From Novosphingobium sp. Gsoil 351 (GTDB lineage: Bacteria > Pseudomonadota > Alphaproteobacteria > Sphingomonadales > Sphingomonadaceae), in the NCBI RefSeq assembly GCF_009707465.1, contig NZ_CP046120.1, positions 2,881,501 to 2,945,500 on the forward strand: a stretch of DNA of 64,000 nucleotides, in the 5' to 3' direction. Shown one piece after another: positions 1-64,000 of this stretch (position 1 is its first letter; every line of letters begins with the position of its first letter). The notes beneath the pieces were generated by a model that was not told where the DNA came from, did no database searches, and saw only the letters and a list, made by a program, of their open reading frames with translations. A program made the position numbers and the translations under genes.

Positions 1-429
1 AAGTTCGTAGGCAGCGCCATCGCGTGCCAGTCCGCCACCGTAGGTTAGCCCAAACGGCACATAGTAGCGCCCGGCTGCGTCGGCCGATCCGCGCTCGATG
101 CGATTGCGCCATGTTGCGCGGCCGCCGGCGACTTCGAAGGCCTCATCGATTGGCTGGAACGCAAAAGCCTCCCCGGCGCGCGTCATGGCCGTCGGCAATC
201 CGGCTCGGTCAATGACGACGTCAGCGGCAAAGGCACGCACCTTGTCCTGCTGCTGATAGCGGTTCTCGATATGGACGCGTCCGCCCGCGCGGATGTCGGC
301 GGTCATTTCGCCATTTACCACGCCGTTGGTGACGATGTCGTAGGCGAGCGTCTCGGCCCTCGCCGGTGCGGCGAGCCCGAGACCCAGCGACGCCGCCAGC
401 ACGATCCGGCGCAAAAAAGGACGCATCAT
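1..429 (-). CDS. Partial exported protein, probably N-terminus of an amidohydrolase
   Basis: Only the first 143 codons are in the window; the gene runs off the left edge. It starts 4 bp after the stop of the epimerase gene, so it is the last visible member of the minus-strand operon that begins with the TonB receptor. Residues 1-26 form a clear signal peptide (Arg-rich start, Ala/Leu core, cleavage near ARAE). The rest is a beta-rich segment (YDIVTNGVVNGEMT, then GGRATWRN and RYYVPFG) resembling the N-terminal domain that precedes the metal-dependent hydrolase barrel in exported sphingomonad amidohydrolases. That assignment rests on memory of the family pattern; no metal-binding motif is visible here. 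Two start ATGs lie back to back (429 and 426). An exported amidase would fit the peptide-degrading context. Confidence 0.5.
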   Translation of the reverse strand, partial: MMRPFLRRIVLAASLGLGLAAPARAETLAYDIVTNGVVNGEMTADIRAGGRVHIENRYQQQDKVRAFAADVVIDRAGLPTAMTRAGEAFAFQPIDEAFEVAGGRATWRNRIERGSADAAGRYYVPFGLTYGGGLARDGAAYEL

Positions 430-433
430 CGGT

Positions 434-1429
434 TCATCCCCAAAGATCCGGAAGGTGTGGACGCGCGACGGTGCCGCGCTGGAAGGTGAAGCCGGGCTGG
501 TTGTCCGCCAGCTGGAACAGCGGGGCGTCGAGATCGACCCAGCGACAGCGCTGGGCGAGCACCATCCCGGGCGCCATGACCAGCGATGGACCACCCATGC
601 ATCCGATCATCAAGTCGAAGCCACGCGCTTGCGCGGCGTCGGCCAGGCGCAGCGCCGCCGTCAAGCCGCCGGCTTTATCGAGCTTGATATTGATCGCCGC
701 GAACCGCCCGGCGGCTTTGTCGAGGTCGGCAATGTCGTCGACCAGTTCGTCGGCACATAGCGGGATCGGCGAGACCCACCCATCGAGCTCGCCTTCCGCA
801 CCGACCGGGATCGGCTGCTCGATCAGTTCCACGCCGAGATCGGATAACTGCGGGGCAAGCTGCTTGAGCTGCGCGGGCGACCAACTTTGGTTCGGATCGA
901 CAATCAGACTCGCCTCGGGCGCGCCACGCCGCGCGCCGGCGATCATCGCCAGCGGATCATCCGCTCCCACCTTCAGCTTGAGCGCGTGTGCGCGTTCGGC
1001 TCGGGCGGACTGCTCGAATTGGTCGGGTGAGCGAATCCCCAGCGTGCGGGCGCTCATGACAGGGTTCGCCGCAACGCCGTTGCGCGCAAACGGATCGCCC
1101 TCGCCGCGTTTAGCCTCGAGGTCCCACAGCGCCGCGTCGATTGCGGAGCGGGCTCCGCCCGCAGGCATGAGGATCAAAAGATCCTCGCGTGTCGCGCCGG
1201 CTTCCACCGCTTCTCGCGCGGCCTCGACATCGCGGCTCATCGTCGCCAACGTCTCGCCGGCATAGGGGACGCCGTGGGCACCGCCGCGGCCGGTGAGTCC
1301 GCTAGTGTCGCTCACCGCGACCTCGATCGTGTCGCACGTGGTTATCGTCGCCCGCGAGATCACGAATGGTTCACGGAATTCCCAGCGCGCGGTGGCGAGC
1401 GACAGCCGCAGCGGACCGCCCGCCCCCAT
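434..1429 (-). CDS. Dipeptide epimerase (enolase superfamily)
   Basis: Predicted 331-residue member of the muconate-lactonizing-enzyme subgroup, L-Ala-D/L-Glu epimerase type, which inverts an alpha-carbon in a dipeptide or acylated amino acid. The barrel signatures are in order: KLKVG (the KxK base pair), VDPNQSW, IEQP and CADE as the Mg-binding acids, and IKLDKAGG with the second catalytic lysine. The ATG at 1429 is chosen because it starts 2 bp beyond the end of the upstream peptidase gene; upstream in-frame starts would overlap that gene. No signal peptide, so cytoplasmic. In its operon it would process dipeptides released by the peptidases. Specificity (Ala-Glu, other dipeptides, or N-acyl amino acids) cannot be read from sequence. 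Confidence 0.85.
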   Translation of the reverse strand: MGAGGPLRLSLATARWEFREPFVISRATITTCDTIEVAVSDTSGLTGRGGAHGVPYAGETLATMSRDVEAAREAVEAGATREDLLILMPAGGARSAIDAALWDLEAKRGEGDPFARNGVAANPVMSARTLGIRSPDQFEQSARAERAHALKLKVGADDPLAMIAGARRGAPEASLIVDPNQSWSPAQLKQLAPQLSDLGVELIEQPIPVGAEGELDGWVSPIPLCADELVDDIADLDKAAGRFAAINIKLDKAGGLTAALRLADAAQARGFDLMIGCMGGPSLVMAPGMVLAQRCRWVDLDAPLFQLADNQPGFTFQRGTVARPHLPDLWG

Positions 1430-1431
1430 TG

Positions 1432-3549
1432 TCAGCGCGTGTACGGGCGGGGCTTCAGCCCGGTCTGCACGGCGGCGAACGACCACAGATCGGTAAACTC
1501 GTCGACCAGCTGCCCTACCGCCTTGCCCTCGCCGTGACCGGCGTCCTGCTCGATGCGCAGCAGCCTGGGTCGCGGACCGAGGTCGGCGGCCTGCAGCGCC
1601 GCAACGTACTTGAAGCTGTGCATGGGCACGACCCGGTCATCGCCAAGCGCCGTGTTGACCAGGACCGCGGGATAGCGCCGGCCCGCCGCGATGTTGTGCA
1701 GGGGCGACCAGCGCAGCAGCCCGGTGAGTTCTCGGGCATCGGCGGGGTCGCCCATTTCCGGAATCCACGTGCGGCCCGAGGTGAACTGCGTAAAGCGTAC
1801 AAGGTCGGTCACTGGCACGCGGGGGATAGCTGCGCCGAACAGCTCGGGATAGGAGTTGATCGTGGCGGCGGCCATCATCCCACCGTTCGATGAGCCGTAG
1901 GCGATTGTCTGGGCAGGCGTCGTCACACCAGTCGCCTGGAGCAAACGTGCGGCAGCGGCGTAGTCCTCGATGCCCTTGAGGTGGCCCTCCTTGATCGCGG
2001 CGCGATGCCATTCCTCGCCCAACTCACCGCCACCGCGGATATGCGCGATCGCGAAAGTGCCGCCGAGCTGCATCCACGCGAACCGGGTCTCGGTGAAGGC
2101 GACGTCGACGCTGAGCCCCCAGCCGCCATAGACCATCAGCATTGTCGGGGCCGGGCGCTTCCCGGCGTCCTTGCGATAAGCAAGCGTGACCGGGATCATC
2201 GTGCCATCGGACGACTTGGCCTGGACTTGCCGCAAGACGAAGTTGCCCGGGTTCCAGTCTGCCTTGGGCCGCGCCACGACAGTCGAAGCCTTGCTCGCCA
2301 AATCAAAGCGATAGAGCGTGGGCGGCATGATAAGCGACGATAGGCTGTAGAAGATGGCCGGTTGGCCGGCGCGGCCTTCGAGCGCCGAGACCACAGTCAA
2401 CGGCGGCAACGCGATCTCGCCGCGGTCGCTAACGTCGAGCCCGTAGCGATGGAGGTGAGAGCGGAGTCCTTCAAGCGAGCGGACAATGACCTCCTCGCTG
2501 GCCAGCACGGCTTGCTGGATGCTGCCAGGGCCGCTTGGCGCGACGGTGACAGGAACCTGCTTGGAGCCGCCGGCGGGATCGAGCGCGACGACACGCCCTC
2601 GGGGCGCACCTTCGCTGGTCACGAAGTACACGCGTCCGTTCCGCGAGCCAATGTAGCGCCAGCTCGCCTTCAGGCCGGTGACGAGCGGGACCGGTCGGGC
2701 ACCGCGATCGTCGAGATCGATCGCAGAAACGTCGCTACGCGATCCATCGGTTGTGCCGAATTCGATGATTAGCCATCGGCCGTCAGTCGGCCGAGGCCAG
2801 AGAATGAGTTCGCCGCCACTTGGGTCGTCGAACAGGCGCGCGTCCTCGCTCTGCGGTGTTCCAAGGCGATGCGCGTAAATCGAAGAGTTAGCTGGGGCAG
2901 CCATGTCGCCGGCCGTCGTTGGATAACGCGTGTAGAAGATCGTTCTACCATCAGCTGACCAGTCGAAGGCGGGGGTGCGGATGCCGTCGAGCGGCAGCTC
3001 GCTGTCGAGGCCGCTGGCTATGTCGATTACATGGAGGCGACGTCGGTCCCCGCCGTTCGCCTGTACGGCGAAGAGCAGTTTGGTGCCGTCGGGTGATGGT
3101 TTCCAGTCGTGGACAACCGCGCTGCCGTTGGCCGAGAGCGCGTTCGGATCGACCAGCACACGCTCGCCGCGCCCATCGCGCATAACAATCACGTTTTGGT
3201 TCTGGAGGCCGCTATTGCGCTCGTAGAAGCTGCGGTTCCCTCGCACCCGCGATGGTGACCGCTTCTCGAAATCCCATGCTCGAACAATTGCGCGACGCAC
3301 GATATCGCGGTTGGGCAATCCGTCCAAATAGCGCCGCGTAAACGCATTTTGCTCGGCGACCCACGCCGCGACTGAAGCGTCCTTGCGGGGGTCGGCCTCG
3401 AGCCAGCGGTACGGGTCGGCGACCTTGCGCTCGAAATGGTCGTCAACCACCGCCACGCGGCGCGTAAGCGGGTACCCAAACGTTTGCGCGGCCAGCGGCG
3501 CGGCGGCGAGCGCCGCCCCCAGAACCAGAAGCGCTCGCCTAACCCCCAT
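1432..3549 (-). CDS. Exported prolyl oligopeptidase (S9A)
   Basis: A 705-residue serine peptidase that cleaves after proline in short peptides. Residues 1-21 are a signal peptide (LLVLGAALAAAPLAAQ), so it is likely periplasmic. The N-terminal part from DPYRWLE onward is the seven-bladed propeller gate. The C-terminal alpha/beta-hydrolase domain has the nucleophile in GSSNGG, the acid in LGDDRVV and the histidine in QDAGHGEGK, giving a complete triad. Length matches the family. It lies 12 bp downstream of the TonB receptor and 2 bp upstream of the epimerase, so receptor, peptidase and epimerase are probably one transcript. S9 relatives beside TonB receptors include lasso-peptide isopeptidases, but no lasso precursor or maturation genes are nearby. 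Confidence 0.93.
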   Translation of the reverse strand: MGVRRALLVLGAALAAAPLAAQTFGYPLTRRVAVVDDHFERKVADPYRWLEADPRKDASVAAWVAEQNAFTRRYLDGLPNRDIVRRAIVRAWDFEKRSPSRVRGNRSFYERNSGLQNQNVIVMRDGRGERVLVDPNALSANGSAVVHDWKPSPDGTKLLFAVQANGGDRRRLHVIDIASGLDSELPLDGIRTPAFDWSADGRTIFYTRYPTTAGDMAAPANSSIYAHRLGTPQSEDARLFDDPSGGELILWPRPTDGRWLIIEFGTTDGSRSDVSAIDLDDRGARPVPLVTGLKASWRYIGSRNGRVYFVTSEGAPRGRVVALDPAGGSKQVPVTVAPSGPGSIQQAVLASEEVIVRSLEGLRSHLHRYGLDVSDRGEIALPPLTVVSALEGRAGQPAIFYSLSSLIMPPTLYRFDLASKASTVVARPKADWNPGNFVLRQVQAKSSDGTMIPVTLAYRKDAGKRPAPTMLMVYGGWGLSVDVAFTETRFAWMQLGGTFAIAHIRGGGELGEEWHRAAIKEGHLKGIEDYAAAARLLQATGVTTPAQTIAYGSSNGGMMAAATINSYPELFGAAIPRVPVTDLVRFTQFTSGRTWIPEMGDPADARELTGLLRWSPLHNIAAGRRYPAVLVNTALGDDRVVPMHSFKYVAALQAADLGPRPRLLRIEQDAGHGEGKAVGQLVDEFTDLWSFAAVQTGLKPRPYTR

Positions 3550-3561
3550 CGCTGCGGGACC

Positions 3562-5838
3562 TCAAAAGTTGCCGGTAAACTTGATGCCGATCTCACGCGG
3601 GCGGATCAGCCCGGTTTGGGCGGGGATGGTTCCGCCCAGCGCCGACTGGCCGGCATAGTAGAAGGTGATGCCGCGCTTGTCGGTAAGGTTCTTACCGTAC
3701 AGCATAACTCCGAACGGCCCGCTCTTTACGCCGATCTGTGCGGCAAAGGTGTCGTAGCCCGGAAACGGCAGATGGCTGATCGTTGGCGTCAGGGCGTAGC
3801 TGTTAAACTGGCTGCTGACATGACTCCAGCTGCCGTTGACGCTAGCCGTCATGTCGTCCGAAAGATCGAATTCGTAAGTGGCCGAGACCGTGGTGTTGAG
3901 CTTGGGCACGTAGGGCAGCCGGTCACCGTCCGCGGCGCCGATGCCTGGCGCGTCGCGGGAGAACTTGGCGTCGGTATAGCTACCCAGTGCCGTCAGATTG
4001 AGCCCGCGCACTGGCCGCAGCGAGAAGGTCCATTCGAGACCCTTACTGACGGCACGACCGACATTGCCGGTGACGTTGTAAGCGACGCCCCCGCTCGGAA
4101 AAGCGACCGTGATCTGAACGTCGCGCCAGTCGATGTAGAACGCAGCGATATCGACCGACAGGAGTCGGTCGAGGAATGTCCCCTTGAGGCCCAGCTCGTA
4201 GCTGATGGTCTTGTCGGAGTCGAACTGGCTAGGAAGACCTGCTGGTGCGTTGGGAATGAACGACTGCGGGCCGCCGGGGCGGTAACCTGAGGCGACACGT
4301 CCATAGATCATCGCGTCCTGGCTGAAGTGGAAGCGTGGCGCGACCGAGAAAGTCCAACTGGTCTCGCCCGACTTCAGGCGAGGGACGATCTGGCCGAGGG
4401 GAACACCGAGGAACGGCCCGCCTTGAATTCCGTCCTGGTGCTGTTTGTTTTCGAACACACGGGCGCCAGCTTCTATGTCGAAGCGCGGCGAGAAGAAATA
4501 GGTCAGGTCGGCATAGCCGGCGATCTCGCGATACCGCGAGAATTGGTTGGCCTGGAGCACCAGCGCACCGCTGGCGCCGCCGAAGGGTGTCGCTACATTC
4601 GCGCCGGTGACCGCGTCCTTGGTGTAATAGTTGGTGAGCGCATCGGTTTTCTCGCGGGTGTAGAAGCCACCCAGTTGCCACTGCAGGCCGCCCTCTTCCT
4701 TGGCGTTCCTGGTGGAGTAGAGCCGGAATTCCTGGCTGATCTTGCTCAGGTCGGTATCGATTATGTAAAACAGCGTGGTATTTGGCCGTCCAAACAGCAG
4801 CCCGCCGAACACCTGGCCGTAGAGCGGCACGTCATTGGTGCGGAAGTTGTCGAGCTTGCCGTAGCTGGTGATCGACTGAATCCCGACACCGCCGAAGTCG
4901 TATGTCAGGTTGCCGATGTAGAGCTGCGCTTTGACCCGCCCGGGCTGGGGTAGGAAGGTGTCGAGGTTGTAGCCCTTGAGCGGCGCGAACTGATTGCTGG
5001 GCTGCGTCAGGCCATTGACCTCGATCGCGTCGAAGCCATCGGTCTTGAGGTCCTGGTAAATCGCGGTCAGGCGGATGCTGAGATTGTCGGCAGGCGTTAC
5101 CAGCAGCGAGGCACGGCCGCCATAACGGGTGAAGCCGTTAGCGTCCTGGCGGCGGCCGAGCTGGTTGTCGATCCAGCCAGGGGCGTACTGATAGTAGCCC
5201 GAAACGCGCAGCGCCGCGACGTCGGAGGCAACGGGCACGTTGACATAGCCGCGTCCCACCGCGCCCATATCGCCGTGGGCGATGTCGAACATACCAAAAT
5301 CGAACCCGGCGGCGAGACGCGCGGGGTTCGGCGCTTGGGTCACATACTTGATCAAGCCGCCCTGCGCGGTCGCCCCGTAAAGCGAACCCTGCGGTCCGCG
5401 CAGCACTTCCACCCGATCGAGGTCCCACGGCTCGAAATCGGTGGCGAAGCTTGCGTTGCCGACCGAGAAGCTGAGCGGCGCCTCATCCACCACGCTGGCG
5501 ACGGTCGCCGCGCCGCTGCCGGTGTTGAGGCCGCGGATGATGATCTGGTTGCCGGCGCCGGCGATGCTCCCGGCCCGGATGAAGCTGATCCCGGGAACGG
5601 TACGGGCAAGATCCTGGATGTCCTGCACCTGTTGGCGCTCGAGCTCGTCGCCTGCGACCGCGGAGATGCTCAGCGCGACGTCCTGGATGCGCTCTTCGTA
5701 CTTGTTGGCGGTGACGATTATCTCGCCCGGTTGCGCATCGTCATCGCCGGCGGGCTGTTCGGCTTGGGCCAGCGCCATGGTGGGCAAGCCCGCACACAGA
5801 GCTGCTCCGGTCAACAGAAGTATCTTCGCGCCACGCAT
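3562..5838 (-). CDS. TonB-dependent outer-membrane receptor
   Basis: A 758-residue receptor for active import across the outer membrane, powered by TonB-ExbB-ExbD. The start at 5838 has a GGGAGG ribosome site and gives a signal peptide ending near TMALAQA. The TonB-box-like GEIIVTANKYEE follows, then the plug (residues about 45-170, including IIIRGLNTG and VLRGPQGSLYGA) and the beta barrel ending in an aromatic C-terminus (KFTGNF). As first gene of the operon with a secreted prolyl oligopeptidase and a dipeptide epimerase it most likely imports an oligopeptide; the ligand is inferred from neighbours only. A GntR-type operator candidate lies about 80 bp upstream. Confidence 0.93.
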   Translation of the reverse strand: MRGAKILLLTGAALCAGLPTMALAQAEQPAGDDDAQPGEIIVTANKYEERIQDVALSISAVAGDELERQQVQDIQDLARTVPGISFIRAGSIAGAGNQIIIRGLNTGSGAATVASVVDEAPLSFSVGNASFATDFEPWDLDRVEVLRGPQGSLYGATAQGGLIKYVTQAPNPARLAAGFDFGMFDIAHGDMGAVGRGYVNVPVASDVAALRVSGYYQYAPGWIDNQLGRRQDANGFTRYGGRASLLVTPADNLSIRLTAIYQDLKTDGFDAIEVNGLTQPSNQFAPLKGYNLDTFLPQPGRVKAQLYIGNLTYDFGGVGIQSITSYGKLDNFRTNDVPLYGQVFGGLLFGRPNTTLFYIIDTDLSKISQEFRLYSTRNAKEEGGLQWQLGGFYTREKTDALTNYYTKDAVTGANVATPFGGASGALVLQANQFSRYREIAGYADLTYFFSPRFDIEAGARVFENKQHQDGIQGGPFLGVPLGQIVPRLKSGETSWTFSVAPRFHFSQDAMIYGRVASGYRPGGPQSFIPNAPAGLPSQFDSDKTISYELGLKGTFLDRLLSVDIAAFYIDWRDVQITVAFPSGGVAYNVTGNVGRAVSKGLEWTFSLRPVRGLNLTALGSYTDAKFSRDAPGIGAADGDRLPYVPKLNTTVSATYEFDLSDDMTASVNGSWSHVSSQFNSYALTPTISHLPFPGYDTFAAQIGVKSGPFGVMLYGKNLTDKRGITFYYAGQSALGGTIPAQTGLIRPREIGIKFTGNF

Positions 5839-5902
5839 GCTCGGCCTCCCACACTGCGCCACGCCGGTCGCGACGGCCCGCTGGCGTTTCGGCACAGCTT
5901 AG

Positions 5903-5930
5903 TCATGTTTTTCGTTATAACAAGTGGCAA
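5903..5930. promoter_or_regulatory. Candidate GntR operator in the TonB receptor / Ere divergent promoter
   Basis: CGTTATAACA at 5913-5922 contains the perfect palindrome GTTATAAC. On the minus strand it is preceded by TTGCCA (5930-5925), a good -35 hexamer, placing the palindrome in the promoter spacer; the -10 is poor (around ACATGA, 5908-5903). The same layout recurs at 11705-11732, with near-identical flanks (TGGCAA followed by TTGTGCG). It can serve both the receptor operon and the plus-strand operon starting at 5988. Confidence 0.6.
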
Positions 5931-5987
5931 AGTGCTTGTGCGGCTCCGGATGGGGTGGCAGCGTTGCAGCAAGAGTGGGAGAGGTAC

Positions 5988-7340
5988 GTGCGCAAAAACA
6001 TCTGGATGGGGGTCATCGTGGCTTGCTTGGTCTGCGCATCGGCACAAGCGCAGGTCGTCGAACCGAACGCGCCGCCATCACTTCCTCCGCCGCAAGCCAT
6101 CGTCGAATGGCTCGCAGCCAACGCCGCGCCAATTGACGTGAAGCAGCATTTGCCCGCAGGCCCCGAGGCGGCGGCAATCGATAGCATCACCTCCGGTGCG
6201 CGAGTGATCGGCCTGGGCGAAAGCAACCATGGCAACCGCGAGCCGCTGGCCTACCGCAATCGCCTGATCCGCTACCTCGTCGAGCGCCGCGAACTGACCG
6301 CTGTCGCGCTCGAGAGCGGCTTCGCCGAGTCGCGCCAGCTCTATGACTACGTGCTCGGCGGGCCAGGTGATCCGGCGGCGCTGCTCGACACCGGGCTTAC
6401 GCACGGCTTTGGCAACTTGCGCGAAAACCTCGAGCTGATCACATGGCTGCGGGCGTGGAACGCACAGCACTCCGGGCGTCCGGTGCGGCTCTATGGGATC
6501 GACCGCTCGACGATCCAGTCGGCACCGCCCGGAGTCAGGCGGCGCTCGGTGGTGCTCGACCACGTCGCACGCTATCTCGAGCGCACAATCCCGCGAGCCT
6601 CGGCCCCCGCTCGCATCGAGCTCATGCGTTTTGCCGACCGCTTCACAGAGAACGATTATCAAGGCTATGCGGCCGAAGACCGGACCTTGCTCGACCGCAC
6701 GCTGGCTACCATCCAAGCGATGTTCGTGACGCACCGTTCGGAGATGATCCGGCGAAGCGGCGCCGACGACTTTGCCTGGGCGCAGCGCGAGGCCTACGAT
6801 GCGGCGCGTTTGCCCGAGCTGTTCCGCATCTGGAACGTCGATGGCAGTGATCTCGGCAAGCTGATCCAGGTCATCGAAGTCAGGGACCAGGCGATGGCCG
6901 ATCACGTCTTGTGGGCGCTGCGACGCGAGGGGCCGCGCGGGCGCGTGCTCCTGTTTCAAGCCAACGGTCATGTCACCAAGGCTCCGATGATCGGCAGCGT
7001 GATGCGCAACTTCGCGCGCCAGCCGATCCTTACCGGGATCGCCTTGCGCCGTGCGCTGGGCGGCAAATATCGGACCATCGCCACGGTCTCGAGCCGCGGC
7101 CGCGAGGCAAGCGACGATGCATCGGGCAGCCTCGATCGCGCCTTCGCCGCTGCCCGTCGCTCGCCGAGTCTGCTCAGCCTCCGCCAGGGTCGGCCATCTG
7201 GTTGGTGGCGCAAGGTACAATCGGCCTCGCAGGGTGACACCCGGCTCGACGACTTTGCCCCGGCGCGGGCCTTCGACGGGCTGCTGTATTTTGACCGTTT
7301 GACGCCGGTGACCCCGCTGCGTCCACGGACCACGCCATGA
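5988..7340 (+). CDS. Exported erythromycin-esterase-family protein
   Basis: Predicted 450-residue protein of the Ere superfamily, whose known members hydrolyse macrolide lactones while many others have unknown substrates. GLGESNHGN near residue 80 carries the Glu and His of the family active site, followed by a conserved ALESGF segment and later QANGHV with a second histidine. The GTG at 5988 is preferred because GGGAG lies 6 bp upstream and it gives a short signal peptide (IVACLVCASAQAQ), so the product is likely periplasmic. The stop overlaps the start of the PLP enzyme gene by 4 bp. Its place in a peptide locus suggests hydrolysis of an ester or lactone in the imported substrate rather than antibiotic resistance; this is inference. 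Confidence 0.8.
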   Translation: MRKNIWMGVIVACLVCASAQAQVVEPNAPPSLPPPQAIVEWLAANAAPIDVKQHLPAGPEAAAIDSITSGARVIGLGESNHGNREPLAYRNRLIRYLVERRELTAVALESGFAESRQLYDYVLGGPGDPAALLDTGLTHGFGNLRENLELITWLRAWNAQHSGRPVRLYGIDRSTIQSAPPGVRRRSVVLDHVARYLERTIPRASAPARIELMRFADRFTENDYQGYAAEDRTLLDRTLATIQAMFVTHRSEMIRRSGADDFAWAQREAYDAARLPELFRIWNVDGSDLGKLIQVIEVRDQAMADHVLWALRREGPRGRVLLFQANGHVTKAPMIGSVMRNFARQPILTGIALRRALGGKYRTIATVSSRGREASDDASGSLDRAFAAARRSPSLLSLRQGRPSGWWRKVQSASQGDTRLDDFAPARAFDGLLYFDRLTPVTPLRPRTTP

Positions 7341-8263
7341 TCGCCGCCTCGGCCACGGCGCTCATCGGTCGGACTCCGCTGGTCGCGCTCGATCGCATTC
7401 ACCGCGGGTCCGGCCGCATCGTGGCCAAGGCCGAGTTCATGCAGCCTGGTGGCAGCGTCAAGGATCGCGCGGCGCTTGCGATCGTGGAGGCGGCGCGCAG
7501 CGATGGCCGCCTGCCGCCGGGCCGGACCGTGGTCGAGATGACCAGCGGCAACATGGGGGCTGGGCTGGCGGTGGCCTGCGCCGCGCTCGGTCATCCGCTG
7601 GTGGTCACGATGTCGGCCGGCAACAGCGAAGCGCGCGCGCGGATGCTTGAAGGACTGGGGGCCGAGGTCGTGCTCATAAGCCAGGTCGATGGTGTTCCGG
7701 GCCGCGTAACGGGTGCCGACATCGCGGCTGCCGCTGCGGCTGCGCGGCGGATAGCGGCCGAGCGGGGCGCGTTCTATGTCGACCAGTTCAACGCGGCCGA
7801 GCCCATTCATGCGCACCAGTTCGGCACCGGTCGCGAGATCCTCGATCAGGCCGGATGCCCGATTGACGGCTGGGCGGCGGCGGTGGGCACCGGGGCCACC
7901 TTCATGGGGGTGGCGCGGGCGCTGAAAGCGGCGTCGGCCGCCACCTGGTGCGTTGCGGTGGAGCCGCAGGGCTCGGCGCCGCTCGGGGGAGGCCGGGTCA
8001 GTAAACCCGGCCACATCCTCCAGGGCACCGGCTATGGGGCTGTGCCCCCGCACTGGGATGCACCGCTGATGGACGAAAGCATGGAGGTTAGCGACACCGA
8101 GGCGAGCGACTGGCGCCATCGCCTGGCCGCCGAGGAAGGGTTCTACGTTGGCTTCTCGGCGGCGGCGAACGTTTGCGCGGCTGTTCGTCTGCTCGAATCC
8201 GGCCGCCTCCGTCGCGATGCGGTGGTGGCAACGGTGTTGTGCGACACTGGTCTCAAGTATTGA
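7337..8263 (+). CDS. PLP-dependent cysteine synthase family protein
   Basis: A 308-residue fold-type II PLP enzyme. GGSVKDRAA near residue 40 contains the Schiff-base lysine, TSGNMG is the substrate/PLP loop, and GTGATFMGV the phosphate-binding glycine loop. There is no C-terminal CBS domain. Relatives do O-acetylserine sulfhydrylation, beta-replacement, or beta-elimination of Ser, Thr, Cys or 2,3-diaminopropionate. Translational coupling (ATGA overlap) to an exported Ere-like protein and membership in a peptide operon point to degradation of a released amino acid rather than housekeeping cysteine synthesis. Its end overlaps the convergent oxidase gene by 11 bp. Confidence 0.82.
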   Translation: MIAASATALIGRTPLVALDRIHRGSGRIVAKAEFMQPGGSVKDRAALAIVEAARSDGRLPPGRTVVEMTSGNMGAGLAVACAALGHPLVVTMSAGNSEARARMLEGLGAEVVLISQVDGVPGRVTGADIAAAAAAARRIAAERGAFYVDQFNAAEPIHAHQFGTGREILDQAGCPIDGWAAAVGTGATFMGVARALKAASAATWCVAVEPQGSAPLGGGRVSKPGHILQGTGYGAVPPHWDAPLMDESMEVSDTEASDWRHRLAAEEGFYVGFSAAANVCAAVRLLESGRLRRDAVVATVLCDTGLKY

Positions 8264-9413
8264 AGCGGCCTGGACCGAATTGCGGAAGGTCAAGCGACGA
8301 AAGTTCGCCAATCGAGAGCGCGGCGGCGGCCTCGCCGACCGCCGCGGCGTGCTTGAACCCATGGCCCGAGCAGGCCGAGACCACCGTCGCGCCCTCCTCG
8401 CTGCTGATCAGGAAATCGGTATCGGGGGTGACCGCGTAAGGACATACCGCGGACTTGGATGGCAGGGCTGCGAGGCCCGCAAGATGCCGGGTTACGTGGC
8501 GCGCCGCCATCGCCGGACCCTCGTCGAAATCCGCCTCGCGCGATGCCTGCTCGATGTCGAAGTCGCCAGCGTCATCCTCGCGCGCCACTTTCACGAGGCC
8601 GTCGATTGGCGGGAAGCCATAAAACTGCTCCGCGCTGTCGAGACCGTGGGTCCAGATGAAACTCGGCGTGAGCCCGGCCCGGTAGGCCGAAATGTCGTGC
8701 ACCGGAAACCAGTGGAGAACCTGACGACGGATCGCGACATGGCGTCCGATTTCCGGCTTGGCGAGTTGCGGCAGCCACGGTCCGGTCGCGACGATCGCAT
8801 GACGCGCGACGACCTCCTCGCGCTCGGTGCGTATGCGCACCTGGTCCGCGCCGCGCTCGATCGCACAGACCCGCATTCCGGTTACAATCCTCGCGCCTGC
8901 TCGTCGCGCTTCGGACAACGACGCCGCGATGCAGCGTTCTGGGCGGAGGTACCCGCCACCCGGCTCGTAATAACCGGTCTCGTCTCCCGCGAGGCCGATG
9001 AACTGGGGGAAGCGCGCCCCGATCTCCGCCGCGTCGAGGACCTCATGGTCAATCTTGAAGCGCTCGGCGGCATCGCGGGTCCGCCGCAGGAAACCGGCGT
9101 GGCCATGATGGCTGGTGCCGGCATCGTCGCGGGTCATGAACAGGAAGCCGCAGCGCTCGAGCAACCTTTCGCCGGTGACGCTCTCGAGCTCCTCCCAAAT
9201 CGCGTTCGAGCGCAGGACCAGCGGCACATACGCTTCGCCTTCGCCGATCGCCTGGCGCGTGATCCGGCTTTCCCCGTGGCTCGAGCCACGATCGTGCGGC
9301 GGCGCGAACCGGTCGATACCGACGGCCTCGATTCCACGCTTGGCCAACTGGTAAAGCGCCGAGGATCCCACCGCGCCAAGCCCGATCACCGCGACATCGC
9401 AGACCCGACCCAT
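8253..9413 (-). CDS. N-methyl amino acid oxidase (sarcosine / N-methyltryptophan oxidase family)
   Basis: A 386-residue flavoprotein of the MSOX/MTOX type, which oxidatively demethylates N-methyl amino acids or oxidises cyclic imino acids with H2O2 release. The N-terminal VIGLGAVGSSAL is the FAD-binding GxGxxG, and SSHGESRITR is the adjacent conserved segment. CPYAVTPDTDFLI near residue 315 matches the stretch that holds the covalent-FAD cysteine in monomeric sarcosine oxidases, and GHGFKHAAAVG the C-terminal flavin segment. The ATG at 9413 lies 5 bp after the GntR gene and begins exactly at the dinucleotide fold; longer frames upstream read through that gene. It implies that the substrate peptides deliver N-methylated or secondary amino acids. 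Confidence 0.85.
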   Translation of the reverse strand: MGRVCDVAVIGLGAVGSSALYQLAKRGIEAVGIDRFAPPHDRGSSHGESRITRQAIGEGEAYVPLVLRSNAIWEELESVTGERLLERCGFLFMTRDDAGTSHHGHAGFLRRTRDAAERFKIDHEVLDAAEIGARFPQFIGLAGDETGYYEPGGGYLRPERCIAASLSEARRAGARIVTGMRVCAIERGADQVRIRTEREEVVARHAIVATGPWLPQLAKPEIGRHVAIRRQVLHWFPVHDISAYRAGLTPSFIWTHGLDSAEQFYGFPPIDGLVKVAREDDAGDFDIEQASREADFDEGPAMAARHVTRHLAGLAALPSKSAVCPYAVTPDTDFLISSEEGATVVSACSGHGFKHAAAVGEAAAALSIGELSSLDLPQFGPGRFNT

Positions 9414-9418
9414 AGCGT

Positions 9419-10126
9419 TCAGCCGTGGACGGCGACGTCGCCGTCGCGATAAGGCCGGTAGACGTCGGTCGAGTCCTCGAGATCGGCGGCGAGAGCGGCG
9501 CGCGCACCGTCGGCGTCGCGGGCTTTCAACGCGCGGACCAGCTCTTGATGATGCGCAAGGTCCACGATCTCCGACAAGTCCGACTCGCGCATCGAATCGA
9601 CCAGCGCGCCAAGATGGGGACCCACCTGCAGCCACAATTTCTCGATGATCGACTGGAGTAGATCGCTGTGCGCAGCGGCATAGACTGCGAAATGGAACTC
9701 TTGGTTGGCGACGAGGAAGCGCTCGATCTTGTTGCTTCGATAAGCCTTTTCGGCGCGCGCGGAGGCCTGCTCGATCGCCAGCAGATCGTCGTCGCTGGCG
9801 CGCGCGGCGGCCAGCGCCGCCGCTTCGCTTTCAAGGAGTATGCGGTAGCGCTCGACATCGCGCAGCTCTTCGAGTGCGAGCAGCGGGACGCGCACGCTGC
9901 GGCGGTGATTTTCCAAAGCGCGTTCAGTCACCAGACGCAGCACTGCATCGCGCGCGGGGATGACGCTGGTGCCAAGCGCCGCCGCCAGCGGCCGCAGGGT
10001 CAGCGTCTCGCCGGGACGGAACTTGCCCGACATGATGGCCTGGCGCATCTGCATGTAGACGCGCTGGTGGACGTTGTCGGTGTTGACCGGGGCCAGCTGA
10101 GCGATGCCCCCCTTATTGGATGCCAT
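9419..10126 (-). CDS. GntR family regulator, FadR/FCD subfamily
   Basis: A 235-residue regulator. Residues about 15-80 are the winged helix (MRQAIMSGKFRPGETLTL, ending RRSVRVP), and residues about 95-220 the all-helical FCD ligand domain with metal-binding positions visible in EFHFAVYAAAH and AHHQELVRAL. FCD proteins usually bind small acids or amino acids and repress adjacent operons. The start at 10126 is the first ATG that leaves the DNA-binding domain intact. The palindrome TGTTATAACG lies about 30 bp upstream, so autoregulation is expected, and matching sites precede the other operons of the locus. Confidence 0.9.
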   Translation of the reverse strand: MASNKGGIAQLAPVNTDNVHQRVYMQMRQAIMSGKFRPGETLTLRPLAAALGTSVIPARDAVLRLVTERALENHRRSVRVPLLALEELRDVERYRILLESEAAALAAARASDDDLLAIEQASARAEKAYRSNKIERFLVANQEFHFAVYAAAHSDLLQSIIEKLWLQVGPHLGALVDSMRESDLSEIVDLAHHQELVRALKARDADGARAALAADLEDSTDVYRPYRDGDVAVHG

Positions 10127-10154
10127 GCCGACTGCTCTTTCGCGTGATGTCGTC

Positions 10155-10170
10155 ACTGTTATAACGAGTG
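10155..10170 (-). promoter_or_regulatory. Candidate GntR operator in front of the GntR gene
   Basis: TGTTATAACG at 10155-10164 carries the GTTATAAC palindrome, in the 70-bp gap between the dipeptidase stop and the regulator start. A weak -35 TTCACT (10170-10165) precedes it on the minus strand. Placement suggests an internal, autoregulated promoter for regulator plus oxidase. Confidence 0.55.
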
Positions 10171-10196
10171 AACGAAGTCGCGCTAGGCCGCGCGGA

Positions 10197-11168
10197 TCAT
10201 TTCCACACCGCTCGCGCGATCCGCATGTAGTTGCCGCCAAGAATGCCGGCGATCGCGGCATCGCCATACCCCGCGCTCGTCATCTTTTCGACCACGTCCC
10301 AGACGTCCTCGGGTGGCAGGTAGGCAATTGTGTCGTAACCGCCAGTGGCGGCCGGGGGCCACTCGTCGGGGCGCTCGGCGAAAATCCGCAAGACCTTCTC
10401 GGAGTCGGCGACATAGTCGGTGCCAAGACCGACATGATCGGGGCCGATCGCCTGCACGAAGTGATCAATGTGCGCGAACACGCCCGCGGCAAGATCATCC
10501 CAATCGCCAAGGTAGGCGGTGGAACCGGAAATCCCGACCAACCCGCCCGAGGCCGCGCAGGCGCGCGCCTGTTGGTCAGAAACGTTGCGATAGTGGTCGT
10601 AGAGTGCCCGCGCGTTGGAATGGGTGAAGACGACGGGCTGCCCGATCCGCTCGATCGCCTCGAGCGACGACCGCTCGCCGGTATGGCTACCGTCGAGCAG
10701 CATGCCAAGGTCGCCCATGCGATCGACGACGCGGCGCCCGAACCGGCTGAGTCCGGGGTCGACGAGATCGGCGCACCCCCCAGCGGCCGAATTGTTCTGG
10801 TTGAAGGCGAGGATCGCATGACGAACACCCAGCGCATACATCGCGTCGAGCACGTCCAGATCACGCTCGAGGCATTCAGTTCCTTCCAGATGCAATCCCA
10901 CCGCAAGTCGATCCTCGGCTCGCGCCGCTTCGATCTCGCTGAGCGATGTCGCAAGGCGCAAGCTGTCGCTTCGCTCGGCGATTGCCCTCCGCGCCTGGGC
11001 GAGACGGTGAATGGCTTCTCCCAGCCCGCAATCGTCACCGGCAATGGTGAGCGAGACGAAGCTGTGACCGGCGCGGCGGAACCGCTCGACAAGCGCCCAG
11101 TCGTTGCCCACCGCGGGAGCTAGCGGCAGCACCATGTCCCAGAGCAACGGCGCGCCGTTCGACTTCAC
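10197..11168 (-). CDS. Membrane dipeptidase family protein (M19)
   Basis: A 323-residue TIM-barrel dipeptidase relative; M19 enzymes hydrolyse L,L- and often L,D-dipeptides with a two-zinc site. The bridging glutamate is visible in LHLEGTE, the next ligands in DGSHTG and FTHSN, and the C-terminal acid in GLGTDYV. The N-terminal HxD ligand pair is not evident: the equivalent position reads LLWDMVLP, with Asp but no His. Either this is a family variant or the metal site is altered. No signal peptide, so cytoplasmic. It overlaps the OsmC gene by 4 bp. Tolerance for D-residues in this family agrees with the epimerase in the same locus. Confidence 0.8.
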   Translation of the reverse strand: MKSNGAPLLWDMVLPLAPAVGNDWALVERFRRAGHSFVSLTIAGDDCGLGEAIHRLAQARRAIAERSDSLRLATSLSEIEAARAEDRLAVGLHLEGTECLERDLDVLDAMYALGVRHAILAFNQNNSAAGGCADLVDPGLSRFGRRVVDRMGDLGMLLDGSHTGERSSLEAIERIGQPVVFTHSNARALYDHYRNVSDQQARACAASGGLVGISGSTAYLGDWDDLAAGVFAHIDHFVQAIGPDHVGLGTDYVADSEKVLRIFAERPDEWPPAATGGYDTIAYLPPEDVWDVVEKMTSAGYGDAAIAGILGGNYMRIARAVWK

Positions 11169-11698
11169 GCGGTCGGCTCCAACTCGAGTTCGATGGCGGG
11201 CGCGATCGCAAGCGAGGTAACCACTGGCGATGCGCCTGCGGCTTGGTCTACAAGCTTGCCGAGAACGTTTGCGGGTTCCGACGAACGCATCCGCAAACCG
11301 ATACGCAGATCCCGAATGCCGCCCCGCGCCTCTCCGCCGAATTCAAAAAATGCGGCTGGGTCCATCCACGCCGAGATCCGCATGTCCAGACCTTCGATAC
11401 GCAACCCGCGCAGCGCCGCATGGGCGGTGATCGTGACCGAGAGGCTCGCGCCCACCGCCGCGAGCAGCAGCTCTGCCGGGTCGGCCGCATCGCCCTCGCC
11501 TCCGAAGTCCGCCGGCTCGTCGATACGCACGAGATGCCCGCTGCCCGTACGGCCATGATTAACGAACCCGCGCTCGCGCGAAAGCTCGACGAAAACCCGT
11601 TCGGGCGGGGCTTCGCCAGCAGCGACGCGGACTTGATAGTCCGCCACTGCCCGCGCGAGGTGCTTCGGCGTGGAATGCGCAGCAGGCGAAGAGACCAT
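11165..11698 (-). CDS. OsmC-like protein without cysteines
   Basis: A 177-residue OsmC/Ohr-fold protein. The family core is present: GSGHLVRIDEP, then DPAELLLAAVGASL leading into the long central helix, and the C-terminal segment AAGASPVVTSL. Ohr/OsmC peroxidases have one Cys in each of the last two segments; here both positions are Ala and Ser, and the whole protein has no Cys, so it cannot be a thiol peroxidase. It is first in a unit with the M19 dipeptidase. The -10 element (TACACT, 11710-11705) ends only 7 bp before the ATG, so the mRNA may be leaderless. Confidence 0.82.
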   Translation of the reverse strand: MVSSPAAHSTPKHLARAVADYQVRVAAGEAPPERVFVELSRERGFVNHGRTGSGHLVRIDEPADFGGEGDAADPAELLLAAVGASLSVTITAHAALRGLRIEGLDMRISAWMDPAAFFEFGGEARGGIRDLRIGLRMRSSEPANVLGKLVDQAAGASPVVTSLAIAPAIELELEPTA

Positions 11699-11704
11699 TC
11701 GCCT

Positions 11705-11732
11705 AGTGTAGTTTTGTTATAACAGATGGCAA
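11705..11732 (-). promoter_or_regulatory. Promoter of the OsmC-dipeptidase unit with embedded GntR operator candidate
   Basis: Minus strand: -35 TTGCCA (11732-11727), 16-bp spacer, -10 TACACT (11710-11705). The spacer contains the perfect 10-bp palindrome TGTTATAACA (11715-11724), the best copy of the motif in the locus. A repressor bound there would block polymerase directly. Confidence 0.65.
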
Positions 11733-11745
11733 GTGGGTTGTGCGA

Positions 11746-13152
11746 CTAGAGGTCAAATCGGGCGAACATCCGCCGTCCAAGCAACAGCGCGCCCCCGGCC
11801 AGCGAGGTGGCCAGCGCGATCATTCCCATGACCGACGCCTTGTCGCCTTCGAACGCGACTGCGCCCAGCTGACCGCTCAGCCATGCGCCGAGCCCGATCG
11901 CCGCGCCTTGCGAGCCGATCGCCAGCGTCGCGTAGCGCGCCGGCGCGAGGCGGGTCGATGCGGCCATTCCGGCGGGCGAATAAAGCAGCTCGCTCGCCGC
12001 GATCGCCATGATGCTCGCCGCTACCCATAGCGGGCTGGCAAGACCCTTCTCCGCAGTGGTTCGAGCGGCGGCAACCAGCGGGAGGAAGCCTATGGCCATG
12101 AGCAGCAACGCTGCGGCGATATGCTGAACGGTCGACCAGCTGCTTCCCGGTCCGCCCCGCTTCCACCAGCGCAGCAGCAGCGGCGTCAGGATCATGATCG
12201 TAATCGGGTTGAGCGCCGTGAACCAGGCGGGCGGTATTACAAAACCCGATACGTCGCGCGCCACGAACCGAGCGGTGAACAGGCTGACAAAGCCATAGGA
12301 CTGGAAGGAGAAGGTCGAGCAGAGCACGAGCAGCGCCAGTAGCAGCGCGACCGAGATCACGAACGGTTTGTCATCAGCGCTAGGATCTCGCGTGTCGTCG
12401 TGAGCCATGCCGCCGCGCTCGGTAAAGGGGCTGATATACCTGTCATTTAGAGCCAATGCGGTGACGATGGCGATGGCCATTCCCATGGCCGACCCGGCAA
12501 AGGCCCAAGCCCAACCATAGTTCTGCGCCAGCCAGCCCCCGAGCAGAACCGAAAGCAGCCCACCGATGTTGATGTAGAGAAAGAAGGTCGTGAAGGCAGC
12601 GGTTCGCGCAGCCGCGTCGGGGTGGGGCAGACGCCCGACGATGACCGTCAGGATCGGCTTGAACAGACCATTGCCGAGCGCGATGGCGGCGACCCCGAGG
12701 TAGAAGCACATCGACAGCAGGAGATAGCGCGTCGCAGCCGCGCCCTTAAGCCCCGCCGGATCAAACGTCGCCATCGTCAACCCGGCGCCAGCTACGTGAT
12801 CGAGCAGCCGGAAGCCGTCGCCCAGCACAAGCCAGGGCAGCGTTGCCGCGACCGCCAGCAGGCTATGGCCGGCCACCAACGCCGCGGCGCCAAGACGCAA
12901 CGACCGCCCCATGCCGATCACCCGATCCGCCGCCCAACCCCCGACGATCGGGGTCACCTGCACGGCGAGTAGGTAGACGCCAAAGAAGCGCAGCGACTGT
13001 GGCGCGCTCCACCCTAACCCGCCGCTTGCGACCGGCGCGGAGGCGAACAGCGCGAGCAGCGTGAAGGTGGTGTAGTAGCTGTAGCGCTCCCAGAATTCGA
13101 TCGCCGACAGCCGCACCACTGCGGTGCGGGCGAAGGTGGCCGCATCGCTCAC
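11746..13152 (-). CDS. POT/PTR2-family proton-coupled peptide transporter
   Basis: A 468-residue inner-membrane permease of the major facilitator POT family, which imports di- and tripeptides with protons. EFWERYSYY at the first helix is the family's ExxERFxYY signature, and about twelve to fourteen hydrophobic helices follow. The GTG at 13152 overlaps the stop of the CocE-type hydrolase (GTGA) and is preferred because it starts just before helix 1; the upstream frame lies inside the neighbour. The overlap makes hydrolase and permease one unit. It is the obvious inner-membrane step between the TonB receptor and the cytoplasmic dipeptidases. Sphingomonad microcystin loci also carry a PTR2-type permease, but no other mlr genes are here. 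Confidence 0.9.
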   Translation of the reverse strand: MSDAATFARTAVVRLSAIEFWERYSYYTTFTLLALFASAPVASGGLGWSAPQSLRFFGVYLLAVQVTPIVGGWAADRVIGMGRSLRLGAAALVAGHSLLAVAATLPWLVLGDGFRLLDHVAGAGLTMATFDPAGLKGAAATRYLLLSMCFYLGVAAIALGNGLFKPILTVIVGRLPHPDAAARTAAFTTFFLYINIGGLLSVLLGGWLAQNYGWAWAFAGSAMGMAIAIVTALALNDRYISPFTERGGMAHDDTRDPSADDKPFVISVALLLALLVLCSTFSFQSYGFVSLFTARFVARDVSGFVIPPAWFTALNPITIMILTPLLLRWWKRGGPGSSWSTVQHIAAALLLMAIGFLPLVAAARTTAEKGLASPLWVAASIMAIAASELLYSPAGMAASTRLAPARYATLAIGSQGAAIGLGAWLSGQLGAVAFEGDKASVMGMIALATSLAGGALLLGRRMFARFDL

Positions 13153-14996
13153 GCAGCGCACGCCGGCAGGATCAGGGCCGATGCGCAGGCGCCGCCGAGA
13201 TGGACCGCATTTCTCGCGGTGCGCCATTCGGTGCCCGTAAAGTTGTCGCCGCCGGTGTTGAGGTTGCGGTCAAACACCGGAAAATAGCTCGAACTCAGCG
13301 ACAGCCGAAGCGCATTGCCTGCCGGAACCTCGATCGCGGCATGCCACAGATCGATCGTCACGCGGTAAATTTCGCCCGGTTTCATCATCTCCGGGCAATC
13401 CAGCCCGGTACGGTAGCGCATTCGAGCGACCCCGTGAGTCACATTGATCGAGCAGCCTTTGCTGTCGACCTCGCTCAGAACGGCGACGAAGTCCGTGTCC
13501 GGCGCCGAGGACGAAACATAGAGCTCGAGCTCGATTGCTCCGGCCAGTGCCAACGATGCCTCGAGCGGGGGCATGGTGAAGGAGATGACATCGTCGCGGA
13601 CCTCGATCGCGGAACGATCGGCGTAGCCCCCGCCGAGGAGATCGACCGGGGTCTCGGGGGGCTCGGACGGGGTCGGATCGTCGGGATCGTAAAGGTATTC
13701 GACGGACGCCTCGGCGACTGGCTTGTCCCAAACAAGCGCTCCCTCTCCGGCCAAGTAAAGCCGGCGAGCAACTACCCCGTGCGGTGGCCAGGATTGCGCC
13801 TCCTGCCAGACGTTTCGGCCGGCGAGGAAATAGCGCACTCGCGGCCAGGCTTCGATCTCGGCTCCGTGGTCCAGCAGCCAGTGCGTAAACCAGCCCACCA
13901 GATCGCGATAGTATGGGTGCCGGGTGTCCCCGAAGTGCCGCGCACCGAAACGCGTATCCGCTTCGCACTCGGCGTAGCCGCTGTGCGCGGCAGGTGTGAA
14001 CCAGAGATACTGGTGTCTGGCGACCTCGGCGCTGTCGGCGTTGGCCTGAAACAGCCGGAAGTTGTCGAAGCTGCTGCCGCCCCGCTCGAGCGGACCGGTA
14101 ACAAAGAGGTGCGGTGCGGCGAAACGATCCGCTTCGGTGAGGAAACCTTGGTCGGCGAAGTACTGAGAACACGGCTCAGCCGAGGCGCGCATCTGCGCCG
14201 CGAACTCGCTCGGCGCCGCCCCGCTGCGGTCGAGCAGGGTATCGACCGGCAGGGTCTTCAGGTGACTGTCGTAATCGACCGGCGGTTGGCGGACCGGTTG
14301 CGTCTCGTAGGCGTCAGCCCAACGCGCCTGGTACCAGGCCTCGCGATCGATCCCGGCCGGCGGCGCAAACGAGACTTTGGGTACGAAGTCGCGGTACCAT
14401 CCAAACATCATCCGCAGCAGCGAGACGCCGCCCTGCAGATAGGCGCCGTTGCGCGTCTGGCCGCCGCCATAGCTGCCGTCGAACATGATCACGCCGCAGC
14501 GATGCGCGGGATGGCGCATTGCCGCGATCTTGGCGGCGGTTTCGCCGGTATAGGACGAGCCGAGTGTCCCGACACGGCCGTTGCACCATGTCTGACTTGC
14601 GATCCATTCCACCGTATCTAAGCCGTCGAGCCGGTCGATGCCCGAACAGGCGACGAATTCGCCTTCGGATTCGTGACGCCCGCGCACGTCCTGGATCGCG
14701 TAGACGATGCCTTGCTCGGGCAACAGCGCGGGCATCGCGGTGGGAGCGTTGTTCTTGTTGTACGGGGTGCGGACAAGCACGACCGGCAACGGCAGGTCCG
14801 CGCCCAGCGGAATGTGGAAGTCGGTCGAGAGGCGCACGCCGTCGCGCATCGGGATGAACACGCTGCGCACACGGCGCGTCGCAAAGCGCGGCGCGAGGCC
14901 CTCGAATAGGAACGGCCGCTCAGGATCGAAGCGCGCGCTGCGCGGCTGTAGCGCATCCTCGGCACCAGCCACGAAACTCTCCGCTCGAAGACTCAT
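13149..14996 (-). CDS. CocE/NonD family hydrolase (X-Pro dipeptidyl-peptidase S15 type)
   Basis: A 615-residue serine hydrolase with the S15 layout: alpha/beta-hydrolase domain, helical cap, and C-terminal jelly roll from about residue 400. FIPMRDGVRLSTD and VRTPYNK open the domain, GSSYTGET holds the nucleophile, and LWFTPAAHSGY carries a histidine. Family activities include release of X-Pro dipeptides, cocaine or alpha-amino-ester hydrolysis, and beta-lactam acylation. The start at 14996 is the first ATG after the divergent promoter region; no signal peptide is seen. Coupled to the POT transporter, a peptidase or amino-ester hydrolase role is likely. Confidence 0.85.
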   Translation of the reverse strand: MSLRAESFVAGAEDALQPRSARFDPERPFLFEGLAPRFATRRVRSVFIPMRDGVRLSTDFHIPLGADLPLPVVLVRTPYNKNNAPTAMPALLPEQGIVYAIQDVRGRHESEGEFVACSGIDRLDGLDTVEWIASQTWCNGRVGTLGSSYTGETAAKIAAMRHPAHRCGVIMFDGSYGGGQTRNGAYLQGGVSLLRMMFGWYRDFVPKVSFAPPAGIDREAWYQARWADAYETQPVRQPPVDYDSHLKTLPVDTLLDRSGAAPSEFAAQMRASAEPCSQYFADQGFLTEADRFAAPHLFVTGPLERGGSSFDNFRLFQANADSAEVARHQYLWFTPAAHSGYAECEADTRFGARHFGDTRHPYYRDLVGWFTHWLLDHGAEIEAWPRVRYFLAGRNVWQEAQSWPPHGVVARRLYLAGEGALVWDKPVAEASVEYLYDPDDPTPSEPPETPVDLLGGGYADRSAIEVRDDVISFTMPPLEASLALAGAIELELYVSSSAPDTDFVAVLSEVDSKGCSINVTHGVARMRYRTGLDCPEMMKPGEIYRVTIDLWHAAIEVPAGNALRLSLSSSYFPVFDRNLNTGGDNFTGTEWRTARNAVHLGGACASALILPACAA

Positions 14997-15031
14997 CAGT
15001 TGCGTATCAATCTCACGGATCGATCTTGCCG

Positions 15032-15051
15032 TGTTATTACATATGACGCAA
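15032..15051. promoter_or_regulatory. Candidate GntR operator in the CocE / DPP divergent promoter
   Basis: TGTTATTACA at 15032-15041 differs by one base from the palindrome at 11715. On the minus strand TTGCGT (15051-15046) precedes it in the same relation as TTGCCA at the other sites. The 63-bp gap between divergent starts leaves room for only one control region for both operons. Confidence 0.5.
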
Positions 15052-15059
15052 GATGGGGT

Positions 15060-17474
15060 ATGCGACGAGCTAAAGGCGCCTCTGGCAAGGTACAAAAACA
15101 GGGCACGAGCGGCACGCTCGAGATACCAACTGTCACTTTGCCGGAGCTTGAGCGCGCCGCACGGTTGATGCGCAATCACCCCGACACCGCGATCCGCAAC
15201 GCGCGGGTAGTCCCCCGCTGGACTCGGGACGGCGCGAGTTTCTGGTACGTCCGCGAGACCGACCGGGGCCACGATCATGTGCGGGTCGATGCGCGCACCG
15301 GAAGCAAGACGATCGCCTTCGATCACCGCGCGCTGGCGGAGGCCCTAGGGCGCGCCGGAGTGCCGGACGCTTCGCCCGACACGCTTGCCATTGCCGTGAT
15401 CGAAAACAAAACAGTGCTCGTCGTCGCGGACGAGCGAACCTATCGATGGACGCCGGGCGAGCCTTGCGTGGTCGAGCCGGATCCTCCCGTCGGTGAGATC
15501 CCCTCCCCTGACGGCAGGTTGGTGGTGTTCCGGCACACCGGGAACCTCTGGCTGCGCGACCTCGGCACCGGTATCGAACGCCCGCTGACTTGCGACGGAC
15601 AGCTCCACTTCGGCTATGGCTTGCCGTCCGATCGCTATGGCCAGGATAAGCTGGTCCGCGAGCGTGAGGGAATGCCAATTCCTCCAGTTCAGACCTGGTG
15701 GTCTCCTGATGGCAGCCACATCGTCAGCGCACGACTGGATCAGCGTCACCTCGCGCCATACTACTTTCTCGAAAACGCACCGCGCGACGGAAGCTTTCGC
15801 CCCAAGCTCCACGAGGTTCGGCTGCCGCTGATGGGGGAGCCGGGCGGCAGGCTCGACTGGTGGGTGATTGACGTCGCCACCGGTGCAAAGCGCCCGATCC
15901 CCTTCCCGACCGAGCGGATGATCGCCGCCAACAACGGGATCGACGATCTCAAGATCGCCTGGGGCGACGACGGGCGGACGCTACTCGCCATATCCGGCCT
16001 GACCGGCCTTGTCGGTGCCGAAGCGTTCGCTGTCGATCTCGCCAGTGGCGAAGTCCGCACCATCCTGACGGATCGCTCCACGCCCGGGCACCCCCTAGTG
16101 GCCGGCGGCTATGGAGACCCGGTAGCGCGCTTCATCCGCGGAGGGAGTGAACTATTGTGGTATGCCGAGCATGACGGTTGGGGTCACATTGACCGCTACG
16201 ACGTCGCCAGCGGTGATCTGCTCAATCGGATAACCCAGGGCGCGTGGCTTGTTCGCGACATAGTCGCCGTCGATGAGGCGCGAGGGCTGATGTGGTTCAC
16301 CGCGATGGGCCGCGAACCCGGCAGCCCGTACGACCGCTACCTCTATCGCACCCGACTCGATGGTGCCGGGCTCGAACTTATGTCTCCCGAGCCAGGCGAT
16401 CACTTAATCATCGATCCTACCGGCAGCGCGCTGGTCTTCGACGGTGCAGGTCCGACCGAGACCGTCGCGCCCGACTTCGCGAGCTATGCTTACGACATCT
16501 CAAGCGTATCGATCCCGACGCGTTCAGTCCTCCGACGCTCGTCCGATGGAGCCGTGATCGCGGAGTTCGAGCATGCCGACGACTCGGGGCTACGCGCCGC
16601 CGGTTACCGCCCGCCCGAGGAAATGGTGGTGCCCAGCGCCGACGGTCGTCATGACCTGTGGGGCCTGGTTTACCGCCCGTCCAACTTTGATCCGGCGCGC
16701 ACGTATCCGGTCGTCGATGTCCAGTATGCCAACCCCGCGGTCGCGCGCACTCCGCGAAACCATGCTATGGCGGCGACCTACGTGGGCACCGCGGCCACCC
16801 CCGCCGCACTGGCAGAACTGGGTTTTATCGTCGTGTGCGTGGACGGGTGCGGCACGCCCTATCGCTCCGCGGCGTTCTCACGCGCGCCCGAGGGCTTCCT
16901 TGCCACCATGGGACTTGAGGATCACATCGCGTTCATCCACGGCGTCGCCGCTCGCGACGCCTCGCTCGATCTGTCGCGGGTCGGCATCGCCGGCCAGTCC
17001 TACGGGGGCTATGCTGTGCTGCGAGCGCTGATAGAATTTCCCGACTTTTTCAAGGTTGGCGTTGCCGGAGCGCCGCAGACCGGCTTCCACAATATGGCAG
17101 CCGAAGCCGTTCTTCACGCTTACGAGGGCCCACCCGACTACGGGGGCGGCGCGACGCTTCGGCCTTTCCCCGCCGCAATGCCAACCAACTTCATGGCATT
17201 CGATTGCGCAGCACAGCTCGACCGGATCCAGGCACCGCTGCTGATCTTTGCTGGCGAGCAGGACGAGAATGTGTATCCCGGCAGCATCGTGCAGTTCATG
17301 GACGCAGCTATTCGCCAAAACCGCAACATTGAGTGGGTGTGGATGCCCAACAACGCGCATGACGGGCTGTATACGCCCTACGCCCTGCGGCGCAGCCTCG
17401 AATTTCTGACGCGGCACCTCCAGGGTCGGCTTCTGCCCGACCGCCTCCCTCCGTTTCCTCCGCCCGCACGATGA
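15060..17474 (+). CDS. Dipeptidyl-peptidase IV-type serine peptidase (S9B)
   Basis: An 804-residue peptidase with an eight-bladed propeller (residues about 40-530) and a C-terminal hydrolase domain. The triad is complete: nucleophile in GQSYGGYA, acid in GEQDENVYP and histidine in NNAHDGLY. The family removes X-Pro or X-Ala dipeptides from N-termini. The ATG at 15060 is chosen as the first in-frame ATG after the operator; ribosome-site support is weak and the start may be further in. No clear signal peptide is present, so it probably acts on peptides already imported. The last codons overlap the iminopeptidase start by 4 bp. Confidence 0.88.
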   Translation: MRRAKGASGKVQKQGTSGTLEIPTVTLPELERAARLMRNHPDTAIRNARVVPRWTRDGASFWYVRETDRGHDHVRVDARTGSKTIAFDHRALAEALGRAGVPDASPDTLAIAVIENKTVLVVADERTYRWTPGEPCVVEPDPPVGEIPSPDGRLVVFRHTGNLWLRDLGTGIERPLTCDGQLHFGYGLPSDRYGQDKLVREREGMPIPPVQTWWSPDGSHIVSARLDQRHLAPYYFLENAPRDGSFRPKLHEVRLPLMGEPGGRLDWWVIDVATGAKRPIPFPTERMIAANNGIDDLKIAWGDDGRTLLAISGLTGLVGAEAFAVDLASGEVRTILTDRSTPGHPLVAGGYGDPVARFIRGGSELLWYAEHDGWGHIDRYDVASGDLLNRITQGAWLVRDIVAVDEARGLMWFTAMGREPGSPYDRYLYRTRLDGAGLELMSPEPGDHLIIDPTGSALVFDGAGPTETVAPDFASYAYDISSVSIPTRSVLRRSSDGAVIAEFEHADDSGLRAAGYRPPEEMVVPSADGRHDLWGLVYRPSNFDPARTYPVVDVQYANPAVARTPRNHAMAATYVGTAATPAALAELGFIVVCVDGCGTPYRSAAFSRAPEGFLATMGLEDHIAFIHGVAARDASLDLSRVGIAGQSYGGYAVLRALIEFPDFFKVGVAGAPQTGFHNMAAEAVLHAYEGPPDYGGGATLRPFPAAMPTNFMAFDCAAQLDRIQAPLLIFAGEQDENVYPGSIVQFMDAAIRQNRNIEWVWMPNNAHDGLYTPYALRRSLEFLTRHLQGRLLPDRLPPFPPPAR

Positions 17475-18412
17475 GCGCGCGCAGCCTTTATCGGGTCGAG
17501 CCCTATGCTTGCGGAATGCTCGCGGTTGGACAGGGGCACGAGCTCTATTGGGAGCGCTGCGGAACGCCGGGAGGCAAGCCGGCGGTGTTCCTTCACGGGG
17601 GCCCCGGTTCCGGTTCCTCGATTGAGTCACGCGGACTCTTCGATCCGGATCGCTACGATCTCCTGCTGTTCGATCAACGCGGCGCGGGCCGGTCGACCCC
17701 CCATGCCAACCTGGTCGCCAACACCACCTGGGACCTGGTCGAGGACATCGAGCGCCTGCGCCGCCACGCGGGTGTCGAAGAGTGGCTCGTGTTCGGCGGC
17801 TCCTGGGGCTCGACCCTTGCGCTCGCCTACGCCGAAGCACATCCGGCGCGCGTGACCGAGCTGGTCTTGCGTGGCGTTTTCACCGGGCGCCAAGCCGAAC
17901 TCGACTGGATCTATCGCGGCGGCGCGGACCGGCTCTTTCCCGAAGCTTGGCGTAATTTCATCGAAATCCTCACCCCGGAGGAGCGCGCTGACCCGTGCGC
18001 TGGCTACTACGGACGGCTGACAGCCGCCGATCAGACAATACAGCTGGCTGCGGCACGCCGCTGGAGCGAGTGGGAAGCGCGCATCGTGCAACTCGAACCC
18101 GACGCGGCCCTCGTCGAAAGCTATACCGAAGAAGAGTTCGCTGTAGCCCTGGCGCGGATCGAGGCCCACTACATGGTCAATCGGCTGTGGCTTACGGAAG
18201 GCCAACTGCTGCGTGAAGCTGGCAGGCTCTGCGAAATCTCCGGCATTGTCGTCCAAGGCCGCTACGATGCCTGCACTCCCCCGCGCACAGCATACGATCT
18301 GTGCCAGGTCTGGCCCCGGGCGCGTCTGGAAATTGTTACCGCAGGCCATCGCTTCGACGAGCCCCCAATTCTCAACGCTTTGATTTCGGCGACCGATGAA
18401 TTTGCTGAGTAG
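17471..18412 (+). CDS. pip: Prolyl iminopeptidase
   Basis: A 313-residue alpha/beta-hydrolase (family S33) that removes N-terminal proline. LHGGPGSGSS is the oxyanion-hole signature, FDQRGAGRSTPH the following strand, GGSWGS the nucleophile elbow, and AGHRFDEP holds the histidine. This is a full-length match to the family. It is translationally coupled to the DPP-IV-type gene. With prolyl oligopeptidase, X-Pro dipeptidase and DPP activities in the same locus it would complete conversion of proline-rich peptides to free amino acids. Confidence 0.92.
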   Translation: MSARSLYRVEPYACGMLAVGQGHELYWERCGTPGGKPAVFLHGGPGSGSSIESRGLFDPDRYDLLLFDQRGAGRSTPHANLVANTTWDLVEDIERLRRHAGVEEWLVFGGSWGSTLALAYAEAHPARVTELVLRGVFTGRQAELDWIYRGGADRLFPEAWRNFIEILTPEERADPCAGYYGRLTAADQTIQLAAARRWSEWEARIVQLEPDAALVESYTEEEFAVALARIEAHYMVNRLWLTEGQLLREAGRLCEISGIVVQGRYDACTPPRTAYDLCQVWPRARLEIVTAGHRFDEPPILNALISATDEFAE

Positions 18413-18560
18413 CGACGGAATTTCGCGAAAGGTGCGCGCGCGTCTGGCCTCGCGACGACTCAAAGATTGGCTGTCGAGGGGCTGTAAGCTGCCCGGCTGC
18501 TTTTCGACTGGAAATCTAACAAAGCGGACGCAGCAGTCCGGCAAGCTTCAGCCCGACGAG

Positions 18561-19184
18561 TTATCGAGCATTTGTCCGAGAACCTGACTCCATCCGCTCG
18601 AGTTGAACGCCGAGCGTGTTCAGCACCATCGACATCATCGTGTAGTGACCCACCGCGAAGATCAGGTCCATCAGTTGCTGGATGGTGAAGCGCTCAGCCA
18701 GGCGACCCCACAGCGGGTCTGAGATGAAAGCGTTGGCAACGAGGTCATCGACTGCCCTCAGCAGGTCAGAGTCCTCGGGCGAGAGGCCGGGGGTTTCCGG
18801 TCCGGTCTTGATCGCCGCGATGTCAGCATCGCTCAGCCCAGCCTGCTCGAGCGCGATCTCCACGTGATGCGCGAACTCGTACTCGGCTCGCGCGAGCCAC
18901 CCGGCGCGCAGGATGACCATCTCGCGCTCGCGCGGCGGCAGCGACGACTTGAACAGCACGTGGTTGCCCCAGGGCGCCAGCCGCCGCATCGCCGCCGGGT
19001 AGTGCGCCAGCGTCTTGAAGACGTTGAACACCGGCTGGTCGCCATCCCCGAACTCTGGAGGGCGGCCCCGCGTCAACAGCTCGCCGACCGCCGGGTCCCA
19101 CTGGTGGGGCTCGAGCGGTGGGACACGGGGCTGCGCGAGGCGGGGCGTCAGTTTGTCCTGGGCCCGATTGGCTCCCGTGGCCAT
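18561..19184 (-). CDS. Carboxymuconolactone decarboxylase family protein
   Basis: A 207-residue helical protein of the CMD/AhpD-like fold. The core AEYEFAHHVEIALEQAGLSDADI (quoted in parts: AEYEFAHHV then EIALEQAGL) matches CMD proteins, without the CxxC of AhpD, so peroxidase activity is unlikely. FTIQQLMDLIFAVGHY near the C-terminus is also typical. Sphingomonads often place such genes in aromatic or steroid-like catabolic loci, where the reaction is usually undetermined. It is last of a minus-strand operon with the second TonB receptor and the flavin oxidoreductase, sharing one base (TGATG) with the receptor stop. Confidence 0.85.
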   Translation of the reverse strand: MATGANRAQDKLTPRLAQPRVPPLEPHQWDPAVGELLTRGRPPEFGDGDQPVFNVFKTLAHYPAAMRRLAPWGNHVLFKSSLPPREREMVILRAGWLARAEYEFAHHVEIALEQAGLSDADIAAIKTGPETPGLSPEDSDLLRAVDDLVANAFISDPLWGRLAERFTIQQLMDLIFAVGHYTMMSMVLNTLGVQLERMESGSRTNAR

Positions 19185-21337
19185 CAGAAGCGGTACCGGA
19201 TCTCAGCACCGTAGGTCCGCGGCGGCCCGTACAGCACAATGGTCCCGTTATTGATCCCGGAGACGGTGATCGTCTGCTCGTAGGTCTCATTGGTCAGGTT
19301 GCGGCCGAAAATCGCGGCCTCCCACCGATCGCCCGGCGCACTGTAGGAGAGCCGCGCGTTGATCAGGTCGAACTGACCGCCGCGCGCGTAGTCGGTGTTG
19401 AACGGAGTGAAATAGAGCTTCGAGCGGTGCGAGTACTCGCCGCGAAGCCCGATCTCGGCGCCGCTCGCCAGTGGGATGTCGTACTGCGCGGCGACGCTGC
19501 CCGTGAACTTCGGCGAGCGCGGCAGCTGGTTGCCGCTGAGGTCGATGTCGCCCAGCGCGGGGCGGAAGCTGTCGCGCGTGACGAAGTCCTTGAAGGTCGC
19601 GTCGAGGTAGGCGAGCGAGGCGTTGATCGTGAAGTTGTCGATCGGGCGGGCGGTGATCTCGGCCTCGATGCCCTTGCCCTTGGCCGAGGCGGCGTTGGCG
19701 ATGAAGGTCTGGCCAACGGCGAACTGGTTCACCTGCAGATCAGTGTAGGTATAGTAGAACGCTGCGATGTTGGTCTGCAGCCGGTCATCGAGGAAGCGGC
19801 TCTTCAAGCCGAGCTCGTAGTTCCAGACGTATTCCGGATCGTAGGCGTTGGCTTGGAGGCTGGCGGTGTTGAGCCCGCCCGCCTTGAAGCCGCGCGCGGC
19901 CGAGGCATAGATCATCGTGTTGGGGTTGGCTTGGTATTCCAGGACGAAGCGCGGGGTCAGCGCCGACCAGCTATCGCGCACCCGCACCGAACGGGCGCCG
20001 AAGAGGTTCTGGATCGTCGAACCCCGCTTGTTGTCGACCGAATAGCGCAGGCCCACCGTCGCCTTGAGCTGATCGGTGATCTGGTAGGCCGCCTGTCCGA
20101 ACGCCGCCATGGCGCGGGTCTTCTGGACGGCGTCAAAGCTGATCGTGGTCTTGAGAATGGGGATCGGGAATGCGTAATTGAGCGTGCCATTCTCCTGGAA
20201 ATAATAGAGGCCGCCGATCCACTGCAGCGGGCTATCGTAGGCCGAGCTGAACTGAAGCTCTTGGCTGAACTGCTTGCCGGTCTCGCGCAGGTCCTGGTTG
20301 ATCAGGAAAAAGTCGGTTCCGTCCAGGTCACTCTGCAGCCGAAAGTGGTTGTTGCGGTACCCGGTCAGCGACATCACCTTGATGGCGTCCCCGTCGATCT
20401 CGAGGCGCGCGCTGGTGCCCCAGGCGCGGATCTTCTGGTCGAAGGGACCGTCCGCGTAGAAGCGGCGCGGGCTGGGGTCCAGCCGGCCGCCGAGCGCCGC
20501 CGCGGTCCCCGGGATCGAGCCGGGCTGAAACGCCGGGCCATCGTCGCTCTCGCGCATATAGTCGCCGCTGAGCGTAAGCGTCGCTTTGTCGGTGAAGTCA
20601 TAGGCTAGCTGGGCGCGGGCCGAGCGGGTCTTACTGTCGTCGACCCGGTCGCTGTTGACGAGGTTCTTCAGGAACCCATCGCGTTGGTCGGCGACCGCGC
20701 TCAAACGGCCGCGCAGGCGCCCCTCGCCGTCGAGCGGTCCGCTGATCACGAACTGCCCGCGCTTGCGATCGTAGTTGCCATAGGTGAAGGCGACCTGCCC
20801 TTCGAGGCTGCGCGTGGGCTGGTTGGCGATCAGGTTGACCGAGCCGCCGGTGGCGTTGCGGCCATAGAGCGTCCCTTGGGGGCCGCGGAGGACCTCGACG
20901 CGGGCAAGGTCGGAGAAGATCGCGTCCCCGACAAATGGCCTCGCGACGTAAACGCCGTCGATGTGGAGCGCGACGCCCGGCTCGCCGCCGAGGTTGATCT
21001 GTTCGAGCCCGATCCCGCGGATGTTGAGCTGAACGAAGTTCGACACCTTGTTGTAGCTGAGGCCAGGGGCATACTGGGCAACATCCTGGACGTCGCGGAT
21101 GTTGCTCTTCTCCAGGAACTCCTCGCCGAACGCCGAGATCGCGAGCGGAGTGCGCTGGAGCGACGATTCGCGCCGCTCCGCGGTGACGATGATGTCGCCG
21201 ATCTTGCCGTCGTCCGGCTGTGAGGTGTCGTCCGCCGCGTCCGCGGGCTCGGTATTGGGGGCGGGTGCCTGCGCAAAGGCAGGACCGCTGATCGGGGCCA
21301 GCGCGGAGGCCGCGGCCAGCCAATAGCTCGATTTCAT
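19184..21337 (-). CDS. TonB-dependent outer-membrane receptor
   Basis: A 717-residue receptor. The start at 21337 has a strong GGAGGAGAGAG ribosome site and a signal peptide ending near AFAQAPAP. GDIIVTAERRESSLQ is the TonB-box region, followed by the plug (LNIRGIGLEQ, VLRGPQGTLYGRNATGG) and a barrel ending EIRYRF. The GRNATGG-type plug is typical of sphingomonad receptors for organic substrates rather than siderophores. It lies between the luciferase-like oxidoreductase and the CMD gene; the imported compound is presumably what this locus degrades. Confidence 0.93.
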   Translation of the reverse strand: MKSSYWLAAASALAPISGPAFAQAPAPNTEPADAADDTSQPDDGKIGDIIVTAERRESSLQRTPLAISAFGEEFLEKSNIRDVQDVAQYAPGLSYNKVSNFVQLNIRGIGLEQINLGGEPGVALHIDGVYVARPFVGDAIFSDLARVEVLRGPQGTLYGRNATGGSVNLIANQPTRSLEGQVAFTYGNYDRKRGQFVISGPLDGEGRLRGRLSAVADQRDGFLKNLVNSDRVDDSKTRSARAQLAYDFTDKATLTLSGDYMRESDDGPAFQPGSIPGTAAALGGRLDPSPRRFYADGPFDQKIRAWGTSARLEIDGDAIKVMSLTGYRNNHFRLQSDLDGTDFFLINQDLRETGKQFSQELQFSSAYDSPLQWIGGLYYFQENGTLNYAFPIPILKTTISFDAVQKTRAMAAFGQAAYQITDQLKATVGLRYSVDNKRGSTIQNLFGARSVRVRDSWSALTPRFVLEYQANPNTMIYASAARGFKAGGLNTASLQANAYDPEYVWNYELGLKSRFLDDRLQTNIAAFYYTYTDLQVNQFAVGQTFIANAASAKGKGIEAEITARPIDNFTINASLAYLDATFKDFVTRDSFRPALGDIDLSGNQLPRSPKFTGSVAAQYDIPLASGAEIGLRGEYSHRSKLYFTPFNTDYARGGQFDLINARLSYSAPGDRWEAAIFGRNLTNETYEQTITVSGINNGTIVLYGPPRTYGAEIRYRF

Positions 21338-21410
21338 GTCTCTCTCCTCCAGGTGCGGCCAAGCCGCGCTGTCGATGGCACCCTCTCGTGGAGTGCTCGC
21401 TGGGCAGATT

Positions 21411-22661
21411 TCAGTAGGCGGCCTCGCCCTGGCGCTTGGCGGGCTCTCCCGCCTCGAGCCGGCGCTTCAGCTCGGTCGCACCCACGCTGGCGGCCAGGTG
21501 CTCGTCGGGCTGGCCAAGGAACTTGCCGAACGGGTCGGTGTCGATCTCCTCGAGCTCGATTTCGCGGGCCAGCACCTTGGCCTTCCACTCGGCGTGTTCG
21601 GGCTCGCGCTCGTGGAACTCCGGCATGACGTCGCGGGCGAACAGCTCGAGACTGGCGCAGATGTCCTCGTGGGTGGTCTTCCCCGCCTGGTTGAGCAGGA
21701 TGACCTGGTCGACACCGGTCTTCTCGTAGGCCCGCAGCTTGTCGCGGATGGTCGCGGGTGAGCCGATGAGCCCGGTACCCAGCGCCTCGACGGCCTTCGG
21801 CGTCTTGCGCCACTCCTGGTACTCGTCCCACATGTTGAGCTTGCCCGGCTCCGAGTAGCCGTGTTTGGACAGGTACTGCAGGCAGAAGATGAAGAACGTC
21901 CAGCCGGCCGCCTTCTCCATCGCCTCCTCGTCGGTCTCGGCGCACATGAACCCGCAGACCATCGCGATGTTGGGGTTCGGCTGATAATCCGCGAGCCGTT
22001 CCGGGCGCTTGATGAAGTTGTTGTAATAGCAGTTTACCCAAGCCGTCGCCGCCTCGGGCGAGACGAACTGGAAGCCGAGCGCGCCCATGCCGCGGCGACC
22101 CGCCATCTCGATCGTCTTGAGGTTCGAGCAGGCGACCCACAGCGGCGGGTGCGGCTTCTGGTACGGCTTGGGCAGCACGTTGCGCAGCGGGAATTTGATG
22201 TACTCGCCGTCGAACTCGCAACCTTGCTGTGTGAACATCGGGATCAGCGCCTTGATCGCCTCTTCCCAGATCTCGCGCTTGTCGCGGTAGCGGATGTGGA
22301 AGGGATGGATCTCGGTAGTGGTCGATCCCTCTCCGGTGCCGAGCTCGACGCGGCCGTGGCTCAGCAGGTCGAGGGTCGAAACGCGTTCGGCGACGCGGCT
22401 GATGTGGTTGGTGGGGAGCTGGATGACGCCGTGACCCAGCCGGATGCGCTTGGTGCGCTGGCTGGCGGCCGCCAGGAACACTTCGGGCGCAGAGGAGTGG
22501 GAATACTCCTCGGTGAAATGGTGCTCGACTTCCCAGGCGTAATCGTACCCGAGCTGGTCGGCCATTTCGAGCTGCGCCAGCGAGTTCTGCAAGAGGTCGT
22601 ACTCGCTGCGCTCGTGCCAGGGCCGCGGCAGCTGGTGCTCGTAGAACAAGCCGAACTTCAT
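21411..22661 (-). CDS. Luciferase-like (LLM) flavin-dependent oxidoreductase
   Basis: A 416-residue TIM-barrel FMN enzyme of the bacterial luciferase superfamily. MKFGLFYEHQLP, EVEHHFTEEYSH, RIRLGHGVIQLP, and VELGTGEGS are the standard N-terminal blocks, and ATIRDKLRAYEKTGVDQVILL the late FMN-phosphate segment (quoted here as AGKTTHEDI downstream). Members hydroxylate terpenes, desulfonate, or act as type II Baeyer-Villiger monooxygenases, and need a flavin reductase; none is obvious nearby. A GGGAG ribosome site precedes the ATG. It is first in its operon, directly behind the TetR operator candidate at 22703, so it is probably the committed oxygenation step. Confidence 0.9.
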   Translation of the reverse strand: MKFGLFYEHQLPRPWHERSEYDLLQNSLAQLEMADQLGYDYAWEVEHHFTEEYSHSSAPEVFLAAASQRTKRIRLGHGVIQLPTNHISRVAERVSTLDLLSHGRVELGTGEGSTTTEIHPFHIRYRDKREIWEEAIKALIPMFTQQGCEFDGEYIKFPLRNVLPKPYQKPHPPLWVACSNLKTIEMAGRRGMGALGFQFVSPEAATAWVNCYYNNFIKRPERLADYQPNPNIAMVCGFMCAETDEEAMEKAAGWTFFIFCLQYLSKHGYSEPGKLNMWDEYQEWRKTPKAVEALGTGLIGSPATIRDKLRAYEKTGVDQVILLNQAGKTTHEDICASLELFARDVMPEFHEREPEHAEWKAKVLAREIELEEIDTDPFGKFLGQPDEHLAASVGATELKRRLEAGEPAKRQGEAAY

Positions 22662-22702
22662 GGCGGCATCTCCCTTCCCGGTCCGTCGTGCGGTATTTTG
22701 CT

Positions 22703-22730
22703 GTTTGTATAAGTTGCAAACTTGGAGTCA
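22703..22730. promoter_or_regulatory. Candidate TetR operator and promoter upstream of the LLM gene
   Basis: GTTTGTATAAGTTGCAAAC at 22703-22721 has inverted ends GTTTG/CAAAC. On the minus strand TTGACT (22730-22725) is a good -35 and TACAAA about 16 bp further a possible -10, placing the motif in the spacer. The core TTTGT-N7-RCAAA recurs at 26438-26454. Confidence 0.6.
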
Positions 22731-22802
22731 AGTGCTTTAGAGCAGAGGCCTGAAGGTGTAAGGGGTCGCGGCCGACGTCCTGCCGTGGAAGTAAGGAACA
22801 GC

Positions 22803-23417
22803 ATGCCAAGAGCACCGCTTGCCGCGAAGAAGCCGAAGCTGCGGGAGGTGCAGCAGGGGGATCGGAGGACGACGATCCTGCGAGCGCTTTACAAATGTAT
22901 CAAGCAGCAGGGGTACTCCAAGACCTCCCTGACGGACATCTCGATGGCCGCGGGAATGTCGCCAAGTCACATTCGCTACTATTTCGGCGGGAAGGAAGCC
23001 GTGCTCGAAGAGTACTTCAGGCAAGCTTGCGAGGCGATTCTCGAAGGCATCCGGCGGATTCCTGAGGACGATCCGGAGCGGTGGTTCCAGGAGTTCGTCG
23101 ACTACTTCATCTCCAACCCCTGGATCACCCGCCAGCGGCTGAGCGTCATGGTCGAAATCTTCGGGATCGCGGTGCACGACCCGGTGTTGCGCGAGATCAA
23201 GGCGCGCTACGATCGCGAGATCCGGACTATCCTCCAGCGTTATTTCGAGCGGGTCGGCTGCGCCGAGGGCGTATCGCCCTCGGTTGCTGCGGAGGTGGCG
23301 CAAAGCCTCGAAGCCGGCATGAAATATAGCGCGATCTTCCAGGACGAATACAGCGGCGAGCGCGCGCGCGAGGTCTTCCAAGGCGGGATCGCACACCTGA
23401 TCGCCGGCAACGCTTAG
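22803..23417 (+). CDS. TetR family regulator (BetI-like)
   Basis: A 204-residue one-component regulator. The HTH is at residues about 25-70 (IKQQGYSKTSLTDISMAAGM then SHIRYYFGGKEAVL), followed by a ligand domain similar to BetI-type C-termini. The ATG at 22803 begins a normal-length protein; the in-frame extension upstream would overlap the operator. It is divergent from the LLM operon. Probably a repressor released by a pathway compound, binding the TTTGT-N7-RCAAA sites at 22.7 and 26.4 kb. Its stop overlaps the convergent VOC gene by 4 bp. Confidence 0.9.
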   Translation: MPRAPLAAKKPKLREVQQGDRRTTILRALYKCIKQQGYSKTSLTDISMAAGMSPSHIRYYFGGKEAVLEEYFRQACEAILEGIRRIPEDDPERWFQEFVDYFISNPWITRQRLSVMVEIFGIAVHDPVLREIKARYDREIRTILQRYFERVGCAEGVSPSVAAEVAQSLEAGMKYSAIFQDEYSGERAREVFQGGIAHLIAGNA

Positions 23418-23761
23418 TTCCGCGCGTAGAGCTGAAAGGTATGGCCGGCCGGGTCGCGCAGCGCCGCGGTCCGGCCGTGCGATCCCATGTCACGAGTCGA
23501 AAGCAGCACCGCGCCCGCCTCTTCGAGGAGCGCGATCGCCGGCTCGAGGGTCGCGATGTCGAAGACCAGCGCCACCCGGGTATCCGGAGTCGCGGCCTCT
23601 TCAACAGAGCTCAAGGCAAGGCGGCACCCGCCCGTACGGAACTCGGCCCAGCGGCCCCCATCACGCAGCGAAGGCTCAGCTCCAAGCAGCGTCGTGTAAA
23701 ACGCGACCGCGGCGTCCATGTCCTCGACGACGAGGTAAGCGGTCCGGAGCTCACCGGTCAT
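23414..23761 (-). CDS. VOC/glyoxalase superfamily protein
   Basis: A 115-residue protein with one glyoxalase/bleomycin-resistance/dioxygenase module pair: AYLVVEDMDAAVAFYTTLLG at the start and ALRDPAGHTFQLYARN at the end. As a VOC fold it may bind a metal or simply a ligand; the reaction is not predictable. It overlaps the upstream esterase gene by 4 bp and is last in the operon starting with the iron alcohol dehydrogenase. Confidence 0.85.
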   Translation of the reverse strand: MTGELRTAYLVVEDMDAAVAFYTTLLGAEPSLRDGGRWAEFRTGGCRLALSSVEEAATPDTRVALVFDIATLEPAIALLEEAGAVLLSTRDMGSHGRTAALRDPAGHTFQLYARN

Positions 23762-24636
23762 GCGAGAGTCAGCGTCAGGAAGGCGCCGATGCGCTCAATC
23801 GCGGCATCGGCTTCGGCAAGCCGGGGCGCGAAGGCTTGATAGACGTGGAACAGCCCCGCCGCGACCTCCAGGTCCACGGCGCAGCCGGCGGCGCGCAGTT
23901 TGCTCGCCAGCCGCTCCGAGTCCTCCAGCAGCACCTCGTCGGACCCGACCTGGATCAAAGTCGGGGGAAATCCGGCGAACGCATGCTCGAGAGGAGCGAA
24001 GCGCGATGCCGCCGCTTCGCTCTGCATCCGCTCGCCAAGCCAGCGCAGCAAGGGAATCGTGATCGTCGGATCGCGCGCCTCGAGCTCCTTCGCGCGCCGG
24101 CCCGATACTGAGACGTCGAGCCAGGGGCTCAGGAGGACAAGCGCGGCAGGCGTGGCCTCGTTGCGCTCGAGCAGGCGCTGAACCAGCGCGACCGCCAGCC
24201 CCCCACCCGCCGAGTCGCCGATCACGGCCATTTTCCGAGGCGAAGTGCCCTGATCGATCAGGAAGGCCCAAGCGGCCGCAGCGTCCTCGAGCGACGCGGG
24301 GTAGCGCACCTCAGGGGCCAGCCGGTAGTCGGGGAGCAGCAAGAGACGCCCGCTCTGCGCAGCGATGCGGCTGGCCAGCGGCCGGTGCGATGTGGGGCAG
24401 CCCGCAACAAAGCCGCCACCGTGCAAATACAGCAAGGCCCCCGTCCCCGCGCTGTCGTCAGCGGGCTCGTGCAGTTCCGCGGAGACTCCATTCGCGTCGA
24501 TCGCACGGAACGCCACGCCGGCGGCCGTCGGCGCCGCGCCGGCAGCGTCGAGCCCGCGGCGCATCGCGGTGAGGTCTGGGGGGAAGCTGCCCCGCCGCTC
24601 CTGTAGCCAAGCGCTCGCCTGCTCGACGGTGAGCAT
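23758..24636 (-). CDS. Alpha/beta-hydrolase of the HSL (hormone-sensitive lipase) family
   Basis: A 292-residue carboxylesterase. YLHGGGFVAG is the HSL oxyanion signature, IGDSAGGGLA the nucleophile elbow, VGSDEVLLED holds the acid and AGLFHVYQ the histidine, so the triad is complete. The ATG at 24636 lies 2 bp after the RibB-like gene and gives the usual cap-helix start. It likely hydrolyses a short-chain ester or lactone formed in the pathway. Sandwiched with overlaps between RibB-like and VOC genes. Confidence 0.9.
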   Translation of the reverse strand: MLTVEQASAWLQERRGSFPPDLTAMRRGLDAAGAAPTAAGVAFRAIDANGVSAELHEPADDSAGTGALLYLHGGGFVAGCPTSHRPLASRIAAQSGRLLLLPDYRLAPEVRYPASLEDAAAAWAFLIDQGTSPRKMAVIGDSAGGGLAVALVQRLLERNEATPAALVLLSPWLDVSVSGRRAKELEARDPTITIPLLRWLGERMQSEAAASRFAPLEHAFAGFPPTLIQVGSDEVLLEDSERLASKLRAAGCAVDLEVAAGLFHVYQAFAPRLAEADAAIERIGAFLTLTLA

Positions 24637-24638
24637 GG

Positions 24639-25238
24639 TCAGGCGGCCACGCGGCAGTCGCCGATACCTGCATCGCAAGTCCAGGGAGCGATTTCAATGC
24701 AGTCGAGGCCCAGCCGCGCCGCGAGGCCGCAGCACTCAGCCGCGGAGGCAACGTCTCCGGCGTCGTTGAGCACGTCGCACCACAAAAGCGTGTTGAAGCG
24801 GCCCTCCCTCAATAATGCGCTGAGGGCCACTTCCGGCAGCGTCGCCCCCGCGCGATCGGGGTTGCGGACAAGCAGCGGGATCATGTGCCCCGGCGTGACG
24901 ATCGCCTCGGCAGACGCCTCGCCTGCGCTCGCCACCTTTGCAGTCAGCGCCCGCTCCGCGGCGGATATGCCGGTTTCCGTGCAGGCCTTGGCCTCGAACG
25001 AGCTCAGGTATTCGCAGGCGTCCCCGGAAATGAGGCTACGGGCCATCGGCCGCAGACCCAGGCGTATGGCTTTGTCCGGCAGCATCGCAAGGCTGATCAG
25101 CCCACGGGCGTGGCGGGCCATCAGGCTGATAGCCGCCGCAGTCGAGTGTTCGCCGGCGACCGCGATGATTCCGCGGCCCGGATGGTAGCCGTCACGGAGA
25201 TCGACCATCATCGCGAGCGAATTAGGGTGCGCCGGCAT
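24639..25238 (-). CDS. RibB-like (DHBP synthase fold) protein lacking catalytic residues
   Basis: A 199-residue homologue of 3,4-dihydroxy-2-butanone-4-phosphate synthase. Recognisable blocks in order are ISLMARHARGLISLAML, RLGLRPM, TGISAAERALTAK and TPGHMIPLLVRNPDRAG. However, the acidic loop DxxREnEGD, which supplies Mg ligands in real RibB, is deleted: the text runs GIIAVAGEHSTAAAI. The later GHTEAAVD block reads GATLPEVA, losing the histidine. It therefore cannot be an ordinary riboflavin enzyme. A strong GAGGAGG ribosome site precedes the ATG at 25238. It sits 10 bp behind the iron alcohol dehydrogenase in a locus with an FMN-dependent enzyme; a flavin or sugar-phosphate-like substrate role is speculation. 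Confidence 0.75.
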   Translation of the reverse strand: MPAHPNSLAMMVDLRDGYHPGRGIIAVAGEHSTAAAISLMARHARGLISLAMLPDKAIRLGLRPMARSLISGDACEYLSSFEAKACTETGISAAERALTAKVASAGEASAEAIVTPGHMIPLLVRNPDRAGATLPEVALSALLREGRFNTLLWCDVLNDAGDVASAAECCGLAARLGLDCIEIAPWTCDAGIGDCRVAA

Positions 25239-25248
25239 TCTGTCCTCC

Positions 25249-26397
25249 TCAGGCGGCGATGAGCTGAATGAACATCTTCTCGTAGTCGCCGGGCTCAACC
25301 GGGCGCAGGTTGGTCCGGTGGCAGAGGTCAATCATCGAGTACGACACCAGTTCGGGAATGGCGGCCTCGGTGATGCCCAGCGGCGCCAGGCTGTCGGGTA
25401 TGCCGATGCGGCTATTGAGCGCCTCGATCGCCTCGGCGACGTCGGCGCCGGCCGGCAATCCCATGGCCGCCCGCAAACGCACGAACTTGTCCTCAGCCGC
25501 CGGCGCGCAGAACCGCAACACCGGCGGCAGGAAGATCGCGTTGAGCAGCCCGTGATTGAGGCTGAGGCCGGGCAAGCGGCTCGCCGCATGGCTCATCGCA
25601 TGGGCCGAGCCGAGCGGCTTGGTGAAGGCGATCGCGCCCTCTTGCGCGGCCATCATCATCTGCCACCGCGCGTCTGGGTTCGTACCATCCGCGACCGCGC
25701 GTTCCAGCCATCCGTCGCCGATCGCTCGCTTCACGCCGTCGAGCGCAACCGCATCGGCGGGCGGATTGACGACGGACGACAGGAACCCCTCGATGCAGTG
25801 GGTCACGGCGTCCATGCCGGTGGCCGCAGTGTAAGTGGAGGGCAGACCCAGCGTGAGATCGGGGTCGCAGATCGCCGCCGATGGGATCAGCTTGGCCGAC
25901 GCGAGCACCGACTTGCGCCCGTCGCGGGTCATCAGCGGGCAGCCCATCGACGATTCCGCGCCCGTGCCCGCGGTGGTCGGGATTGCGATGTGAGGCGGCA
26001 ACTCGCCGATGCGCCGGGGCTTCGCGACCGACCAGGAATACTCGACCAGCGGGCCTTCGTGGCGCAGGCGAACGCCGACACCCTTGGCAAGGTCGATCGC
26101 CGAGCCTCCGCCGACGCTGATCAGCCCGTCGCAGCCTTGCTCCCGGAACTGTGCCGCCGCCTCGTCGACCGCCACTTCGGTGGGATTGGGCGGTGTGGCG
26201 TCGAACACGGGGTAGTCGCCGCCGCCCTTCGGCAGGACAGCGCGCACCGTGTCAAGGATGCCTGCATTTACCACGCCGCGGTCCGTGCAGATCAACGGCC
26301 GCTCGATCCGGTTCTGCCCCATCAGCTTGGCGAGTCGCTGGATCGCTCCGTGTCCGAAAGTCACCGGATTGACGAAGTTTTGCGTGTGGATCGACAT
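25249..26397 (-). CDS. Iron-containing alcohol dehydrogenase
   Basis: A 382-residue group III alcohol dehydrogenase. SVGGGSAIDLAKG is the NAD(P) glycine loop, IPTTAGTGAESS the substrate strand, and the Fe ligands lie in GMDAVTHCIE, SAHAMSHA and LNHGLLNA. An AAGGGATG ribosome site precedes the ATG. First gene of a four-gene minus operon (ADH, RibB-like, HSL esterase, VOC) divergent from the hydrolase-ALDH operon. It probably oxidises a hydroxy-acid or alcohol released by the esterases before the aldehyde dehydrogenase acts. Confidence 0.92.
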   Translation of the reverse strand: MSIHTQNFVNPVTFGHGAIQRLAKLMGQNRIERPLICTDRGVVNAGILDTVRAVLPKGGGDYPVFDATPPNPTEVAVDEAAAQFREQGCDGLISVGGGSAIDLAKGVGVRLRHEGPLVEYSWSVAKPRRIGELPPHIAIPTTAGTGAESSMGCPLMTRDGRKSVLASAKLIPSAAICDPDLTLGLPSTYTAATGMDAVTHCIEGFLSSVVNPPADAVALDGVKRAIGDGWLERAVADGTNPDARWQMMMAAQEGAIAFTKPLGSAHAMSHAASRLPGLSLNHGLLNAIFLPPVLRFCAPAAEDKFVRLRAAMGLPAGADVAEAIEALNSRIGIPDSLAPLGITEAAIPELVSYSMIDLCHRTNLRPVEPGDYEKMFIQLIAA

Positions 26398-26431
26398 GCG
26401 GCATCCCTTGCTGGCGATGGCGACATCCTAG

Positions 26432-26461
26432 TTGACATTTGTCTTTTATACAAACTACAAA
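26432..26461. promoter_or_regulatory. Candidate TetR operator in the divergent ADH / serine hydrolase promoter
   Basis: TTTGTCTTTTATACAAA at 26438-26454 has inverted ends TTTGT/ACAAA; read on the minus strand it is TTTGTATAAAAGACAAA, sharing nine leading bases with the site at 22704. On the plus strand TTGACA (26432-26437) and TACAAA (26456-26461) frame it as -35 and -10 with an 18-bp spacer. Confidence 0.62.
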
Positions 26462-26480
26462 ACAGCGCATGGGAAGTGGT

Positions 26481-27677
26481 ATGCAAGAGAGCCTTCAAGA
26501 CCGGTCCGGGAACTCCTCCGCAATCGGGCTGGTGGCGATCAAGGGGATTTGCGAGCCAGCCTTTGCCCGCGTTCGCGAGGCATTCGCGGCCAATTTCGAT
26601 CCTTCGCTCGCCACGCCCGAAGTGGGGGCCAGCTTCACCCTGATGCGCGGCGAGGATGTCGTAGTCGATTTGTGGGGCGGATACAGCGATTCGGCGCGCA
26701 CTCGGCCGTGGACCGCCGATACGATCGTCAACACCTACTCGACCACCAAGGGTATTGCCGCTGCCTGCCTCGCCGTGGCGGAGAGCCGCGGTCTTATCGA
26801 ATACGGTGCGCCCGTTGCGCGCTATTGGCCCGAGTTCGGGGCGAACGGCAAATCATTGGTCACGGTCGAGACCCTGCTGTCGCACCAAGCCGGTCTTTCC
26901 GGTCTGCGCGAGCCGCTGACCATTGAGGACCTGTTCGACTGGGACGCCATGGTCGCGCGGCTGGCCGCGGCTGAGCCGCTGTGGGAACCCGGCACAAAGG
27001 CGGGCTATCACGCGCTCACTTGGGGATTTCTCGCGGGCGAACTGATCCACCGTACCGACGGGCGCAGCCTCGGCCGCTTCCTCGCCGAAGAGGTCGCCGG
27101 CCCACTCGGAGCCGAGTTCTACATCGGCGTTCCCGAGGCGGTGGACCCGCGCGTCGCCGAGATGATCGCCCCTCTGGGGGAGCCGACGCAGTCGCTCGCC
27201 GAGATGAGTGAAGTCCTCAAGCTCACTCTCCTCAACCCTTACGTCGATCCGTGCGTTCCCAACCGCCGGGACTTCCGCGCGGCGGAGCTCCCGGCGCTGA
27301 ACGGCACCGGAAACGCCAACGGCATCGCGCGGATCTACGCCCCGTTCGCCAACGGGGGATCGTTCCAGGGCGTCCAGGTGCTCTCACGGGACGCGATCCA
27401 GCGAGCCACGCGGCTTCGGTTCCAAGGCACCGACATCAACACCGGCGTCGAGGCCCGTTGGAGCGCCGGCTTCTTCGGCAACAACGCCAAGCAGTGGTAC
27501 GGGCCGAACCCGGATGCGTTCGGCCACAGCGGCTGGGGCGGGTCGATGGGTTACGCCGACCCCGTTGCAGGGATCAGTCTCGGCTATGCACCCAACCAGA
27601 TGGACGCCAATCTCAACGGCGATCCCCGCGGGCTGCGGCTGGTCGAGGCAGTCTACGCCTGCCTGGCGGACAGCTGA
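26481..27677 (+). CDS. Serine hydrolase of the beta-lactamase / EstB family
   Basis: A 398-residue class-C-beta-lactamase-like hydrolase. STTKGIAA near residue 80 is the SxxK motif with the nucleophile and base; YHALTWGFL supplies the second-motif tyrosine; GHSGWGGSMG near the C-terminus is the third motif. Family VIII esterases with this fold cleave esters, and some relatives cleave amides. The ATG at 26481 is preferred over 26469 because GGAAG lies just upstream and the promoter start would fall close to 26469. First of the plus-strand operon continuing with alpha/beta-hydrolase and ALDH. Confidence 0.87.
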   Translation: MQESLQDRSGNSSAIGLVAIKGICEPAFARVREAFAANFDPSLATPEVGASFTLMRGEDVVVDLWGGYSDSARTRPWTADTIVNTYSTTKGIAAACLAVAESRGLIEYGAPVARYWPEFGANGKSLVTVETLLSHQAGLSGLREPLTIEDLFDWDAMVARLAAAEPLWEPGTKAGYHALTWGFLAGELIHRTDGRSLGRFLAEEVAGPLGAEFYIGVPEAVDPRVAEMIAPLGEPTQSLAEMSEVLKLTLLNPYVDPCVPNRRDFRAAELPALNGTGNANGIARIYAPFANGGSFQGVQVLSRDAIQRATRLRFQGTDINTGVEARWSAGFFGNNAKQWYGPNPDAFGHSGWGGSMGYADPVAGISLGYAPNQMDANLNGDPRGLRLVEAVYACLADS

Positions 27678-27680
27678 GCC

Positions 27681-28544
27681 ATGCCATTCGCAACCGTTGA
27701 AGGCGGCGCCCTTTACTATGAGGACATGGGGGAGGGCACGCCCATCCTCGCGATCCACGGGTTTTCGGAGACCGCGGAATACTGGCTAGCGGGCGGCGTC
27801 GGCCAGGCGCTGGCGGAGCGGTTCCGCTTCGTGCCCATGGACATGCGAGGCCATGGCCGCAGCACGATCGTGGACGGCTTCGACGTGGTCGCGGTCGCGG
27901 CAGACATCGACCGGCTCGCCGATCACCTGAATCTCTCTCGCTTTCACTTGCTCGGCCATGCCACCGGCAGCGTCGCGGCGTTGCGCTACGCGATGCAGCG
28001 GCCCCCGCGGCTCGCGTCTCTCGCGGTCACCAGCGCGGCCTCTGCGACGGCGATGATCCCCCCCGGCGACGAGGGCGCGGGCGACTTCTTCGCCAACATG
28101 GCGCGGTTCTACGCTATGCGCGCTTGGGACGAGATCCTTCCCCGCATCCGCCTCAAGCCGTGGCCGTTCCTGCACCAACTCGACCGCCACCCTGAGCGCG
28201 AGGCGCTGTGGAGCCGGATCGAAACGGTGTTCACCGCTAACGATCCGCGCCGGCTCAGCCGCTTCGTCGAGCAGTTCTACACCGATCCCGACCCGCGGGT
28301 CAAAGGCCTGCGATCGATTGCCTGCCCGGTGCTCGTCGTCAGTGCCGAACACGACGATCTGATGCGCGAACCTGAGGCCCTGGTCGTCCGGGAGACCCCG
28401 GGCGCCCGCTTCGCCGATTTCGCCGGTGTCGGCCACATGACCGCGCTGGAGGCGCCCGACCGCCTCTCCGAAATGCTGCTCGACTTCTTCGCTGCGGTCG
28501 AACCCGACCGACAGCCCACCCCACCGCAAAAGGCACAGGCATGA
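27681..28544 (+). CDS. Alpha/beta-hydrolase with alanine at the nucleophile position
   Basis: A 287-residue protein with a standard fold: AIHGFSETAEYW oxyanion region, MRGHGRST, nucleophile-elbow segment LLGHATGS, acid region VSAEHDD and histidine in VGHMTALEAP. In relatives the elbow reads GHSxGG; here the central residue is Ala, encoded by gcc, so no covalent acyl-serine can form. It may be non-hydrolytic, like cofactor-free dioxygenases or lyases of this fold that rely on the His/Asp dyad, or a dead copy under selection for something else. The start lies 3 bp behind the serine hydrolase and its end overlaps the ALDH start by 4 bp. Confidence 0.87.
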   Translation: MPFATVEGGALYYEDMGEGTPILAIHGFSETAEYWLAGGVGQALAERFRFVPMDMRGHGRSTIVDGFDVVAVAADIDRLADHLNLSRFHLLGHATGSVAALRYAMQRPPRLASLAVTSAASATAMIPPGDEGAGDFFANMARFYAMRAWDEILPRIRLKPWPFLHQLDRHPEREALWSRIETVFTANDPRRLSRFVEQFYTDPDPRVKGLRSIACPVLVVSAEHDDLMREPEALVVRETPGARFADFAGVGHMTALEAPDRLSEMLLDFFAAVEPDRQPTPPQKAQA

Positions 28545-29953
28545 TCGTTCGCGAGGCGCACTACATCGACGGAGAATGGCGCCGGGCCGAGCGAGCGGTC
28601 GGGATCGAGGTCGTCGATCCGTTCACCGAAGAGATCATCGGCAAAGTACCGCAAGCGACTGAGGCCGAGATCGATGGGGCGGTCCAGGCCGCGGCCCGGG
28701 CTCTTCCGGTCTGGCAGGAGACGCCGGTGGCCGAGCGCGCCGCTGCGCTACGCGCCATTGCCGCCGGGTTGAAATCGCGTCGCGATGAGATCGCCAAGGT
28801 CATCCGCGCCGAGCTCGGCATGCCGATCAAGCAGTGCCGCGACATCCAGCTCGGCATGCCGATCGCCATCCTCACGACCACCGCCGACGCGCTCGAAGGT
28901 TACGCGTTCGAGGAAACGGTCGGCAATGCCAAGGTGGTGCGCGAGCCGGTAGGCGTCGTCGGCTGCATCGCGCCGTGGAACTATCCGCTCCACCAGATCG
29001 CCGCCAAGATCGCCCCGGCGCTCGCCGCCGGCTGCACGGTCGTGGTGAAGCCCAGCGAAGTGACGCCGCTGAGCGGCCTGCTGCTGGCGGAGGTGATCGA
29101 TGCGTGCGGGCTTCCTGCGGGCGTCTTCAACCTTGTGAGCGGCGATGGCCCGACCACCGGTGAAGCGATCGTCCGGCACCCGCAGGTAGACATGGTAAGT
29201 TTCACCGGCTCCACCGCCGCCGGCAAGCGCGTCGCCGCGCTCGCGGCGGAGTCGGTCAAGCGGGCCGCACTTGAGCTGGGCGGCAAGTCGGCGACGATCG
29301 TCCTCGACGATGCTGATCTCGACAAGGCGATCAAAGTCAGCCTTGGCGCCGCCTTCCTGAACTCGGGCCAGACTTGCGCCGCCCAGACACGCCTCCTCGT
29401 TCCTGAGCACCGCTACGACGAGGTCAAGGCGATCGCCGCGGCCGCCATCCAGCGCTGGACAGTCGGCGATCCGCGCGAAGAGACCACCCGCCTCGGCCCG
29501 CTGGTATCGCGGCGCCAGCAGGAGCGGGTGCGACGCTACATCGAGGAAGGCCTGGCCAGCGGCGCGGACGTGATCCGCGGCGACAACGACGACAGCGGGC
29601 AAATGGGATGTTCGGTGCCGCCGGTTATCTTCGGCCGGGTCGACCCAGCCTCTCGCCTTGCGCAGGAGGAGGTGTTCGGCCCGGTGCTTGCGATCCTGAC
29701 CTACCGCGACGAGGACGATGCGGTGCGCATCGCCAACGACAGTGTCTACGGATTGTCGGGCGGGGTGTGGAGCGGCGATCCGGAGAGGGCGGAACGCGTC
29801 GCCCGCCGCATTCGCACAGGGCAGGTCGCGATCAACGGCGGCGCTTTCAACATCGCGGCGCCGTTCGGCGGGTATAAGCAATCCGGCATCGGCCGGGAGA
29901 ACGGCCGCTTCGGGCTCGAGGAGTTCCTCGAGACCAAGGCGCTGCTCCTTTGA
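28541..29953 (+). CDS. NAD(P)-dependent aldehyde dehydrogenase
   Basis: A 470-residue member of the ALDH superfamily. APWNYPLHQ and [11 protein letters not shown] form the cofactor site, LELGGKS carries the catalytic glutamate and SGQTCAAQ the nucleophile cysteine; [20 protein letters not shown] C-terminal signature is present as [10 protein letters not shown]. Length and motifs are normal. It would oxidise the aldehyde produced by the iron alcohol dehydrogenase of the divergent operon to an acid. Confidence 0.93.
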
Positions 29954-29981
29954 CCCGCGAGCCAATCTGAGGGAACATTCC

Positions 29982-30926
29982 ATGACCTTCGACGATTCGA
30001 GCACCGCCGCCCAAGTCGTCGCCGGGCACGATCTCTCTGGCAAGAAGGCGATCGTCACCGGTGCCGGCTCAGGCCTTGGCATCGAGACCGCGAAGGCGCT
30101 GGCACTCGCCGGAGCCCACATTGTCCTGGCGGTGCGCGACCGCGCCGCCGGGGAGCGCGTGGCCGCGGCCATCCGCGAGCAGCGGCCGGATGCGCGGGTG
30201 GAGGTCGGTATCCTCGACTTGTCCCGCTCGGCTTCAATCCGCGCCTTCGCTGCCGCTCATGCGAGCGAACCGCTCGCGATCCTAATCAACAACGCCGGGG
30301 TCATGGTGACCCCTCTCGGGTGGACCGAGGATGGCCTCGAAACCCAGATCGGCATCAATCACTTCGGCCACTTCCTGCTCGCGCGCGAGCTCGCGGGCGC
30401 GCTCGAGCGCGCTGCGCCGGCCCGCGTGGTCTCGCTGAGCTCCATCGGCCACGTGCAGTCGCCGGTTGTCTTCGAAGACATCCACTACCGCCACCGCCCT
30501 TACGAGAAATGGCAGGCCTACGCTCAGTCGAAAACCGCCAACGTCCTGTTCGCGGTCGAGCTGACCCGCCGCTGGGGCGGCCGCGGGGTCACCGCCAACG
30601 CGGTGATGCCGGGCGGCATCATGACCAATCTCCAGCGTGAGATGAGCCGCAAGGAGATGATCGCGATGCAATTCATCGACGAGAATGACACACCCCACCC
30701 GATGTTCAAGACCCCCGAACAGGGCGCCGCGACGTCGGTCTGGGCGGCCACCGCGCCCGAACTCGACAGAGTGGGAGGTCTCTACCTGGAAGACTGCGCC
30801 ATTGCCGCGCCGTGGAGCGAGGACCAGCCATATCGCGGCTTTGCGCCGCACGCAGTCGACAGTGACGCCTCAGCTCGGCTCTGGGAAATTTCCGAGGACT
30901 TCGCCGCCCGCGGAGATCAGCCGTGA
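29982..30926 (+). CDS. Short-chain dehydrogenase/reductase (retinol-dehydrogenase-like)
   Basis: A 314-residue classical/extended SDR. IVTGAGSGLGIETAK is the NAD(P) motif TGxxxGxG, INNAGVM the structural NAG, VVSLSSIGH the active-site serine strand and YAQSKTAN the YxxxK. The ATG at 29982 follows GAGGG at a good distance; a much longer upstream frame overlaps the ALDH gene and is not used. Last clear enzyme of the plus operon; it probably interconverts an alcohol and ketone of the degraded compound. Confidence 0.9.
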   Translation: MTFDDSSTAAQVVAGHDLSGKKAIVTGAGSGLGIETAKALALAGAHIVLAVRDRAAGERVAAAIREQRPDARVEVGILDLSRSASIRAFAAAHASEPLAILINNAGVMVTPLGWTEDGLETQIGINHFGHFLLARELAGALERAAPARVVSLSSIGHVQSPVVFEDIHYRHRPYEKWQAYAQSKTANVLFAVELTRRWGGRGVTANAVMPGGIMTNLQREMSRKEMIAMQFIDENDTPHPMFKTPEQGAATSVWAATAPELDRVGGLYLEDCAIAAPWSEDQPYRGFAPHAVDSDASARLWEISEDFAARGDQP

Positions 30927-31125
30927 TCCAGCTCCGCGGGATCGATGCTGGGTTCCTCTAATCGGAGAGTCCGACGGTCTACGGCCACATCGGATCGGTC
31001 TACTTCCTCGGGTGATCGCCGACCGGCTCAGCCGACGCACGAGCGACTGGAACCGCTTCGAACCGCCGGCGGTCACGCATTGGTCCTTCCCGTCCAGCTA
31101 TCAACCCCGAGCCAGGAACGCGGGC

Positions 31126-31416
31126 ATGAGCGACACCCACAACGACGTCATCGAAACCCTTCGGCAACAGCAGGTCGACGCCATCGAAGGCCAAAGCAAA
31201 GCGGCCATGAGCGCCCTCGCGGAATGGCAGAAAGGCGTCGCAGCGTTCGTTGCCAGCGCGGCGCCGGCAGGAAAGACCCCCGAGGGACTGCCGGAACCGC
31301 AGTCGATGCTCACCGACTACTTCCGGTTCGCCGAGCAGGTGCTTGCCAGCCAGTACGAGTTCGCGCTGGCGCTGCTGAAACCCCAAAGCGCCGGCTCCGG
31401 GGCGGGAAGATCCTAG
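31126..31416 (+). CDS. Small helical phasin-like hypothetical protein
   Basis: A 96-residue, almost wholly helical protein: VIETLRQQQVDAIEGQSKAA, ALAEWQKGVAAFV, then EQVLASQYEFALALL. The alternating polar/apolar helices and FAxQxEFAxxLL ending recall phasin-type or scaffold proteins, but similarity is loose. It starts 200 bp after the SDR stop with no strong ribosome site. The 200-bp gap holds no recognisable gene. It may be the last member of the catabolic operon. Confidence 0.6.
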   Translation: MSDTHNDVIETLRQQQVDAIEGQSKAAMSALAEWQKGVAAFVASAAPAGKTPEGLPEPQSMLTDYFRFAEQVLASQYEFALALLKPQSAGSGAGRS

Positions 31417-31429
31417 CCGCGGGGGGCCA

Positions 31430-32024
31430 CCGAGGGCGGTCCGGCTGCGAACGTCGGCCCGACCTCTTTCCCTTCAACGGATCGGTATGGCTGGCCATGG
31501 GCTTGTTCCTGGTCGCCGTTCTCCCGGCGTTTGTAGACCGTCAAATCGTCGTCCTGGTCGTCGAGCCGCTGCGCGGGGACCTGCCGCTCAGCGACACCCA
31601 GATCGGTACAGGGACAGCGTTCGCGGCTTGTATGCTCTGGCAGCAATGCCGCTGGGCGTGCTGGTCGATCGTCACAACCCCCGCAACATCGTCTTCATCC
31701 GGGGCGGCTGGTCTCTGCTCCCGCTAGCGGGGTTGGGAATCGCAACCACGGGTTCGCTGGTCCAGGCTGGCCTTGCTTGGCTGCCGGCCATATTGGCGCG
31801 GGAGCACGGCGTCCGTGTTGGCAGTGCAGGCGCTTCGCTGGGGCTCGCGTCCGGGCTCGCCAGTTTCGGCGGGTGGGGTTGGCGTAGCCGGACTGCCCAG
31901 GCTGACGGGCGTCTGCTTTCGCGAACTTCCGGCCATCCCGTTTGCGGCTATTTTGCCGGCGCTGAGCGGCCGGTCTGTTCTTCTACCCATTGCTATCGCA
32001 CGTAGTTGGAGCAAGCTGCGCTGA
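31430..32024 (+). pseudogene. Decayed major facilitator superfamily transporter
   Basis: Pieces of a sphingomonad MFS permease lie in three frames. First, WLAMGLFLVAVLPAFVDRQ and EPLRGDLPLSDTQIGTGTAF match helix 1-2 of the family (the xFxDRQ and LSDTQIG landmarks). Around 31625 the frame shifts and continues LYALAAMPLGVLVDRHNPRN, the conserved helix 2-3 loop. Then sequence jumps to WLPAILAREHGVRVGSAGA, normally past the centre of the protein, so about four helices are missing. A third-frame remnant (LPAIPFAAILPALSG) follows. No start codon is evident and the C-terminal half is gone. It directly precedes the cyclase gene and marks the decayed edge of the catabolic locus. Confidence 0.75.
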
Positions 32025-33274
32025 TGGAGCAGGCGAGCCCAGACTCGTTGGCATTTCGCGAGCGATTTGTTGCGTGGCTGATCCACGAGGGCGCGCGTGC
32101 TCGCACGATCCCGGACCTCCTCGACGGCTGGTGCAGCCTACTCAACCGCGAAGGCTTCGAAATCTATCGCTGCAATCTGGCGACTGAAGCTGTCCATCCT
32201 CTAGTCACCAACACCCGGCACGTGTGGTTTCCTCACTCGGCCGACCCGGGGGCGATCAATCCCGCCGTCATCATCGCGCGCCGCCAGTTTCAACTCGGCG
32301 AAGCTATGGTCGATGAGATCCTGTTCAACACCGGCTCGCAGCGCAACCCCCAGTACCTGGCGAGCCCGTTCGCCAAAGTGGAGGAGGTTGGTGAGCTCTA
32401 CGAGCTGGTCCGGCCTGAGGGTGAACCTCAGCCTTATCCCTTGTTCGACGATCTCGCGATGGCTGGCTGCAGCGCGTACTATGGGCGTCGTCTGACGAGC
32501 TTTGCTGGTTTGCTGCAAAAGATCGGTCTGTCGACCATGCGTGCCGGCGGGCTAGACCCGGCAAGGCTCGCCGACCTGCGCTGGAGCCTCGACCTCGTCA
32601 CGCTTCGCCTCGACACTGTGATGGAGAACATCGCCAAGGAGACACTGGCGCGATGCTATGTCGGCGTCGATCCGGGAAGGCGGGTCTGCGACGGGATGAT
32701 CTCACGCGGTGCCATCGTTTCCGACGAGGCGGTCGTATGGTTTTCGGACCTGCGCGGGTTCACCACCATTGGCGAAACGCTTAATGAAGCGGGTCTGGTG
32801 ACCTCGCTCAACGACTACTTCGACGCGGTTGTCCCCGCCATCTATGCCCAAGGCGGCGAGGTCCTGAAATACATCGGCGACGCGGTTCTGGCGGTGTTTC
32901 CCTATCGAGCCTACCCCGACCCAGGTAGCGCCTGCCGGGCTGCCCTCGAAGCTGCGCGCAATGGTACGCAGATGTTGAAACGGATCAATGCCCGCCGAAG
33001 CGATGCCGGTCAGCCGCTTCTCCGCCACGGGGTGGGTCTGGCGAGCGGAACCTTCTCCTATGGCAATATCGGTGCGCGCGAGCGGCTCGATTTCACGGCG
33101 ATCGGCCCGACGGTAAATCTTGCGTCGCGGATCGAGGGGCTGACCAAGGACGCTGGCCGGACCGTCCTATGCACTCGCGAAATCGGCCGGCAATCAGGCC
33201 TCGAAATGACTTCAGTGGGCAGCTTTGCGCTTAAGGGCATCGCCCAGCCTGTCGAGCTGTTCACACCTGCATGA
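32024..33274 (+). CDS. Class III adenylate/guanylate cyclase
   Basis: A 416-residue protein with an uncharacterised N-terminal sensory half (residues 1-220) and a C-terminal class III catalytic domain. WFSDLRGFT and KYIGDAVLAVF carry the two metal-binding aspartates, YGNIGARERLDFTAIG the base-binding region, and TVNLASRIEGL the Asn-Arg transition-state pair; all appear intact. Such proteins make cAMP (rarely cGMP) in response to a cytoplasmic cue. The N-terminal half has no membrane segment. The ATG at 32024 is favoured over the upstream TTG at 32006. The gene stands alone after the MFS remnant. Confidence 0.9.
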   Translation: MEQASPDSLAFRERFVAWLIHEGARARTIPDLLDGWCSLLNREGFEIYRCNLATEAVHPLVTNTRHVWFPHSADPGAINPAVIIARRQFQLGEAMVDEILFNTGSQRNPQYLASPFAKVEEVGELYELVRPEGEPQPYPLFDDLAMAGCSAYYGRRLTSFAGLLQKIGLSTMRAGGLDPARLADLRWSLDLVTLRLDTVMENIAKETLARCYVGVDPGRRVCDGMISRGAIVSDEAVVWFSDLRGFTTIGETLNEAGLVTSLNDYFDAVVPAIYAQGGEVLKYIGDAVLAVFPYRAYPDPGSACRAALEAARNGTQMLKRINARRSDAGQPLLRHGVGLASGTFSYGNIGARERLDFTAIGPTVNLASRIEGLTKDAGRTVLCTREIGRQSGLEMTSVGSFALKGIAQPVELFTPA

Positions 33275-33507
33275 GCCCTCGGCACAGGCGGCGAACGCCG
33301 GCAAAAACTGACGCGAAGATTGGTGCAGGAATCACTTGAATTCCGCCACACCGCGACCATAGTCATTGGTGTGAGTGGATAGTGTCGCATCGACATGACC
33401 GCAGATCCCGACATCGCTGATCAATAGGTCGCCGCAGGCGCTCGCGTGCTGGTGGCCGCCGGTCGGGTGCTGGCGCTGCCCACGTTGCCAAAGCAGAAAG
33501 GAGCGCC

Positions 33508-33744
33508 ATGCGCGCGTTTTACGTCGACCTCGTTCGAGGGGCATGGCTGGACTTTATTGCAGGACCGTTCGGGAGCGAGGAGATCGCACGAAAGTACCAG
33601 CAAGCCGCGGTCGGCAAGCAAGTCGAGCTCGACCCATGGGCCCCGTTCGATGATTTTGGGGTCAGCGCCGTCAGCGGCGGATTTTGCCAGCCAGGACGAT
33701 TGAACGACCAGATCGAGATCGACCCGGGGGACCTGTTGAACTGA
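33508..33744 (+). CDS. Small hypothetical protein
   Basis: A 78-residue acidic protein (MRAFYVDLVRGAWLDFIAGPF, then WAPFDDFGVSAVSG; ends DPGDLLN). It is supported mainly by an AAAGGAG ribosome site 6 bp before the ATG. No family recognised. The 233 bp before it hold no gene I can support. An overlapping frame on the opposite strand (33519-33872) has no ribosome site and looks like a shadow. Confidence 0.5.
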   Translation: MRAFYVDLVRGAWLDFIAGPFGSEEIARKYQQAAVGKQVELDPWAPFDDFGVSAVSGGFCQPGRLNDQIEIDPGDLLN

Positions 33745-33799
33745 CAGCGTCTGCGTGGTCGAGTCGTCCAGAAGCTAAAAAAGGCGGAGTGGAGCGGGG

Positions 33800-34168
33800 T
33801 CAAGGCTCTGGAAACGCAGTGATTTCCAAGCCCCGAGTCGTCTGCACGGTTCGGGCGACGCCAATCGACCAATTTATGCCGCCAGACGACTCGGCCCGCG
33901 CTTGAACCGCCGACAAAGTCCGACCCCTGATGAGCGAGCGATAGCGCTTATAGAGATTGCGAAACGCAGGAGCCCGGGGGTTAGGACTAACATCGGTCAG
34001 GGCTATGGCGTGACAGCGGGAGCATTTTCGCACAGCAAGCGCGCGCCCCTGGCTGATTTGCGATGAAGGTGAGGGGCCGGCGGACACGGCAGTGCCCATT
34101 GCCAACGCTGCGGTGAGCCCCAGGGAAACGGCTAGCTTAGAGGCAAGCATCTTGGGCCTTCGAAACAT
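33800..34168 (-). CDS. Cytochrome c-like exported protein with atypical C-terminus
   Basis: A 122-residue protein with a signal peptide (LAVSLGLTAALAMGTAVSA) and a CSRCH haem-attachment motif (RKCSRCHAIALTDVSPNPRAP), followed by AFRNLYKRY as in small sphingomonad c-type cytochromes. Relatives continue with a Met-containing segment that supplies the sixth haem ligand; here the remainder (RSLIRGRTLSAVQ onward) has no Met and no similarity, suggesting a replaced or shifted 3' end. It may be non-functional, or ligate haem differently. A second, intact small cytochrome is at 42657-43031. Confidence 0.6.
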   Translation of the reverse strand: MFRRPKMLASKLAVSLGLTAALAMGTAVSAGPSPSSQISQGRALAVRKCSRCHAIALTDVSPNPRAPAFRNLYKRYRSLIRGRTLSAVQARAESSGGINWSIGVARTVQTTRGLEITAFPEP

Positions 34169-34219
34169 GGTGGTCTGAATTGGCGTGCGGCAAACGGGGC
34201 GCCGCCTTCCTTCAAACGT

Positions 34220-34558
34220 TTAGCTGGACCGCATGAGATGCGAGGTTTCCCCGAGGCCGCGACCAATCAGGCGCTGAACTGCCTCGGCGCGAAGAACACC
34301 CCAGACGCTCGCCCAGTGATCGATACCGGCAAGTTGGGACGGCAGGAGTTCCAAAGCGATGGTGGGCCGCTCGGACAGCGTAGGAGTCGATGGGCGGACC
34401 TTCTGTGCGACACCCCGGTTCCGAAACACATATCCAGATATTTGGTCGTCGAGCGGCGCAAATGGGTTGCTATAGCCATCCACCTCGCGTCCGGGCTTCG
34501 CCCCGGCAGCGCGGATCATGGTGACTTGTTCGTCGTGCAATAGCTGGTTCAACGGCAT
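34220..34558 (-). CDS. Hypothetical protein
   Basis: A 112-residue protein starting MPLNQLLHDEQVTMIRAAGA, with an AAGGGGAAC ribosome site in front. The first 15 residues look like a short amphipathic helix found in small alphaproteobacterial proteins of unknown role; the rest (LPSQLAGIDHWASVWGVLRA) is unassigned. An opposite-strand frame (34238-34543) overlaps it but lacks a ribosome site. Confidence 0.5.
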   Translation of the reverse strand: MPLNQLLHDEQVTMIRAAGAKPGREVDGYSNPFAPLDDQISGYVFRNRGVAQKVRPSTPTLSERPTIALELLPSQLAGIDHWASVWGVLRAEAVQRLIGRGLGETSHLMRSS

Positions 34559-34860
34559 GAACGTTCCCCTTGGTGCGGGGGCTCGTCGTATCCCTCAGTC
34601 AACGCCGGCAGGTTGGCGGATGATGATTGGCCATAACACGGATAGCGGTTCTAGCGGCCATCAATTCGCCCGGTGGGCTCTCAGAGGACGACCAGCCGCC
34701 GATCTGCACGGGCGCGCTCTGGCTTATTGCAGGTGAAGGGGAACAACCCTGCCTGCCAACCATATCTTCCATGTGCCGGACATGACTGGCTCAATCCGAC
34801 AGCAAAGCGAAAGCGCATGACCTCACAGCAGCAAGGCACATCGCCGGGCTCAATCCTACC
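34559..34860. other. Intergenic stretch without recognisable gene
   Basis: About 300 bp between a divergent hypothetical gene and the CoA-transferase. Short frames are present but lack ribosome sites and protein-like composition. It presumably contains the promoters of both neighbours; no clear hexamers were found. Confidence 0.4.
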
Positions 34861-36177
34861 GTGGGCGACGACGCCTTGAACGTAGCGGATATCTATCGTT
34901 CGAAGCTGACAACGCCCACGCAGGCGGTTGAAGCCATCTTGTCCGGGTCCTGCCTAGCGATGGGCATGGCGACGGCAGAGCCCCCCGCGCTGCTCACTGC
35001 GCTTGCCGATCGAGTGGAAGGCGGCCTGCTTTCGGACCTAAGGCTCTGGTATTTCCATTCAATGGACCATGCGGCGAAGACGATCCTGCGCAAGGATCTC
35101 TTGGACCGGGTCCGGCCTCACTGCATGTTTTTGAGCAGCGTCGAGCGAGATCTGCTCAGGCAGCTTGATGGGCGAGAAAGTATTCCCATCGAGTTCGTGC
35201 CGACGGCCTTCAGCGAGTCCTCGCGCCTTCTTTCAGAGCGGGTGAAGCCGAACACGTTTATCACCACAGTCTCGCCGATGGACCGCCACGGCTATTTCAC
35301 ATTTGGGACCAGCAACGACTACGGTTCCACTGTCGCTCGCTCGGCCCAGCATCTTATCGTCGAGGTGAACCGGTACATGCCGCGGGTGTTCGGCGACTCG
35401 CTGCTCCACGTCTCGGAAGTTGATGCCATCGTCGAGTACAATACACCCTTGCCCGAGGTTGCTTTCAAGAGGCCCGCTGCCGAGGACGAGACCATCGCGC
35501 GAACGATTGCCGCAATGATCGATGACGGCGCATGTCTGCAAATGGGTATTGGTTCGCTTCCAAACGCGGTCTGCGCAATGCTCAGCGGCCACCGCGATCT
35601 GGGCATCCATACCGAGCTGATGACACCCGGCCTTGCCAACCTCATCAAGTGCGGTGCCGTCACCAATCGCCTCAAAAAGACCTATGCCGGCCGGAGCGTC
35701 TTCACGTTCGCCATGGGCGATCGCGGCTTCTACGACTTCCTCGATGACAATCCTTCGATGCACAGCTTGCCTGTGCAGATCGTCAACGACCCCCGCCTGA
35801 TCGCCAAGAACGACGATGTCGTCTCGGTGAATGCGACGCTCCAGGTGGACCTCGGCGGAGCCTGCAACTCCGAGCACATGCTCGGCAAGCAGTACAGCGG
35901 AGCCGGGGGCCAACTCGATTTTGTCCGCGGCGCGGCAGCTTCGCTTCGAGGTAAGTCGATCATCGCCTGTCATTCAACCGCCAAAGGTGGGACGGTTTCG
36001 CGCATCGTCACCGCCCTCGACGGCCCGGTTACGACGCCCCGAAACGACAGCGACATTATCGTGACCGAATTTGGAGCGGTCGAGTTGAAGGGCAAGTCGC
36101 TCTCCGAACGCGCGCAAGCGTTAATCAGAATCGCCCATCCAAAGTTTCACGAACAGCTGGAAGCGAGCTGCCACTAA
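34861..36177 (+). CDS. Acetyl-CoA hydrolase/transferase family (4-hydroxybutyrate CoA-transferase-like)
   Basis: A 438-residue class I CoA-transferase of the AcH family, which moves CoA between acetyl-CoA and short acids such as 4-hydroxybutyrate, butyrate or succinate. LQMGIGSLPNAVCAML is the CoA-binding block, and GGACNSEHMLGK then YSGAGGQLDF the C-terminal catalytic region. A GTG at 34861 is the first plausible start, without a good ribosome site; the true start may be a few codons further. It is followed after 115 bp by a zinc alcohol dehydrogenase, together suggesting alcohol or hydroxy-acid metabolism. Confidence 0.85.
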   Translation: MGDDALNVADIYRSKLTTPTQAVEAILSGSCLAMGMATAEPPALLTALADRVEGGLLSDLRLWYFHSMDHAAKTILRKDLLDRVRPHCMFLSSVERDLLRQLDGRESIPIEFVPTAFSESSRLLSERVKPNTFITTVSPMDRHGYFTFGTSNDYGSTVARSAQHLIVEVNRYMPRVFGDSLLHVSEVDAIVEYNTPLPEVAFKRPAAEDETIARTIAAMIDDGACLQMGIGSLPNAVCAMLSGHRDLGIHTELMTPGLANLIKCGAVTNRLKKTYAGRSVFTFAMGDRGFYDFLDDNPSMHSLPVQIVNDPRLIAKNDDVVSVNATLQVDLGGACNSEHMLGKQYSGAGGQLDFVRGAAASLRGKSIIACHSTAKGGTVSRIVTALDGPVTTPRNDSDIIVTEFGAVELKGKSLSERAQALIRIAHPKFHEQLEASCH

Positions 36178-36291
36178 GTCCCAGCTCGGATCCAGCCTTC
36201 ATACAGACTGCGCCGCTTTCACTAGGAAATCAGGTCGCGCGCAAAATTTCCCCTCCGCACGAGCGCTGGGCAACCCGTATCGGAGATCAGC

Positions 36292-37365
36292 ATGTCACTC
36301 ATGAAAGCAGCCATATTCGTGGAGCCAGGCAGGATCGTTCTGGACGATAAGCGGATACCCGAAGTCGGTCCGACCGACGCGTTGATGAAGATCACCACGA
36401 CCACGATCTGCGGCACCGACGTTCATATCCTTAAAGGCGAGTATCCGGTCGCCAAGGGGCTCACTATCGGCCACGAGCCGGTCGGGATTATCGAGAAGCT
36501 CGGCTCCGGCGTAACCGGCTATGCCGAAGGCCAACGCGTGATCGCCGGCGCTATTACCCCAAGCGGCCACAGCTACGCTTCGCTGTGCGGCTGTCATTCC
36601 CAGGATGGACCGGGCACGGCTTCGGGCTTCAAGGCAGCGGGCGGCTGGCGCTTCGGCAATACCATCGACGGATGCCAGGCGGAATATGTACTCGTTCCCG
36701 ACGCCATGGCCAATCTTAGCCCAGTACCCGCCAACTTGACTGACGAGCAGGTGCTGATGTGCCCCGACATCATGTCGACCGGCTTTGCCGGGGCCGAAAA
36801 GGGCAAGGTCAGGATCGGCGATATCGTGGCGGTGTTTGCTTTAGGTCCGATCGGACTTTGTGCTGTGGCGGGCGCAAGCCTGATGGGCGCGACGACAATC
36901 ATCGGCGTCGATACGGTGCCGACGCGCCTTGAAGCTGCGCGCAAGCTCGGCGCGGATCGCGTGATCGATTTCGCGGCGGGCGATCCGGTCGCTGAGATCA
37001 TGCGGCTGACCGGAGGCCGAGGCGTAGATGTGGCGATCGAGGCGCTCGGCACCCAAGCCACCTTTGCATCCGCGTTGCGTGTTCTACGCCCCGGCGGGAC
37101 GCTTTCGAGCCTGGGCGTCTACTCGGGCGACCTCACCATTCCGGCCGATGCGTTCTCCGCAGGGCTTGGCGATAACAGCATCGTCACCTCGCTCTGCCCG
37201 GGCGGCAAGGACCGAATGAGGAGGCTGATGGAGGTTATCGCTTCCAACCGCGTCGATCTCAGTTCGATGGTGACCCACAGCTTCTCTCTGGACCGTATCG
37301 AGGACGCATATGAGCTGTTCGCCAATCAACGCGACGGGGTCCTCAAGGTGGCAATCAAGCCATGA
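36292..37365 (+). CDS. Zinc-dependent alcohol dehydrogenase (isopropanol dehydrogenase-like)
   Basis: A 357-residue medium-chain dehydrogenase. Catalytic zinc ligands are seen in TICGTDVH (Cys), IGHEPVG (His-Glu) and MCPDIMSTG (Asp), the pattern of tetrameric bacterial secondary-alcohol dehydrogenases. FALGPIGLCAV is the cofactor loop and GVDTVPTR the strand that usually sets NAD/NADP preference. A GGAG site lies 7 bp before the ATG. Possible substrates are short secondary alcohols. It sits 25 bp upstream of the frameshifted permease. Confidence 0.9.
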   Translation: MSLMKAAIFVEPGRIVLDDKRIPEVGPTDALMKITTTTICGTDVHILKGEYPVAKGLTIGHEPVGIIEKLGSGVTGYAEGQRVIAGAITPSGHSYASLCGCHSQDGPGTASGFKAAGGWRFGNTIDGCQAEYVLVPDAMANLSPVPANLTDEQVLMCPDIMSTGFAGAEKGKVRIGDIVAVFALGPIGLCAVAGASLMGATTIIGVDTVPTRLEAARKLGADRVIDFAAGDPVAEIMRLTGGRGVDVAIEALGTQATFASALRVLRPGGTLSSLGVYSGDLTIPADAFSAGLGDNSIVTSLCPGGKDRMRRLMEVIASNRVDLSSMVTHSFSLDRIEDAYELFANQRDGVLKVAIKP

Positions 37366-37390
37366 CTGAGAGATTGGTTATGCCGCGCGG

Positions 37391-38558
37391 ATGGGAGAAG
37401 CGGAAATCCATACCAAAGCGGACCGCGTGCGAGTCTCTCTCGTGATTCCGGCCGACGACGAGAAACGCCCAGGCGAGATAGCTTCAGAGCGAGGTGGCCG
37501 GGTGCGGCTGGCGGGACGACGCTACGTCACCATCGCCATCGTGCTGATTGCGCTGTGGATCATCCAAAGTTTCCTAGTCCCATTGGCTTGGGCCGCGGTC
37601 CTCGCGGTCACCTTCTGGCCGCTTTATTCGCGCGCGTCGGCACGGGTGAAACAGCACTGGGCGGTGCCGCTGCTTTTTACTGCTGCCACCGCGGTAGTCT
37701 TGATGATCCCGCTGTTCGTCGCTGGAATCGAGGCCGCACGGGACAGCAAGGCTGCACTGGCGTGGTTGGCGCGATCCCAGCAGACCGGCATCGCTCCTCC
37801 CACCTGGCTTCACAGCCTTCCTGTTGTCGGCCGCAACCTTGCCCACTTCTGGCTCGACCAGGTCGGCACACCCGAAGCCGCTCGAGACTTTCTGGGTAAC
37901 CTGAACGCAAGTGCCGTGTTTAGCTTCACTGGTGTGGTCGGCGCGCAGCTGGCCCGTGCATCGATGTTGGTGTTGGTAACGCTCCTCACACTTTATGCCC
38001 TGCTCCGCCACGGTGAACGCCTCGGCTCACATTCCCGAGCCATCGCGACGCGGCTCCTGGGAGACTTTGGCTCACGATTTACGGACCGTCTCGTCACCGC
38101 GATCAGGGGGGACGGTGGCAGGAACGGTGTTAGTGGCACTCGGAGAGGGGACCTTGATCGGCATTGGCTATGCGCTTGCGGGCGTGCCACGAGCCTTCCT
38201 GTTCGCGGTCCTCACCGTCGGATTTGCCATGTTGCCGTTCGGCGCGTGGGCCATCTTCACCGTCGCAACCGTCGTTTTGCTGTTGCAAGGCGCCGTAGCC
38301 GCCGGGGCCATCCTGTTCGCCGCGGCCGTAGGAATCATGCTGATTGGGGACAACTTCGTCCAGCCGGCACTTATCGGAAACTCGGTTCGGCTGCCATTCC
38401 TTCTCGCGTTCGTGGGGACCTTCGGGGGGCTTGAAACACTTGGGCTTGTCGGCCTTTTCCTGGGCCCGGTGGTGATGGCGATCCTCATTCTGGTCTGGCA
38501 GGAAGCCATGGCTCCAGGCGCCGCGGAACCGTTGTTACCGCCCGACCGCGTGAACTGA
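37391..38558 (+). pseudogene. AI-2E family permease (PerM-like) with one frameshift
   Basis: Two frames together give a full-length, about 388-residue AI-2E/PerM transporter. The first (from 37391) covers the N-terminal helices (YVTIAIVLIALWIIQSFLV, SMLVLVTLLTLYALLRHGE) up to RLVTAIRG; the second continues TVAGTVLVALGEGTLIGIGY through FLLAFVGTFGG and LGPVVMAIL to the stop at 38558. The break is at a run of six G (38106-38111): five G would restore AIRGTVAGTV in frame. No other damage is seen, so this is a recent indel, an assembly error, or conceivably phase variation. Confidence 0.85.
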
Positions 38559-38726
38559 AACCGGTGGGTCTGCCCAACCCAATGGCGCCGGCCACGACTC
38601 CAGAATTCACCTTACTATCGCAAGCCAGACCTGCTAAGCAGTTGTCATCACCTGCACTTTTCGCAAGCATCCTGTGACAGAGAGCCTTGGTCGTGCTCCC
38701 GCTTGCAGCGAAATCAGGTGTTCCCC

Positions 38727-39317
38727 ATGCCGAAGCTGCCTCATACAATGCCCGGGAGCGGTCGGGCTATCCGGTCTCCGCACACGCCGAGCTCCGAGCG
38801 GCCGCGCAGTCCGCTGGATAGGGCTCGAATCGAAGTGCAGACGGCCCCTGCCGGCCTGGGGCGACGTCCAAAGTTGGAAGACGCGGGCGAGCAAACCGAG
38901 ATCCACGAAACGGACTTGGCAGCGCTGGTCCCGCGCTTCTACGAGCAAGTTCGTCGCGATGCGCTGATCGGTCCGGTCTTTGATGGCGCAATCGACGATT
39001 GGGATACCCATCTCGAGAAACTGATGGCGTTCTGGTCGTCGGTGATGCTGACCAGTGGCCGCTACAAAGGCAACCCAGTCGCTGCCCACGCGAAACACCT
39101 GGCAACCATTACGCCAGCAATGTTCGACCGCTGGCTCGATATCTGGGCCGAAGTCACCGACCAAATTCTGCCGCCAGCCGCCGCGCAGGCGTTGCAGACG
39201 AAGGCCGGGCGGATCGCCGAAAGCCTCAAGCTCGCCTTGTATTTTCGCCTACCCCCAGCGACCGGGATGCCCATCTCGATGCGCGACAGTAGTCAGACTG
39301 GACAGCATAGTGACTAA
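38727..39317 (+). CDS. Group III truncated haemoglobin
   Basis: A 196-residue protein; residues about 60-180 are a trHb3 domain with its hallmarks [31 protein letters not shown] and AHAKH, which supplies the proximal histidine region. The first 55 residues are a basic, proline-rich extension not usual for the family. The ATG at 38727 has AGGTG 7 bp upstream. Group III globins are linked to NO or oxygen chemistry. The stop lies inside the alternative oxidase start, so both are translated together. Confidence 0.9.
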
Positions 39318-40032
39318 TTCGATCCTCGCTCCTGACGAACTTGCCCTCCACGAAGAGCGTTTCGGCGAACCCGACGTTCACCATCCGCCGTCGGGGTTCT
39401 CAGATCGCTTCGCGCTGGGCTTTACCAAGCTGCTCCGGGTCACCGCCGATACCTTTTTTGCCAAGCGCTACGGCCATCGCGCCATCGTTCTCGAAACGGT
39501 TGCTGCGGTGCCAGGTATGGTGGGAGCCATGGTCACGCATCTTGGATGTCTGCGGCGGATGCGCGACGACAAAGGCTGGATCCGGACCTTGATGGAGGAG
39601 GCCGAGAACGAGCGAATGCATCTCATGACCTTCATCGAGATTGCCAAGCCAACGCTGTTCGAGCGCTTGGTCATCCTGCTTGTGCAGGGCGTGTTTCTCG
39701 CTGGCTTTACCTTGCTGTATCTGATCTCCTCGCGGACCGCGCATCGGGTCGTGGGCTATTTCGAGGAAGAGGCGGTGGTCAGTTACACGCTGTATTTAAA
39801 GGAGATTGACGAGGGCCGATCGGCCAACGTCCCCGCTCCGGCGATCGCCAAGCACTATTGGAAGATGCGCGACGATGCCACTCTTCGCGATGTCGTGCTC
39901 CTCGTGCGCGCAGACGAAGCGCATCACCGCGACATCAATCACGGCTTTGCGAGCCAGCTGGCCGGTAAGACAGTCGATCGATCGCTTGCGGCTCCCTATC
40001 CCGCGCACGCGACCGAGATACGGCTTGGATGA
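39310..40032 (+). CDS. Alternative oxidase (AOX, di-iron ubiquinol oxidase)
   Basis: A 240-residue membrane-bound di-iron carboxylate protein that passes electrons from ubiquinol to oxygen without pumping protons and resists cyanide and NO. All four ligand motifs are present: [23 protein letters not shown] and RADEAHH. Two hydrophobic segments ([19 protein letters not shown] in the middle) match the interfacial helices. The GTG at 39310 overlaps the haemoglobin end by 8 bp; longer upstream frames lie within the globin gene. Bacterial AOX is rare but known from Novosphingobium. Confidence 0.92.
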
Positions 40033-40322
40033 TTGATATGAAGCTGAGCCCCTCGCCCGAGCCCTACCGCACGACGCCCATATTCGACGAGGTGACGTTG
40101 CCTGCGGCGCTGCGGCGTGAGCATCGCACCAAACCGGGTGTCTGGGGAGTGGTTCGCATATTCGAGGGGCAACTGAAGCTATCGGTCATTGAACCGCCAC
40201 AGGAGCTCATGCTTTCGCCAGGTTCGCCTGGATTGCTGCTGCCAGACCAACCGCATTTGGTGGAGCCGATTGGATCGATGCGGATGCAGGTTGAGTTTTA
40301 CAATCAGCCACCGGAACTTTGA
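40029..40322 (+). CDS. DUF1971 / TehB-N-like cupin protein
   Basis: A 97-residue single-domain beta-barrel protein. [35 protein letters not shown] and [18 protein letters not shown] match DUF1971, seen at the N-terminus of TehB-like tellurite proteins and alone next to globin genes. Function unknown; a small-molecule or haem/NO-related role is guessed from context. It overlaps the AOX stop by 4 bp (ATGA), forming a three-gene operon. Confidence 0.88.
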
Positions 40323-40472
40323 TGAGATACCCTCGCCAGGCAACTTGACAGTAGAGGAGGGTCTGGATTTTAGTGCCGGCCACTACTGCAGCTGGGCGGC
40401 ATCTCCCCAAGCTGGCATCGACTCACTTGGCAAGTGACCCTCGCTTTCCGCGGCCATCCCGGCCGTGGGAGA

Positions 40473-40878
40473 ATGGTCATGGCACATACCCAGTATGAGC
40501 CGAAGTTTGCTGCTCGCCGGCCGTGGAACGATGGTCGCATGGTTGGAGCAAAGAAGCCGCTCAAGCCGAAGGAAGTTTGGGCAATCCGCTTCTTCCTCGA
40601 GCACGAAGGCAGGGTTCGTGACCGGGCGCTGTTCGATCTCGCCATCAACAGCAAGCTTCGAGGCTGTGAACGAATGGACTTCTGCAATCGGTCTTCCGCA
40701 ACGTGACCACGGCACGCACTCACTCCGACGCGCCAAGGCAGCTCTGGTCTACAAGCGGACCGGCAATCTGCGCGCGGTGCAAATTCTGCTCGGCCATACT
40801 AAGATCGAGACGACGGTTCGCTATCTTGGCGTCGACGTCGAAGACGCGCTGATCCTGTCGGAACACACCGAAATCTGA
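40473..40878 (+). pseudogene. Tyrosine recombinase / integrase remnant with internal deletion
   Basis: The start frame (ATG 40473) reads PWNDGRMVGAKKPLKPKEVW and RDRALFDLAINSKLRGCE, the N-terminal half of the short (about 200-residue) alphaproteobacterial integrases. A different frame then gives WTSAIGLPQRDHGTHSLRRA and LLGHTKIETTVRYLGVDVED, their C-terminal half with the HxLRR and GHTKxExTVRYLG catalytic blocks including the nucleophile tyrosine. About 70 central codons are missing at roughly 40665 and the frames do not match, so it is inactive. A TTGACA promoter element lies upstream at 40345-40350. It borders the run of small hypothetical genes to its right. Confidence 0.8.
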
Positions 40879-40883
40879 ACTCT

Positions 40884-40912
40884 TGGGGCGCGTCGCTCTT
40901 GCGGACGCGCCC
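40884..40912 (+). terminator. Hairpin behind the integrase remnant
   Basis: GGGCGCGTC and GACGCGCCC form a 9-bp stem just after the integrase stop, followed by a weak T-tract (TGCATTT). Position and shape suggest a plus-strand terminator. Confidence 0.5.
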
Positions 40913-41087
40913 TGCATTTCGCAACCAGATCTCGTCCGTTGTGGGGTGGTTTTGCGACGTCCTGGGCGTCTGGCATACCGCATTGGTCTGCGCGTTTCAG
41001 TGCGATCTGTTGGCCGCAATCAACTGATTGCGGGTAGCACTACTAGAGGGGAAAAGACCCTCTCGTCGCCGTCGACCAATCTGGCCC

Positions 41088-41282
41088 TTAGCGACGACCT
41101 TCAAGCCACAGGAGCGCGGCCAGTCCACCGGCAACCAGCACCGCGACCCAGCTAACACCCTGGCTCACCGTGTGGTCGCCGAACGTGACGGGAAACGGCT
41201 TCACTACGCGATAGAGGTGGACTAGCGCGATTGCCGCGAAAATTACTGATGCGAGTGAGGTGAACGGCTTACGAGCGATCAT
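41088..41282 (-). CDS. Small membrane protein, intact copy of a duplicated gene
   Basis: A 64-residue protein with two hydrophobic helices (SLASVIFAAIALVHLYRVV and VSWVAVLVAGGLAALLWL) separated by a short polar loop. GGGAGG lies 5 bp before the ATG at 41282. Function unknown. Its first 19 codons and its 5' region are repeated at 43756-43916, where the gene is broken. Confidence 0.7.
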   Translation of the reverse strand: MIARKPFTSLASVIFAAIALVHLYRVVKPFPVTFGDHTVSQGVSWVAVLVAGGLAALLWLEGRR

Positions 41283-41390
41283 AATCGCCTCCCATTCTGT
41301 CCGCCCGACAATACGTCTCATCTGCCCTTAGTGGTAGCTGGAAATCGCTCAGCCTGCGGCAGTCTCTCGGGCATGCGCGGTTTTGTCCGC
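41230..41390. repeat. Direct repeat, copy A (161 bp)
   Basis: Copy A of an ungapped 161-bp direct repeat whose copy B is at 43756-43916, 2,526 bp away; by hand I count about 14 differences (roughly 91% identity). It spans the 3' end of one small gene (ending ARETAAG), the intergenic promoter and ribosome site, and the first codons of the next. In copy A both genes are intact. Confidence 0.85.
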
Positions 41391-41558
41391 GTCGATCGCC
41401 ATGTGGGCCTTGGCTCGTAGCTCGACGCGACCCTCACCCGGCTCTGCATCGATCGTAACCGCCAATGGGACCTCGCTATTGGGCGGAGCAATGATCGCGC
41501 GCCGGTCCCCTTGGTATGAGATGCGATAGTCTCGATACTCATCGTGCCAAATCGGCAT
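41349..41558 (-). CDS. Small hypothetical protein
   Basis: A 69-residue soluble protein (MPIWHDEYRDYRISYQGDR, then PLAVTIDAEPGEGRVELRAK, ending ARETAAG). AAGGAG precedes the ATG at 41558. The alternation of beta-strand-like stretches suggests a small beta fold; no family recognised. Its last codons recur at the edge of repeat copy B. It lies 66 bp upstream of the small membrane protein gene. Confidence 0.65.
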   Translation of the reverse strand: MPIWHDEYRDYRISYQGDRRAIIAPPNSEVPLAVTIDAEPGEGRVELRAKAHMAIDADKTAHARETAAG

Positions 41559-41721
41559 CGGACCCACTCCTTGATTGGAGACCCTGCGCAATCATACCCC
41601 TCCGCGGAGCGAGAGCATCATGAAAACGCCCGCCTGCTCGCCGTTGCTCTGCTAAAGAAAACCCTGCCGAAGCGGCGCAGGATCGACAAGACGCGGGTCT
41701 CGGCGGGGCCATTGCCGCGGA

Positions 41722-41874
41722 TCAATTTCCCCAGTCGTTGCTCTCACCGGCGAGATGGGCACTCCTCACAGCCATATACTGCTGCCCGCGGTGAAGCAGC
41801 GATCGGGGAGATTCACCTGCGCTCCACATCCACACGGCGGCGACAATGACCAGGAAGGAGATGAAGCGGATCAT
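41722..41874 (-). CDS. Very small membrane protein (50 residues)
   Basis: Reads MIRFISFLVIVAAVWMWSAG followed by a basic, polar tail ending SNDWGN. One strong hydrophobic helix at the N-terminus. It starts 6 bp after the stop of the hypothetical gene at 41881, so translational coupling could replace the missing ribosome site; a GTG immediately upstream is an alternative start. No family recognised. The remaining gap to 41558 holds only a weak hairpin near 41660. Confidence 0.5.
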   Translation of the reverse strand: MIRFISFLVIVAAVWMWSAGESPRSLLHRGQQYMAVRSAHLAGESNDWGN

Positions 41875-41880
41875 CACGCA

Positions 41881-42186
41881 TTAGCAGGGCGACGGTTGCC
41901 AGTCTGCTTCGCTCAGGCTGTCGGCCAACTTCGACCGGATCGAGCGAAGCCTCTCGCGCGCGATTTCGGTGGCCTCGGCATCGCGCTTGCGGAGAGCCCA
42001 TTCCAAACGTAACAGCGCGACGGAGAGGTCTTCGGTAGCCCTCAAGGTTTCGTCCGCAGCGCGCTCGTCGCGAAGTGTAGTGGACGCCCCATGAATCAGA
42101 CCGAAAGCCCCGGCGGGTATGCGTCCATCGTCGGCTGCAAGATCGATCATCTCGCACACGCTCGAAAGGATGTTTTCTGCGAGCAT
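41881..42186 (-). CDS. Hypothetical helical protein
   Basis: A 101-residue protein, mostly helical: MLAENILSSVCEMIDLAADD, then LRATEDLSVALLRLEWALRK and ARERLRSIRSKLADSL. AAGGGGACC is a good ribosome site. TTAACCAT, the alphaproteobacterial CtrA half-site, lies about 40 bp upstream, but one half-site is weak evidence. Function unknown. Confidence 0.65.
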   Translation of the reverse strand: MLAENILSSVCEMIDLAADDGRIPAGAFGLIHGASTTLRDERAADETLRATEDLSVALLRLEWALRKRDAEATEIARERLRSIRSKLADSLSEADWQPSPC

Positions 42187-42656
42187 TGTTGGTCCCCTTG
42201 TCCAGCTTCCTTTAATTTATGATGGTTAACGCATCGTAAAGTCGGCGGGGCTGATCCACGCTGGCTCGCGGTGATTGGCCGGTTCGTGAAAACGCCACTC
42301 GGTTAAAAAACCCCCGCCGAAGCGAGGGTCAGGAGGGTCGCCGGGTGAAGCTCTACCCGGCGGTGAGTCGAGGCAATATCGATTCTCGAAGGCCCAGGCG
42401 ACGCCCTGAACGACCATTGCCTTGACCATGGCGCGCATTAGCACGCGTATTGGTACAGGCTCATTATCGCTGACCCGTCCTGAGTTCTGCGCCCGGCGCT
42501 GGCCATAGCAGCCGATCCAATCTCGACCGCTTATTCGTCAAGCGCGGTGGAGCGGGGCGACCGGAAAAAGGTAACTCGCCGCACGGCGGGCTTATGCGTG
42601 CTTTCAGCGGCGGCCATCGCATAGGCTGAAGGTTGAATACCCTGACTTCAGGCGGG
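42187..42656. other. Intergenic stretch with two hairpins
   Basis: About 470 bp. Besides the minus-strand terminator at 42303-42328 it contains the 8-bp stem CGCCGGGT/ACCCGGCG near 42338-42363. A 72-codon frame at 42226-42444 spans both hairpins and is not credible. Nothing else was recognised. Confidence 0.5.
42303..42328 (-). terminator. Rho-independent terminator behind the small cytochrome gene
   Basis: On the minus strand CCCTCGC-TTCG-GCGGGGG followed by TTTTTT, a classic stable tetraloop hairpin with one mismatch. It is the downstream end of the transcript carrying the cytochrome gene at 42657-43031. The same element occurs in the opposite orientation at 43397-43420. Confidence 0.8.
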
Positions 42657-43031
42657 TTAGCGTGGTGAGCGAAGCGACATAATATAAGCTGCCGCGATCT
42701 CTGCTTCGTCCTCGTCGAGTTTGATAGACATCGCATCCGGTGTCTCGTGCCCATCGCGAAAGAACGCGCGTAGAGTACTTTGATTGAACTCCATGTCGTT
42801 CGCGACTGCCACGAAACTCGGTGCTTGCGGATTGGGCGGCTCGATTCCTGGGCGCACCGAGTGGCATCCGCTACATTGCGCTTCAACGAACGAAAGCCCG
42901 CGCGTCACCTGCATTTGATTGAGGTTGCCCAAGTCGGCAGTCGACGTTGAACCGGGGCGACTGTCCCCGGCGTGTCCGCACGCGCCCAACAAGGTCGCGG
43001 ACATCGCGAATAACGGACGGAAAAATGACAT
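42657..43031 (-). CDS. Small c-type cytochrome, lipoprotein
   Basis: A 124-residue protein. MSATLLGACG is a lipobox with the acylated Cys near residue 18, so it is anchored to a membrane facing the periplasm. QCSGCHSV is the haem-binding CxxCH and ETPDAMSIKL provides the axial Met, so a complete mono-haem cytochrome. The ATG at 43031 is preceded by AAAGG. The frame stays open for about 60 codons upstream (DEEVRTNDWPDILAVSLALT) without a start, possibly a remnant of another gene. Electron-transfer partner unknown. Confidence 0.8.
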   Translation of the reverse strand: MSFFRPLFAMSATLLGACGHAGDSRPGSTSTADLGNLNQMQVTRGLSFVEAQCSGCHSVRPGIEPPNPQAPSFVAVANDMEFNQSTLRAFFRDGHETPDAMSIKLDEDEAEIAAAYIMSLRSPR

Positions 43032-43396
43032 GGTCAGCCTTTCGGGAGGGCGGGTCCCCGCCAATCGCGTCGGTGTAACAGCCGATGTTGTCAGGGCAAG
43101 CGAGACAGCCAGAATATCGGGCCAATCGTTGGTGCGGACCTCTTCGTCGGCCGTATAGGTCCATCCGCACCCGAGGGTCAGGACGCGATCGATGCCGCCG
43201 CGCTGCGCTCAACCATCATCGCTCACCGAAGCCGCGCTCAAGAGCGTCGGGAAGGCAATCGAGTAGAGGTCTAGCCACCACGGCGCGTCGGCAAATTGTA
43301 CAGGTTTGAGACCTTAACAGGCTTGCACGCGGCGCAAGTGTTGCCAAAATACGCTGCGGGCCGGGACTTGAATCACCCCTTCCCAAACAACCTAGA
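43032..43396. other. Stretch without a supported gene
   Basis: About 360 bp between the cytochrome start and a plus-strand terminator. The minus strand contains the open, start-less segment WPDILAVSLALT near 43090-43140, which could be an eroded membrane-protein end. No promoter stands out. The presence of a plus-strand terminator at its end with no upstream plus gene leaves room for a small RNA here. Confidence 0.4.
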
Positions 43397-43420
43397 CCCT
43401 CGCTTCGGCGGGGGTTTTCT
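43397..43420 (+). terminator. Orphan rho-independent terminator
   Basis: CCCTCGC-TTCG-GCGGGGG followed by TTTTCTTT on the plus strand, the same element as at 42303-42328 but inverted. No plus-strand gene precedes it within 2.5 kb, so it may end a small RNA or be left over from a lost gene. Confidence 0.7.
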
Positions 43421-43429
43421 TTGATAATA

Positions 43430-43594
43430 ATGCCGTACATCGTCATCGACATCGAAGGTAAACCGCTCTGCAACGATGCTGGCGCTCCGATCGTGCTGGA
43501 TACGCAAGAAGAGGCGGTGCGTTGGATTAAGCCTGGGGAACAGGTCGTGCCCTACCTGGATCGTCGGCGCGAAAGGACACCTCAAGGTCGCTGA
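43430..43594 (+). CDS. Small hypothetical protein (54 residues)
   Basis: Reads MPYIVIDIEGKPLCNDAG, then PIVLDTQEEAVRWIKPGEQ and VVPYLDRRRERTPQGR. The pattern of two short beta strands, a helix and a GEQV-type turn is strongly protein-like and resembles small sphingomonad proteins of unknown role. It begins 10 bp after the terminator T-tract with no ribosome site close to the ATG, so translation may be leaderless or the start annotation wrong. Confidence 0.55.
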   Translation: MPYIVIDIEGKPLCNDAGAPIVLDTQEEAVRWIKPGEQVVPYLDRRRERTPQGR

Positions 43595-43750
43595 CACTGC
43601 AGGCTGGACCTACGTCACCGTTCGACAAACTTTGGTGCAGGTTCCGGCCCAAGGATGCCTTGACCGCCCGACATTCTTGCGACTTACCGCGGCGTTTTGG
43701 TAAATCCTACCCGCGGACAACGGCTTGCGCAGCGCTGAGGGCCAAGCCGC

Positions 43751-43807
43751 CGCAATTGCCGCGAAAATCACTGATGCGAGTGAGGTGAACGGCCTACCAG
43801 CGATCAT
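43751..43807 (-). pseudogene. Broken copy of the small membrane protein gene
   Basis: The first 19 codons (MIAGRPFTSLASVIFAAIA) match the intact gene at 41088-41282, including the GGGAGG ribosome site, then similarity stops. The frame continues into unrelated sequence. It is part of repeat copy B. Confidence 0.75.
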
Positions 43808-43916
43808 GATCGCCTCCCATTCTGTCTCGCCGACATTACGCCTCATCTGCCCTCAATGGTAGCTGGAAATCGCTCAGCCTGCGGCAGTCTCTCGGGCAAG
43901 CGCGACTTTGTCCGCA
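43756..43916. repeat. Direct repeat, copy B (161 bp)
   Basis: Second copy of the repeat at 41230-41390. Both flanking genes are truncated here: one keeps only its last codons (ADKVALARETAAG), the other only its first 19. Copy B is therefore the derived, decaying one. The rest of 43595-44062 shows no gene. Confidence 0.85.
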
Positions 43917-44062
43917 CGCTCGTCGTCAAGGTTTCCCGCAGGCTAAGACTCCCTGTTAGGCCTGTATCGAAAGCATACTCGGTAGTCCGGGACAGAGCAC
44001 AGGCTTTGGAACGGGATTAGGCAAGGATCGCTATAGTCACCTCGGCAAACGCAGGCCAGGAG

Positions 44063-44386
44063 ATGGGCGGAGCAGTGGGACAGGTAGCTTCCCGCAAAGT
44101 CGATGAGCAGAGGTGCGCGCTAGTCTCCCGACTGCGTTCACGGACCGGTTTCGTGAACGCGGTGGACGTGGTCGAGTTGACCATGGCCGGTTGCATGATC
44201 GACAAGTGCACCCTTTCCGTTCGCGATGGCGACCGAATCCTGCTCAGAATGCCTGGACTGCGCTATCTACCAGCACGCGTGCTGTGGATCGACGAGGGAC
44301 GTGCTGGGCTCGCATTCGAGGAGCATCTGTACGAACCCGTTCTCGAGCACATGCTCAAGTCATTCAAGGTTCGATGCCTCTGCTGA
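44063..44386 (+). CDS. PilZ domain protein
   Basis: A 107-residue single-domain PilZ-like protein. The strand pattern CTLSVRDGDRILLRMPGLRY, LPARVLWIDEGRAGLAFEE and a C-terminal helix YEPVLEHMLKSF match sphingomonad PilZ proteins. The N-terminal RxxxR/DxSxxG c-di-GMP motif is degenerate (SRLRSRTGFVNAVDVVELT, MAGCMI), so nucleotide binding is uncertain. It stands alone; a bidirectional terminator follows at 44453. Confidence 0.75.
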   Translation: MGGAVGQVASRKVDEQRCALVSRLRSRTGFVNAVDVVELTMAGCMIDKCTLSVRDGDRILLRMPGLRYLPARVLWIDEGRAGLAFEEHLYEPVLEHMLKSFKVRCLC

Positions 44387-44452
44387 TCGGCAAGGGCCCG
44401 CAGCAATCAGCACATTGACACAAGCACTGCCGTTGCACGACCGCCCAACGCA

Positions 44453-44478
44453 AAACCCCTGCCGTTTCGGGCAGGGGT
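44453..44478. terminator. Bidirectional hairpin terminator
   Basis: AACCCCTGCC and GGCAGGGGTT form a perfect 10-bp stem with a 6-base loop. The minus-strand T-tract is GGTTTTGCG. It sits between the PilZ gene and convergent minus-strand genes. Confidence 0.8.
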
Positions 44479-44881
44479 TCCGGACGAATCGGTCGGGTCG
44501 CAATCGCCAACTCGCATCGGCATTGTGTCCCATTTCGCCGCGCAGGCAACGCTATCAATAGACCAGTGTGAGCCACTTGCTGCGAAGGCGGCTGAGGTGT
44601 TTCACGTACCTCAACCGCCCACGCGTGCCCCGGCAGTGTTGCGACCCAAGGGCCGGGCGTTCAACCGAAGTGACACTGGCAACGGTCGGACCTCATGATG
44701 ACTCACTGACTGCGGCCCGGTTCCCATGCCAAGAAGAGGCCCCAGCCCTTTCGGGCCGGGGCCTAGAAGCGGGGGAAGAACCGCTACGACGACTAATCAA
44801 GTTGGGGGGTGGGTCGTCGCCAACTGGCGATGCACCCTTTGGAAGCGATTGTCCTTGATCCAGGTAAAGCCGCCGTCGATT
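44479..44881. other. Stretch without a supported gene
   Basis: About 400 bp. It contains the terminator at 44738-44763 and an imperfect inverted repeat (GAGGTGTTTCACGTACCTC) near 44594-44612. Frames on both strands lack ribosome sites and read as arginine-rich shadow sequence. Confidence 0.4.
44738..44763 (-). terminator. Hairpin terminator of the small gene at 44882
   Basis: GGCCCCAGCCC-TTTC-GGGCCGGGGCC forms an 11-bp stem with one mismatch; the minus strand continues TCTTCTT. It lies about 120 bp beyond the stop of the minus-strand gene at 44882-45111. Confidence 0.7.
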
Positions 44882-45111
44882 TCATGCGGGCTTGGGCGCT
44901 GGCGCGACCGGTGCCTGGAGTCGCGGTTGAGGCGGTGCTGGGGCGGCTGCCCTCGATCCTACCCACTGTGCGCGCTCCGACAATTTCAGCAAGCCTGCGT
45001 CGCCTATTTTGCCAACCCCCGCCCACCAATTCCGGCCTGCGGCTGCTCGGCCAGCTCAAGGTTCAGGTTCGACCAATACTGGCGAAGCTCGTCGAGGTGC
45101 GTGGGACACAT
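44882..45111 (-). pseudogene. Frameshifted small hypothetical gene
   Basis: The ATG frame reads MCPTHLDELRQYWSNLNLEL, AEQPQAGIGGRG and then stops; one frame over the text continues GKIGDAGLLKLSERAQWVGS, RAAAPAPPQPRLQAPVAPAP and ends KPA. Adding one G in the run at 45016-45020 (five C on the plus strand) joins them into a 76-residue protein with a helical head and proline-rich tail. Function unknown. Confidence 0.55.
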
Positions 45112-45323
45112 CTGCCTTGCGCTTGGCGCATACAGGCAACGAACAAGGGATCTGGCAGGTGCCCTGAACATCTGGATCAACGCGTGCTCCTCGGACTGAC
45201 GCGACGGGCCCTTAACGAAGGTTAGTTAATGGCGCATAAAGGCGGCGACCCGGCGGGTTGTCTCCTTTCCCGTCGGACCACTGCCTTGGCTCCATAAGTC
45301 CGCCTCTGCCAAGCCTACCGCGA

Positions 45324-45700
45324 TCAGGTCCAGGCTATCCGCAGCCTCGGCGTCTTGATCAAATCCGGCAGCTTGGCGACATTGCTGGCGGTCTCGACAT
45401 AGATCACCGTTCCGCGATCGCCTTCGCCCGTTTCCGCATTCCATCAAGCATGACACCGCCGTGGGATTGGCGGCAGCTCCTCTGCGCATAGACGCCCTCG
45501 TGCCCAAGCATCCTCCATAGGCTGGACGCTTGCGGCGGAGCAGTAACCCCGGCCACCAGCAAGTAGGCCAGCGCCAGCTTGTGCAAGACGGTTCGTTCCA
45601 CAGGCCCCGCGTTTGCTTCACGCAACGCCCCATCAAGTGTGTCGATCGCCAGAAGCGCAAGCCGGGAAACGGTTGCGCGCGTGGGGCGGGTAGGGACCAT
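45324..45700 (-). pseudogene. Frameshifted hypothetical gene
   Basis: The ATG frame (45700) gives TVSRLALLAIDTLDGALREA, VERTVLHKLALAYLLVAGVT, SLWRMLGHEGVYAQR and HGGVMLDGMRKR, then runs into a stop. The next frame continues GEGDRGTVIYVETASNVAKL, PDLIKTPRLRIAWT and stops at 45324. One extra G at the GGG run (45427-45429) would fuse them into about 125 residues with a coherent alpha/beta pattern. No family recognised. A competing frame across 45226-45660 is arginine/cysteine-rich and not credible. Confidence 0.5.
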
Positions 45701-45777
45701 CCGCTCTTGAGAACGTAGCAGGAACGATTCGTTAAGCGGCTTGCGATGGACCAAGCTCGGCGACGGGCGCGTTCGCC

Positions 45778-46044
45778 TCAGGCAGGCGTCGAATTTGGCA
45801 TAGACCAACGCTTCACAAGCTGCGCAGCCAGGGCGGGGCGCCGGGCGCAAGCGGCTCCCATGCCCGCGTCGGAACTGAACAGCAGAGCACCGCTATCCGC
45901 ACGGACTTCAACGTGTGTCGCGCCCCAACGGAGTTTGAGTGCCATCAACTTCGAGCGGGCAATGTCACGTGCCGCGGCAAGACTGCCGACCTGCTCAGAG
46001 CTGATCGCGTCATCGCCTGCGAACCAAGTCGTAGTGAATATCAT
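45778..46044 (-). CDS. Hypothetical protein
   Basis: An 88-residue protein: MIFTTTWFAGDDAISSEQVG, helix SLAAARDIARSKLMALKLRW, strand GATHVEVRADSGALLFSSDA and an Ala/Arg-rich tail. GAGGAT lies 7 bp before the ATG. The helix-strand pattern is compact and protein-like; function unknown. Confidence 0.6.
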   Translation of the reverse strand: MIFTTTWFAGDDAISSEQVGSLAAARDIARSKLMALKLRWGATHVEVRADSGALLFSSDAGMGAACARRPALAAQLVKRWSMPNSTPA

Positions 46045-46078
46045 TGCTGCGATCCTCTCGGTAACGATCCCGGAAAGG

Positions 46079-46109
46079 CCCCCGGCCTCCTTGGGGGAAG
46101 GGCCGGGGG
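46079..46109. terminator. GC-rich hairpin upstream of the gene at 45778
   Basis: CCCCCGGCC and GGCCGGGGG pair over 9 bp with a 13-base loop. On the minus strand it is followed by CCTTTCC, 35 bp before the start codon of the next gene. It is a terminator of unknown owner or a 5'-leader structure. Confidence 0.5.
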
Positions 46110-46201
46110 TTAGTCCTACTCAGGGTCGCACTGGCAAGTTGGAGTTCGCGCGCTAAGCGAGGGTGAAAGGACAGGGTTAGGATTTAAAGATTTCAGGTCG
46201 C

Positions 46202-46483
46202 TCGGGCATCCGAGCCACATCCAAATTAAGCCGCAATCCAGTTTGGCGCGTAGGCGCAGTTACAGGGTGGCACCCGCGCAAATCGACGCAGACCGAGGGC
46301 CACGCACTGGCGCTGTATCGCGAATTGCTGGGCACCGTCGACGGCCGCTCAGTAATGCTCGAGGAGCACAGTCGGCAGCTGATTTATGCCGACGAGATGC
46401 ACGCCGCCGAGGTCGACAAGATGCTACGCAAGCCAGTTGAAGTTGCGACATTCGCCAGGGAAGCTTTTGCGATCGATCGTTGA
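46202..46483 (+). pseudogene. Ferritin-like (bacterioferritin-type) remnant
   Basis: The frame ending at 46483 reads TEGHALALYRELLGTVDGRS, VMLEEHSRQLIYADEMHAAE, VDKMLRKPVEVATFAREAF. The spacing of ALxLYRELL, LEEHxRxxIxADExHAxEVDKML matches the last two helices of ferritin-like proteins, including the ExxH-type pair. The first helices and a start codon are absent and upstream sequence is unrelated, so this is a 5'-truncated fossil. Confidence 0.6.
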
Positions 46484-46538
46484 GCCAATTCGAACTTGGA
46501 ATGTTGACCCAAGTTGTCGGCGCGGAATGCTAAAAGCT

Positions 46539-46569
46539 GAAAGGCCCCCGCGCTGCGAGGGCCCTTCGT
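46539..46569. terminator. Hairpin between ferritin remnant and RcnB-like gene
   Basis: AAGGCCC and GGGCCCTT flank an 11-base GC-rich loop, followed on the plus strand by TTCGTCATTCTC. It lies between two convergent units. Confidence 0.55.
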
Positions 46570-46581
46570 CATTCTCTGTGA

Positions 46582-47139
46582 TCAATAACCGCGACGATAG
46601 CCACGATCATTGCGGTCGCTGCCGTTGAGCGCTCCGGTGATGATTAGCCCGATCACGCCGCTTGCAATCGCCGCCATGACCACGTCCCCGTTGTTGTCAC
46701 GGTAATAGCGGTAGCCGTGGCGCGGCGCGGGCAGTCCGTAGCGACCGTAGTCGTTGAGCACATAGCCGCCCTGGTTGTAGTAGGGATAGCGTTGGCCTGT
46801 GCGCCACCGGCCATTGTAGCCGTTGTAGCCATAGTTTCCGCCGTAATAGCGCCATTGCTGACCACGCTGATTCCGCCCCTGGTAGCGGTCGTCATAGCCA
46901 TCGCGATTACGATCGTATCGGTCGTCGTAGCCGTCGCGGTTGCGATCATACCGATCGTCGTAGCCGTTGCGGTCCCGGTCGTACCGATCATCGTAGCCGT
47001 TGTGATCGCGGTCGTAGGCTGTGGTATAGCCACTGCGATTGTCGTCATAGCGCGACTGCGCGGCAGCCGGCATTGCGGCGAACGCGCCGCTTATCGTGGC
47101 AAGCGCTGCAACCGCGCCAAGGAATTTAGATTTCAACAT
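46582..47139 (-). CDS. Exported RcnB-like protein with tandem repeats
   Basis: A 185-residue protein with a signal peptide (VAALATISGAFAAMPAAAQS), a repetitive Asp/Arg/Tyr domain (residues 32-86), a Tyr/Gly/Asn-rich linker and a C-terminal segment HGYRYYRDNNGDVVMAAIAS then GVIGLIITGAL, similar to the RcnB-family end. RcnB proteins are periplasmic factors of metal homeostasis. The repeat unit DRNRDGYDDRY occurs four times, plus a degenerate fifth. The acidic/aromatic repeats could bind cations; no metal transporter gene is adjacent. Confidence 0.75.
   Translation of the reverse strand: MLKSKFLGAVAALATISGAFAAMPAAAQSRYDDNRSGYTTAYDRDHNGYDDRYDRDRNGYDDRYDRNRDGYDDRYDRNRDGYDDRYQGRNQRGQQWRYYGGNYGYNGYNGRWRTGQRYPYYNQGGYVLNDYGRYGLPAPRHGYRYYRDNNGDVVMAAIASGVIGLIITGALNGSDRNDRGYRRGY
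46882..47013 (-). repeat. 33-bp coding tandem repeat (four units)
   Basis: Four 33-bp units encode DRDHNGYDDRY, DRDRNGYDDRY, DRNRDGYDDRY and DRNRDGYDDRY. A weaker unit (DDNRSGYTTAY) precedes them up to 47046. Such repeats change copy number easily. Confidence 0.9.
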
Positions 47140-47401
47140 ATCTATCCTGAACTAACTGTCCATGCGACCATCGTACTCAGGTTAACTCACCGCCGCGGCC
47201 TCAAGTTCCGCCGCCCTTCGGATTGGGGGAAGCCGAGACAAGGCGAAGAAACTCCTGAACGGCAGAACACAGGGCTTTCGGGAGTGAAAATTAAATTTTG
47301 TATCAAGTGGCCGGGCGGAGGCGAACTCAGCTGGACGAGAGACGGATTCTCCGAATTGATGGCCGCCTATTTCGTAGAAAGTAGTAGCAACCGACCAGGG
47401 T

Positions 47402-47599
47402 TCATTTCTCTTCTGGCGGATCATTTAACGCCAGTATCACTGTCCTCTGCTCGGCGATCGAAAGCTCGCAGGTACGCATGCCATCGCCGGACTCGCAGTT
47501 GCGAAGCGGCTTGCCGGGATCGCGCTCCATCGCATACTTGGCCACGGCGAATGACGCGTCGGCCAGTACCGAAAGCCCAAGCCCACCCCCACGAAACAT
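47402..47599 (-). CDS. Small hypothetical protein
   Basis: A 65-residue protein: ADASFAVAKYAMERDPGKPL, RNCESGDGMRTCELSIAEQR, TVILALNDPPEEK. GAGGGCGG sits 5 bp before the ATG. Two cysteines flank a Gly-rich turn. Function unknown. The 260 bp downstream to the RcnB-like gene hold no supported gene. Confidence 0.55.
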   Translation of the reverse strand: MFRGGGLGLSVLADASFAVAKYAMERDPGKPLRNCESGDGMRTCELSIAEQRTVILALNDPPEEK

Positions 47600-47736
47600 T
47601 GACCGCCCTCATTTTCGTTCAATACCGGCGACCCCTAGGCCCGCACGGTGGTCAGGGTCTATCGTCCCGAACCTTGCCCACAAGCTGCCTGATCCGGGCA
47701 AATCAGCTGATGGGGAGTGCCTGAGTTGTGGCTTTT

Positions 47737-47979
47737 CTATTGGCCGATCTGATCGTCATTGTCAGCTTCGCCATCGTGAACCGGGGGCACATTCTGATGC
47801 TCAAAGCCAGCCTCGGTCATCGCGATAGCCATGATCTCAAATGCCCGATCCTTTTCGGCGAGGTCAATCTCAACCTCCATGCCATCCAGCTTGGTATGCA
47901 ACCAAAGGCGGCCATACTGATCGACCGTCAGCGAGAAGGGGTCTTCCCGGGCATCCATGCTCTGCTCTGAGCGGGCCAT
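47737..47979 (-). CDS. Small hypothetical protein
   Basis: An 80-residue acidic protein: SLTVDQYGRLWLHTKLDGME, VEIDLAEKDRAFEIMAIAMT, EAGFEHQNV. Beta hairpin followed by a helix. AGGATACC precedes the ATG. No family recognised. It is 43 bp downstream of the MucR-type gene on the same strand. Confidence 0.6.
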   Translation of the reverse strand: MARSEQSMDAREDPFSLTVDQYGRLWLHTKLDGMEVEIDLAEKDRAFEIMAIAMTEAGFEHQNVPPVHDGEADNDDQIGQ

Positions 47980-48022
47980 TGGTCGGTATCCTATTCTCTC
48001 GTCTTACCGCCGCCGGGTACGC

Positions 48023-48526
48023 TTAGGTGCTTTTCTTGGGCCTTCCACGCCGCGCTGGCTTCTCGACGGGCGCTGGCGCAGCTGGCTTGGCCTTGGTTCC
48101 CGCCTTGGTAGGCGGCTTGCGCCCGAGCCCGATCTTTTTCGCCATGTCGCGTCGGACCTGAGAATAGCTCTCGGACACCATCGGGTAGTCGGGTTTGAGC
48201 CCATAACGAGCGCGGTATTCGTCGGGTGTCAGCCCTTGACCCGAGAGATGCCGACGCAGCGTCTTGTAGGGTTTGCCATCGATCAGCGAGATAATGTGGT
48301 CCTTCGACGCAAGTGATTTGCGCACCGAAACCGCCGGGGTGAATTCTGGGGCCTCTGGCAAAGCATCGGTTAGTGGTTCCAACAGGCTCTTCACCGCGTC
48401 GTGCATCTGACGCAGTACACCAGCGACCTCGCCTGCATCGACCTTGGTGTTGGGATTGGAGAGCCAGGCCATGGTGAGCTCGGCGGCAAGTTCGGTTGAA
48501 CTGGTCGCGGTGCTGGTTTCGTCCAT
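48023..48526 (-). CDS. MucR/Ros-family transcriptional regulator without zinc-binding cysteines
   Basis: A 167-residue regulator. Residues about 65-130 are the Ros/MucR domain: SLASKDHIISLIDGKPYKTL, RRHLSGQGLTPDEYRARYGL, KPDYPMVSESYSQVRRDMAK. In zinc-finger members the first segment is CLECGK-like; here those positions are Ser and Asp and the protein has no Cys, as in the zinc-independent MucR relatives described in Mesorhizobium. The C-terminal tail is Lys/Pro/Ala-rich like a histone tail. MucR proteins act as nucleoid-associated repressors of AT-rich promoters. GGAGG precedes the ATG at 48526. Confidence 0.88.
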   Translation of the reverse strand: MDETSTATSSTELAAELTMAWLSNPNTKVDAGEVAGVLRQMHDAVKSLLEPLTDALPEAPEFTPAVSVRKSLASKDHIISLIDGKPYKTLRRHLSGQGLTPDEYRARYGLKPDYPMVSESYSQVRRDMAKKIGLGRKPPTKAGTKAKPAAPAPVEKPARRGRPKKST

Positions 48527-48731
48527 CTCATATTCCTCCAATTGCTTGCGCGATCTGTAGGTCGATAAAGCAGATCGTCAACACGCTCACCGCTGGCAAA
48601 TATGCTGGCCGCAAGTTTAGCGAATTCTTCACGACGCAATCGAGCGACAAATCAGCCTTCATGGGGCGAGTATCGGCGAAGATTGCTGTAAGGATAAACC
48701 GGGTCGAGAGGCTGCGAAAAAGGAGCGGGAC

Positions 48732-48956
48732 ATGGAACAGCACGTCTACAAGGTCGTCGAGATCGTTGGCACTTCCACTTCCAGCATCGAGGATGCGATC
48801 CAGCGAGGGATCACCAGAGCCTCGCACAGTTTGCGCAACATCGGATGGTTTCAGGTCGTTGAAACCCGCGGGCATGTCGCAGATGGCAAGATTGATCACT
48901 TTCAAGTAGCCATGAAAATCGGATTTACTTTGGAGGGCTCGGCCAGACAGGGATAG
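48732..48956 (+). CDS. Dodecin family flavin-binding protein
   Basis: A 74-residue protein of the dodecin family, dodecameric flavin/CoA storage proteins. VYKVVEIVGTS, SIEDAIQRGITRASHSLRNI, GWFQVVETRGHVADGKIDHF and QVAMKIGFTLE match throughout, including the flavin-stacking Trp. AAAAAGGAG lies before the ATG. Monocistronic. The 290 bp after it contain no gene I can support. Confidence 0.93.
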   Translation: MEQHVYKVVEIVGTSTSSIEDAIQRGITRASHSLRNIGWFQVVETRGHVADGKIDHFQVAMKIGFTLEGSARQG

Positions 48957-49245
48957 TCCAACGATTGATATGGGAATTGCGAACGCTGAGACCGGTTCGC
49001 TGGGGACTTTGTGGCGCGCCATGTAGTCCTAAGTCTCTTATGCGCATCGAGGCGGATTTGCGGCTCAGGCGATCCCCCACTCGCCCTATTGATGCTGCCA
49101 ATCTCGGCAAGTTATCCGCTGCCAGGCCTCGTGCACCACTCATATCAGGCTAACGAGTGCGGGCAAACGCGAGCGCAGGCCGGTCACTACCGTTTGCCTG
49201 CCATGGCTGCGAAGGATAGCAGGGTGCATCCGCAGGAGTTTGAAC

Positions 49246-50238
49246 ATGAAATACCGCACGCTGGGTCAGGACCTCACGGTTTCGGCAATCGGTATTGGCT
49301 GCATGCCGATGATCCGCGACGGCAACATCAACTACGGTAGCGCGGACGATGACGTGTCGACACGCACGATCCACGAAGCGATCGAGCTTGGCATCACCTT
49401 CTTCGACACTGCGGAGATGTACGGCCCCTTCAGCAACGAGGAGCTTGTTGGAGCAGCGATCAAAGGCAAGCGTGAGGGGCTGGTGATCGCCACCAAGTTC
49501 GCGATGCGTTGGGATGGAACCACGCCGACTGGCCTCGATGGCAGTCCCGAAAACGCACGTCGCGCTTGCGAGGGTTCTCTCAAACGCCTCGGCATCGAAA
49601 CGATTGACCTGTTCTACCAACACCGGGTCGATCCCAATGTGCCGATTGAGGAGACGCTCGGGGGCATGGCGGAACTGGTCAAGGAAGGTAAGGTCCGATT
49701 CCTGGGCCTGTCCGAAGCTGCCGCGGATACGGTGCGCCGTGCGGCCAAGGTGCACCCGATCGCTGCGCTGCAGAGCGAGTACTCGATCTGGGAGCGCGAC
49801 GTAGAGGGCGACATCCTCGCCGCGTGCCGCGAAAACGGCATCGGATTCGTGCCATACAGCCCGCTGGGGCGAGGTTTTCTCGCGGGCGGCATCCGCAGCT
49901 TGGACGACCTTCCGACCGATGACTGGCGTCGCAACGATCCTCGCTATTCGCCGGAGAACATGCCCAGGAACCTTGCCATCGTCGATGCCATTGCCGCGGT
50001 GGCCGACCGTCATGGCGTGTCGAACGCCCAGATCGCGCTGGCCTGGCTGCTTGCTCAGGGCGACGACATCGTCCCCATACCGGGCGTCAAGCGCTCCGAG
50101 ACATTAAGAGACAGTGCCGCTGCACCCGACGTAAGGCTCGGCAGTGATGACCTGGCGGCAATCGAAGCCGCAGCACCGAGCGGAGGAACGGCCGGCCCGC
50201 GCTATTCCAAAGGCGGCATGGCGCGGGTGAAACTCTGA
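49246..50238 (+). CDS. Aldo/keto reductase
   Basis: A 330-residue NADPH-dependent reductase with the (beta/alpha)8 fold, close to the AKR13/YakC type. The catalytic tetrad is visible: [15 protein letters not shown] (Asp, Tyr), VIATKFAMR (Lys) and [10 protein letters not shown] (His). CAGGAG precedes the ATG at 49246. The C-terminal [11 protein letters not shown] is the phosphate-binding block. Broad aldehyde or ketone detoxification is the usual role. The 196 bp to the convergent mcd gene hold nothing recognised. Confidence 0.93.
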
Positions 50239-50434
50239 CGAGAATGTTCGCCGGGAAGGATGGCGCTCTCGCCGCTTCGCACGGCTATCTCCGCCTCGGA
50301 TGCAAGCGGCGTGATCCCACCGTCATCGCTTAGACCCCGACAGCTTCGCCTGCGCGAGAGCGGATGCCAAGGTCCGACGATATCGCAACCCCAATCCGGT
50401 CGCCCAAAGGCTAATCCTGGTACCAGCCCTTGCG

Positions 50435-52036
50435 TCAGTTGCGCCCCTGCAGCTTGCCCCGCGCGATCACCTGCGCCTGGATTTCCGCCGCGCCTTCGAA
50501 GATGTTGAGGATGCGCGCGTCGCACAGCACTCGGCTGATCTCGTATTCGAGCGCGTAGCCGTTTCCACCGTGAATCTGGAGGGCTGCGTCTGCGGCTGTC
50601 CAGGCGGCGCGTGTCGCGAGAAGCTTGGCCATTCCCGCTTCGATGTCGCAACGGCGACCCATGTCCTTGGTCCGCGCCGCGGCATAAGTCAGCTCGCGGG
50701 CCATGATGAGATCGACCTGCATCATCGCCAGCTTATCGGCGACGCGCGGAAATTCGAGGATGGGGCGACCGAACTGCGTGCGGTCGCAAGCGTAGCGAAA
50801 GGCCAGTTCAAACGCCCGGCGACCGACCCCGACCGCGCGCGCCGCGGTCTGGATCCGTGCGCCTTCGAAGGTCTGCATAAGCTGCTTGAACCCGGCACCC
50901 TCGCGGCCGCCGAGCAGCGCGTCGGAGGGGGCTGCGAAGCCATCGAACTGGAGCGCGTATTCGCGCATCCCGCGATAGCCCAGTACTTCGATCTCGCTAC
51001 CGCTCAGGCCCGCGTCCGGAAAGGCATCGGCCGCGTTGCCGCGCTGTTTGGGCACCAGCAGTAGCGAAAGCCCGGCATAGCCCTTGTCGGACGTGGTCCG
51101 CGCCATCAGCGTCATCAGATCGGCGCGCGCGGCGTGGGTGATCCAGGTCTTGGCGCCGTCGATCCGCCAGCCGCCGTCGGCCGTGCGGGTGGCGCGGGTG
51201 GTCAGGCTGGCCATGTCCGATCCGGTGTCGGGCTCGGTGAACACCGCCGTCGGCAGGGTCTCTCCGCTGGCGATTCGCGGCAGCCAATGCGCCTTTTGCT
51301 CAGGCGTGCCGCCCAGCATGATCAGCTCACCGGCGATCTCCGAGCGGGTGCCGAGCGAGCCGGTGCCGATCCACCCGCGCGACAGCTCTTCGGTGACGAT
51401 GCACATCACCAGCTTGCCCAGGCCAAGCCCGCCGAATTCCTCGGGAATGCACACCCCGAACGTCCCCATCTCGGCCATCGCCGCGACCAGATCGTCGGGA
51501 ATCAGAGCGTTGGCGAGGTGCCAGCGGTGCGCGTGGGGGACGATCCGCTCTTCGGTGAAGCGATGGTACTGATCGCGGATCGTATCGAGTATCGGGTCGC
51601 CGAAGGATGCGGAGACCGTGGCGCCGCTGCGGAGGAGCGAAACCAGCCGCGCGCGAGCCGGTGCCGCGTTCCCCTCGACGATCAGGGTCCGAACCTCGGG
51701 GTTGGTCGCGAGCTCGTTGGCGCAGTCTTCCAGTCCCAGAGCGATGGGCCGGACGATCTCGTTCTGGCCCATCGCGATCCCGCCGGCCAGTTGCGCGAGC
51801 GTCTCGCCGAAACCGATCGTGAGGACCAGGTCGTCGACCTCGGACGGAGCCTCCACCCCCTCGTGCCACGCGGCCAGCGCCTCGAGCGACGCAGCGGCGG
51901 TTGCGATCCAGGCATAGCCGTGCGCGGCATGCTGCTCGGCATCGAGACTGGAACCGGCGAGCCGCTCGCGCAAGGCCTCCAGGGCCGCCTGAGCATAACG
52001 CGTCGCCGCCACGACCGCAGACCCGACTGTATTCAT
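50435..52036 (-). CDS. mcd: Methylsuccinyl-CoA dehydrogenase
   Basis: A 533-residue acyl-CoA dehydrogenase with the approximately 140-residue N-terminal helical extension characteristic of Mcd, the ethylmalonyl-CoA pathway enzyme that converts (2S)-methylsuccinyl-CoA to mesaconyl-CoA. Diagnostic stretches are IGFGETLAQLAGGIAMGQNE in the extension, SRGWIGTGSLGTRSEIAGEL, FTEPDTGSDMASL (flavin loop) and DARILNIFEGAAEIQAQ, which carries the catalytic glutamate. Similarity to Rhodobacter-type Mcd is judged from memory. Other pathway genes are not in the window. It is divergent from an SDR gene. Confidence 0.82.
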   Translation of the reverse strand: MNTVGSAVVAATRYAQAALEALRERLAGSSLDAEQHAAHGYAWIATAAASLEALAAWHEGVEAPSEVDDLVLTIGFGETLAQLAGGIAMGQNEIVRPIALGLEDCANELATNPEVRTLIVEGNAAPARARLVSLLRSGATVSASFGDPILDTIRDQYHRFTEERIVPHAHRWHLANALIPDDLVAAMAEMGTFGVCIPEEFGGLGLGKLVMCIVTEELSRGWIGTGSLGTRSEIAGELIMLGGTPEQKAHWLPRIASGETLPTAVFTEPDTGSDMASLTTRATRTADGGWRIDGAKTWITHAARADLMTLMARTTSDKGYAGLSLLLVPKQRGNAADAFPDAGLSGSEIEVLGYRGMREYALQFDGFAAPSDALLGGREGAGFKQLMQTFEGARIQTAARAVGVGRRAFELAFRYACDRTQFGRPILEFPRVADKLAMMQVDLIMARELTYAAARTKDMGRRCDIEAGMAKLLATRAAWTAADAALQIHGGNGYALEYEISRVLCDARILNIFEGAAEIQAQVIARGKLQGRN

Positions 52037-52131
52037 GCGCTTCCCTTCGCGAGCAATTTCGACGGGATGCCAAGCAGGACCGATTGGTTCATAGCAATCG
52101 TGATTTTGGATGAGACTGCCGGAGCTGCCCG

Positions 52132-52911
52132 ATGAGCGACTATCCGCTTCCCTACTACTCGACCGACCTGGCTGGACGCGTCGCCCTGGTCACCGGGGCG
52201 TCGTCGGGCTTTGGCGAGCGCTTCGCGCGAGTGCTCGCCGCCAAGGGCGCCAAGGTCGTGCTATGCGCTCGGCGCAAGGACCGGCTCGATGCTCTTGCCG
52301 CCGAGATCGGCCCGAATGCGCTGGCGGTGGAAATGGACGCCACCGACGCCGCCAGCCTGACCCGCGCCGTGGATGCCGCCGAGGCGGCGTTCGGCACGGT
52401 CGACATCCTGGTCAACAACGCCGGCATCCCCGACGCCCAGCGCGCCCACAAGATGAGCCTGGAGCTGGTCGATCGGGTGATCGGGGTTAATTTGCGCGCG
52501 CCGTGGCTGCTCGCCACCGATGTCGCGCGCCGGTTGATCGCCGCGAAGAGGCCGGGGCGGATCGTCAACATCAGCTCGACCGCGCACTATGGCTACAGCG
52601 GCGGCGGCGCGGCGCTCTATGCGGTGACCAAGACCGCGATCGCGCGGATGACCGAGACGCTCAGCGTCGAGTGGGCGGGCTACGACATCAACGTAAACGC
52701 CATCGCGCCGGGCATGTTCGTCACCGAAATGACCGACGGGATGTTCGAGCGGATCGGAAATCAGGCTGACAATGTGATGCGCAAGCGGATTCCCGATCCG
52801 GCGCTGCTCGATTCGACGCTGCTCTATCTGGTCGGCCCAGCGTCAGAGGCCGTCACCGGGGCGGTGATCCGCGTCGACGATGGGCAGAGCGCGCGGGTGA
52901 CGCTGCGCTGA
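52132..52911 (+). CDS. Short-chain dehydrogenase/reductase
   Basis: A 259-residue classical SDR. LVTGASSGFGERFA is the NAD(P) loop, NNAGI the structural motif, ISSTAHYGYSGGG the serine strand and YAVTKTAIAR the YxxxK. C-terminal GAVIRVDDGQ is the usual ending. An acidic residue pattern after strand 2 (CARRKDRL) suggests NADP(H). Divergent from mcd with a 95-bp gap; a shared pathway is possible but unproven. Confidence 0.9.
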   Translation: MSDYPLPYYSTDLAGRVALVTGASSGFGERFARVLAAKGAKVVLCARRKDRLDALAAEIGPNALAVEMDATDAASLTRAVDAAEAAFGTVDILVNNAGIPDAQRAHKMSLELVDRVIGVNLRAPWLLATDVARRLIAAKRPGRIVNISSTAHYGYSGGGAALYAVTKTAIARMTETLSVEWAGYDINVNAIAPGMFVTEMTDGMFERIGNQADNVMRKRIPDPALLDSTLLYLVGPASEAVTGAVIRVDDGQSARVTLR

Positions 52912-52933
52912 GCGGACAGCACAGCGCCGACGG

Positions 52934-53224
52934 TCAGATCGCGCCCTTGCACGCCGCCTTGGTCCGGTTGCCCGCGAGGTGGCAATCGTAGGTGACCTTC
53001 TTGCCGTTGGCGAGGCGGGTGGTGACCATTCCCGACTTGCCGCGCGGCTTGGCGGCGCTCGCCGTGCGCGCGGCGGGCTTGGCGGGTACCGCGCGCGTGG
53101 CGGGCTTGGCGGGGGTGGCGGGAACCGCGCGGGCGGCGGCGTGGGTCGGAGTGGTGGTCGCGGCCATGGCCGGGGAGGCGGCGAGCGCCAGCGCGGCGCC
53201 CGCGAGCAGGATGGAGCGGATCAT
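52934..53224 (-). CDS. Small exported Ala/Pro/Lys-rich protein
   Basis: A 96-residue protein with a signal peptide (LLAGAALALAASPAMA), a low-complexity middle built from VPATPAKPATRA-like repeats, and a short ordered tail (TRLANGKKVTYDCHLAGNRT then KAACKGAI) with two cysteines. Probably periplasmic. Its tail resembles the next small gene in ending ACKG. Function unknown. Confidence 0.75.
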   Translation of the reverse strand: MIRSILLAGAALALAASPAMAATTTPTHAAARAVPATPAKPATRAVPAKPAARTASAAKPRGKSGMVTTRLANGKKVTYDCHLAGNRTKAACKGAI

Positions 53225-53350
53225 GTCGAATTCCTATTGGTCCGGGGGAGATCTCCGGCCGCGGCGGCGGGGCCGTGCAGCAATCACCTGCGGGGCCGAA
53301 GGGACTTTGCCCCGTGGCCCACCTGCCGCGACCGGAGAACGGAAGCGACC

Positions 53351-53536
53351 TCAGCCGGCTGGCTTGGCCGCGGTCTTTGTCGCCTTGGCCTGGGCCTTGC
53401 AGTCCTTCAGCTTCGCGCCCTTCAGGCCCTTGCAGGCGTTGGTCGGGGCCATCTTGTGCGCGGTGGCGGAGGCGATCGTGGGCGAGGCGAGCAGGGTCGC
53501 GGCGGCGAGGCCGGCAAAAACGGTGCGAATGATCAT
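53351..53536 (-). CDS. Small exported Lys/Ala-rich protein (61 residues)
   Basis: Signal peptide MIIRTVFAGLAAATLLASP then TNACKGLKGAKLKDCKAQAK and a Lys/Ala tail. Two Cys nine residues apart could form a disulfide. GAGGAACC lies before the ATG at 53536; a much longer frame upstream is an antisense shadow of the kinase gene. It lies 100 bp downstream of the kinase on the same strand. Confidence 0.7.
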   Translation of the reverse strand: MIIRTVFAGLAAATLLASPTIASATAHKMAPTNACKGLKGAKLKDCKAQAKATKTAAKPAG

Positions 53537-53637
53537 CGAATGGTTCCTCTGGTTTCGTGCCGCGCCCCGTGTGGCCGGCACGACCTCGTCTAGAGGCCCC
53601 GCGCTATCGGCAGCGTGGCGGACGTCTGAAGAAAAGT

Positions 53638-55014
53638 TCACGAAACCAGTCGGGTCAGGCGGATCGTGGCGCTGAGGCCGGGATGGTTGTCGGCCAGTTC
53701 GAGCGAGCCACCGTGAAGCCGGGCGACCGCCTCGACCAGCGCCAGCCCCAGCCCCGAGCCCGGCAGGTGCCGCGCCGGATCGAGCCGGTGGAAGCGGGCG
53801 CGGGCTTCGTCGCGGCGCTCGGCCGGAATGCCGATGCCGTCGTCGGTGACGATCAGGCGCAGCTCGGTCGGCGCGCTCTCCGCCGACAGGACGATGGCGC
53901 TGCCGCCGTCGGCGTACTTCATCGCGTTTTCGACGAGATTGCCAATCGCCTGACTCACCAACTGGCGATGGAGCATGAACGCTCCTTCCGGCACCGCGCC
54001 GACCGACAGGGCGAACCCGCTGTCCTCCGCGACGGGCCCATAGATCTCGGCGGCATCGCGCAGCAATGCGGTGACGTCGGTGGGCGCGAACAGATCGCGC
54101 CCGATGCCCGCTTCGGCGCGGCTGATGGTCAGCGCGGTGGTCAGCATCGCGAGAACGATGTCCGCCTCTTCGGCGACTTGGCCGAGCGCCAGGCGGTTGG
54201 CAGGGTCGTCCGCATCGCGCAGCGCGGCCTCGATCACCGACTTCATCCGCGTCACCGGCGAACGCAAGTCGTGGGCCAGCGCGTCGGTCACCGTGCGCAG
54301 TTCGCCGACCAGCATCTCGATCCGTGCCAGCATCGCGTTGACGCCCAGGGCCAGCCGGTCGAACGCGTCGGCGCTGCCGTCGGCGGGGACGCGGCGCGAC
54401 AGGTCGCCCGCGCTGACCGCGTCGACGGTGGTGGCGAGCGTCGAGATCCGGCGGTCGATCAGCCGTCCCACGAACACCGCGATCAGCAGCGCCAGCGGCA
54501 CCGCTAGCAGCATCGCCCCGATCAGCGCCGAGCGGCCCACATCGTTGAGTATGAGCGTGCCCTCGACGACGTGCCCTGCGAGGAGCCGTGAACCATCGGG
54601 CAGCGTAACCGCGGTCAGCCCGATGCGTTCCGCGGTGACGCTCGACGTGCGATACAGTGTGAGGACCCGCCAAGGCGTATCGTTCGCCGTACCGCGCGGC
54701 CACCGCGCGAGGTTCCCGGCAAGCCGCGTGCCGTCCGGCGCGACCAGCAGCAGCACTGCGGTATGTCCGAAGGTGAACGACAGCCGCTCGTTCATCTCCT
54801 CGATCAGCCTAGGCTGGCCGCCCGCCGCATAGGCGCTCACGAGCTCGTCCTTCAACTCGCCCACGGTCGCCTGTTCCTGGCGCGTCAACGCCGTTTCGCT
54901 GGCCGACCCTACGTACCACAACACCGCAGCGGTCGTTGCGACCTGGCAGGCGAACACCAGCACCACCAGGCGTACCGTGGTGGACCGCGCCAGTCCCTGC
55001 CACGACACGCGCAT
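53638..55014 (-). CDS. Sensor histidine kinase
   Basis: A 458-residue membrane kinase: TM1 (VRLVVLVFACQVATTAAVLW), periplasmic domain about 130 residues, TM2 (LIGAMLLAVPLALLIAVFVG), HAMP (IDRRISTLATTVDAVSAGDL), HisKA with LAHDLRSPVTRM as the phosphorylated histidine box, and HATPase with NAMKYAD, DDGIGIP and GSGLGLALV. The start at 55014 is 13 bp after the regulator stop. Partner of the adjacent OmpR-type regulator. The periplasmic domain shows no known sensor motif. Confidence 0.93.
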   Translation of the reverse strand: MRVSWQGLARSTTVRLVVLVFACQVATTAAVLWYVGSASETALTRQEQATVGELKDELVSAYAAGGQPRLIEEMNERLSFTFGHTAVLLLVAPDGTRLAGNLARWPRGTANDTPWRVLTLYRTSSVTAERIGLTAVTLPDGSRLLAGHVVEGTLILNDVGRSALIGAMLLAVPLALLIAVFVGRLIDRRISTLATTVDAVSAGDLSRRVPADGSADAFDRLALGVNAMLARIEMLVGELRTVTDALAHDLRSPVTRMKSVIEAALRDADDPANRLALGQVAEEADIVLAMLTTALTISRAEAGIGRDLFAPTDVTALLRDAAEIYGPVAEDSGFALSVGAVPEGAFMLHRQLVSQAIGNLVENAMKYADGGSAIVLSAESAPTELRLIVTDDGIGIPAERRDEARARFHRLDPARHLPGSGLGLALVEAVARLHGGSLELADNHPGLSATIRLTRLVS

Positions 55015-55027
55015 CAGCGACCTTGCC

Positions 55028-55711
55028 TCAATCGCCGATGCCGAGCCGATAGCCGGCCCCGCGGACAGTGTGCAGCAGCACATTGCCCTCGCCCTCGTCG
55101 ATCTTGCGGCGCAAACGGCTGACATGGACGTCGATCACGTTGGTGCCGGGATCGAAATGATAGTCCCACACGCCCTCGAGCAGCATCGTTCGAGTAACCA
55201 CCTGGCCGGCGTGGCGCAGCAGGTATTCGAGCAGGCGGAACTCGCGCGGCTGGAGATCGACCGTGCGCCCCCCGCGCTTCACCTTCCGGCTGAGCAGGTC
55301 CATTTCGAGATCGCCGCAGTGCAGCCGGGTTTCGACCGGAGTGCTGCGGCCGCGGCGCAGCAGCGCGCGCAGCCGGGCGAGCAGTTCACCGAACGCGAAC
55401 GGCTTGACCAGGTAGTCGTCGGATCCCGCGGTCAGCCCGGCGACGCGGTCCTCGGCCGTGGCGAGCGCCGACAGGATCAGGACCGGAGTATCGAGCGCCG
55501 CGGCGCGTAAGGCGCCCAGCACGCCCATGCCGTCCATCCCCGGCAGCATCCGGTCGAGAACGATCGCATCGTAGCTGCCGTCGCTGGCATGAAAGAAACC
55601 GTCGCGGCCATTGTCGGCTCGGTCGACGATAAAGCCTTCCTCGGCCAGCCCCTTGACGATGTACGCGGCGGTGGCGTCGTCGTCGTCGATCAGCAGTATC
55701 TTGTGACCCAT
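55028..55711 (-). CDS. OmpR-family response regulator
   Basis: A 227-residue regulator. ILLIDDDDATAAY has the acidic pocket, IVLDRMLPGMDG the phosphoacceptor Asp, LILSALAT the switch Thr/Ser region and YLVKPFAFGELLARL the lysine; residues about 130-225 are a winged helix ending TVRGAGYRLG. The ATG at 55711 is chosen because the CheY fold starts there. It precedes its kinase by 13 bp and follows the His-rich exported protein by 107 bp on the same strand. Confidence 0.94.
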   Translation of the reverse strand: MGHKILLIDDDDATAAYIVKGLAEEGFIVDRADNGRDGFFHASDGSYDAIVLDRMLPGMDGMGVLGALRAAALDTPVLILSALATAEDRVAGLTAGSDDYLVKPFAFGELLARLRALLRRGRSTPVETRLHCGDLEMDLLSRKVKRGGRTVDLQPREFRLLEYLLRHAGQVVTRTMLLEGVWDYHFDPGTNVIDVHVSRLRRKIDEGEGNVLLHTVRGAGYRLGIGD

Positions 55712-55817
55712 CGTCGCTCGCCAGGTTGCGTCAGGAGGGCATAGCACGGTGCCGGAAGGCGGCAAGCCGACGGGGCGGAAGCGCGCTTCCGCCCCGCTCC
55801 CGAAAGGGTTCGCAGGT

Positions 55818-56129
55818 TCAGCCCTTGGGCTTGACCGCGGGGGCGGAGTGGTGCGCGACGTGGGCCGCTTGACGCCTGGCCTTCGCGTGCCTGACCGCGC
55901 GGTGGTGGTGGCGCTTCATCGCGCCCTTGCCCGCGTGGTGGTGGCGCATGGCCGCATGATGGTGCGCCGCCGGAGCGGCGCGCATCGCTTCGCCGCGCTG
56001 GATGCAGTGATCGGTAACGGTGCGGCTGCACGAGGGCACGTCGCTATCGCCCGTTGCTGCCGGGGTCTGCGCCTGCGCTGCGCCGCCCGCGAACAGGGCG
56101 GCAATGGCGGCGGCCAATACGATTTTCAT
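55818..56129 (-). CDS. Small exported histidine-rich protein
   Basis: A 103-residue protein with signal peptide (MKIVLAAAIAALFAGGAAQA), two Cys in SCSRTVTDHCIQ, then clusters AAPAAHHHAAMRHHHAGKG and MKRHHHRAVRHAKARRQAAH. More than a dozen histidines suggest binding of Zn, Cu, Ni or Co in the periplasm. AAAGGA precedes the ATG. Position ahead of the response regulator suggests metal- or envelope-related sensing by the two-component system; this is inference. Confidence 0.75.
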   Translation of the reverse strand: MKIVLAAAIAALFAGGAAQAQTPAATGDSDVPSCSRTVTDHCIQRGEAMRAAPAAHHHAAMRHHHAGKGAMKRHHHRAVRHAKARRQAAHVAHHSAPAVKPKG

Positions 56130-56263
56130 CTCAGAATCCTTTCGCCAGGGTTGCAGTGACCAAGCGGAAATCCGCTCGGCACCTGACCCGATATTCGGGC
56201 CGGCGGGGGCGCAGGTCACGTTAAGCTTTGGTCATTAGACGGCCATCGGCCCCGACCGGGCGG

Positions 56264-57070
56264 TTATCCGCGCGCCACGCTGTCCATGGCCTCGGCCGTG
56301 ACCGGATAGCCGGCATCGGCGGGGATCGTCAGCCACGCGGCGCCGTCGCGCTGTTCGACCGAGGGCGTAATCGTCCGCGCCGGGATCGCCTCGGCGTGGG
56401 CGCGAGCTTCGGCGAAACTCGCGAAACGGGCAAGGCGCTCGAGATTGCGGCGGGTCGGGAAGATGATCATGATCTTGCCGCTGTCCGCCAGCTCCAGCGC
56501 ACCGGCGGCGCTCGCCCAGAATAGGTGCGTGTTCTCGGTCTCGTCGACCAGAAGATCGACCGACCCGGTGCCCAGGTCGGCAAGGTAGAAGCGCGTGTCG
56601 AATATGCGCATGTGGCGATGCTTGGGGCGCCAGCGCGCGAAGTAAGTGAGGTCGTCGAGTTTCAGCGTCCATCCGTGCCGTTCCAGCACCGGGCCGAGCG
56701 CGCCCTGCTCGCAAAGATAGGCCCGCGCGGCGAGCGCCTCGGCGTGATCCACCGTGGCGTCGATCCCGACCACCAACCCGGTTTCCTCAATCGTCTCGCG
56801 CACCGCGGCGATGCGCCCGGCCAGATCGGCGAGCGTATCCTCGTCGGCGCCCGGCGTGGCCAGGGTAGCTGCCAGGTCGTAATCAGCGGCGTCGACGCGG
56901 CCGCCGGGGAAGACCGCGGCGCCCCCGGCAAATCGCATGCTGGCCGATCGTTCGACCATCAACAGTTGCGGCGGGCCGCCGGCTGGATCGTTGCGGAAGA
57001 TGACCACGGTGGCGGCGGGGGTGGCGGGCGGAGCCTCGTCAAGTTCGGCGTATTCATCTTGTGGCGTCAT
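56264..57070 (-). CDS. NUDIX hydrolase (NUDT19-like)
   Basis: A 268-residue protein. FPGGRVDAADYD starts the NUDIX region, and after an insertion of about 30 residues the box ends AVRETIEETGLVVG (REUxEE). The long insertion between GG and RExxEE is characteristic of NUDT19/RP2-like CoA pyrophosphatases. Start taken at 57070 (MTPQDEYAELD). Probably cleaves CoA derivatives or other nucleoside diphosphate compounds. Stands alone. Confidence 0.85.
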   Translation of the reverse strand: MTPQDEYAELDEAPPATPAATVVIFRNDPAGGPPQLLMVERSASMRFAGGAAVFPGGRVDAADYDLAATLATPGADEDTLADLAGRIAAVRETIEETGLVVGIDATVDHAEALAARAYLCEQGALGPVLERHGWTLKLDDLTYFARWRPKHRHMRIFDTRFYLADLGTGSVDLLVDETENTHLFWASAAGALELADSGKIMIIFPTRRNLERLARFASFAEARAHAEAIPARTITPSVEQRDGAAWLTIPADAGYPVTAEAMDSVARG

Positions 57071-57220
57071 GCCGACGGCATGGGGCGAGGGCGTGAGCTT
57101 GCCAAGAGGAAATGCGCAAAAAAGCGGTGCCCGCATGCCTGTCGGCGGAGTTTACACCTTGCCGCGCATTCAATCTTCAGGGAGCATTGAAAGCGACCAG
57201 AATCAGCGGTTTGCCAAAAC

Positions 57221-57236
57221 TGGCACGGCTTCTGCA
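57221..57236 (+). promoter_or_regulatory. Sigma-54 type promoter without an obvious gene
   Basis: TGGCACGGCTTCTGCA matches the -24/-12 consensus TGGCAC-N5-TTGCA at all but one position, with GG and GC separated by exactly 10 bases. Transcription would run rightward from about 57247, but no plus-strand gene follows for nearly 3 kb. Weak upstream similarity to an NtrC site (TGCGCA...GGTGCC) is at 57113-57131 with the wrong spacing. The rest of 57071-57376 contains no gene. Confidence 0.55.
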
Positions 57237-57267
57237 TAGACGCCTGTACCCAAGAAGTCTTCCTTCG

Positions 57268-57305
57268 AGGCGGAGCCATCCCCCCGGTCTCCAACGGCTC
57301 CGCCT
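57268..57305. terminator. Perfect 10-bp inverted repeat
   Basis: AGGCGGAGCC and GGCTCCGCCT flank an 18-base loop. No T-tract on either strand. It could be a factor-dependent stop for the minus-strand permease, or a structural element of an RNA made from the sigma-54 promoter 21 bp before it. Confidence 0.5.
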
Positions 57306-57376
57306 CCCCGGAAACTCTTCCCGAAAAGCAGATCCTCGGTCCTTCGGCTTCCGCCGACCGCCACCCGACGGCGCAT

Positions 57377-58166
57377 CTACTGCATCAGCAGGCGCACGCC
57401 CGAAACGACCAGCACCGCGGCCAACGCCGGGCGCAGCACCGCGTCGGGGGCGCGGCTCGACAGCAGGCTGCCGACGATGACCCCGGGGATCGAGCCGACC
57501 AGCAGGTTGAGCAGCAGCGCGAAATCGACGCTGCCCAGCAACCAGTGCCCGGCCCCCGCGACCAGCGTCAGCGGAATGGCGTGGGCGATGTCGGTACCGA
57601 CGATTCGCGCCACCGGCAGGCGGCGATAGAGCATCAGCAGCACGGTCACCCCGATCGCCCCGGCGCCGACCGACGAGATCGTCACCGACACTCCCAGCAG
57701 CGCGCCCAGCGCGATGGTCGGGATCAGCGCCTTGTCCGGCCCGACCGGATGGTGGGTCGCGCCGTAGGCCAGCAGCTTGCGCTGGAACAGGATGCCCACC
57801 GCGGTGACCAGCAACAGTGCGCCCAGCACCGACAGGATGATCGCGCTCGTCGGCTTGCCGATATGGACGAAGGTGTTGAGCGCGATCAGGGTCAGCACCG
57901 CGGCAGGCAGACTGCCCATCGCCAGGCGGCGCATGATCTTCCAGTCGACGGTGTCTCGCCAGCCGTGGATTCCCGCGCCGATCGACTTGGTAGCCGCCGC
58001 GAACAGGAGATCGGTGCCGACCGCGGTCTGCGGACTGACCCCGAACATCAACACTAGTAGCGGGGTCATCAGCGAGCCCCCCGCCGACCCCGGTCATCCC
58101 GACGAGGAAGCCCACCAGCAGCCCGGCGACGGCATGGGGCAGGTCCATTTGGGCGAGGATGTCCAT
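57377..58166 (-). pseudogene. TauE/SafE family permease with one frameshift
   Basis: Two frames make a 262-residue sulfite-exporter-family protein. From the ATG at 58166 the text is MDILAQMDLPHAVAGLLVGF, LVGMTGVGGG; the next frame continues SLMTPLLVLMFGVSPQTAVG and runs normally to GVRLLMQ. GVGGGSLMTPLL is the family hallmark, so the join is certain. The break is in a run of six C (58077-58082, six G in the gene); five would restore the frame. Downstream start at the internal ATG (58069) would lose the first helix. Indel, assembly error or phase variation. Confidence 0.88.
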
Positions 58167-58289
58167 CGGCCGCGCAATCCTCTCCCGGCCGGCCGGAGTG
58201 GCCGCGTGCCGAAGTGGCGCTTTGGCGTGGCCCAAGTCAATCCGCGAGACAGAGAATGTGCGCCCGTGGGAAGTTGGGCTATTGGCCGC

Positions 58290-58685
58290 TCACACCAGCC
58301 CCAGCTTGGCCAGCTCACCCGCCAGCTTGCCGGGCATGACTTCGCCCGGGTCCTCGCCTTCGCTCAGATCGCGCGGAGCGTCGTCATCGGCGAGATAGCG
58401 CCAGCCCTGGTGAGCGCGGCGGAGGCGGGGATAGACGTCGATCAGCCGGGTCGAGATCAGGATGTTGGTGCGGCCATCCTCGGTGGCCTCGAACCCCAGA
58501 ATCGGCGAGCGCGCGACGAGCTGGTGCTTGTATATCCAGAACAGCGATCCGCCGACCAGCTCGGCGTGGCGCTTGGGCAGATAGCGCGTGGTGAGGCGGG
58601 CAATCTCGCCGCGACTGGCGAACCAGCCATGCATCTCCTCGAGCGACTGCGCCTGATAGGCGACCTTGGTCAGATGCAGCGGCAT
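58290..58685 (-). CDS. DUF1489 family protein
   Basis: A 131-residue alphaproteobacterial conserved protein. HLTKVAYQAQSLEEMHGWFA, TRYLPKRHAELVGGSLFWIY, KHQLVARSPILGFE and RAHQGWRYLADDDAP match DUF1489 throughout. Function unknown. It shares one base (TGATG) with the stop of mgtE, so the two are co-translated; frames extending upstream are inside mgtE. Confidence 0.9.
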   Translation of the reverse strand: MPLHLTKVAYQAQSLEEMHGWFASRGEIARLTTRYLPKRHAELVGGSLFWIYKHQLVARSPILGFEATEDGRTNILISTRLIDVYPRLRRAHQGWRYLADDDAPRDLSEGEDPGEVMPGKLAGELAKLGLV

Positions 58686-60121
58686 CAGGCGAGGCCCACG
58701 ACGACCGCCAGGCCCAGGAACGAGAAGAAGCCCATAACGTCGGTCGCGGTCGTCACGAAAACCGCCGACGACACCGCCGGATCGATCTTTAGCCGATCGA
58801 GCACCACCGGCACTGCGATCCCGGCAAGTCCTGCGGTCAGGTTGTTGATGATCATCGCGCTGCCGATAACCGCGCCCAGCAGCGGGTTGCCGAACAGCAG
58901 CCCGACCGCGCCGCCGATCAGCAGGGCGAGCGACAGACCGTTGGCCAAGGCGATGCGAAACTCGCGCCAGACCATCCGCCAGGTGTTCGATTCGGTCAGC
59001 TGGTTCATCGCCAGCGCGCGCACGATCACCGCCAGAGTTTGGGTTCCGGCGTTTCCGCCCATACCGGAGACGATCGGCATCAGCACCGCCAGCAGCGCGA
59101 ACTTGGCGATCGCCCCCTGGAAGAGGCCGACCACGCTGGCGGCGAGCACCGCCGTTCCCAGATTCACAACCAGCCAGGTCAAGCGGGTGCGGATTGTCAG
59201 GTGGATCGGCTCGTTGATGTCGCCGTCGCCCGCGCCGGACAAGCGCAGGATGTCCTCGCCGGCTTCTTCCTGAATGACGTGGACGATGTCGTCGACTGTA
59301 ATCTGGCCGACCAGCCGCCCAGCATCGTCGACCACCGCGGCGCTGATCAGCGCGTATTTCTGGAAACGTAGCGCGACCTCCTCTTGGTCCATTTCGACCG
59401 GGATCAGCGTCTGGTCGCGCTTCATCACGTCGGTCAGCGCGATCCCGCGTGGGGTGCGTAGGATCCAGCTCAGCTTGCACGTGCCCAGCGGGCGGTGCAG
59501 CGGATCGACAATGAACACTTCCCAGAACTCGGCGGTCAGCGCCGCGTTTTCGCGCAGATAGTCAATCAGGTCGCCCACGGTCAGATGCTCGGGCACCGCG
59601 ATCAGGTCGCGGCTCATCAGGCGCCCGGCGGTCTCCTCGGGATAGGCCAGCGCGCTTTCGATCGCCGCGCGGTCTTCCGGCTCCATCTCCGCGAGCACCG
59701 CCTGCTGATCGTCCTCGTCGAGATCCTCGATCAGCGCGACCGCGTCGTCGGTCTCCATCTGCTCGGCGAAATCGGCGACGGTCTCGGCGGGCAGCGCCTC
59801 GACCAGCAGCTCGCGGACGTGGTCGTTGAGTTCCGCCAGCACCTCGCCGCCCATCAGGTCGGAGATGAGCATCGCGAGCTGTGGGCGGTCGTCCTCGTCG
59901 ATCAGCTCGAAAAGATCGGCGATATCGGCAGGATGGAGCGGCTCGACCAACGCATAGACGGCGTCGCGATCGCCCGCCTCGACCGCTTCGGCGACCCGCC
60001 GGATGAACGATGGCCGAAGCGTGTTTTCGTCGGCGTCGAGGCTTTCGGCGAGGCGCGCGGCATCGCTGGCGGGCAGCGGCTCGCCCGCGTGCGGATCAAG
60101 CTGTTCGCCCTCGCGCTCCAT
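58685..60121 (-). CDS. mgtE: Magnesium transporter MgtE
   Basis: A 478-residue Mg2+ channel. Residues about 35-140 are the acidic MgtE N domain (ALVEPLHPADIADLFELIDE), 150-270 a CBS pair (LMSRDLIAVPEHLTVGDLID), and 300-478 five membrane helices with the pore segment SGMGGNAGTQTLAVIVRALA. Full length. Gated by cytosolic Mg2+ through the N and CBS domains. Paired with DUF1489. Confidence 0.94.
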   Translation of the reverse strand: MEREGEQLDPHAGEPLPASDAARLAESLDADENTLRPSFIRRVAEAVEAGDRDAVYALVEPLHPADIADLFELIDEDDRPQLAMLISDLMGGEVLAELNDHVRELLVEALPAETVADFAEQMETDDAVALIEDLDEDDQQAVLAEMEPEDRAAIESALAYPEETAGRLMSRDLIAVPEHLTVGDLIDYLRENAALTAEFWEVFIVDPLHRPLGTCKLSWILRTPRGIALTDVMKRDQTLIPVEMDQEEVALRFQKYALISAAVVDDAGRLVGQITVDDIVHVIQEEAGEDILRLSGAGDGDINEPIHLTIRTRLTWLVVNLGTAVLAASVVGLFQGAIAKFALLAVLMPIVSGMGGNAGTQTLAVIVRALAMNQLTESNTWRMVWREFRIALANGLSLALLIGGAVGLLFGNPLLGAVIGSAMIINNLTAGLAGIAVPVVLDRLKIDPAVSSAVFVTTATDVMGFFSFLGLAVVVGLA

Positions 60122-60235
60122 CGCGGCGGTGGTCTAGGCGGGCGGGGCGATAAAGCAACCCGGATTGCCCACAGGTGACAAGCGGGCGCGAGCGCCTATA
60201 TCGACCCCCGCAAACCGATAGAGGATTCCCCCACC

Positions 60236-60700
<465 letters not shown>

Positions 60701-60746
60701 CGACGAGGGCGCGGAACCGGGCCCCGGCCAAGGGGGTTCGATCCTC

Positions 60747-61667
60747 ATGACCGAGTTGCAGAAGCTGCGCGGATCTGAACCCGCGTCGGTCGGGCTTGCG
60801 CTGCCGACGACTCCCCGGATGCGCTACTGGAAGCCCGCCCCGGCGCTGCGCGGACTGGTGAGCGGGTACCACCTCTATGCCGTAACCACGCCACCAGGAA
60901 GACCGCACCGCGATGTGTTTCAGCCCGCCTGGGCCAATATTCGCGTGCTCCTCACTGCCGCAACCGACTGGCGCGTTCGGGTGGGCGAGGGGGCGTGGAA
61001 ACCGGTCGGCGAGTGCGCGCTCTTCGGGCCCAGCAGCCAGGTCACGTGGTCCGAAAGCGGATCGGGCATCGTCGTTGGGGCGGGGCTGACGCCACTAGGC
61101 TGGGCGCGGCTCAGCAAGTTCCCAGCGGCGAGCTGGGCGAACCGGGTGGAGGATTGCGACGCGGCCTTTGGCGACGTGATCGCTGCGCTGCGCCCGCTGC
61201 TGCGAGGCGCGGCGGACGACGATGCTTTGCCGGTGCTGTTCGACGCCTTTCTGATCGGCGCGATGGCGCGCGCCACCCGGCTCGATTCGGCAATCGCCCG
61301 GCTCGATTCGGCGCTTCTCGATCCCGCCAACACGACCGTCGGCGCCTTGGCCAAGCGCATCGGGATCACCCCCCGCTCTCTCGAACGCATTGCCGCACGC
61401 GCTTTCGGATTTCCGCCTAAGTTGCTGCTGCGTCGGGCCCGGTTTCTGCGCTCGCTCCACGCGATCCGCCGAGCCGAGCCCTCCGAACGCGCCGCGGCAA
61501 TCGATCCAGGCTACACCGACTATCCCCACTTCATCCGCGATGCGCAGGATTTCCTCGGGATGCCGCCTAGGGCGTTCCTCAAGCTGGACATGCCTCTGTT
61601 CGCGCAGTCGGCGAAGTTGCGCGACCAGGTGCTTGGCGCTCCGGCGCAGGCACTGGGAAGCGGCTGA
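60747..61667 (+). CDS. AraC family transcriptional regulator
   Basis: A 306-residue regulator. N-terminal half resembles the DUF6597 sensory domain (YWKPAPALRGLVSGYHLYAV); the C-terminal AraC HTH pair is TVGALAKRIGITPRSLERIA and FLRSLHAIRR ... GYTDYPHFIRDAQDFLGMPP. The ATG at 60747 is used because longer frames run into the cyclophilin gene. Target unknown. Its stop abuts the convergent LysR gene. Confidence 0.88.
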   Translation: MTELQKLRGSEPASVGLALPTTPRMRYWKPAPALRGLVSGYHLYAVTTPPGRPHRDVFQPAWANIRVLLTAATDWRVRVGEGAWKPVGECALFGPSSQVTWSESGSGIVVGAGLTPLGWARLSKFPAASWANRVEDCDAAFGDVIAALRPLLRGAADDDALPVLFDAFLIGAMARATRLDSAIARLDSALLDPANTTVGALAKRIGITPRSLERIAARAFGFPPKLLLRRARFLRSLHAIRRAEPSERAAAIDPGYTDYPHFIRDAQDFLGMPPRAFLKLDMPLFAQSAKLRDQVLGAPAQALGSG

Positions 61668-62552
61668 CTACAAACTCGCTTTGACGAGCCAGTCATGAAA
61701 CAAGCGCACCGGCCGCGTCTCCAGCGCCCGGGGGCGGCAGACGAACCAGTAGCTGTAGGGGCTGGGGACCTCGATGTCGTAAAGCCGGGCGAGGCGGTCG
61801 TCGTGGGAGCGTACATAGTGATCATCGTGCATGATCGCCACGCCGAGGCCTTGCGCGGCGGCCTCGAGGATCAACTGGCCCGAATCGTAGTGGTCGATCG
61901 CCGCCGGCTCCAGCCCGTCGAGCCCCATCGCCTCCTTCCACGCATCGAAGCTGAGCGGCAGGTCGTTGTGGATCAGGAAGGTCTGCCTGGCGAGCCTGGC
62001 GACGTCGGGTTCCGCGCCGATCTCGCTTGCCAACTCGCGCGAGGTGATCGCGTAGACCCGGTTGTGATCGAGCCGGACCGAATGCAGCGCGGCGTCGGGC
62101 TGCTCGCTCAGCACGATCGCGGCGTCGATCGTGTCGCCCAGCTTGGCTTCGGCATTGGGCATGGAATCGATGTCGATATGGAGCAGCGGATACATCCGGC
62201 GCAGCTCGGGCAGGCGCGGGAACAGGCGCTGGCTGCCGAACAGCGGCGGCAGGCCCAGCCGCATCCGCAAGATCCGGCTGTCGTCCATCTGCGCGCCGAT
62301 CTTGTCGGCCAGGTCCTCGAGCACCGGGGCGACGGTATCGTAGAACGCCTCCCCCGCATCGTTGAGCTTCATCTGCTGGTGCGAGCGCACGAACAGCTTC
62401 TTGCCGACGAATATTTCGAGCTGGCCGATCCGCCGCGACAGCGCCGACGGGGTCAGCCCCAGCTCGCCCGCCGCGGCCTTGGCCGAGCCGAGCCGGACGA
62501 CGCGGACAAAGGCTTCGAGCGAGCGCAAGGGCGGCAGGCGTCGCATCGGCAT
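61668..62552 (-). CDS. LysR family transcriptional regulator (GcvA-like)
   Basis: A 294-residue regulator. RRLPPLRSLEAFVRVVRLGS and LGLTPSALSRRIGQLEIFVG are the HTH; the substrate domain follows (RMRLGLPPLFGSQRLFPRLP; AAAQGLGVAIMHD). It starts 3 bp after corC, in the place usually held by lnt in this conserved gene order, so it may be read from the ybeY-corC transcript. Target unknown. Confidence 0.9.
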   Translation of the reverse strand: MPMRRLPPLRSLEAFVRVVRLGSAKAAAGELGLTPSALSRRIGQLEIFVGKKLFVRSHQQMKLNDAGEAFYDTVAPVLEDLADKIGAQMDDSRILRMRLGLPPLFGSQRLFPRLPELRRMYPLLHIDIDSMPNAEAKLGDTIDAAIVLSEQPDAALHSVRLDHNRVYAITSRELASEIGAEPDVARLARQTFLIHNDLPLSFDAWKEAMGLDGLEPAAIDHYDSGQLILEAAAQGLGVAIMHDDHYVRSHDDRLARLYDIEVPSPYSYWFVCRPRALETRPVRLFHDWLVKASL

Positions 62553-62555
62553 CGC

Positions 62556-63485
62556 TCAGGCGTTTAATTCGGGGTCGGCGGGCGCATGGAGGCGCAGCCG
62601 GTCGACCCGGCGTTCGTCGCCCGCGGTGACTTCCAGCCGCCAGCCGCTCGGGTGATCGAGCATCGTGCCCACCGGCGGAACCTGCCCCGCCAGCACCACC
62701 GCCAGCCCGCCGATGGTGTCGATGTCCTCCTCGACTTCGGCCAGCCGCGCGTCGACTTCGGCGCCGACATCGTCGAGCTCGGCCCGCGCGTCGGCATCCC
62801 ATTCGATCTCCGACAGGCGGACCAGCAGCGCCTGGGGCGCGTCGTCGTGCTCGTCCTCGATGTCGCCGACGATCTCCTCGACGAGGTCCTCGATCGTGAC
62901 GATGCCGTCGGTCCCGGAATATTCGTCGATCACGATCGCCAGGTGGGTGCGGCTCGCGCGCATGTCGGCGAGCACATCGAGCGCGCCGCGCGCCTGCGGC
63001 ACGAACAGCGGCTGGCGCATCAGCGCGGACCAATCCTTCGGCGGGGCTTTTCCTTCCAGGTGCATCCCGGCGATGATCGAGAAGACGTCCTTGATGTGGA
63101 TCATGCCGACGATCTCATCGAGCGAATCGCCGTAAACCGGCATCCGGCTGTGGCCGTGCTCGGCGAAAGTGGCGACCAGCTCGTCGAAGCTGGCGGAAGC
63201 GCGCACGGCAACGATCTCGCCGCGCGGAATCGCCACGTCGTCGGCGTCATGCTCGCTGAAATGGAGCAGGTTGCGGACCATCTGGCGTTCGAGCGGGGTC
63301 AGGTCGCCCTTGGTGTCGCCGCCGTCTTCCTCATGCTCGTCGATCGCTTCCTCAAGCTGCGCGCGCAGCGACTGGTCGCCGTCGCCACGGCCGAACAGCG
63401 CGGCCTTGAGGGTGCGCCATAACGCGCTGCTACTGTCGCTCTCTCCCGAACGGCCTTCGCCGCCCGGGTCGGCCGCAGAGGCCAT
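62556..63485 (-). CDS. CorC/HlyC family CBS protein (YbeX)
   Basis: A 309-residue cytoplasmic protein: CBS1 (VAIPRGEIVAVRASASFDEL), CBS2 (VPQARGALDVLADMRASRTH, DEYSGTDGIVTIEDLVEEIV) and a C-terminal CorC_HlyC domain (DTIGGLAVVLAGQVPPVGTM). No membrane DUF21 domain, so it is the CorC/YbeX subtype linked to Mg2+ efflux and ribosome metabolism. It follows ybeY by 17 bp, the conserved arrangement. Confidence 0.92.
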   Translation of the reverse strand: MASAADPGGEGRSGESDSSSALWRTLKAALFGRGDGDQSLRAQLEEAIDEHEEDGGDTKGDLTPLERQMVRNLLHFSEHDADDVAIPRGEIVAVRASASFDELVATFAEHGHSRMPVYGDSLDEIVGMIHIKDVFSIIAGMHLEGKAPPKDWSALMRQPLFVPQARGALDVLADMRASRTHLAIVIDEYSGTDGIVTIEDLVEEIVGDIEDEHDDAPQALLVRLSEIEWDADARAELDDVGAEVDARLAEVEEDIDTIGGLAVVLAGQVPPVGTMLDHPSGWRLEVTAGDERRVDRLRLHAPADPELNA

Positions 63486-63502
63486 GGTTCGGAAACTCCC
63501 CG

Positions 63503-64000
63503 TTATGCTGCGTCGCGATATGGGTCAGCGATGCCCATCAGCGCAAGGGCCTTCGTTTCCAGCGCCTCCATATCGTGCGCCGCGGCCTCGCCGGTCTCGT
63601 GATCGTGGCCGGCGAGGTGGAGCAAGCCGTGGACGATCAGGTGCGCGGCGTGGTCGGCCACCGCGATGCCCTTGTCCGCCGCCTCGCGAGCGCACACGCC
63701 GTGGGCGAGGATCAGATCGCCGAGCATGCCCTCGTTGGCGTCGTCCCCCGCCGCGTGGAGCACTTCCTCGCGGCTGAGCATGGGGAACGACAGAACGTTG
63801 GTCGGCTTGTCCTTGGCCCGCCACTGCCGGTTGAGCGTCTGGACCTCGGCGTCGTCGCCCAGCACCAGGCTGACCAACAGGTTGTCGTGCGCAAGTTCGG
63901 GGGCGACTTTGGCCGCGGCCCGCGCCGCGCGCGACGCGAGCGCTTCCCAGTCGGTCTCCTGGCCCCAGACGGGATCGACATCGAGCTGGATTTGCGGCGA
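63503..64000 (-). CDS. ybeY: Endoribonuclease YbeY, N-terminus beyond window edge
   Basis: At least 165 residues; the first codons lie outside the window. DKPTNVLSFP and GDLILAHGV are family blocks and HGLLHLAGHDHE holds the three zinc-binding histidines. Functions in 16S rRNA 3'-end maturation and ribosome quality control. Upstream in this order phoH is expected just outside. Confidence 0.95.
   Translation of the reverse strand, partial: SPQIQLDVDPVWGQETDWEALASRAARAAAKVAPELAHDNLLVSLVLGDDAEVQTLNRQWRAKDKPTNVLSFPMLSREEVLHAAGDDANEGMLGDLILAHGVCAREAADKGIAVADHAAHLIVHGLLHLAGHDHETGEAAAHDMEALETKALALMGIADPYRDAA

What the first reader, a model, noticed from the sequence alone, without database searches (positions are those of the whole stretch)
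1..18412. Single-locus system for import and breakdown of proline-rich peptides with modified residues
Thirteen-plus adjacent genes form a logical chain: TonB receptor and secreted prolyl oligopeptidase outside, POT permease at the inner membrane, then CocE/X-Pro, DPP-IV-type, prolyl iminopeptidase and M19 dipeptidase inside. Four members are odd for a plain peptide locus: dipeptide epimerase, N-methyl amino acid oxidase with the covalent-FAD cysteine segment, an exported Ere-like hydrolase and a PLP beta-family enzyme. Together they suggest a substrate with proline, epimerised or D-residues, N-methyl groups and perhaps an ester or lactone bond, such as a cyclic depsipeptide. The gene functions follow from family motifs; the substrate is inference.
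Basis: partly seen in the sequence, partly recalled or inferred. Interest (0 to 1): 0.78.

Follow-up and report, generated by a model that had tools for sequence, protein, structure and literature searches.

The report
Sphingomonad locus for D-residue and proline peptides
A bacterium that looks like a sphingomonad carries a rarely found gene block that most likely imports short peptides and takes them apart, including peptides with mirror-image and proline-type residues, and the block is one variant of a recurring family of such blocks.

Summary
The gene block is real: 14 adjacent genes, from an exported amidohydrolase cut by the window edge to prolyl aminopeptidase. The DPP-like enzyme lacks the Glu-Glu motif of dipeptidyl peptidase IV, the CocE enzyme fails the X-Pro model, and the M19 enzyme lacks the first HxD metal motif.

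New is the context. Epimerase and TonB receptor belong to clades tied to a recurrent set (epimerase, TonB receptor, POT, DgcN, beta-lactamase-fold hydrolases, some with M19), seen on Croceicoccus, Novosphingobium and Sphingobium plasmids. The window locus is a variant: no DgcN or beta-lactamase-fold hydrolase, but proline peptidases and an N-methyl-amino-acid-type oxidase. Relatives of epimerase, oxidase and POT (49-69%) share exact contig lengths on three metagenome contigs, so this trio seems conserved elsewhere, though POT is in 1 of 195 genomes of the genus. The same genome has a second epimerase-oxidase-M19 locus with DgcN.

Best reading: scavenging of short peptides with D- (probably acidic) and proline-type residues. 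N-methyl residues are plausible; ester bonds and a depsipeptide substrate are not shown. New variant of a known kind.

The parts
1..429 (-). N-terminal part of an exported amidohydrolase (Amidohydro_1); the gene continues upstream of the window to about G000:C1:2879917
   Evidence: PDB relatives include proteins labelled Xaa-Pro Dipeptidase, arginine carboxypeptidase and ochratoxinase; signal-peptide-like N-terminus judged by eye
434..1429 (-). dipeptide epimerase of the L-Ala-D/L-Glu / DgcA group
   Evidence: PF13378/PF02746; NF042940 342.1 bits, below its cut-off 400; PDB 4gfi, 1jpd; ISR, KLK, VDPN, EQP, ADE, IKLDK and DLD motifs
1432..3549 (-). exported prolyl oligopeptidase (S9A)
   Evidence: PF02897, PF00326; PDB 1yr2 E 2.4e-133; GSSNG nucleophile motif
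3562..5838 (-). TonB-dependent receptor; start probably the ATG at 5838 (by eye)
   Evidence: PF07715; clade with receptors of epimerase loci, support 99/96
5839..5987 (.). divergent promoter region between the receptor and the Ere-like gene (inferred)
   Evidence: gene calls; no GntR-type operator recognised
6006..7340 (+). exported Ere-like hydrolase
   Evidence: PF05139 129.2 bits; GESNHG motif; EreA/B/D models far below cut-off
7337..8263 (+). PLP beta-family enzyme, cysteine synthase / beta-cyanoalanine synthase type
   Evidence: PF00291; PDB 6pmu E 1.4e-88; SVKDR
8253..9413 (-). N-methyl-L-tryptophan oxidase / monomeric sarcosine oxidase type flavoenzyme
   Evidence: NF008425 396.6 bits against cut-off 257; conserved Cys
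9419..10126 (-). GntR/FCD regulator
   Evidence: PF07729, PF00392
10197..11168 (-). M19 dipeptidase-like enzyme, no signal peptide seen, first-site HxD absent
   Evidence: PF01244 233.1 bits; alignment; PDB 3id7, 2i5g
11165..11647 (-). OsmC-like protein
   Evidence: PF02566; start
11746..13152 (-). POT peptide permease; start at 13152, as in the protein database (468 aa), overlaps the CocE stop
   Evidence: PF00854; TIGR00924 189.1 against cut-off 130.2; relatives of 47-72% whose contig lengths also appear for epimerase or oxidase relatives
13149..14996 (-). CocE/NonD (S15-type) hydrolase; start probably near 14996 (by eye)
   Evidence: TIGR00976 268.1 against cut-off 66.3; NF003780 45.6 against 642; cocaine esterase as best PDB match
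15168..17474 (+). S9B DPP-like serine hydrolase without the Glu-Glu motif
   Evidence: PF00930, PF00326
17471..18412 (+). prolyl aminopeptidase (S33)
   Evidence: TIGR01249 375.3 against cut-off 259.75

Best explanation
A chromosomal locus for scavenging short peptides that carry D-residues (probably acidic at the position acted on by the epimerase) and proline-type residues. Inferred order of events: the TonB receptor brings the peptide into the periplasm; exported prolyl oligopeptidase, amidohydrolase and Ere-like hydrolase trim it; the POT permease imports di- and tripeptides; in the cytoplasm the CocE, DPP-like, prolyl aminopeptidase and M19 enzymes release amino acids, the epimerase turns an L-Xaa-D-Xaa dipeptide into the L,L form so that ordinary peptidases can cut it, and the flavin oxidase oxidises a secondary-amine residue (N-methyl or cyclic imino acid). 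Judged by eye: signal-peptide-like N-termini. Inferred: substrates, direction of flow, and a single shared pathway. The locus is a variant of a recurrent epimerase/TonB-receptor/POT locus in which DgcN and beta-lactamase-fold hydrolases are absent and proline peptidases plus the oxidase are present.
For: Gene families and motifs. POT: of 9 non-own POT genes found in 298 family genomes, 7 have an epimerase, 7 a DgcN, 7 a related TonB receptor (one of these at only 28%) and 4 an M19 in the 16-20 kb fetched around each. Epimerase tree: clade of three, support 100/97, with two DgcN-linked epimerases, one of them in a POT/TonB-receptor/M19/M15 locus; a separate clade of 21 rows has none of the partners looked for. 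TonB receptor tree: clade of 15, support 99/96; 12 of the other 14 have an epimerase within 12 kb. Of 7 plasmid loci fetched by receptor similarity alone, 5 hold an epimerase. A second locus in the same genome has TonB receptor, DgcN, epimerase, oxidase, M19 and M32.
Against: No substrate or expression evidence. The oxidase mostly stands apart from epimerases: 1 of the 80 named loci (several are short) and 0 of 10 non-own family oxidase loci have one nearby. The window POT is closest, within the family sample, to the POT of a locus without epimerase (L117, 37%). Prolyl oligopeptidase and prolyl aminopeptidase are in 0 of 30 related loci searched. The DPP-like and CocE enzymes lack the tested hallmarks of proline specificity. 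The M19 enzyme lacks a metal motif and could have another activity. The cell has a proline dehydrogenase. No shared operator was recognised between the two divergent promoter regions. The contig-length coincidences were not verified by reading those contigs.
Confidence: 0.55

Rival explanations
1. Peptidoglycan-peptide scavenging: the epimerase works on L-Ala-D-Glu from murein stem peptides, and the locus mainly recovers cell-wall peptides, the proline enzymes being general oligopeptide trimmers.
For: Closest solved relatives include an L-Ala-D/L-Glu epimerase. The closest neighbouring locus, L113, places an epimerase 52% identical beside DgcN, POT, a D-Ala-D-Ala dipeptidase (M15), M19 and a receptor of the same clade. 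DgcN belongs to catabolism of D-acidic amino acids (PMC12363236, passages). G000 has two epimerase matches, neither in the partner-free clade.
Against: No muramidase, amidase or gamma-glutamyl peptidase was recognised among the window locus genes; it has prolyl oligopeptidase and prolyl aminopeptidase instead, and murein has no proline (recalled). It also has an N-methyl-amino-acid type oxidase.
Confidence: 0.2
2. A loose amino-acid and peptide island: peptide genes and unrelated free-amino-acid genes (oxidase, PLP enzyme, OsmC) sit together by accident of acquisition, without one shared substrate.
For: The oxidase is mostly not near epimerases elsewhere (1 of 80; 0 of 10). The upstream 20 kb holds several other amino-acid genes. 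POT is in 1 of 195 genus genomes.
Against: Oxidase, POT and epimerase relatives coincide on three other contigs by length, and epimerase with oxidase recurs in the second own locus and in Brevundimonas. The oxidase lies in a run of six minus-strand genes with POT and M19.
Confidence: 0.15
3. The oxidase acts on cyclic imino acids (proline, pipecolate or modified prolines) released by the proline peptidases, so that no N-methyl residue is involved.
For: Best solved relatives are monomeric sarcosine oxidases, which are known to take L-proline slowly (recalled). The locus contains prolyl oligopeptidase and prolyl aminopeptidase.
Against: The genome already has a proline dehydrogenase. The oxidase is in the group that NCBIfam names N-methyl-L-tryptophan oxidase.
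Confidence: 0.1

Closest known systems
Epimerase-POT-TonB receptor-DUF1611 loci of Croceicoccus, Novosphingobium and Sphingobium plasmids (annotated gene by gene; no description seen among the papers listed)
   Same: Epimerase and TonB receptor (receptor 35-37% to the window's); POT permease in two of these three; M19-type dipeptidase in one; Ere-like gene in other, unnamed relatives
   Different: The window lacks DgcN and beta-lactamase-fold serine hydrolases; it has proline peptidases, an N-methyl-type oxidase, a GntR regulator and a PLP enzyme
D-glutamate catabolism by DgcN and DgcA (NCBIfam names; PMC12363236, passages)
   Same: Epimerase of the DgcA group; one DgcN in the same genome, at the second locus
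   Different: No DgcN in the window locus; the window epimerase is below the DgcA cut-off
L-Ala-D/L-Glu epimerase (PDB 1jpd, 4gfi)
   Same: Catalytic and metal motifs and the DxD motif (roles recalled)
   Different: Below the NCBIfam cut-off; TonB receptor/POT neighbourhood
N-methyl-L-tryptophan oxidase (SolA) and monomeric sarcosine oxidase
   Same: Cut-off met; covalent-FAD cysteine
   Different: Placed in a peptide locus
Microcystin-type degradation loci (mlr, recalled) and the Variovorax plasmid locus with M81
   Same: The Variovorax locus has TonB receptor (33%), epimerase, beta-lactamase family protein, MFS and FAD oxidoreductase
   Different: No M81 among the window locus genes; none found in this genome, but that search's control rang nowhere

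Membership tests
Recurrent epimerase/TonB receptor/POT locus (defined here) | TonB receptor in the locus clade | tested here: met
   99/96 clade of 15
Recurrent epimerase/TonB receptor/POT locus (defined here) | epimerase in a partner-linked clade | tested here: met
   100/97 clade with L113 and L114
Recurrent epimerase/TonB receptor/POT locus (defined here) | POT permease | tested here: met
   TIGR00924 met, but the window POT is closest to that of L117 (37%), a locus without epimerase, and about 30% to the others
Recurrent epimerase/TonB receptor/POT locus (defined here) | DgcN (DUF1611) and beta-lactamase-fold hydrolase within the locus | tested here: not met
   none among the locus genes; the one DgcN match of the genome is about 190 kb away
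N-methyl-L-tryptophan oxidase (NF008425) | curated cut-off | tested here: met
   396.6 against 257
N-methyl-L-tryptophan oxidase (NF008425) | covalent-FAD cysteine | tested here: met
N-methyl-L-tryptophan oxidase (NF008425) | activity on N-methyl amino acids | not testable with these tools
   needs the purified enzyme
L-Ala-D/L-Glu epimerase (NF011708) and DgcA (NF042940) | curated cut-offs | tested here: not met
   220.9 against 343 and 342.1 against 400
Dipeptide epimerases of the enolase superfamily | KxK, metal ligands, second lysine, DxD (motif roles recalled) | tested here: met
Dipeptidyl peptidase IV | Glu-Glu motif that holds the substrate N-terminus (recalled) | tested here: not met
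Xaa-Pro dipeptidyl-peptidase (NF003780) | curated cut-off | tested here: not met
   45.6 against 642
Prolyl aminopeptidase (TIGR01249) | curated cut-off | tested here: met
   375.3 against 259.75
Prolyl oligopeptidase S9A | PF02897 propeller and S9 domain, similarity to solved enzymes | tested here: met
Erythromycin esterase (EreA/B/D models) | curated cut-offs | tested here: not met
   at most 43.5 against 750-800; the broad family PF05139 is met
M19 membrane dipeptidase | first-site HxD metal motif (recalled) | tested here: not met
   PF01244 itself 233.1 against 26
Lasso peptide isopeptidase (NF033523) | curated cut-off | tested here: not met
   31.5 against 400 for the DPP-like protein

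The most novel reading that the evidence does not exclude
The locus is a complete route for eating a class of non-ribosomal peptides that combine D-acidic, N-methyl and proline-type residues (for example cyanobacterial or fungal peptides). It would be one member of a widespread family of sphingomonad D-peptide utilisation loci, built like polysaccharide utilisation loci, for which my searches showed no description, and in which Ere-like proteins act as peptide-side hydrolases and not as drug-resistance enzymes.
Probability: 0.2. Interest if true: 0.75.

Novelty: new variant of a known kind. Interest (0 to 1): 0.48.

Why it matters
If right, sphingomonads have modular, patchily distributed loci for peptides that ordinary peptidases cannot cut. 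That would explain part of their capacity to degrade non-ribosomal peptides, give some TonB receptors and Ere-like proteins a testable substrate class, and make the physiological role of N-methyl-tryptophan-type oxidases testable.

Tried and rejected
Lasso-peptide isopeptidase for the DPP-like gene: rejected, 31.5 bits against 400. Microcystin-type (mlr) locus: no M81 among the window locus genes and none found in the genome, but that control rang nowhere, so this stays open; mlrA was not tested. Macrolide resistance for the Ere-like gene: EreA/B/D models far below cut-off. Oxidase replacing proline dehydrogenase: not needed, one is present. Shared GntR operator in the two divergent promoter regions: nothing convincing. 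Same locus in the genus: a POT relative (query P0125, E 1e-60) in 1 of 195 genomes, own only; window POT in 1 of 149; oxidase in 1 of 149 at E 1e-40. Plasmid searches with POT, DPP and oxidase: every record below 60% identity; the best identities among the rows listed were 30.8%, 34.2% and 47.4%. The 33 epimerase loci L140-L172, taken down the ranking, are not a clean control for POT, because POT-bearing loci had been fetched before; they are used only to show that many epimerases stand alone or with DgcN (DgcN in 11 of 33).
Full report
OBSERVATION. Window 1-18412 holds 14 adjacent genes, in order: amidohydrolase (cut by the window edge), epimerase, prolyl oligopeptidase, TonB receptor (minus); Ere-like, PLP enzyme (plus); oxidase, GntR, M19, OsmC, POT, CocE (minus); DPP-like, prolyl aminopeptidase (plus). 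The window is G000:C1:2881501-2945500 of a 3.8 Mb one-contig genome. Its taxon is not named by any search. That it is a sphingomonad is inferred: the receptor's best plasmid relatives are Croceicoccus, Novosphingobium and Sphingobium, and a genome of the same family, G430, has an oxidase contig of 78214 bases, the length of a named Sphingomonadales MAG contig. By eye, the TonB receptor, prolyl oligopeptidase, Ere-like protein and amidohydrolase begin with signal-peptide-like segments and I saw none on the others. Two divergent promoter regions (about 5839-5987 and about 14997-15167) could serve most of the locus (inferred); no common operator was recognised.

ENZYMES. The oxidase passes the N-methyl-L-tryptophan oxidase cut-off, and its cysteine is aligned in 25 of 26 rows including the window; the rows come from loci that I chose, and two of them (L055, L133) are probably the same contig. 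The epimerase is closest to L-Ala-D/L-Glu epimerases and a similar unnamed enzyme among solved structures, keeps the catalytic, metal and DxD motifs, but is below the DgcA and L-Ala-D/L-Glu epimerase cut-offs. Of 7 other epimerases scanned, L114, L149 and L155 pass the DgcA cut-off and L113 (364.6), L122 (364.5), the second own copy (382.4) and L177 (299.5) do not. The prolyl oligopeptidase and prolyl aminopeptidase are well supported. The DPP-like and CocE enzymes are serine hydrolases of the right superfamilies without the tested marks of X-Pro specificity. The M19 enzyme lacks the first HxD motif, as do four of the seven full-length M19 relatives aligned (L113, L122, L125, L127; L117 has a partial motif, L120 and L175 the full one). 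The PLP enzyme is nearest beta-cyanoalanine synthase among solved structures.

A RECURRENT LOCUS. In 298 family genomes, 10 have a POT match at E 1e-30 or better, own included. Around the 9 others (16-20 kb fetched), 7 have an epimerase, 7 a DgcN (DUF1611), 7 a related TonB receptor (6 of them at 35% or more) and 4 an M19. Named examples are plasmids of Croceicoccus marinus, Novosphingobium sp. EMRT-2 and Sphingobium yanoikuyae (the last without an annotated POT but with a dipeptidase), in the order serine hydrolase, epimerase, POT, TonB receptor, DUF1611, hypothetical protein, serine hydrolase (the last hydrolase of the Novosphingobium record comes). A Variovorax plasmid has TonB receptor, epimerase, beta-lactamase family protein, MFS, M81, aminotransferase, RidA and FAD oxidoreductase. 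The 7 plasmid loci were taken from the 15 listed hits (848 records matched); H2, H6 and H7 were skipped as apparent near-duplicates and H11-H15 as weaker. Of the 7, 5 hold an epimerase.

WINDOW AS A MEMBER. In a tree of 59 epimerase rows (58 different) the window copy groups with L113 and L114, support 100/97; L113 is a DgcN/POT/TonB-receptor/M19 locus with a D-Ala-D-Ala dipeptidase. A separate clade of 21 rows has none of the partners looked for (POT, DgcN, M19, beta-lactamase-fold, oxidase, Ere-like, TonB receptor of this kind) within 12 kb. In a tree of 33 receptors the window receptor is in a 15-row clade, support 99/96, of which 12 of the other 14 have an epimerase within 12 kb; seven of those 12 loci had been fetched because of their epimerase or POT, so the 5 of 7 plasmid loci are the cleaner figure. 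Weaker point: the window POT is closest, in the family sample, to that of L117 (37%), whose locus has TonB receptor, M19, M3, DUF885 and a CocE relative (30%) but no epimerase. The Ere-like gene has 3 non-own matches among 298 genomes; all 3 lie beside DgcN and a beta-lactamase-fold hydrolase, 2 of the 3 with an epimerase in the stretch, and those 2 are near-identical loci in one genus.

PROLINE PART. A search of 30 loci (L113-L132, L173-L179, L023, L103, L104) with the four window enzymes at E 1e-10 found CocE relatives in 2 (L117, L128), a DPP relative in 1 (L132), and prolyl oligopeptidase and prolyl aminopeptidase in none. Among the epimerase loci, L158 has a prolyl-aminopeptidase-like gene (35%) and L150 a CocE-like one (25%).

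VARIANT TYPE CONSERVED. For contigs of at least 10 kb the oxidase-POT coincidences are 4 against 0.011 expected by jittering lengths, oxidase-epimerase 3 against 0.032, and POT-epimerase 7 against 0.014; one of those 7 (16573) has differing source labels and may be chance; coincidences below 10 kb (1722, 1675) were not counted. These contigs could not be read here. A POT relative is in 1 of 195 genomes of the genus, own only, so the locus is patchy and probably acquired (inference).

SECOND LOCUS. G000:C1 about 3,062,000-3,083,400 (L103, L104) has M20, M32, esterase, beta-lactamase-fold hydrolase, TonB receptor, DgcN, epimerase (44% to the window copy), Leu/Phe/Val-type dehydrogenases, oxidase (48%), AsnC, DAO, an M19 split over two frames, and a second TonB receptor. 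It has the one DgcN match of the genome. A Brevundimonas MAG locus shares M32, esterase, epimerase, DgcN, beta-lactamase-fold hydrolase, TonB receptor and oxidase, so epimerase with oxidase recurs. Against this, 1 of the 80 named oxidase loci (several of them short) and 0 of 10 non-own family oxidase loci have an epimerase nearby.

LITERATURE. Searches returned capped lists; I saw titles and abstract starts, and none describes this locus family. [quoted passage not shown] In PMC7142613 (passages) some sphingomonad TonB transporters have amino-acid gene context, and the word epimerase does not occur in the main text.

VERDICT. The D-residue part gains support from context; the proline part rests on two well-placed enzymes; the N-methyl part on one enzyme family; the depsipeptide part has no direct evidence.

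Noticed in passing
window 40030-46580: Low-GC stretch (0.58-0.62) with no ORF over 157 aa, a 165-nt direct repeat pair (41226, 43751; 91%) and a 24-nt perfect inverted repeat (42307, 43395); looks decayed or mobile.
   Followed up: no
G000:C1:3080227-3081152 (L104 10228-11153): The M19 gene of the second locus is split over two reading frames; real decay or assembly error.
   Followed up: partly
L105 (upstream of the window): Two more amidohydrolases, BAAT-type hydrolase, aminotransferase, FAD-linked oxidase, and a Leu/Phe/Val-type dehydrogenase 56% identical to the one beside the Croceicoccus epimerase locus: the catabolic region may extend upstream.
   Followed up: partly
L177 16111-24996 (Variovorax paradoxus plasmid): Epimerase, beta-lactamase family protein, MFS, M81, aminotransferase, RidA and FAD oxidoreductase behind a related TonB receptor; resembles microcystin-type degradation genes (resemblance recalled).
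   Followed up: no
P0155 (contig length 252400): A POT relative whose precomputed domains include an amidohydrolase, on a contig whose length also appears for an epimerase relative: possible POT-amidohydrolase fusion.
   Followed up: no
L032, L035, L039, L047, L049, L051, L053, L056-L058, L063, L066: In 12 of the 80 named oxidase loci, all Bradyrhizobium, a PLP beta-family gene (35-37% to the window's) lies within about 6 kb of the oxidase.
   Followed up: no
window 18561-22661: Separate unit: carboxymuconolactone-decarboxylase-like protein, another TonB receptor and a luciferase-like monooxygenase.
   Followed up: no
window 434-18412 against 50000-64000: Mean third-position GC is 0.78 in the locus genes and 0.86 in genes of 50-64 kb; other stretches of the genome (L103, L104, L105, L109) are near 0.78.
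   Followed up: no
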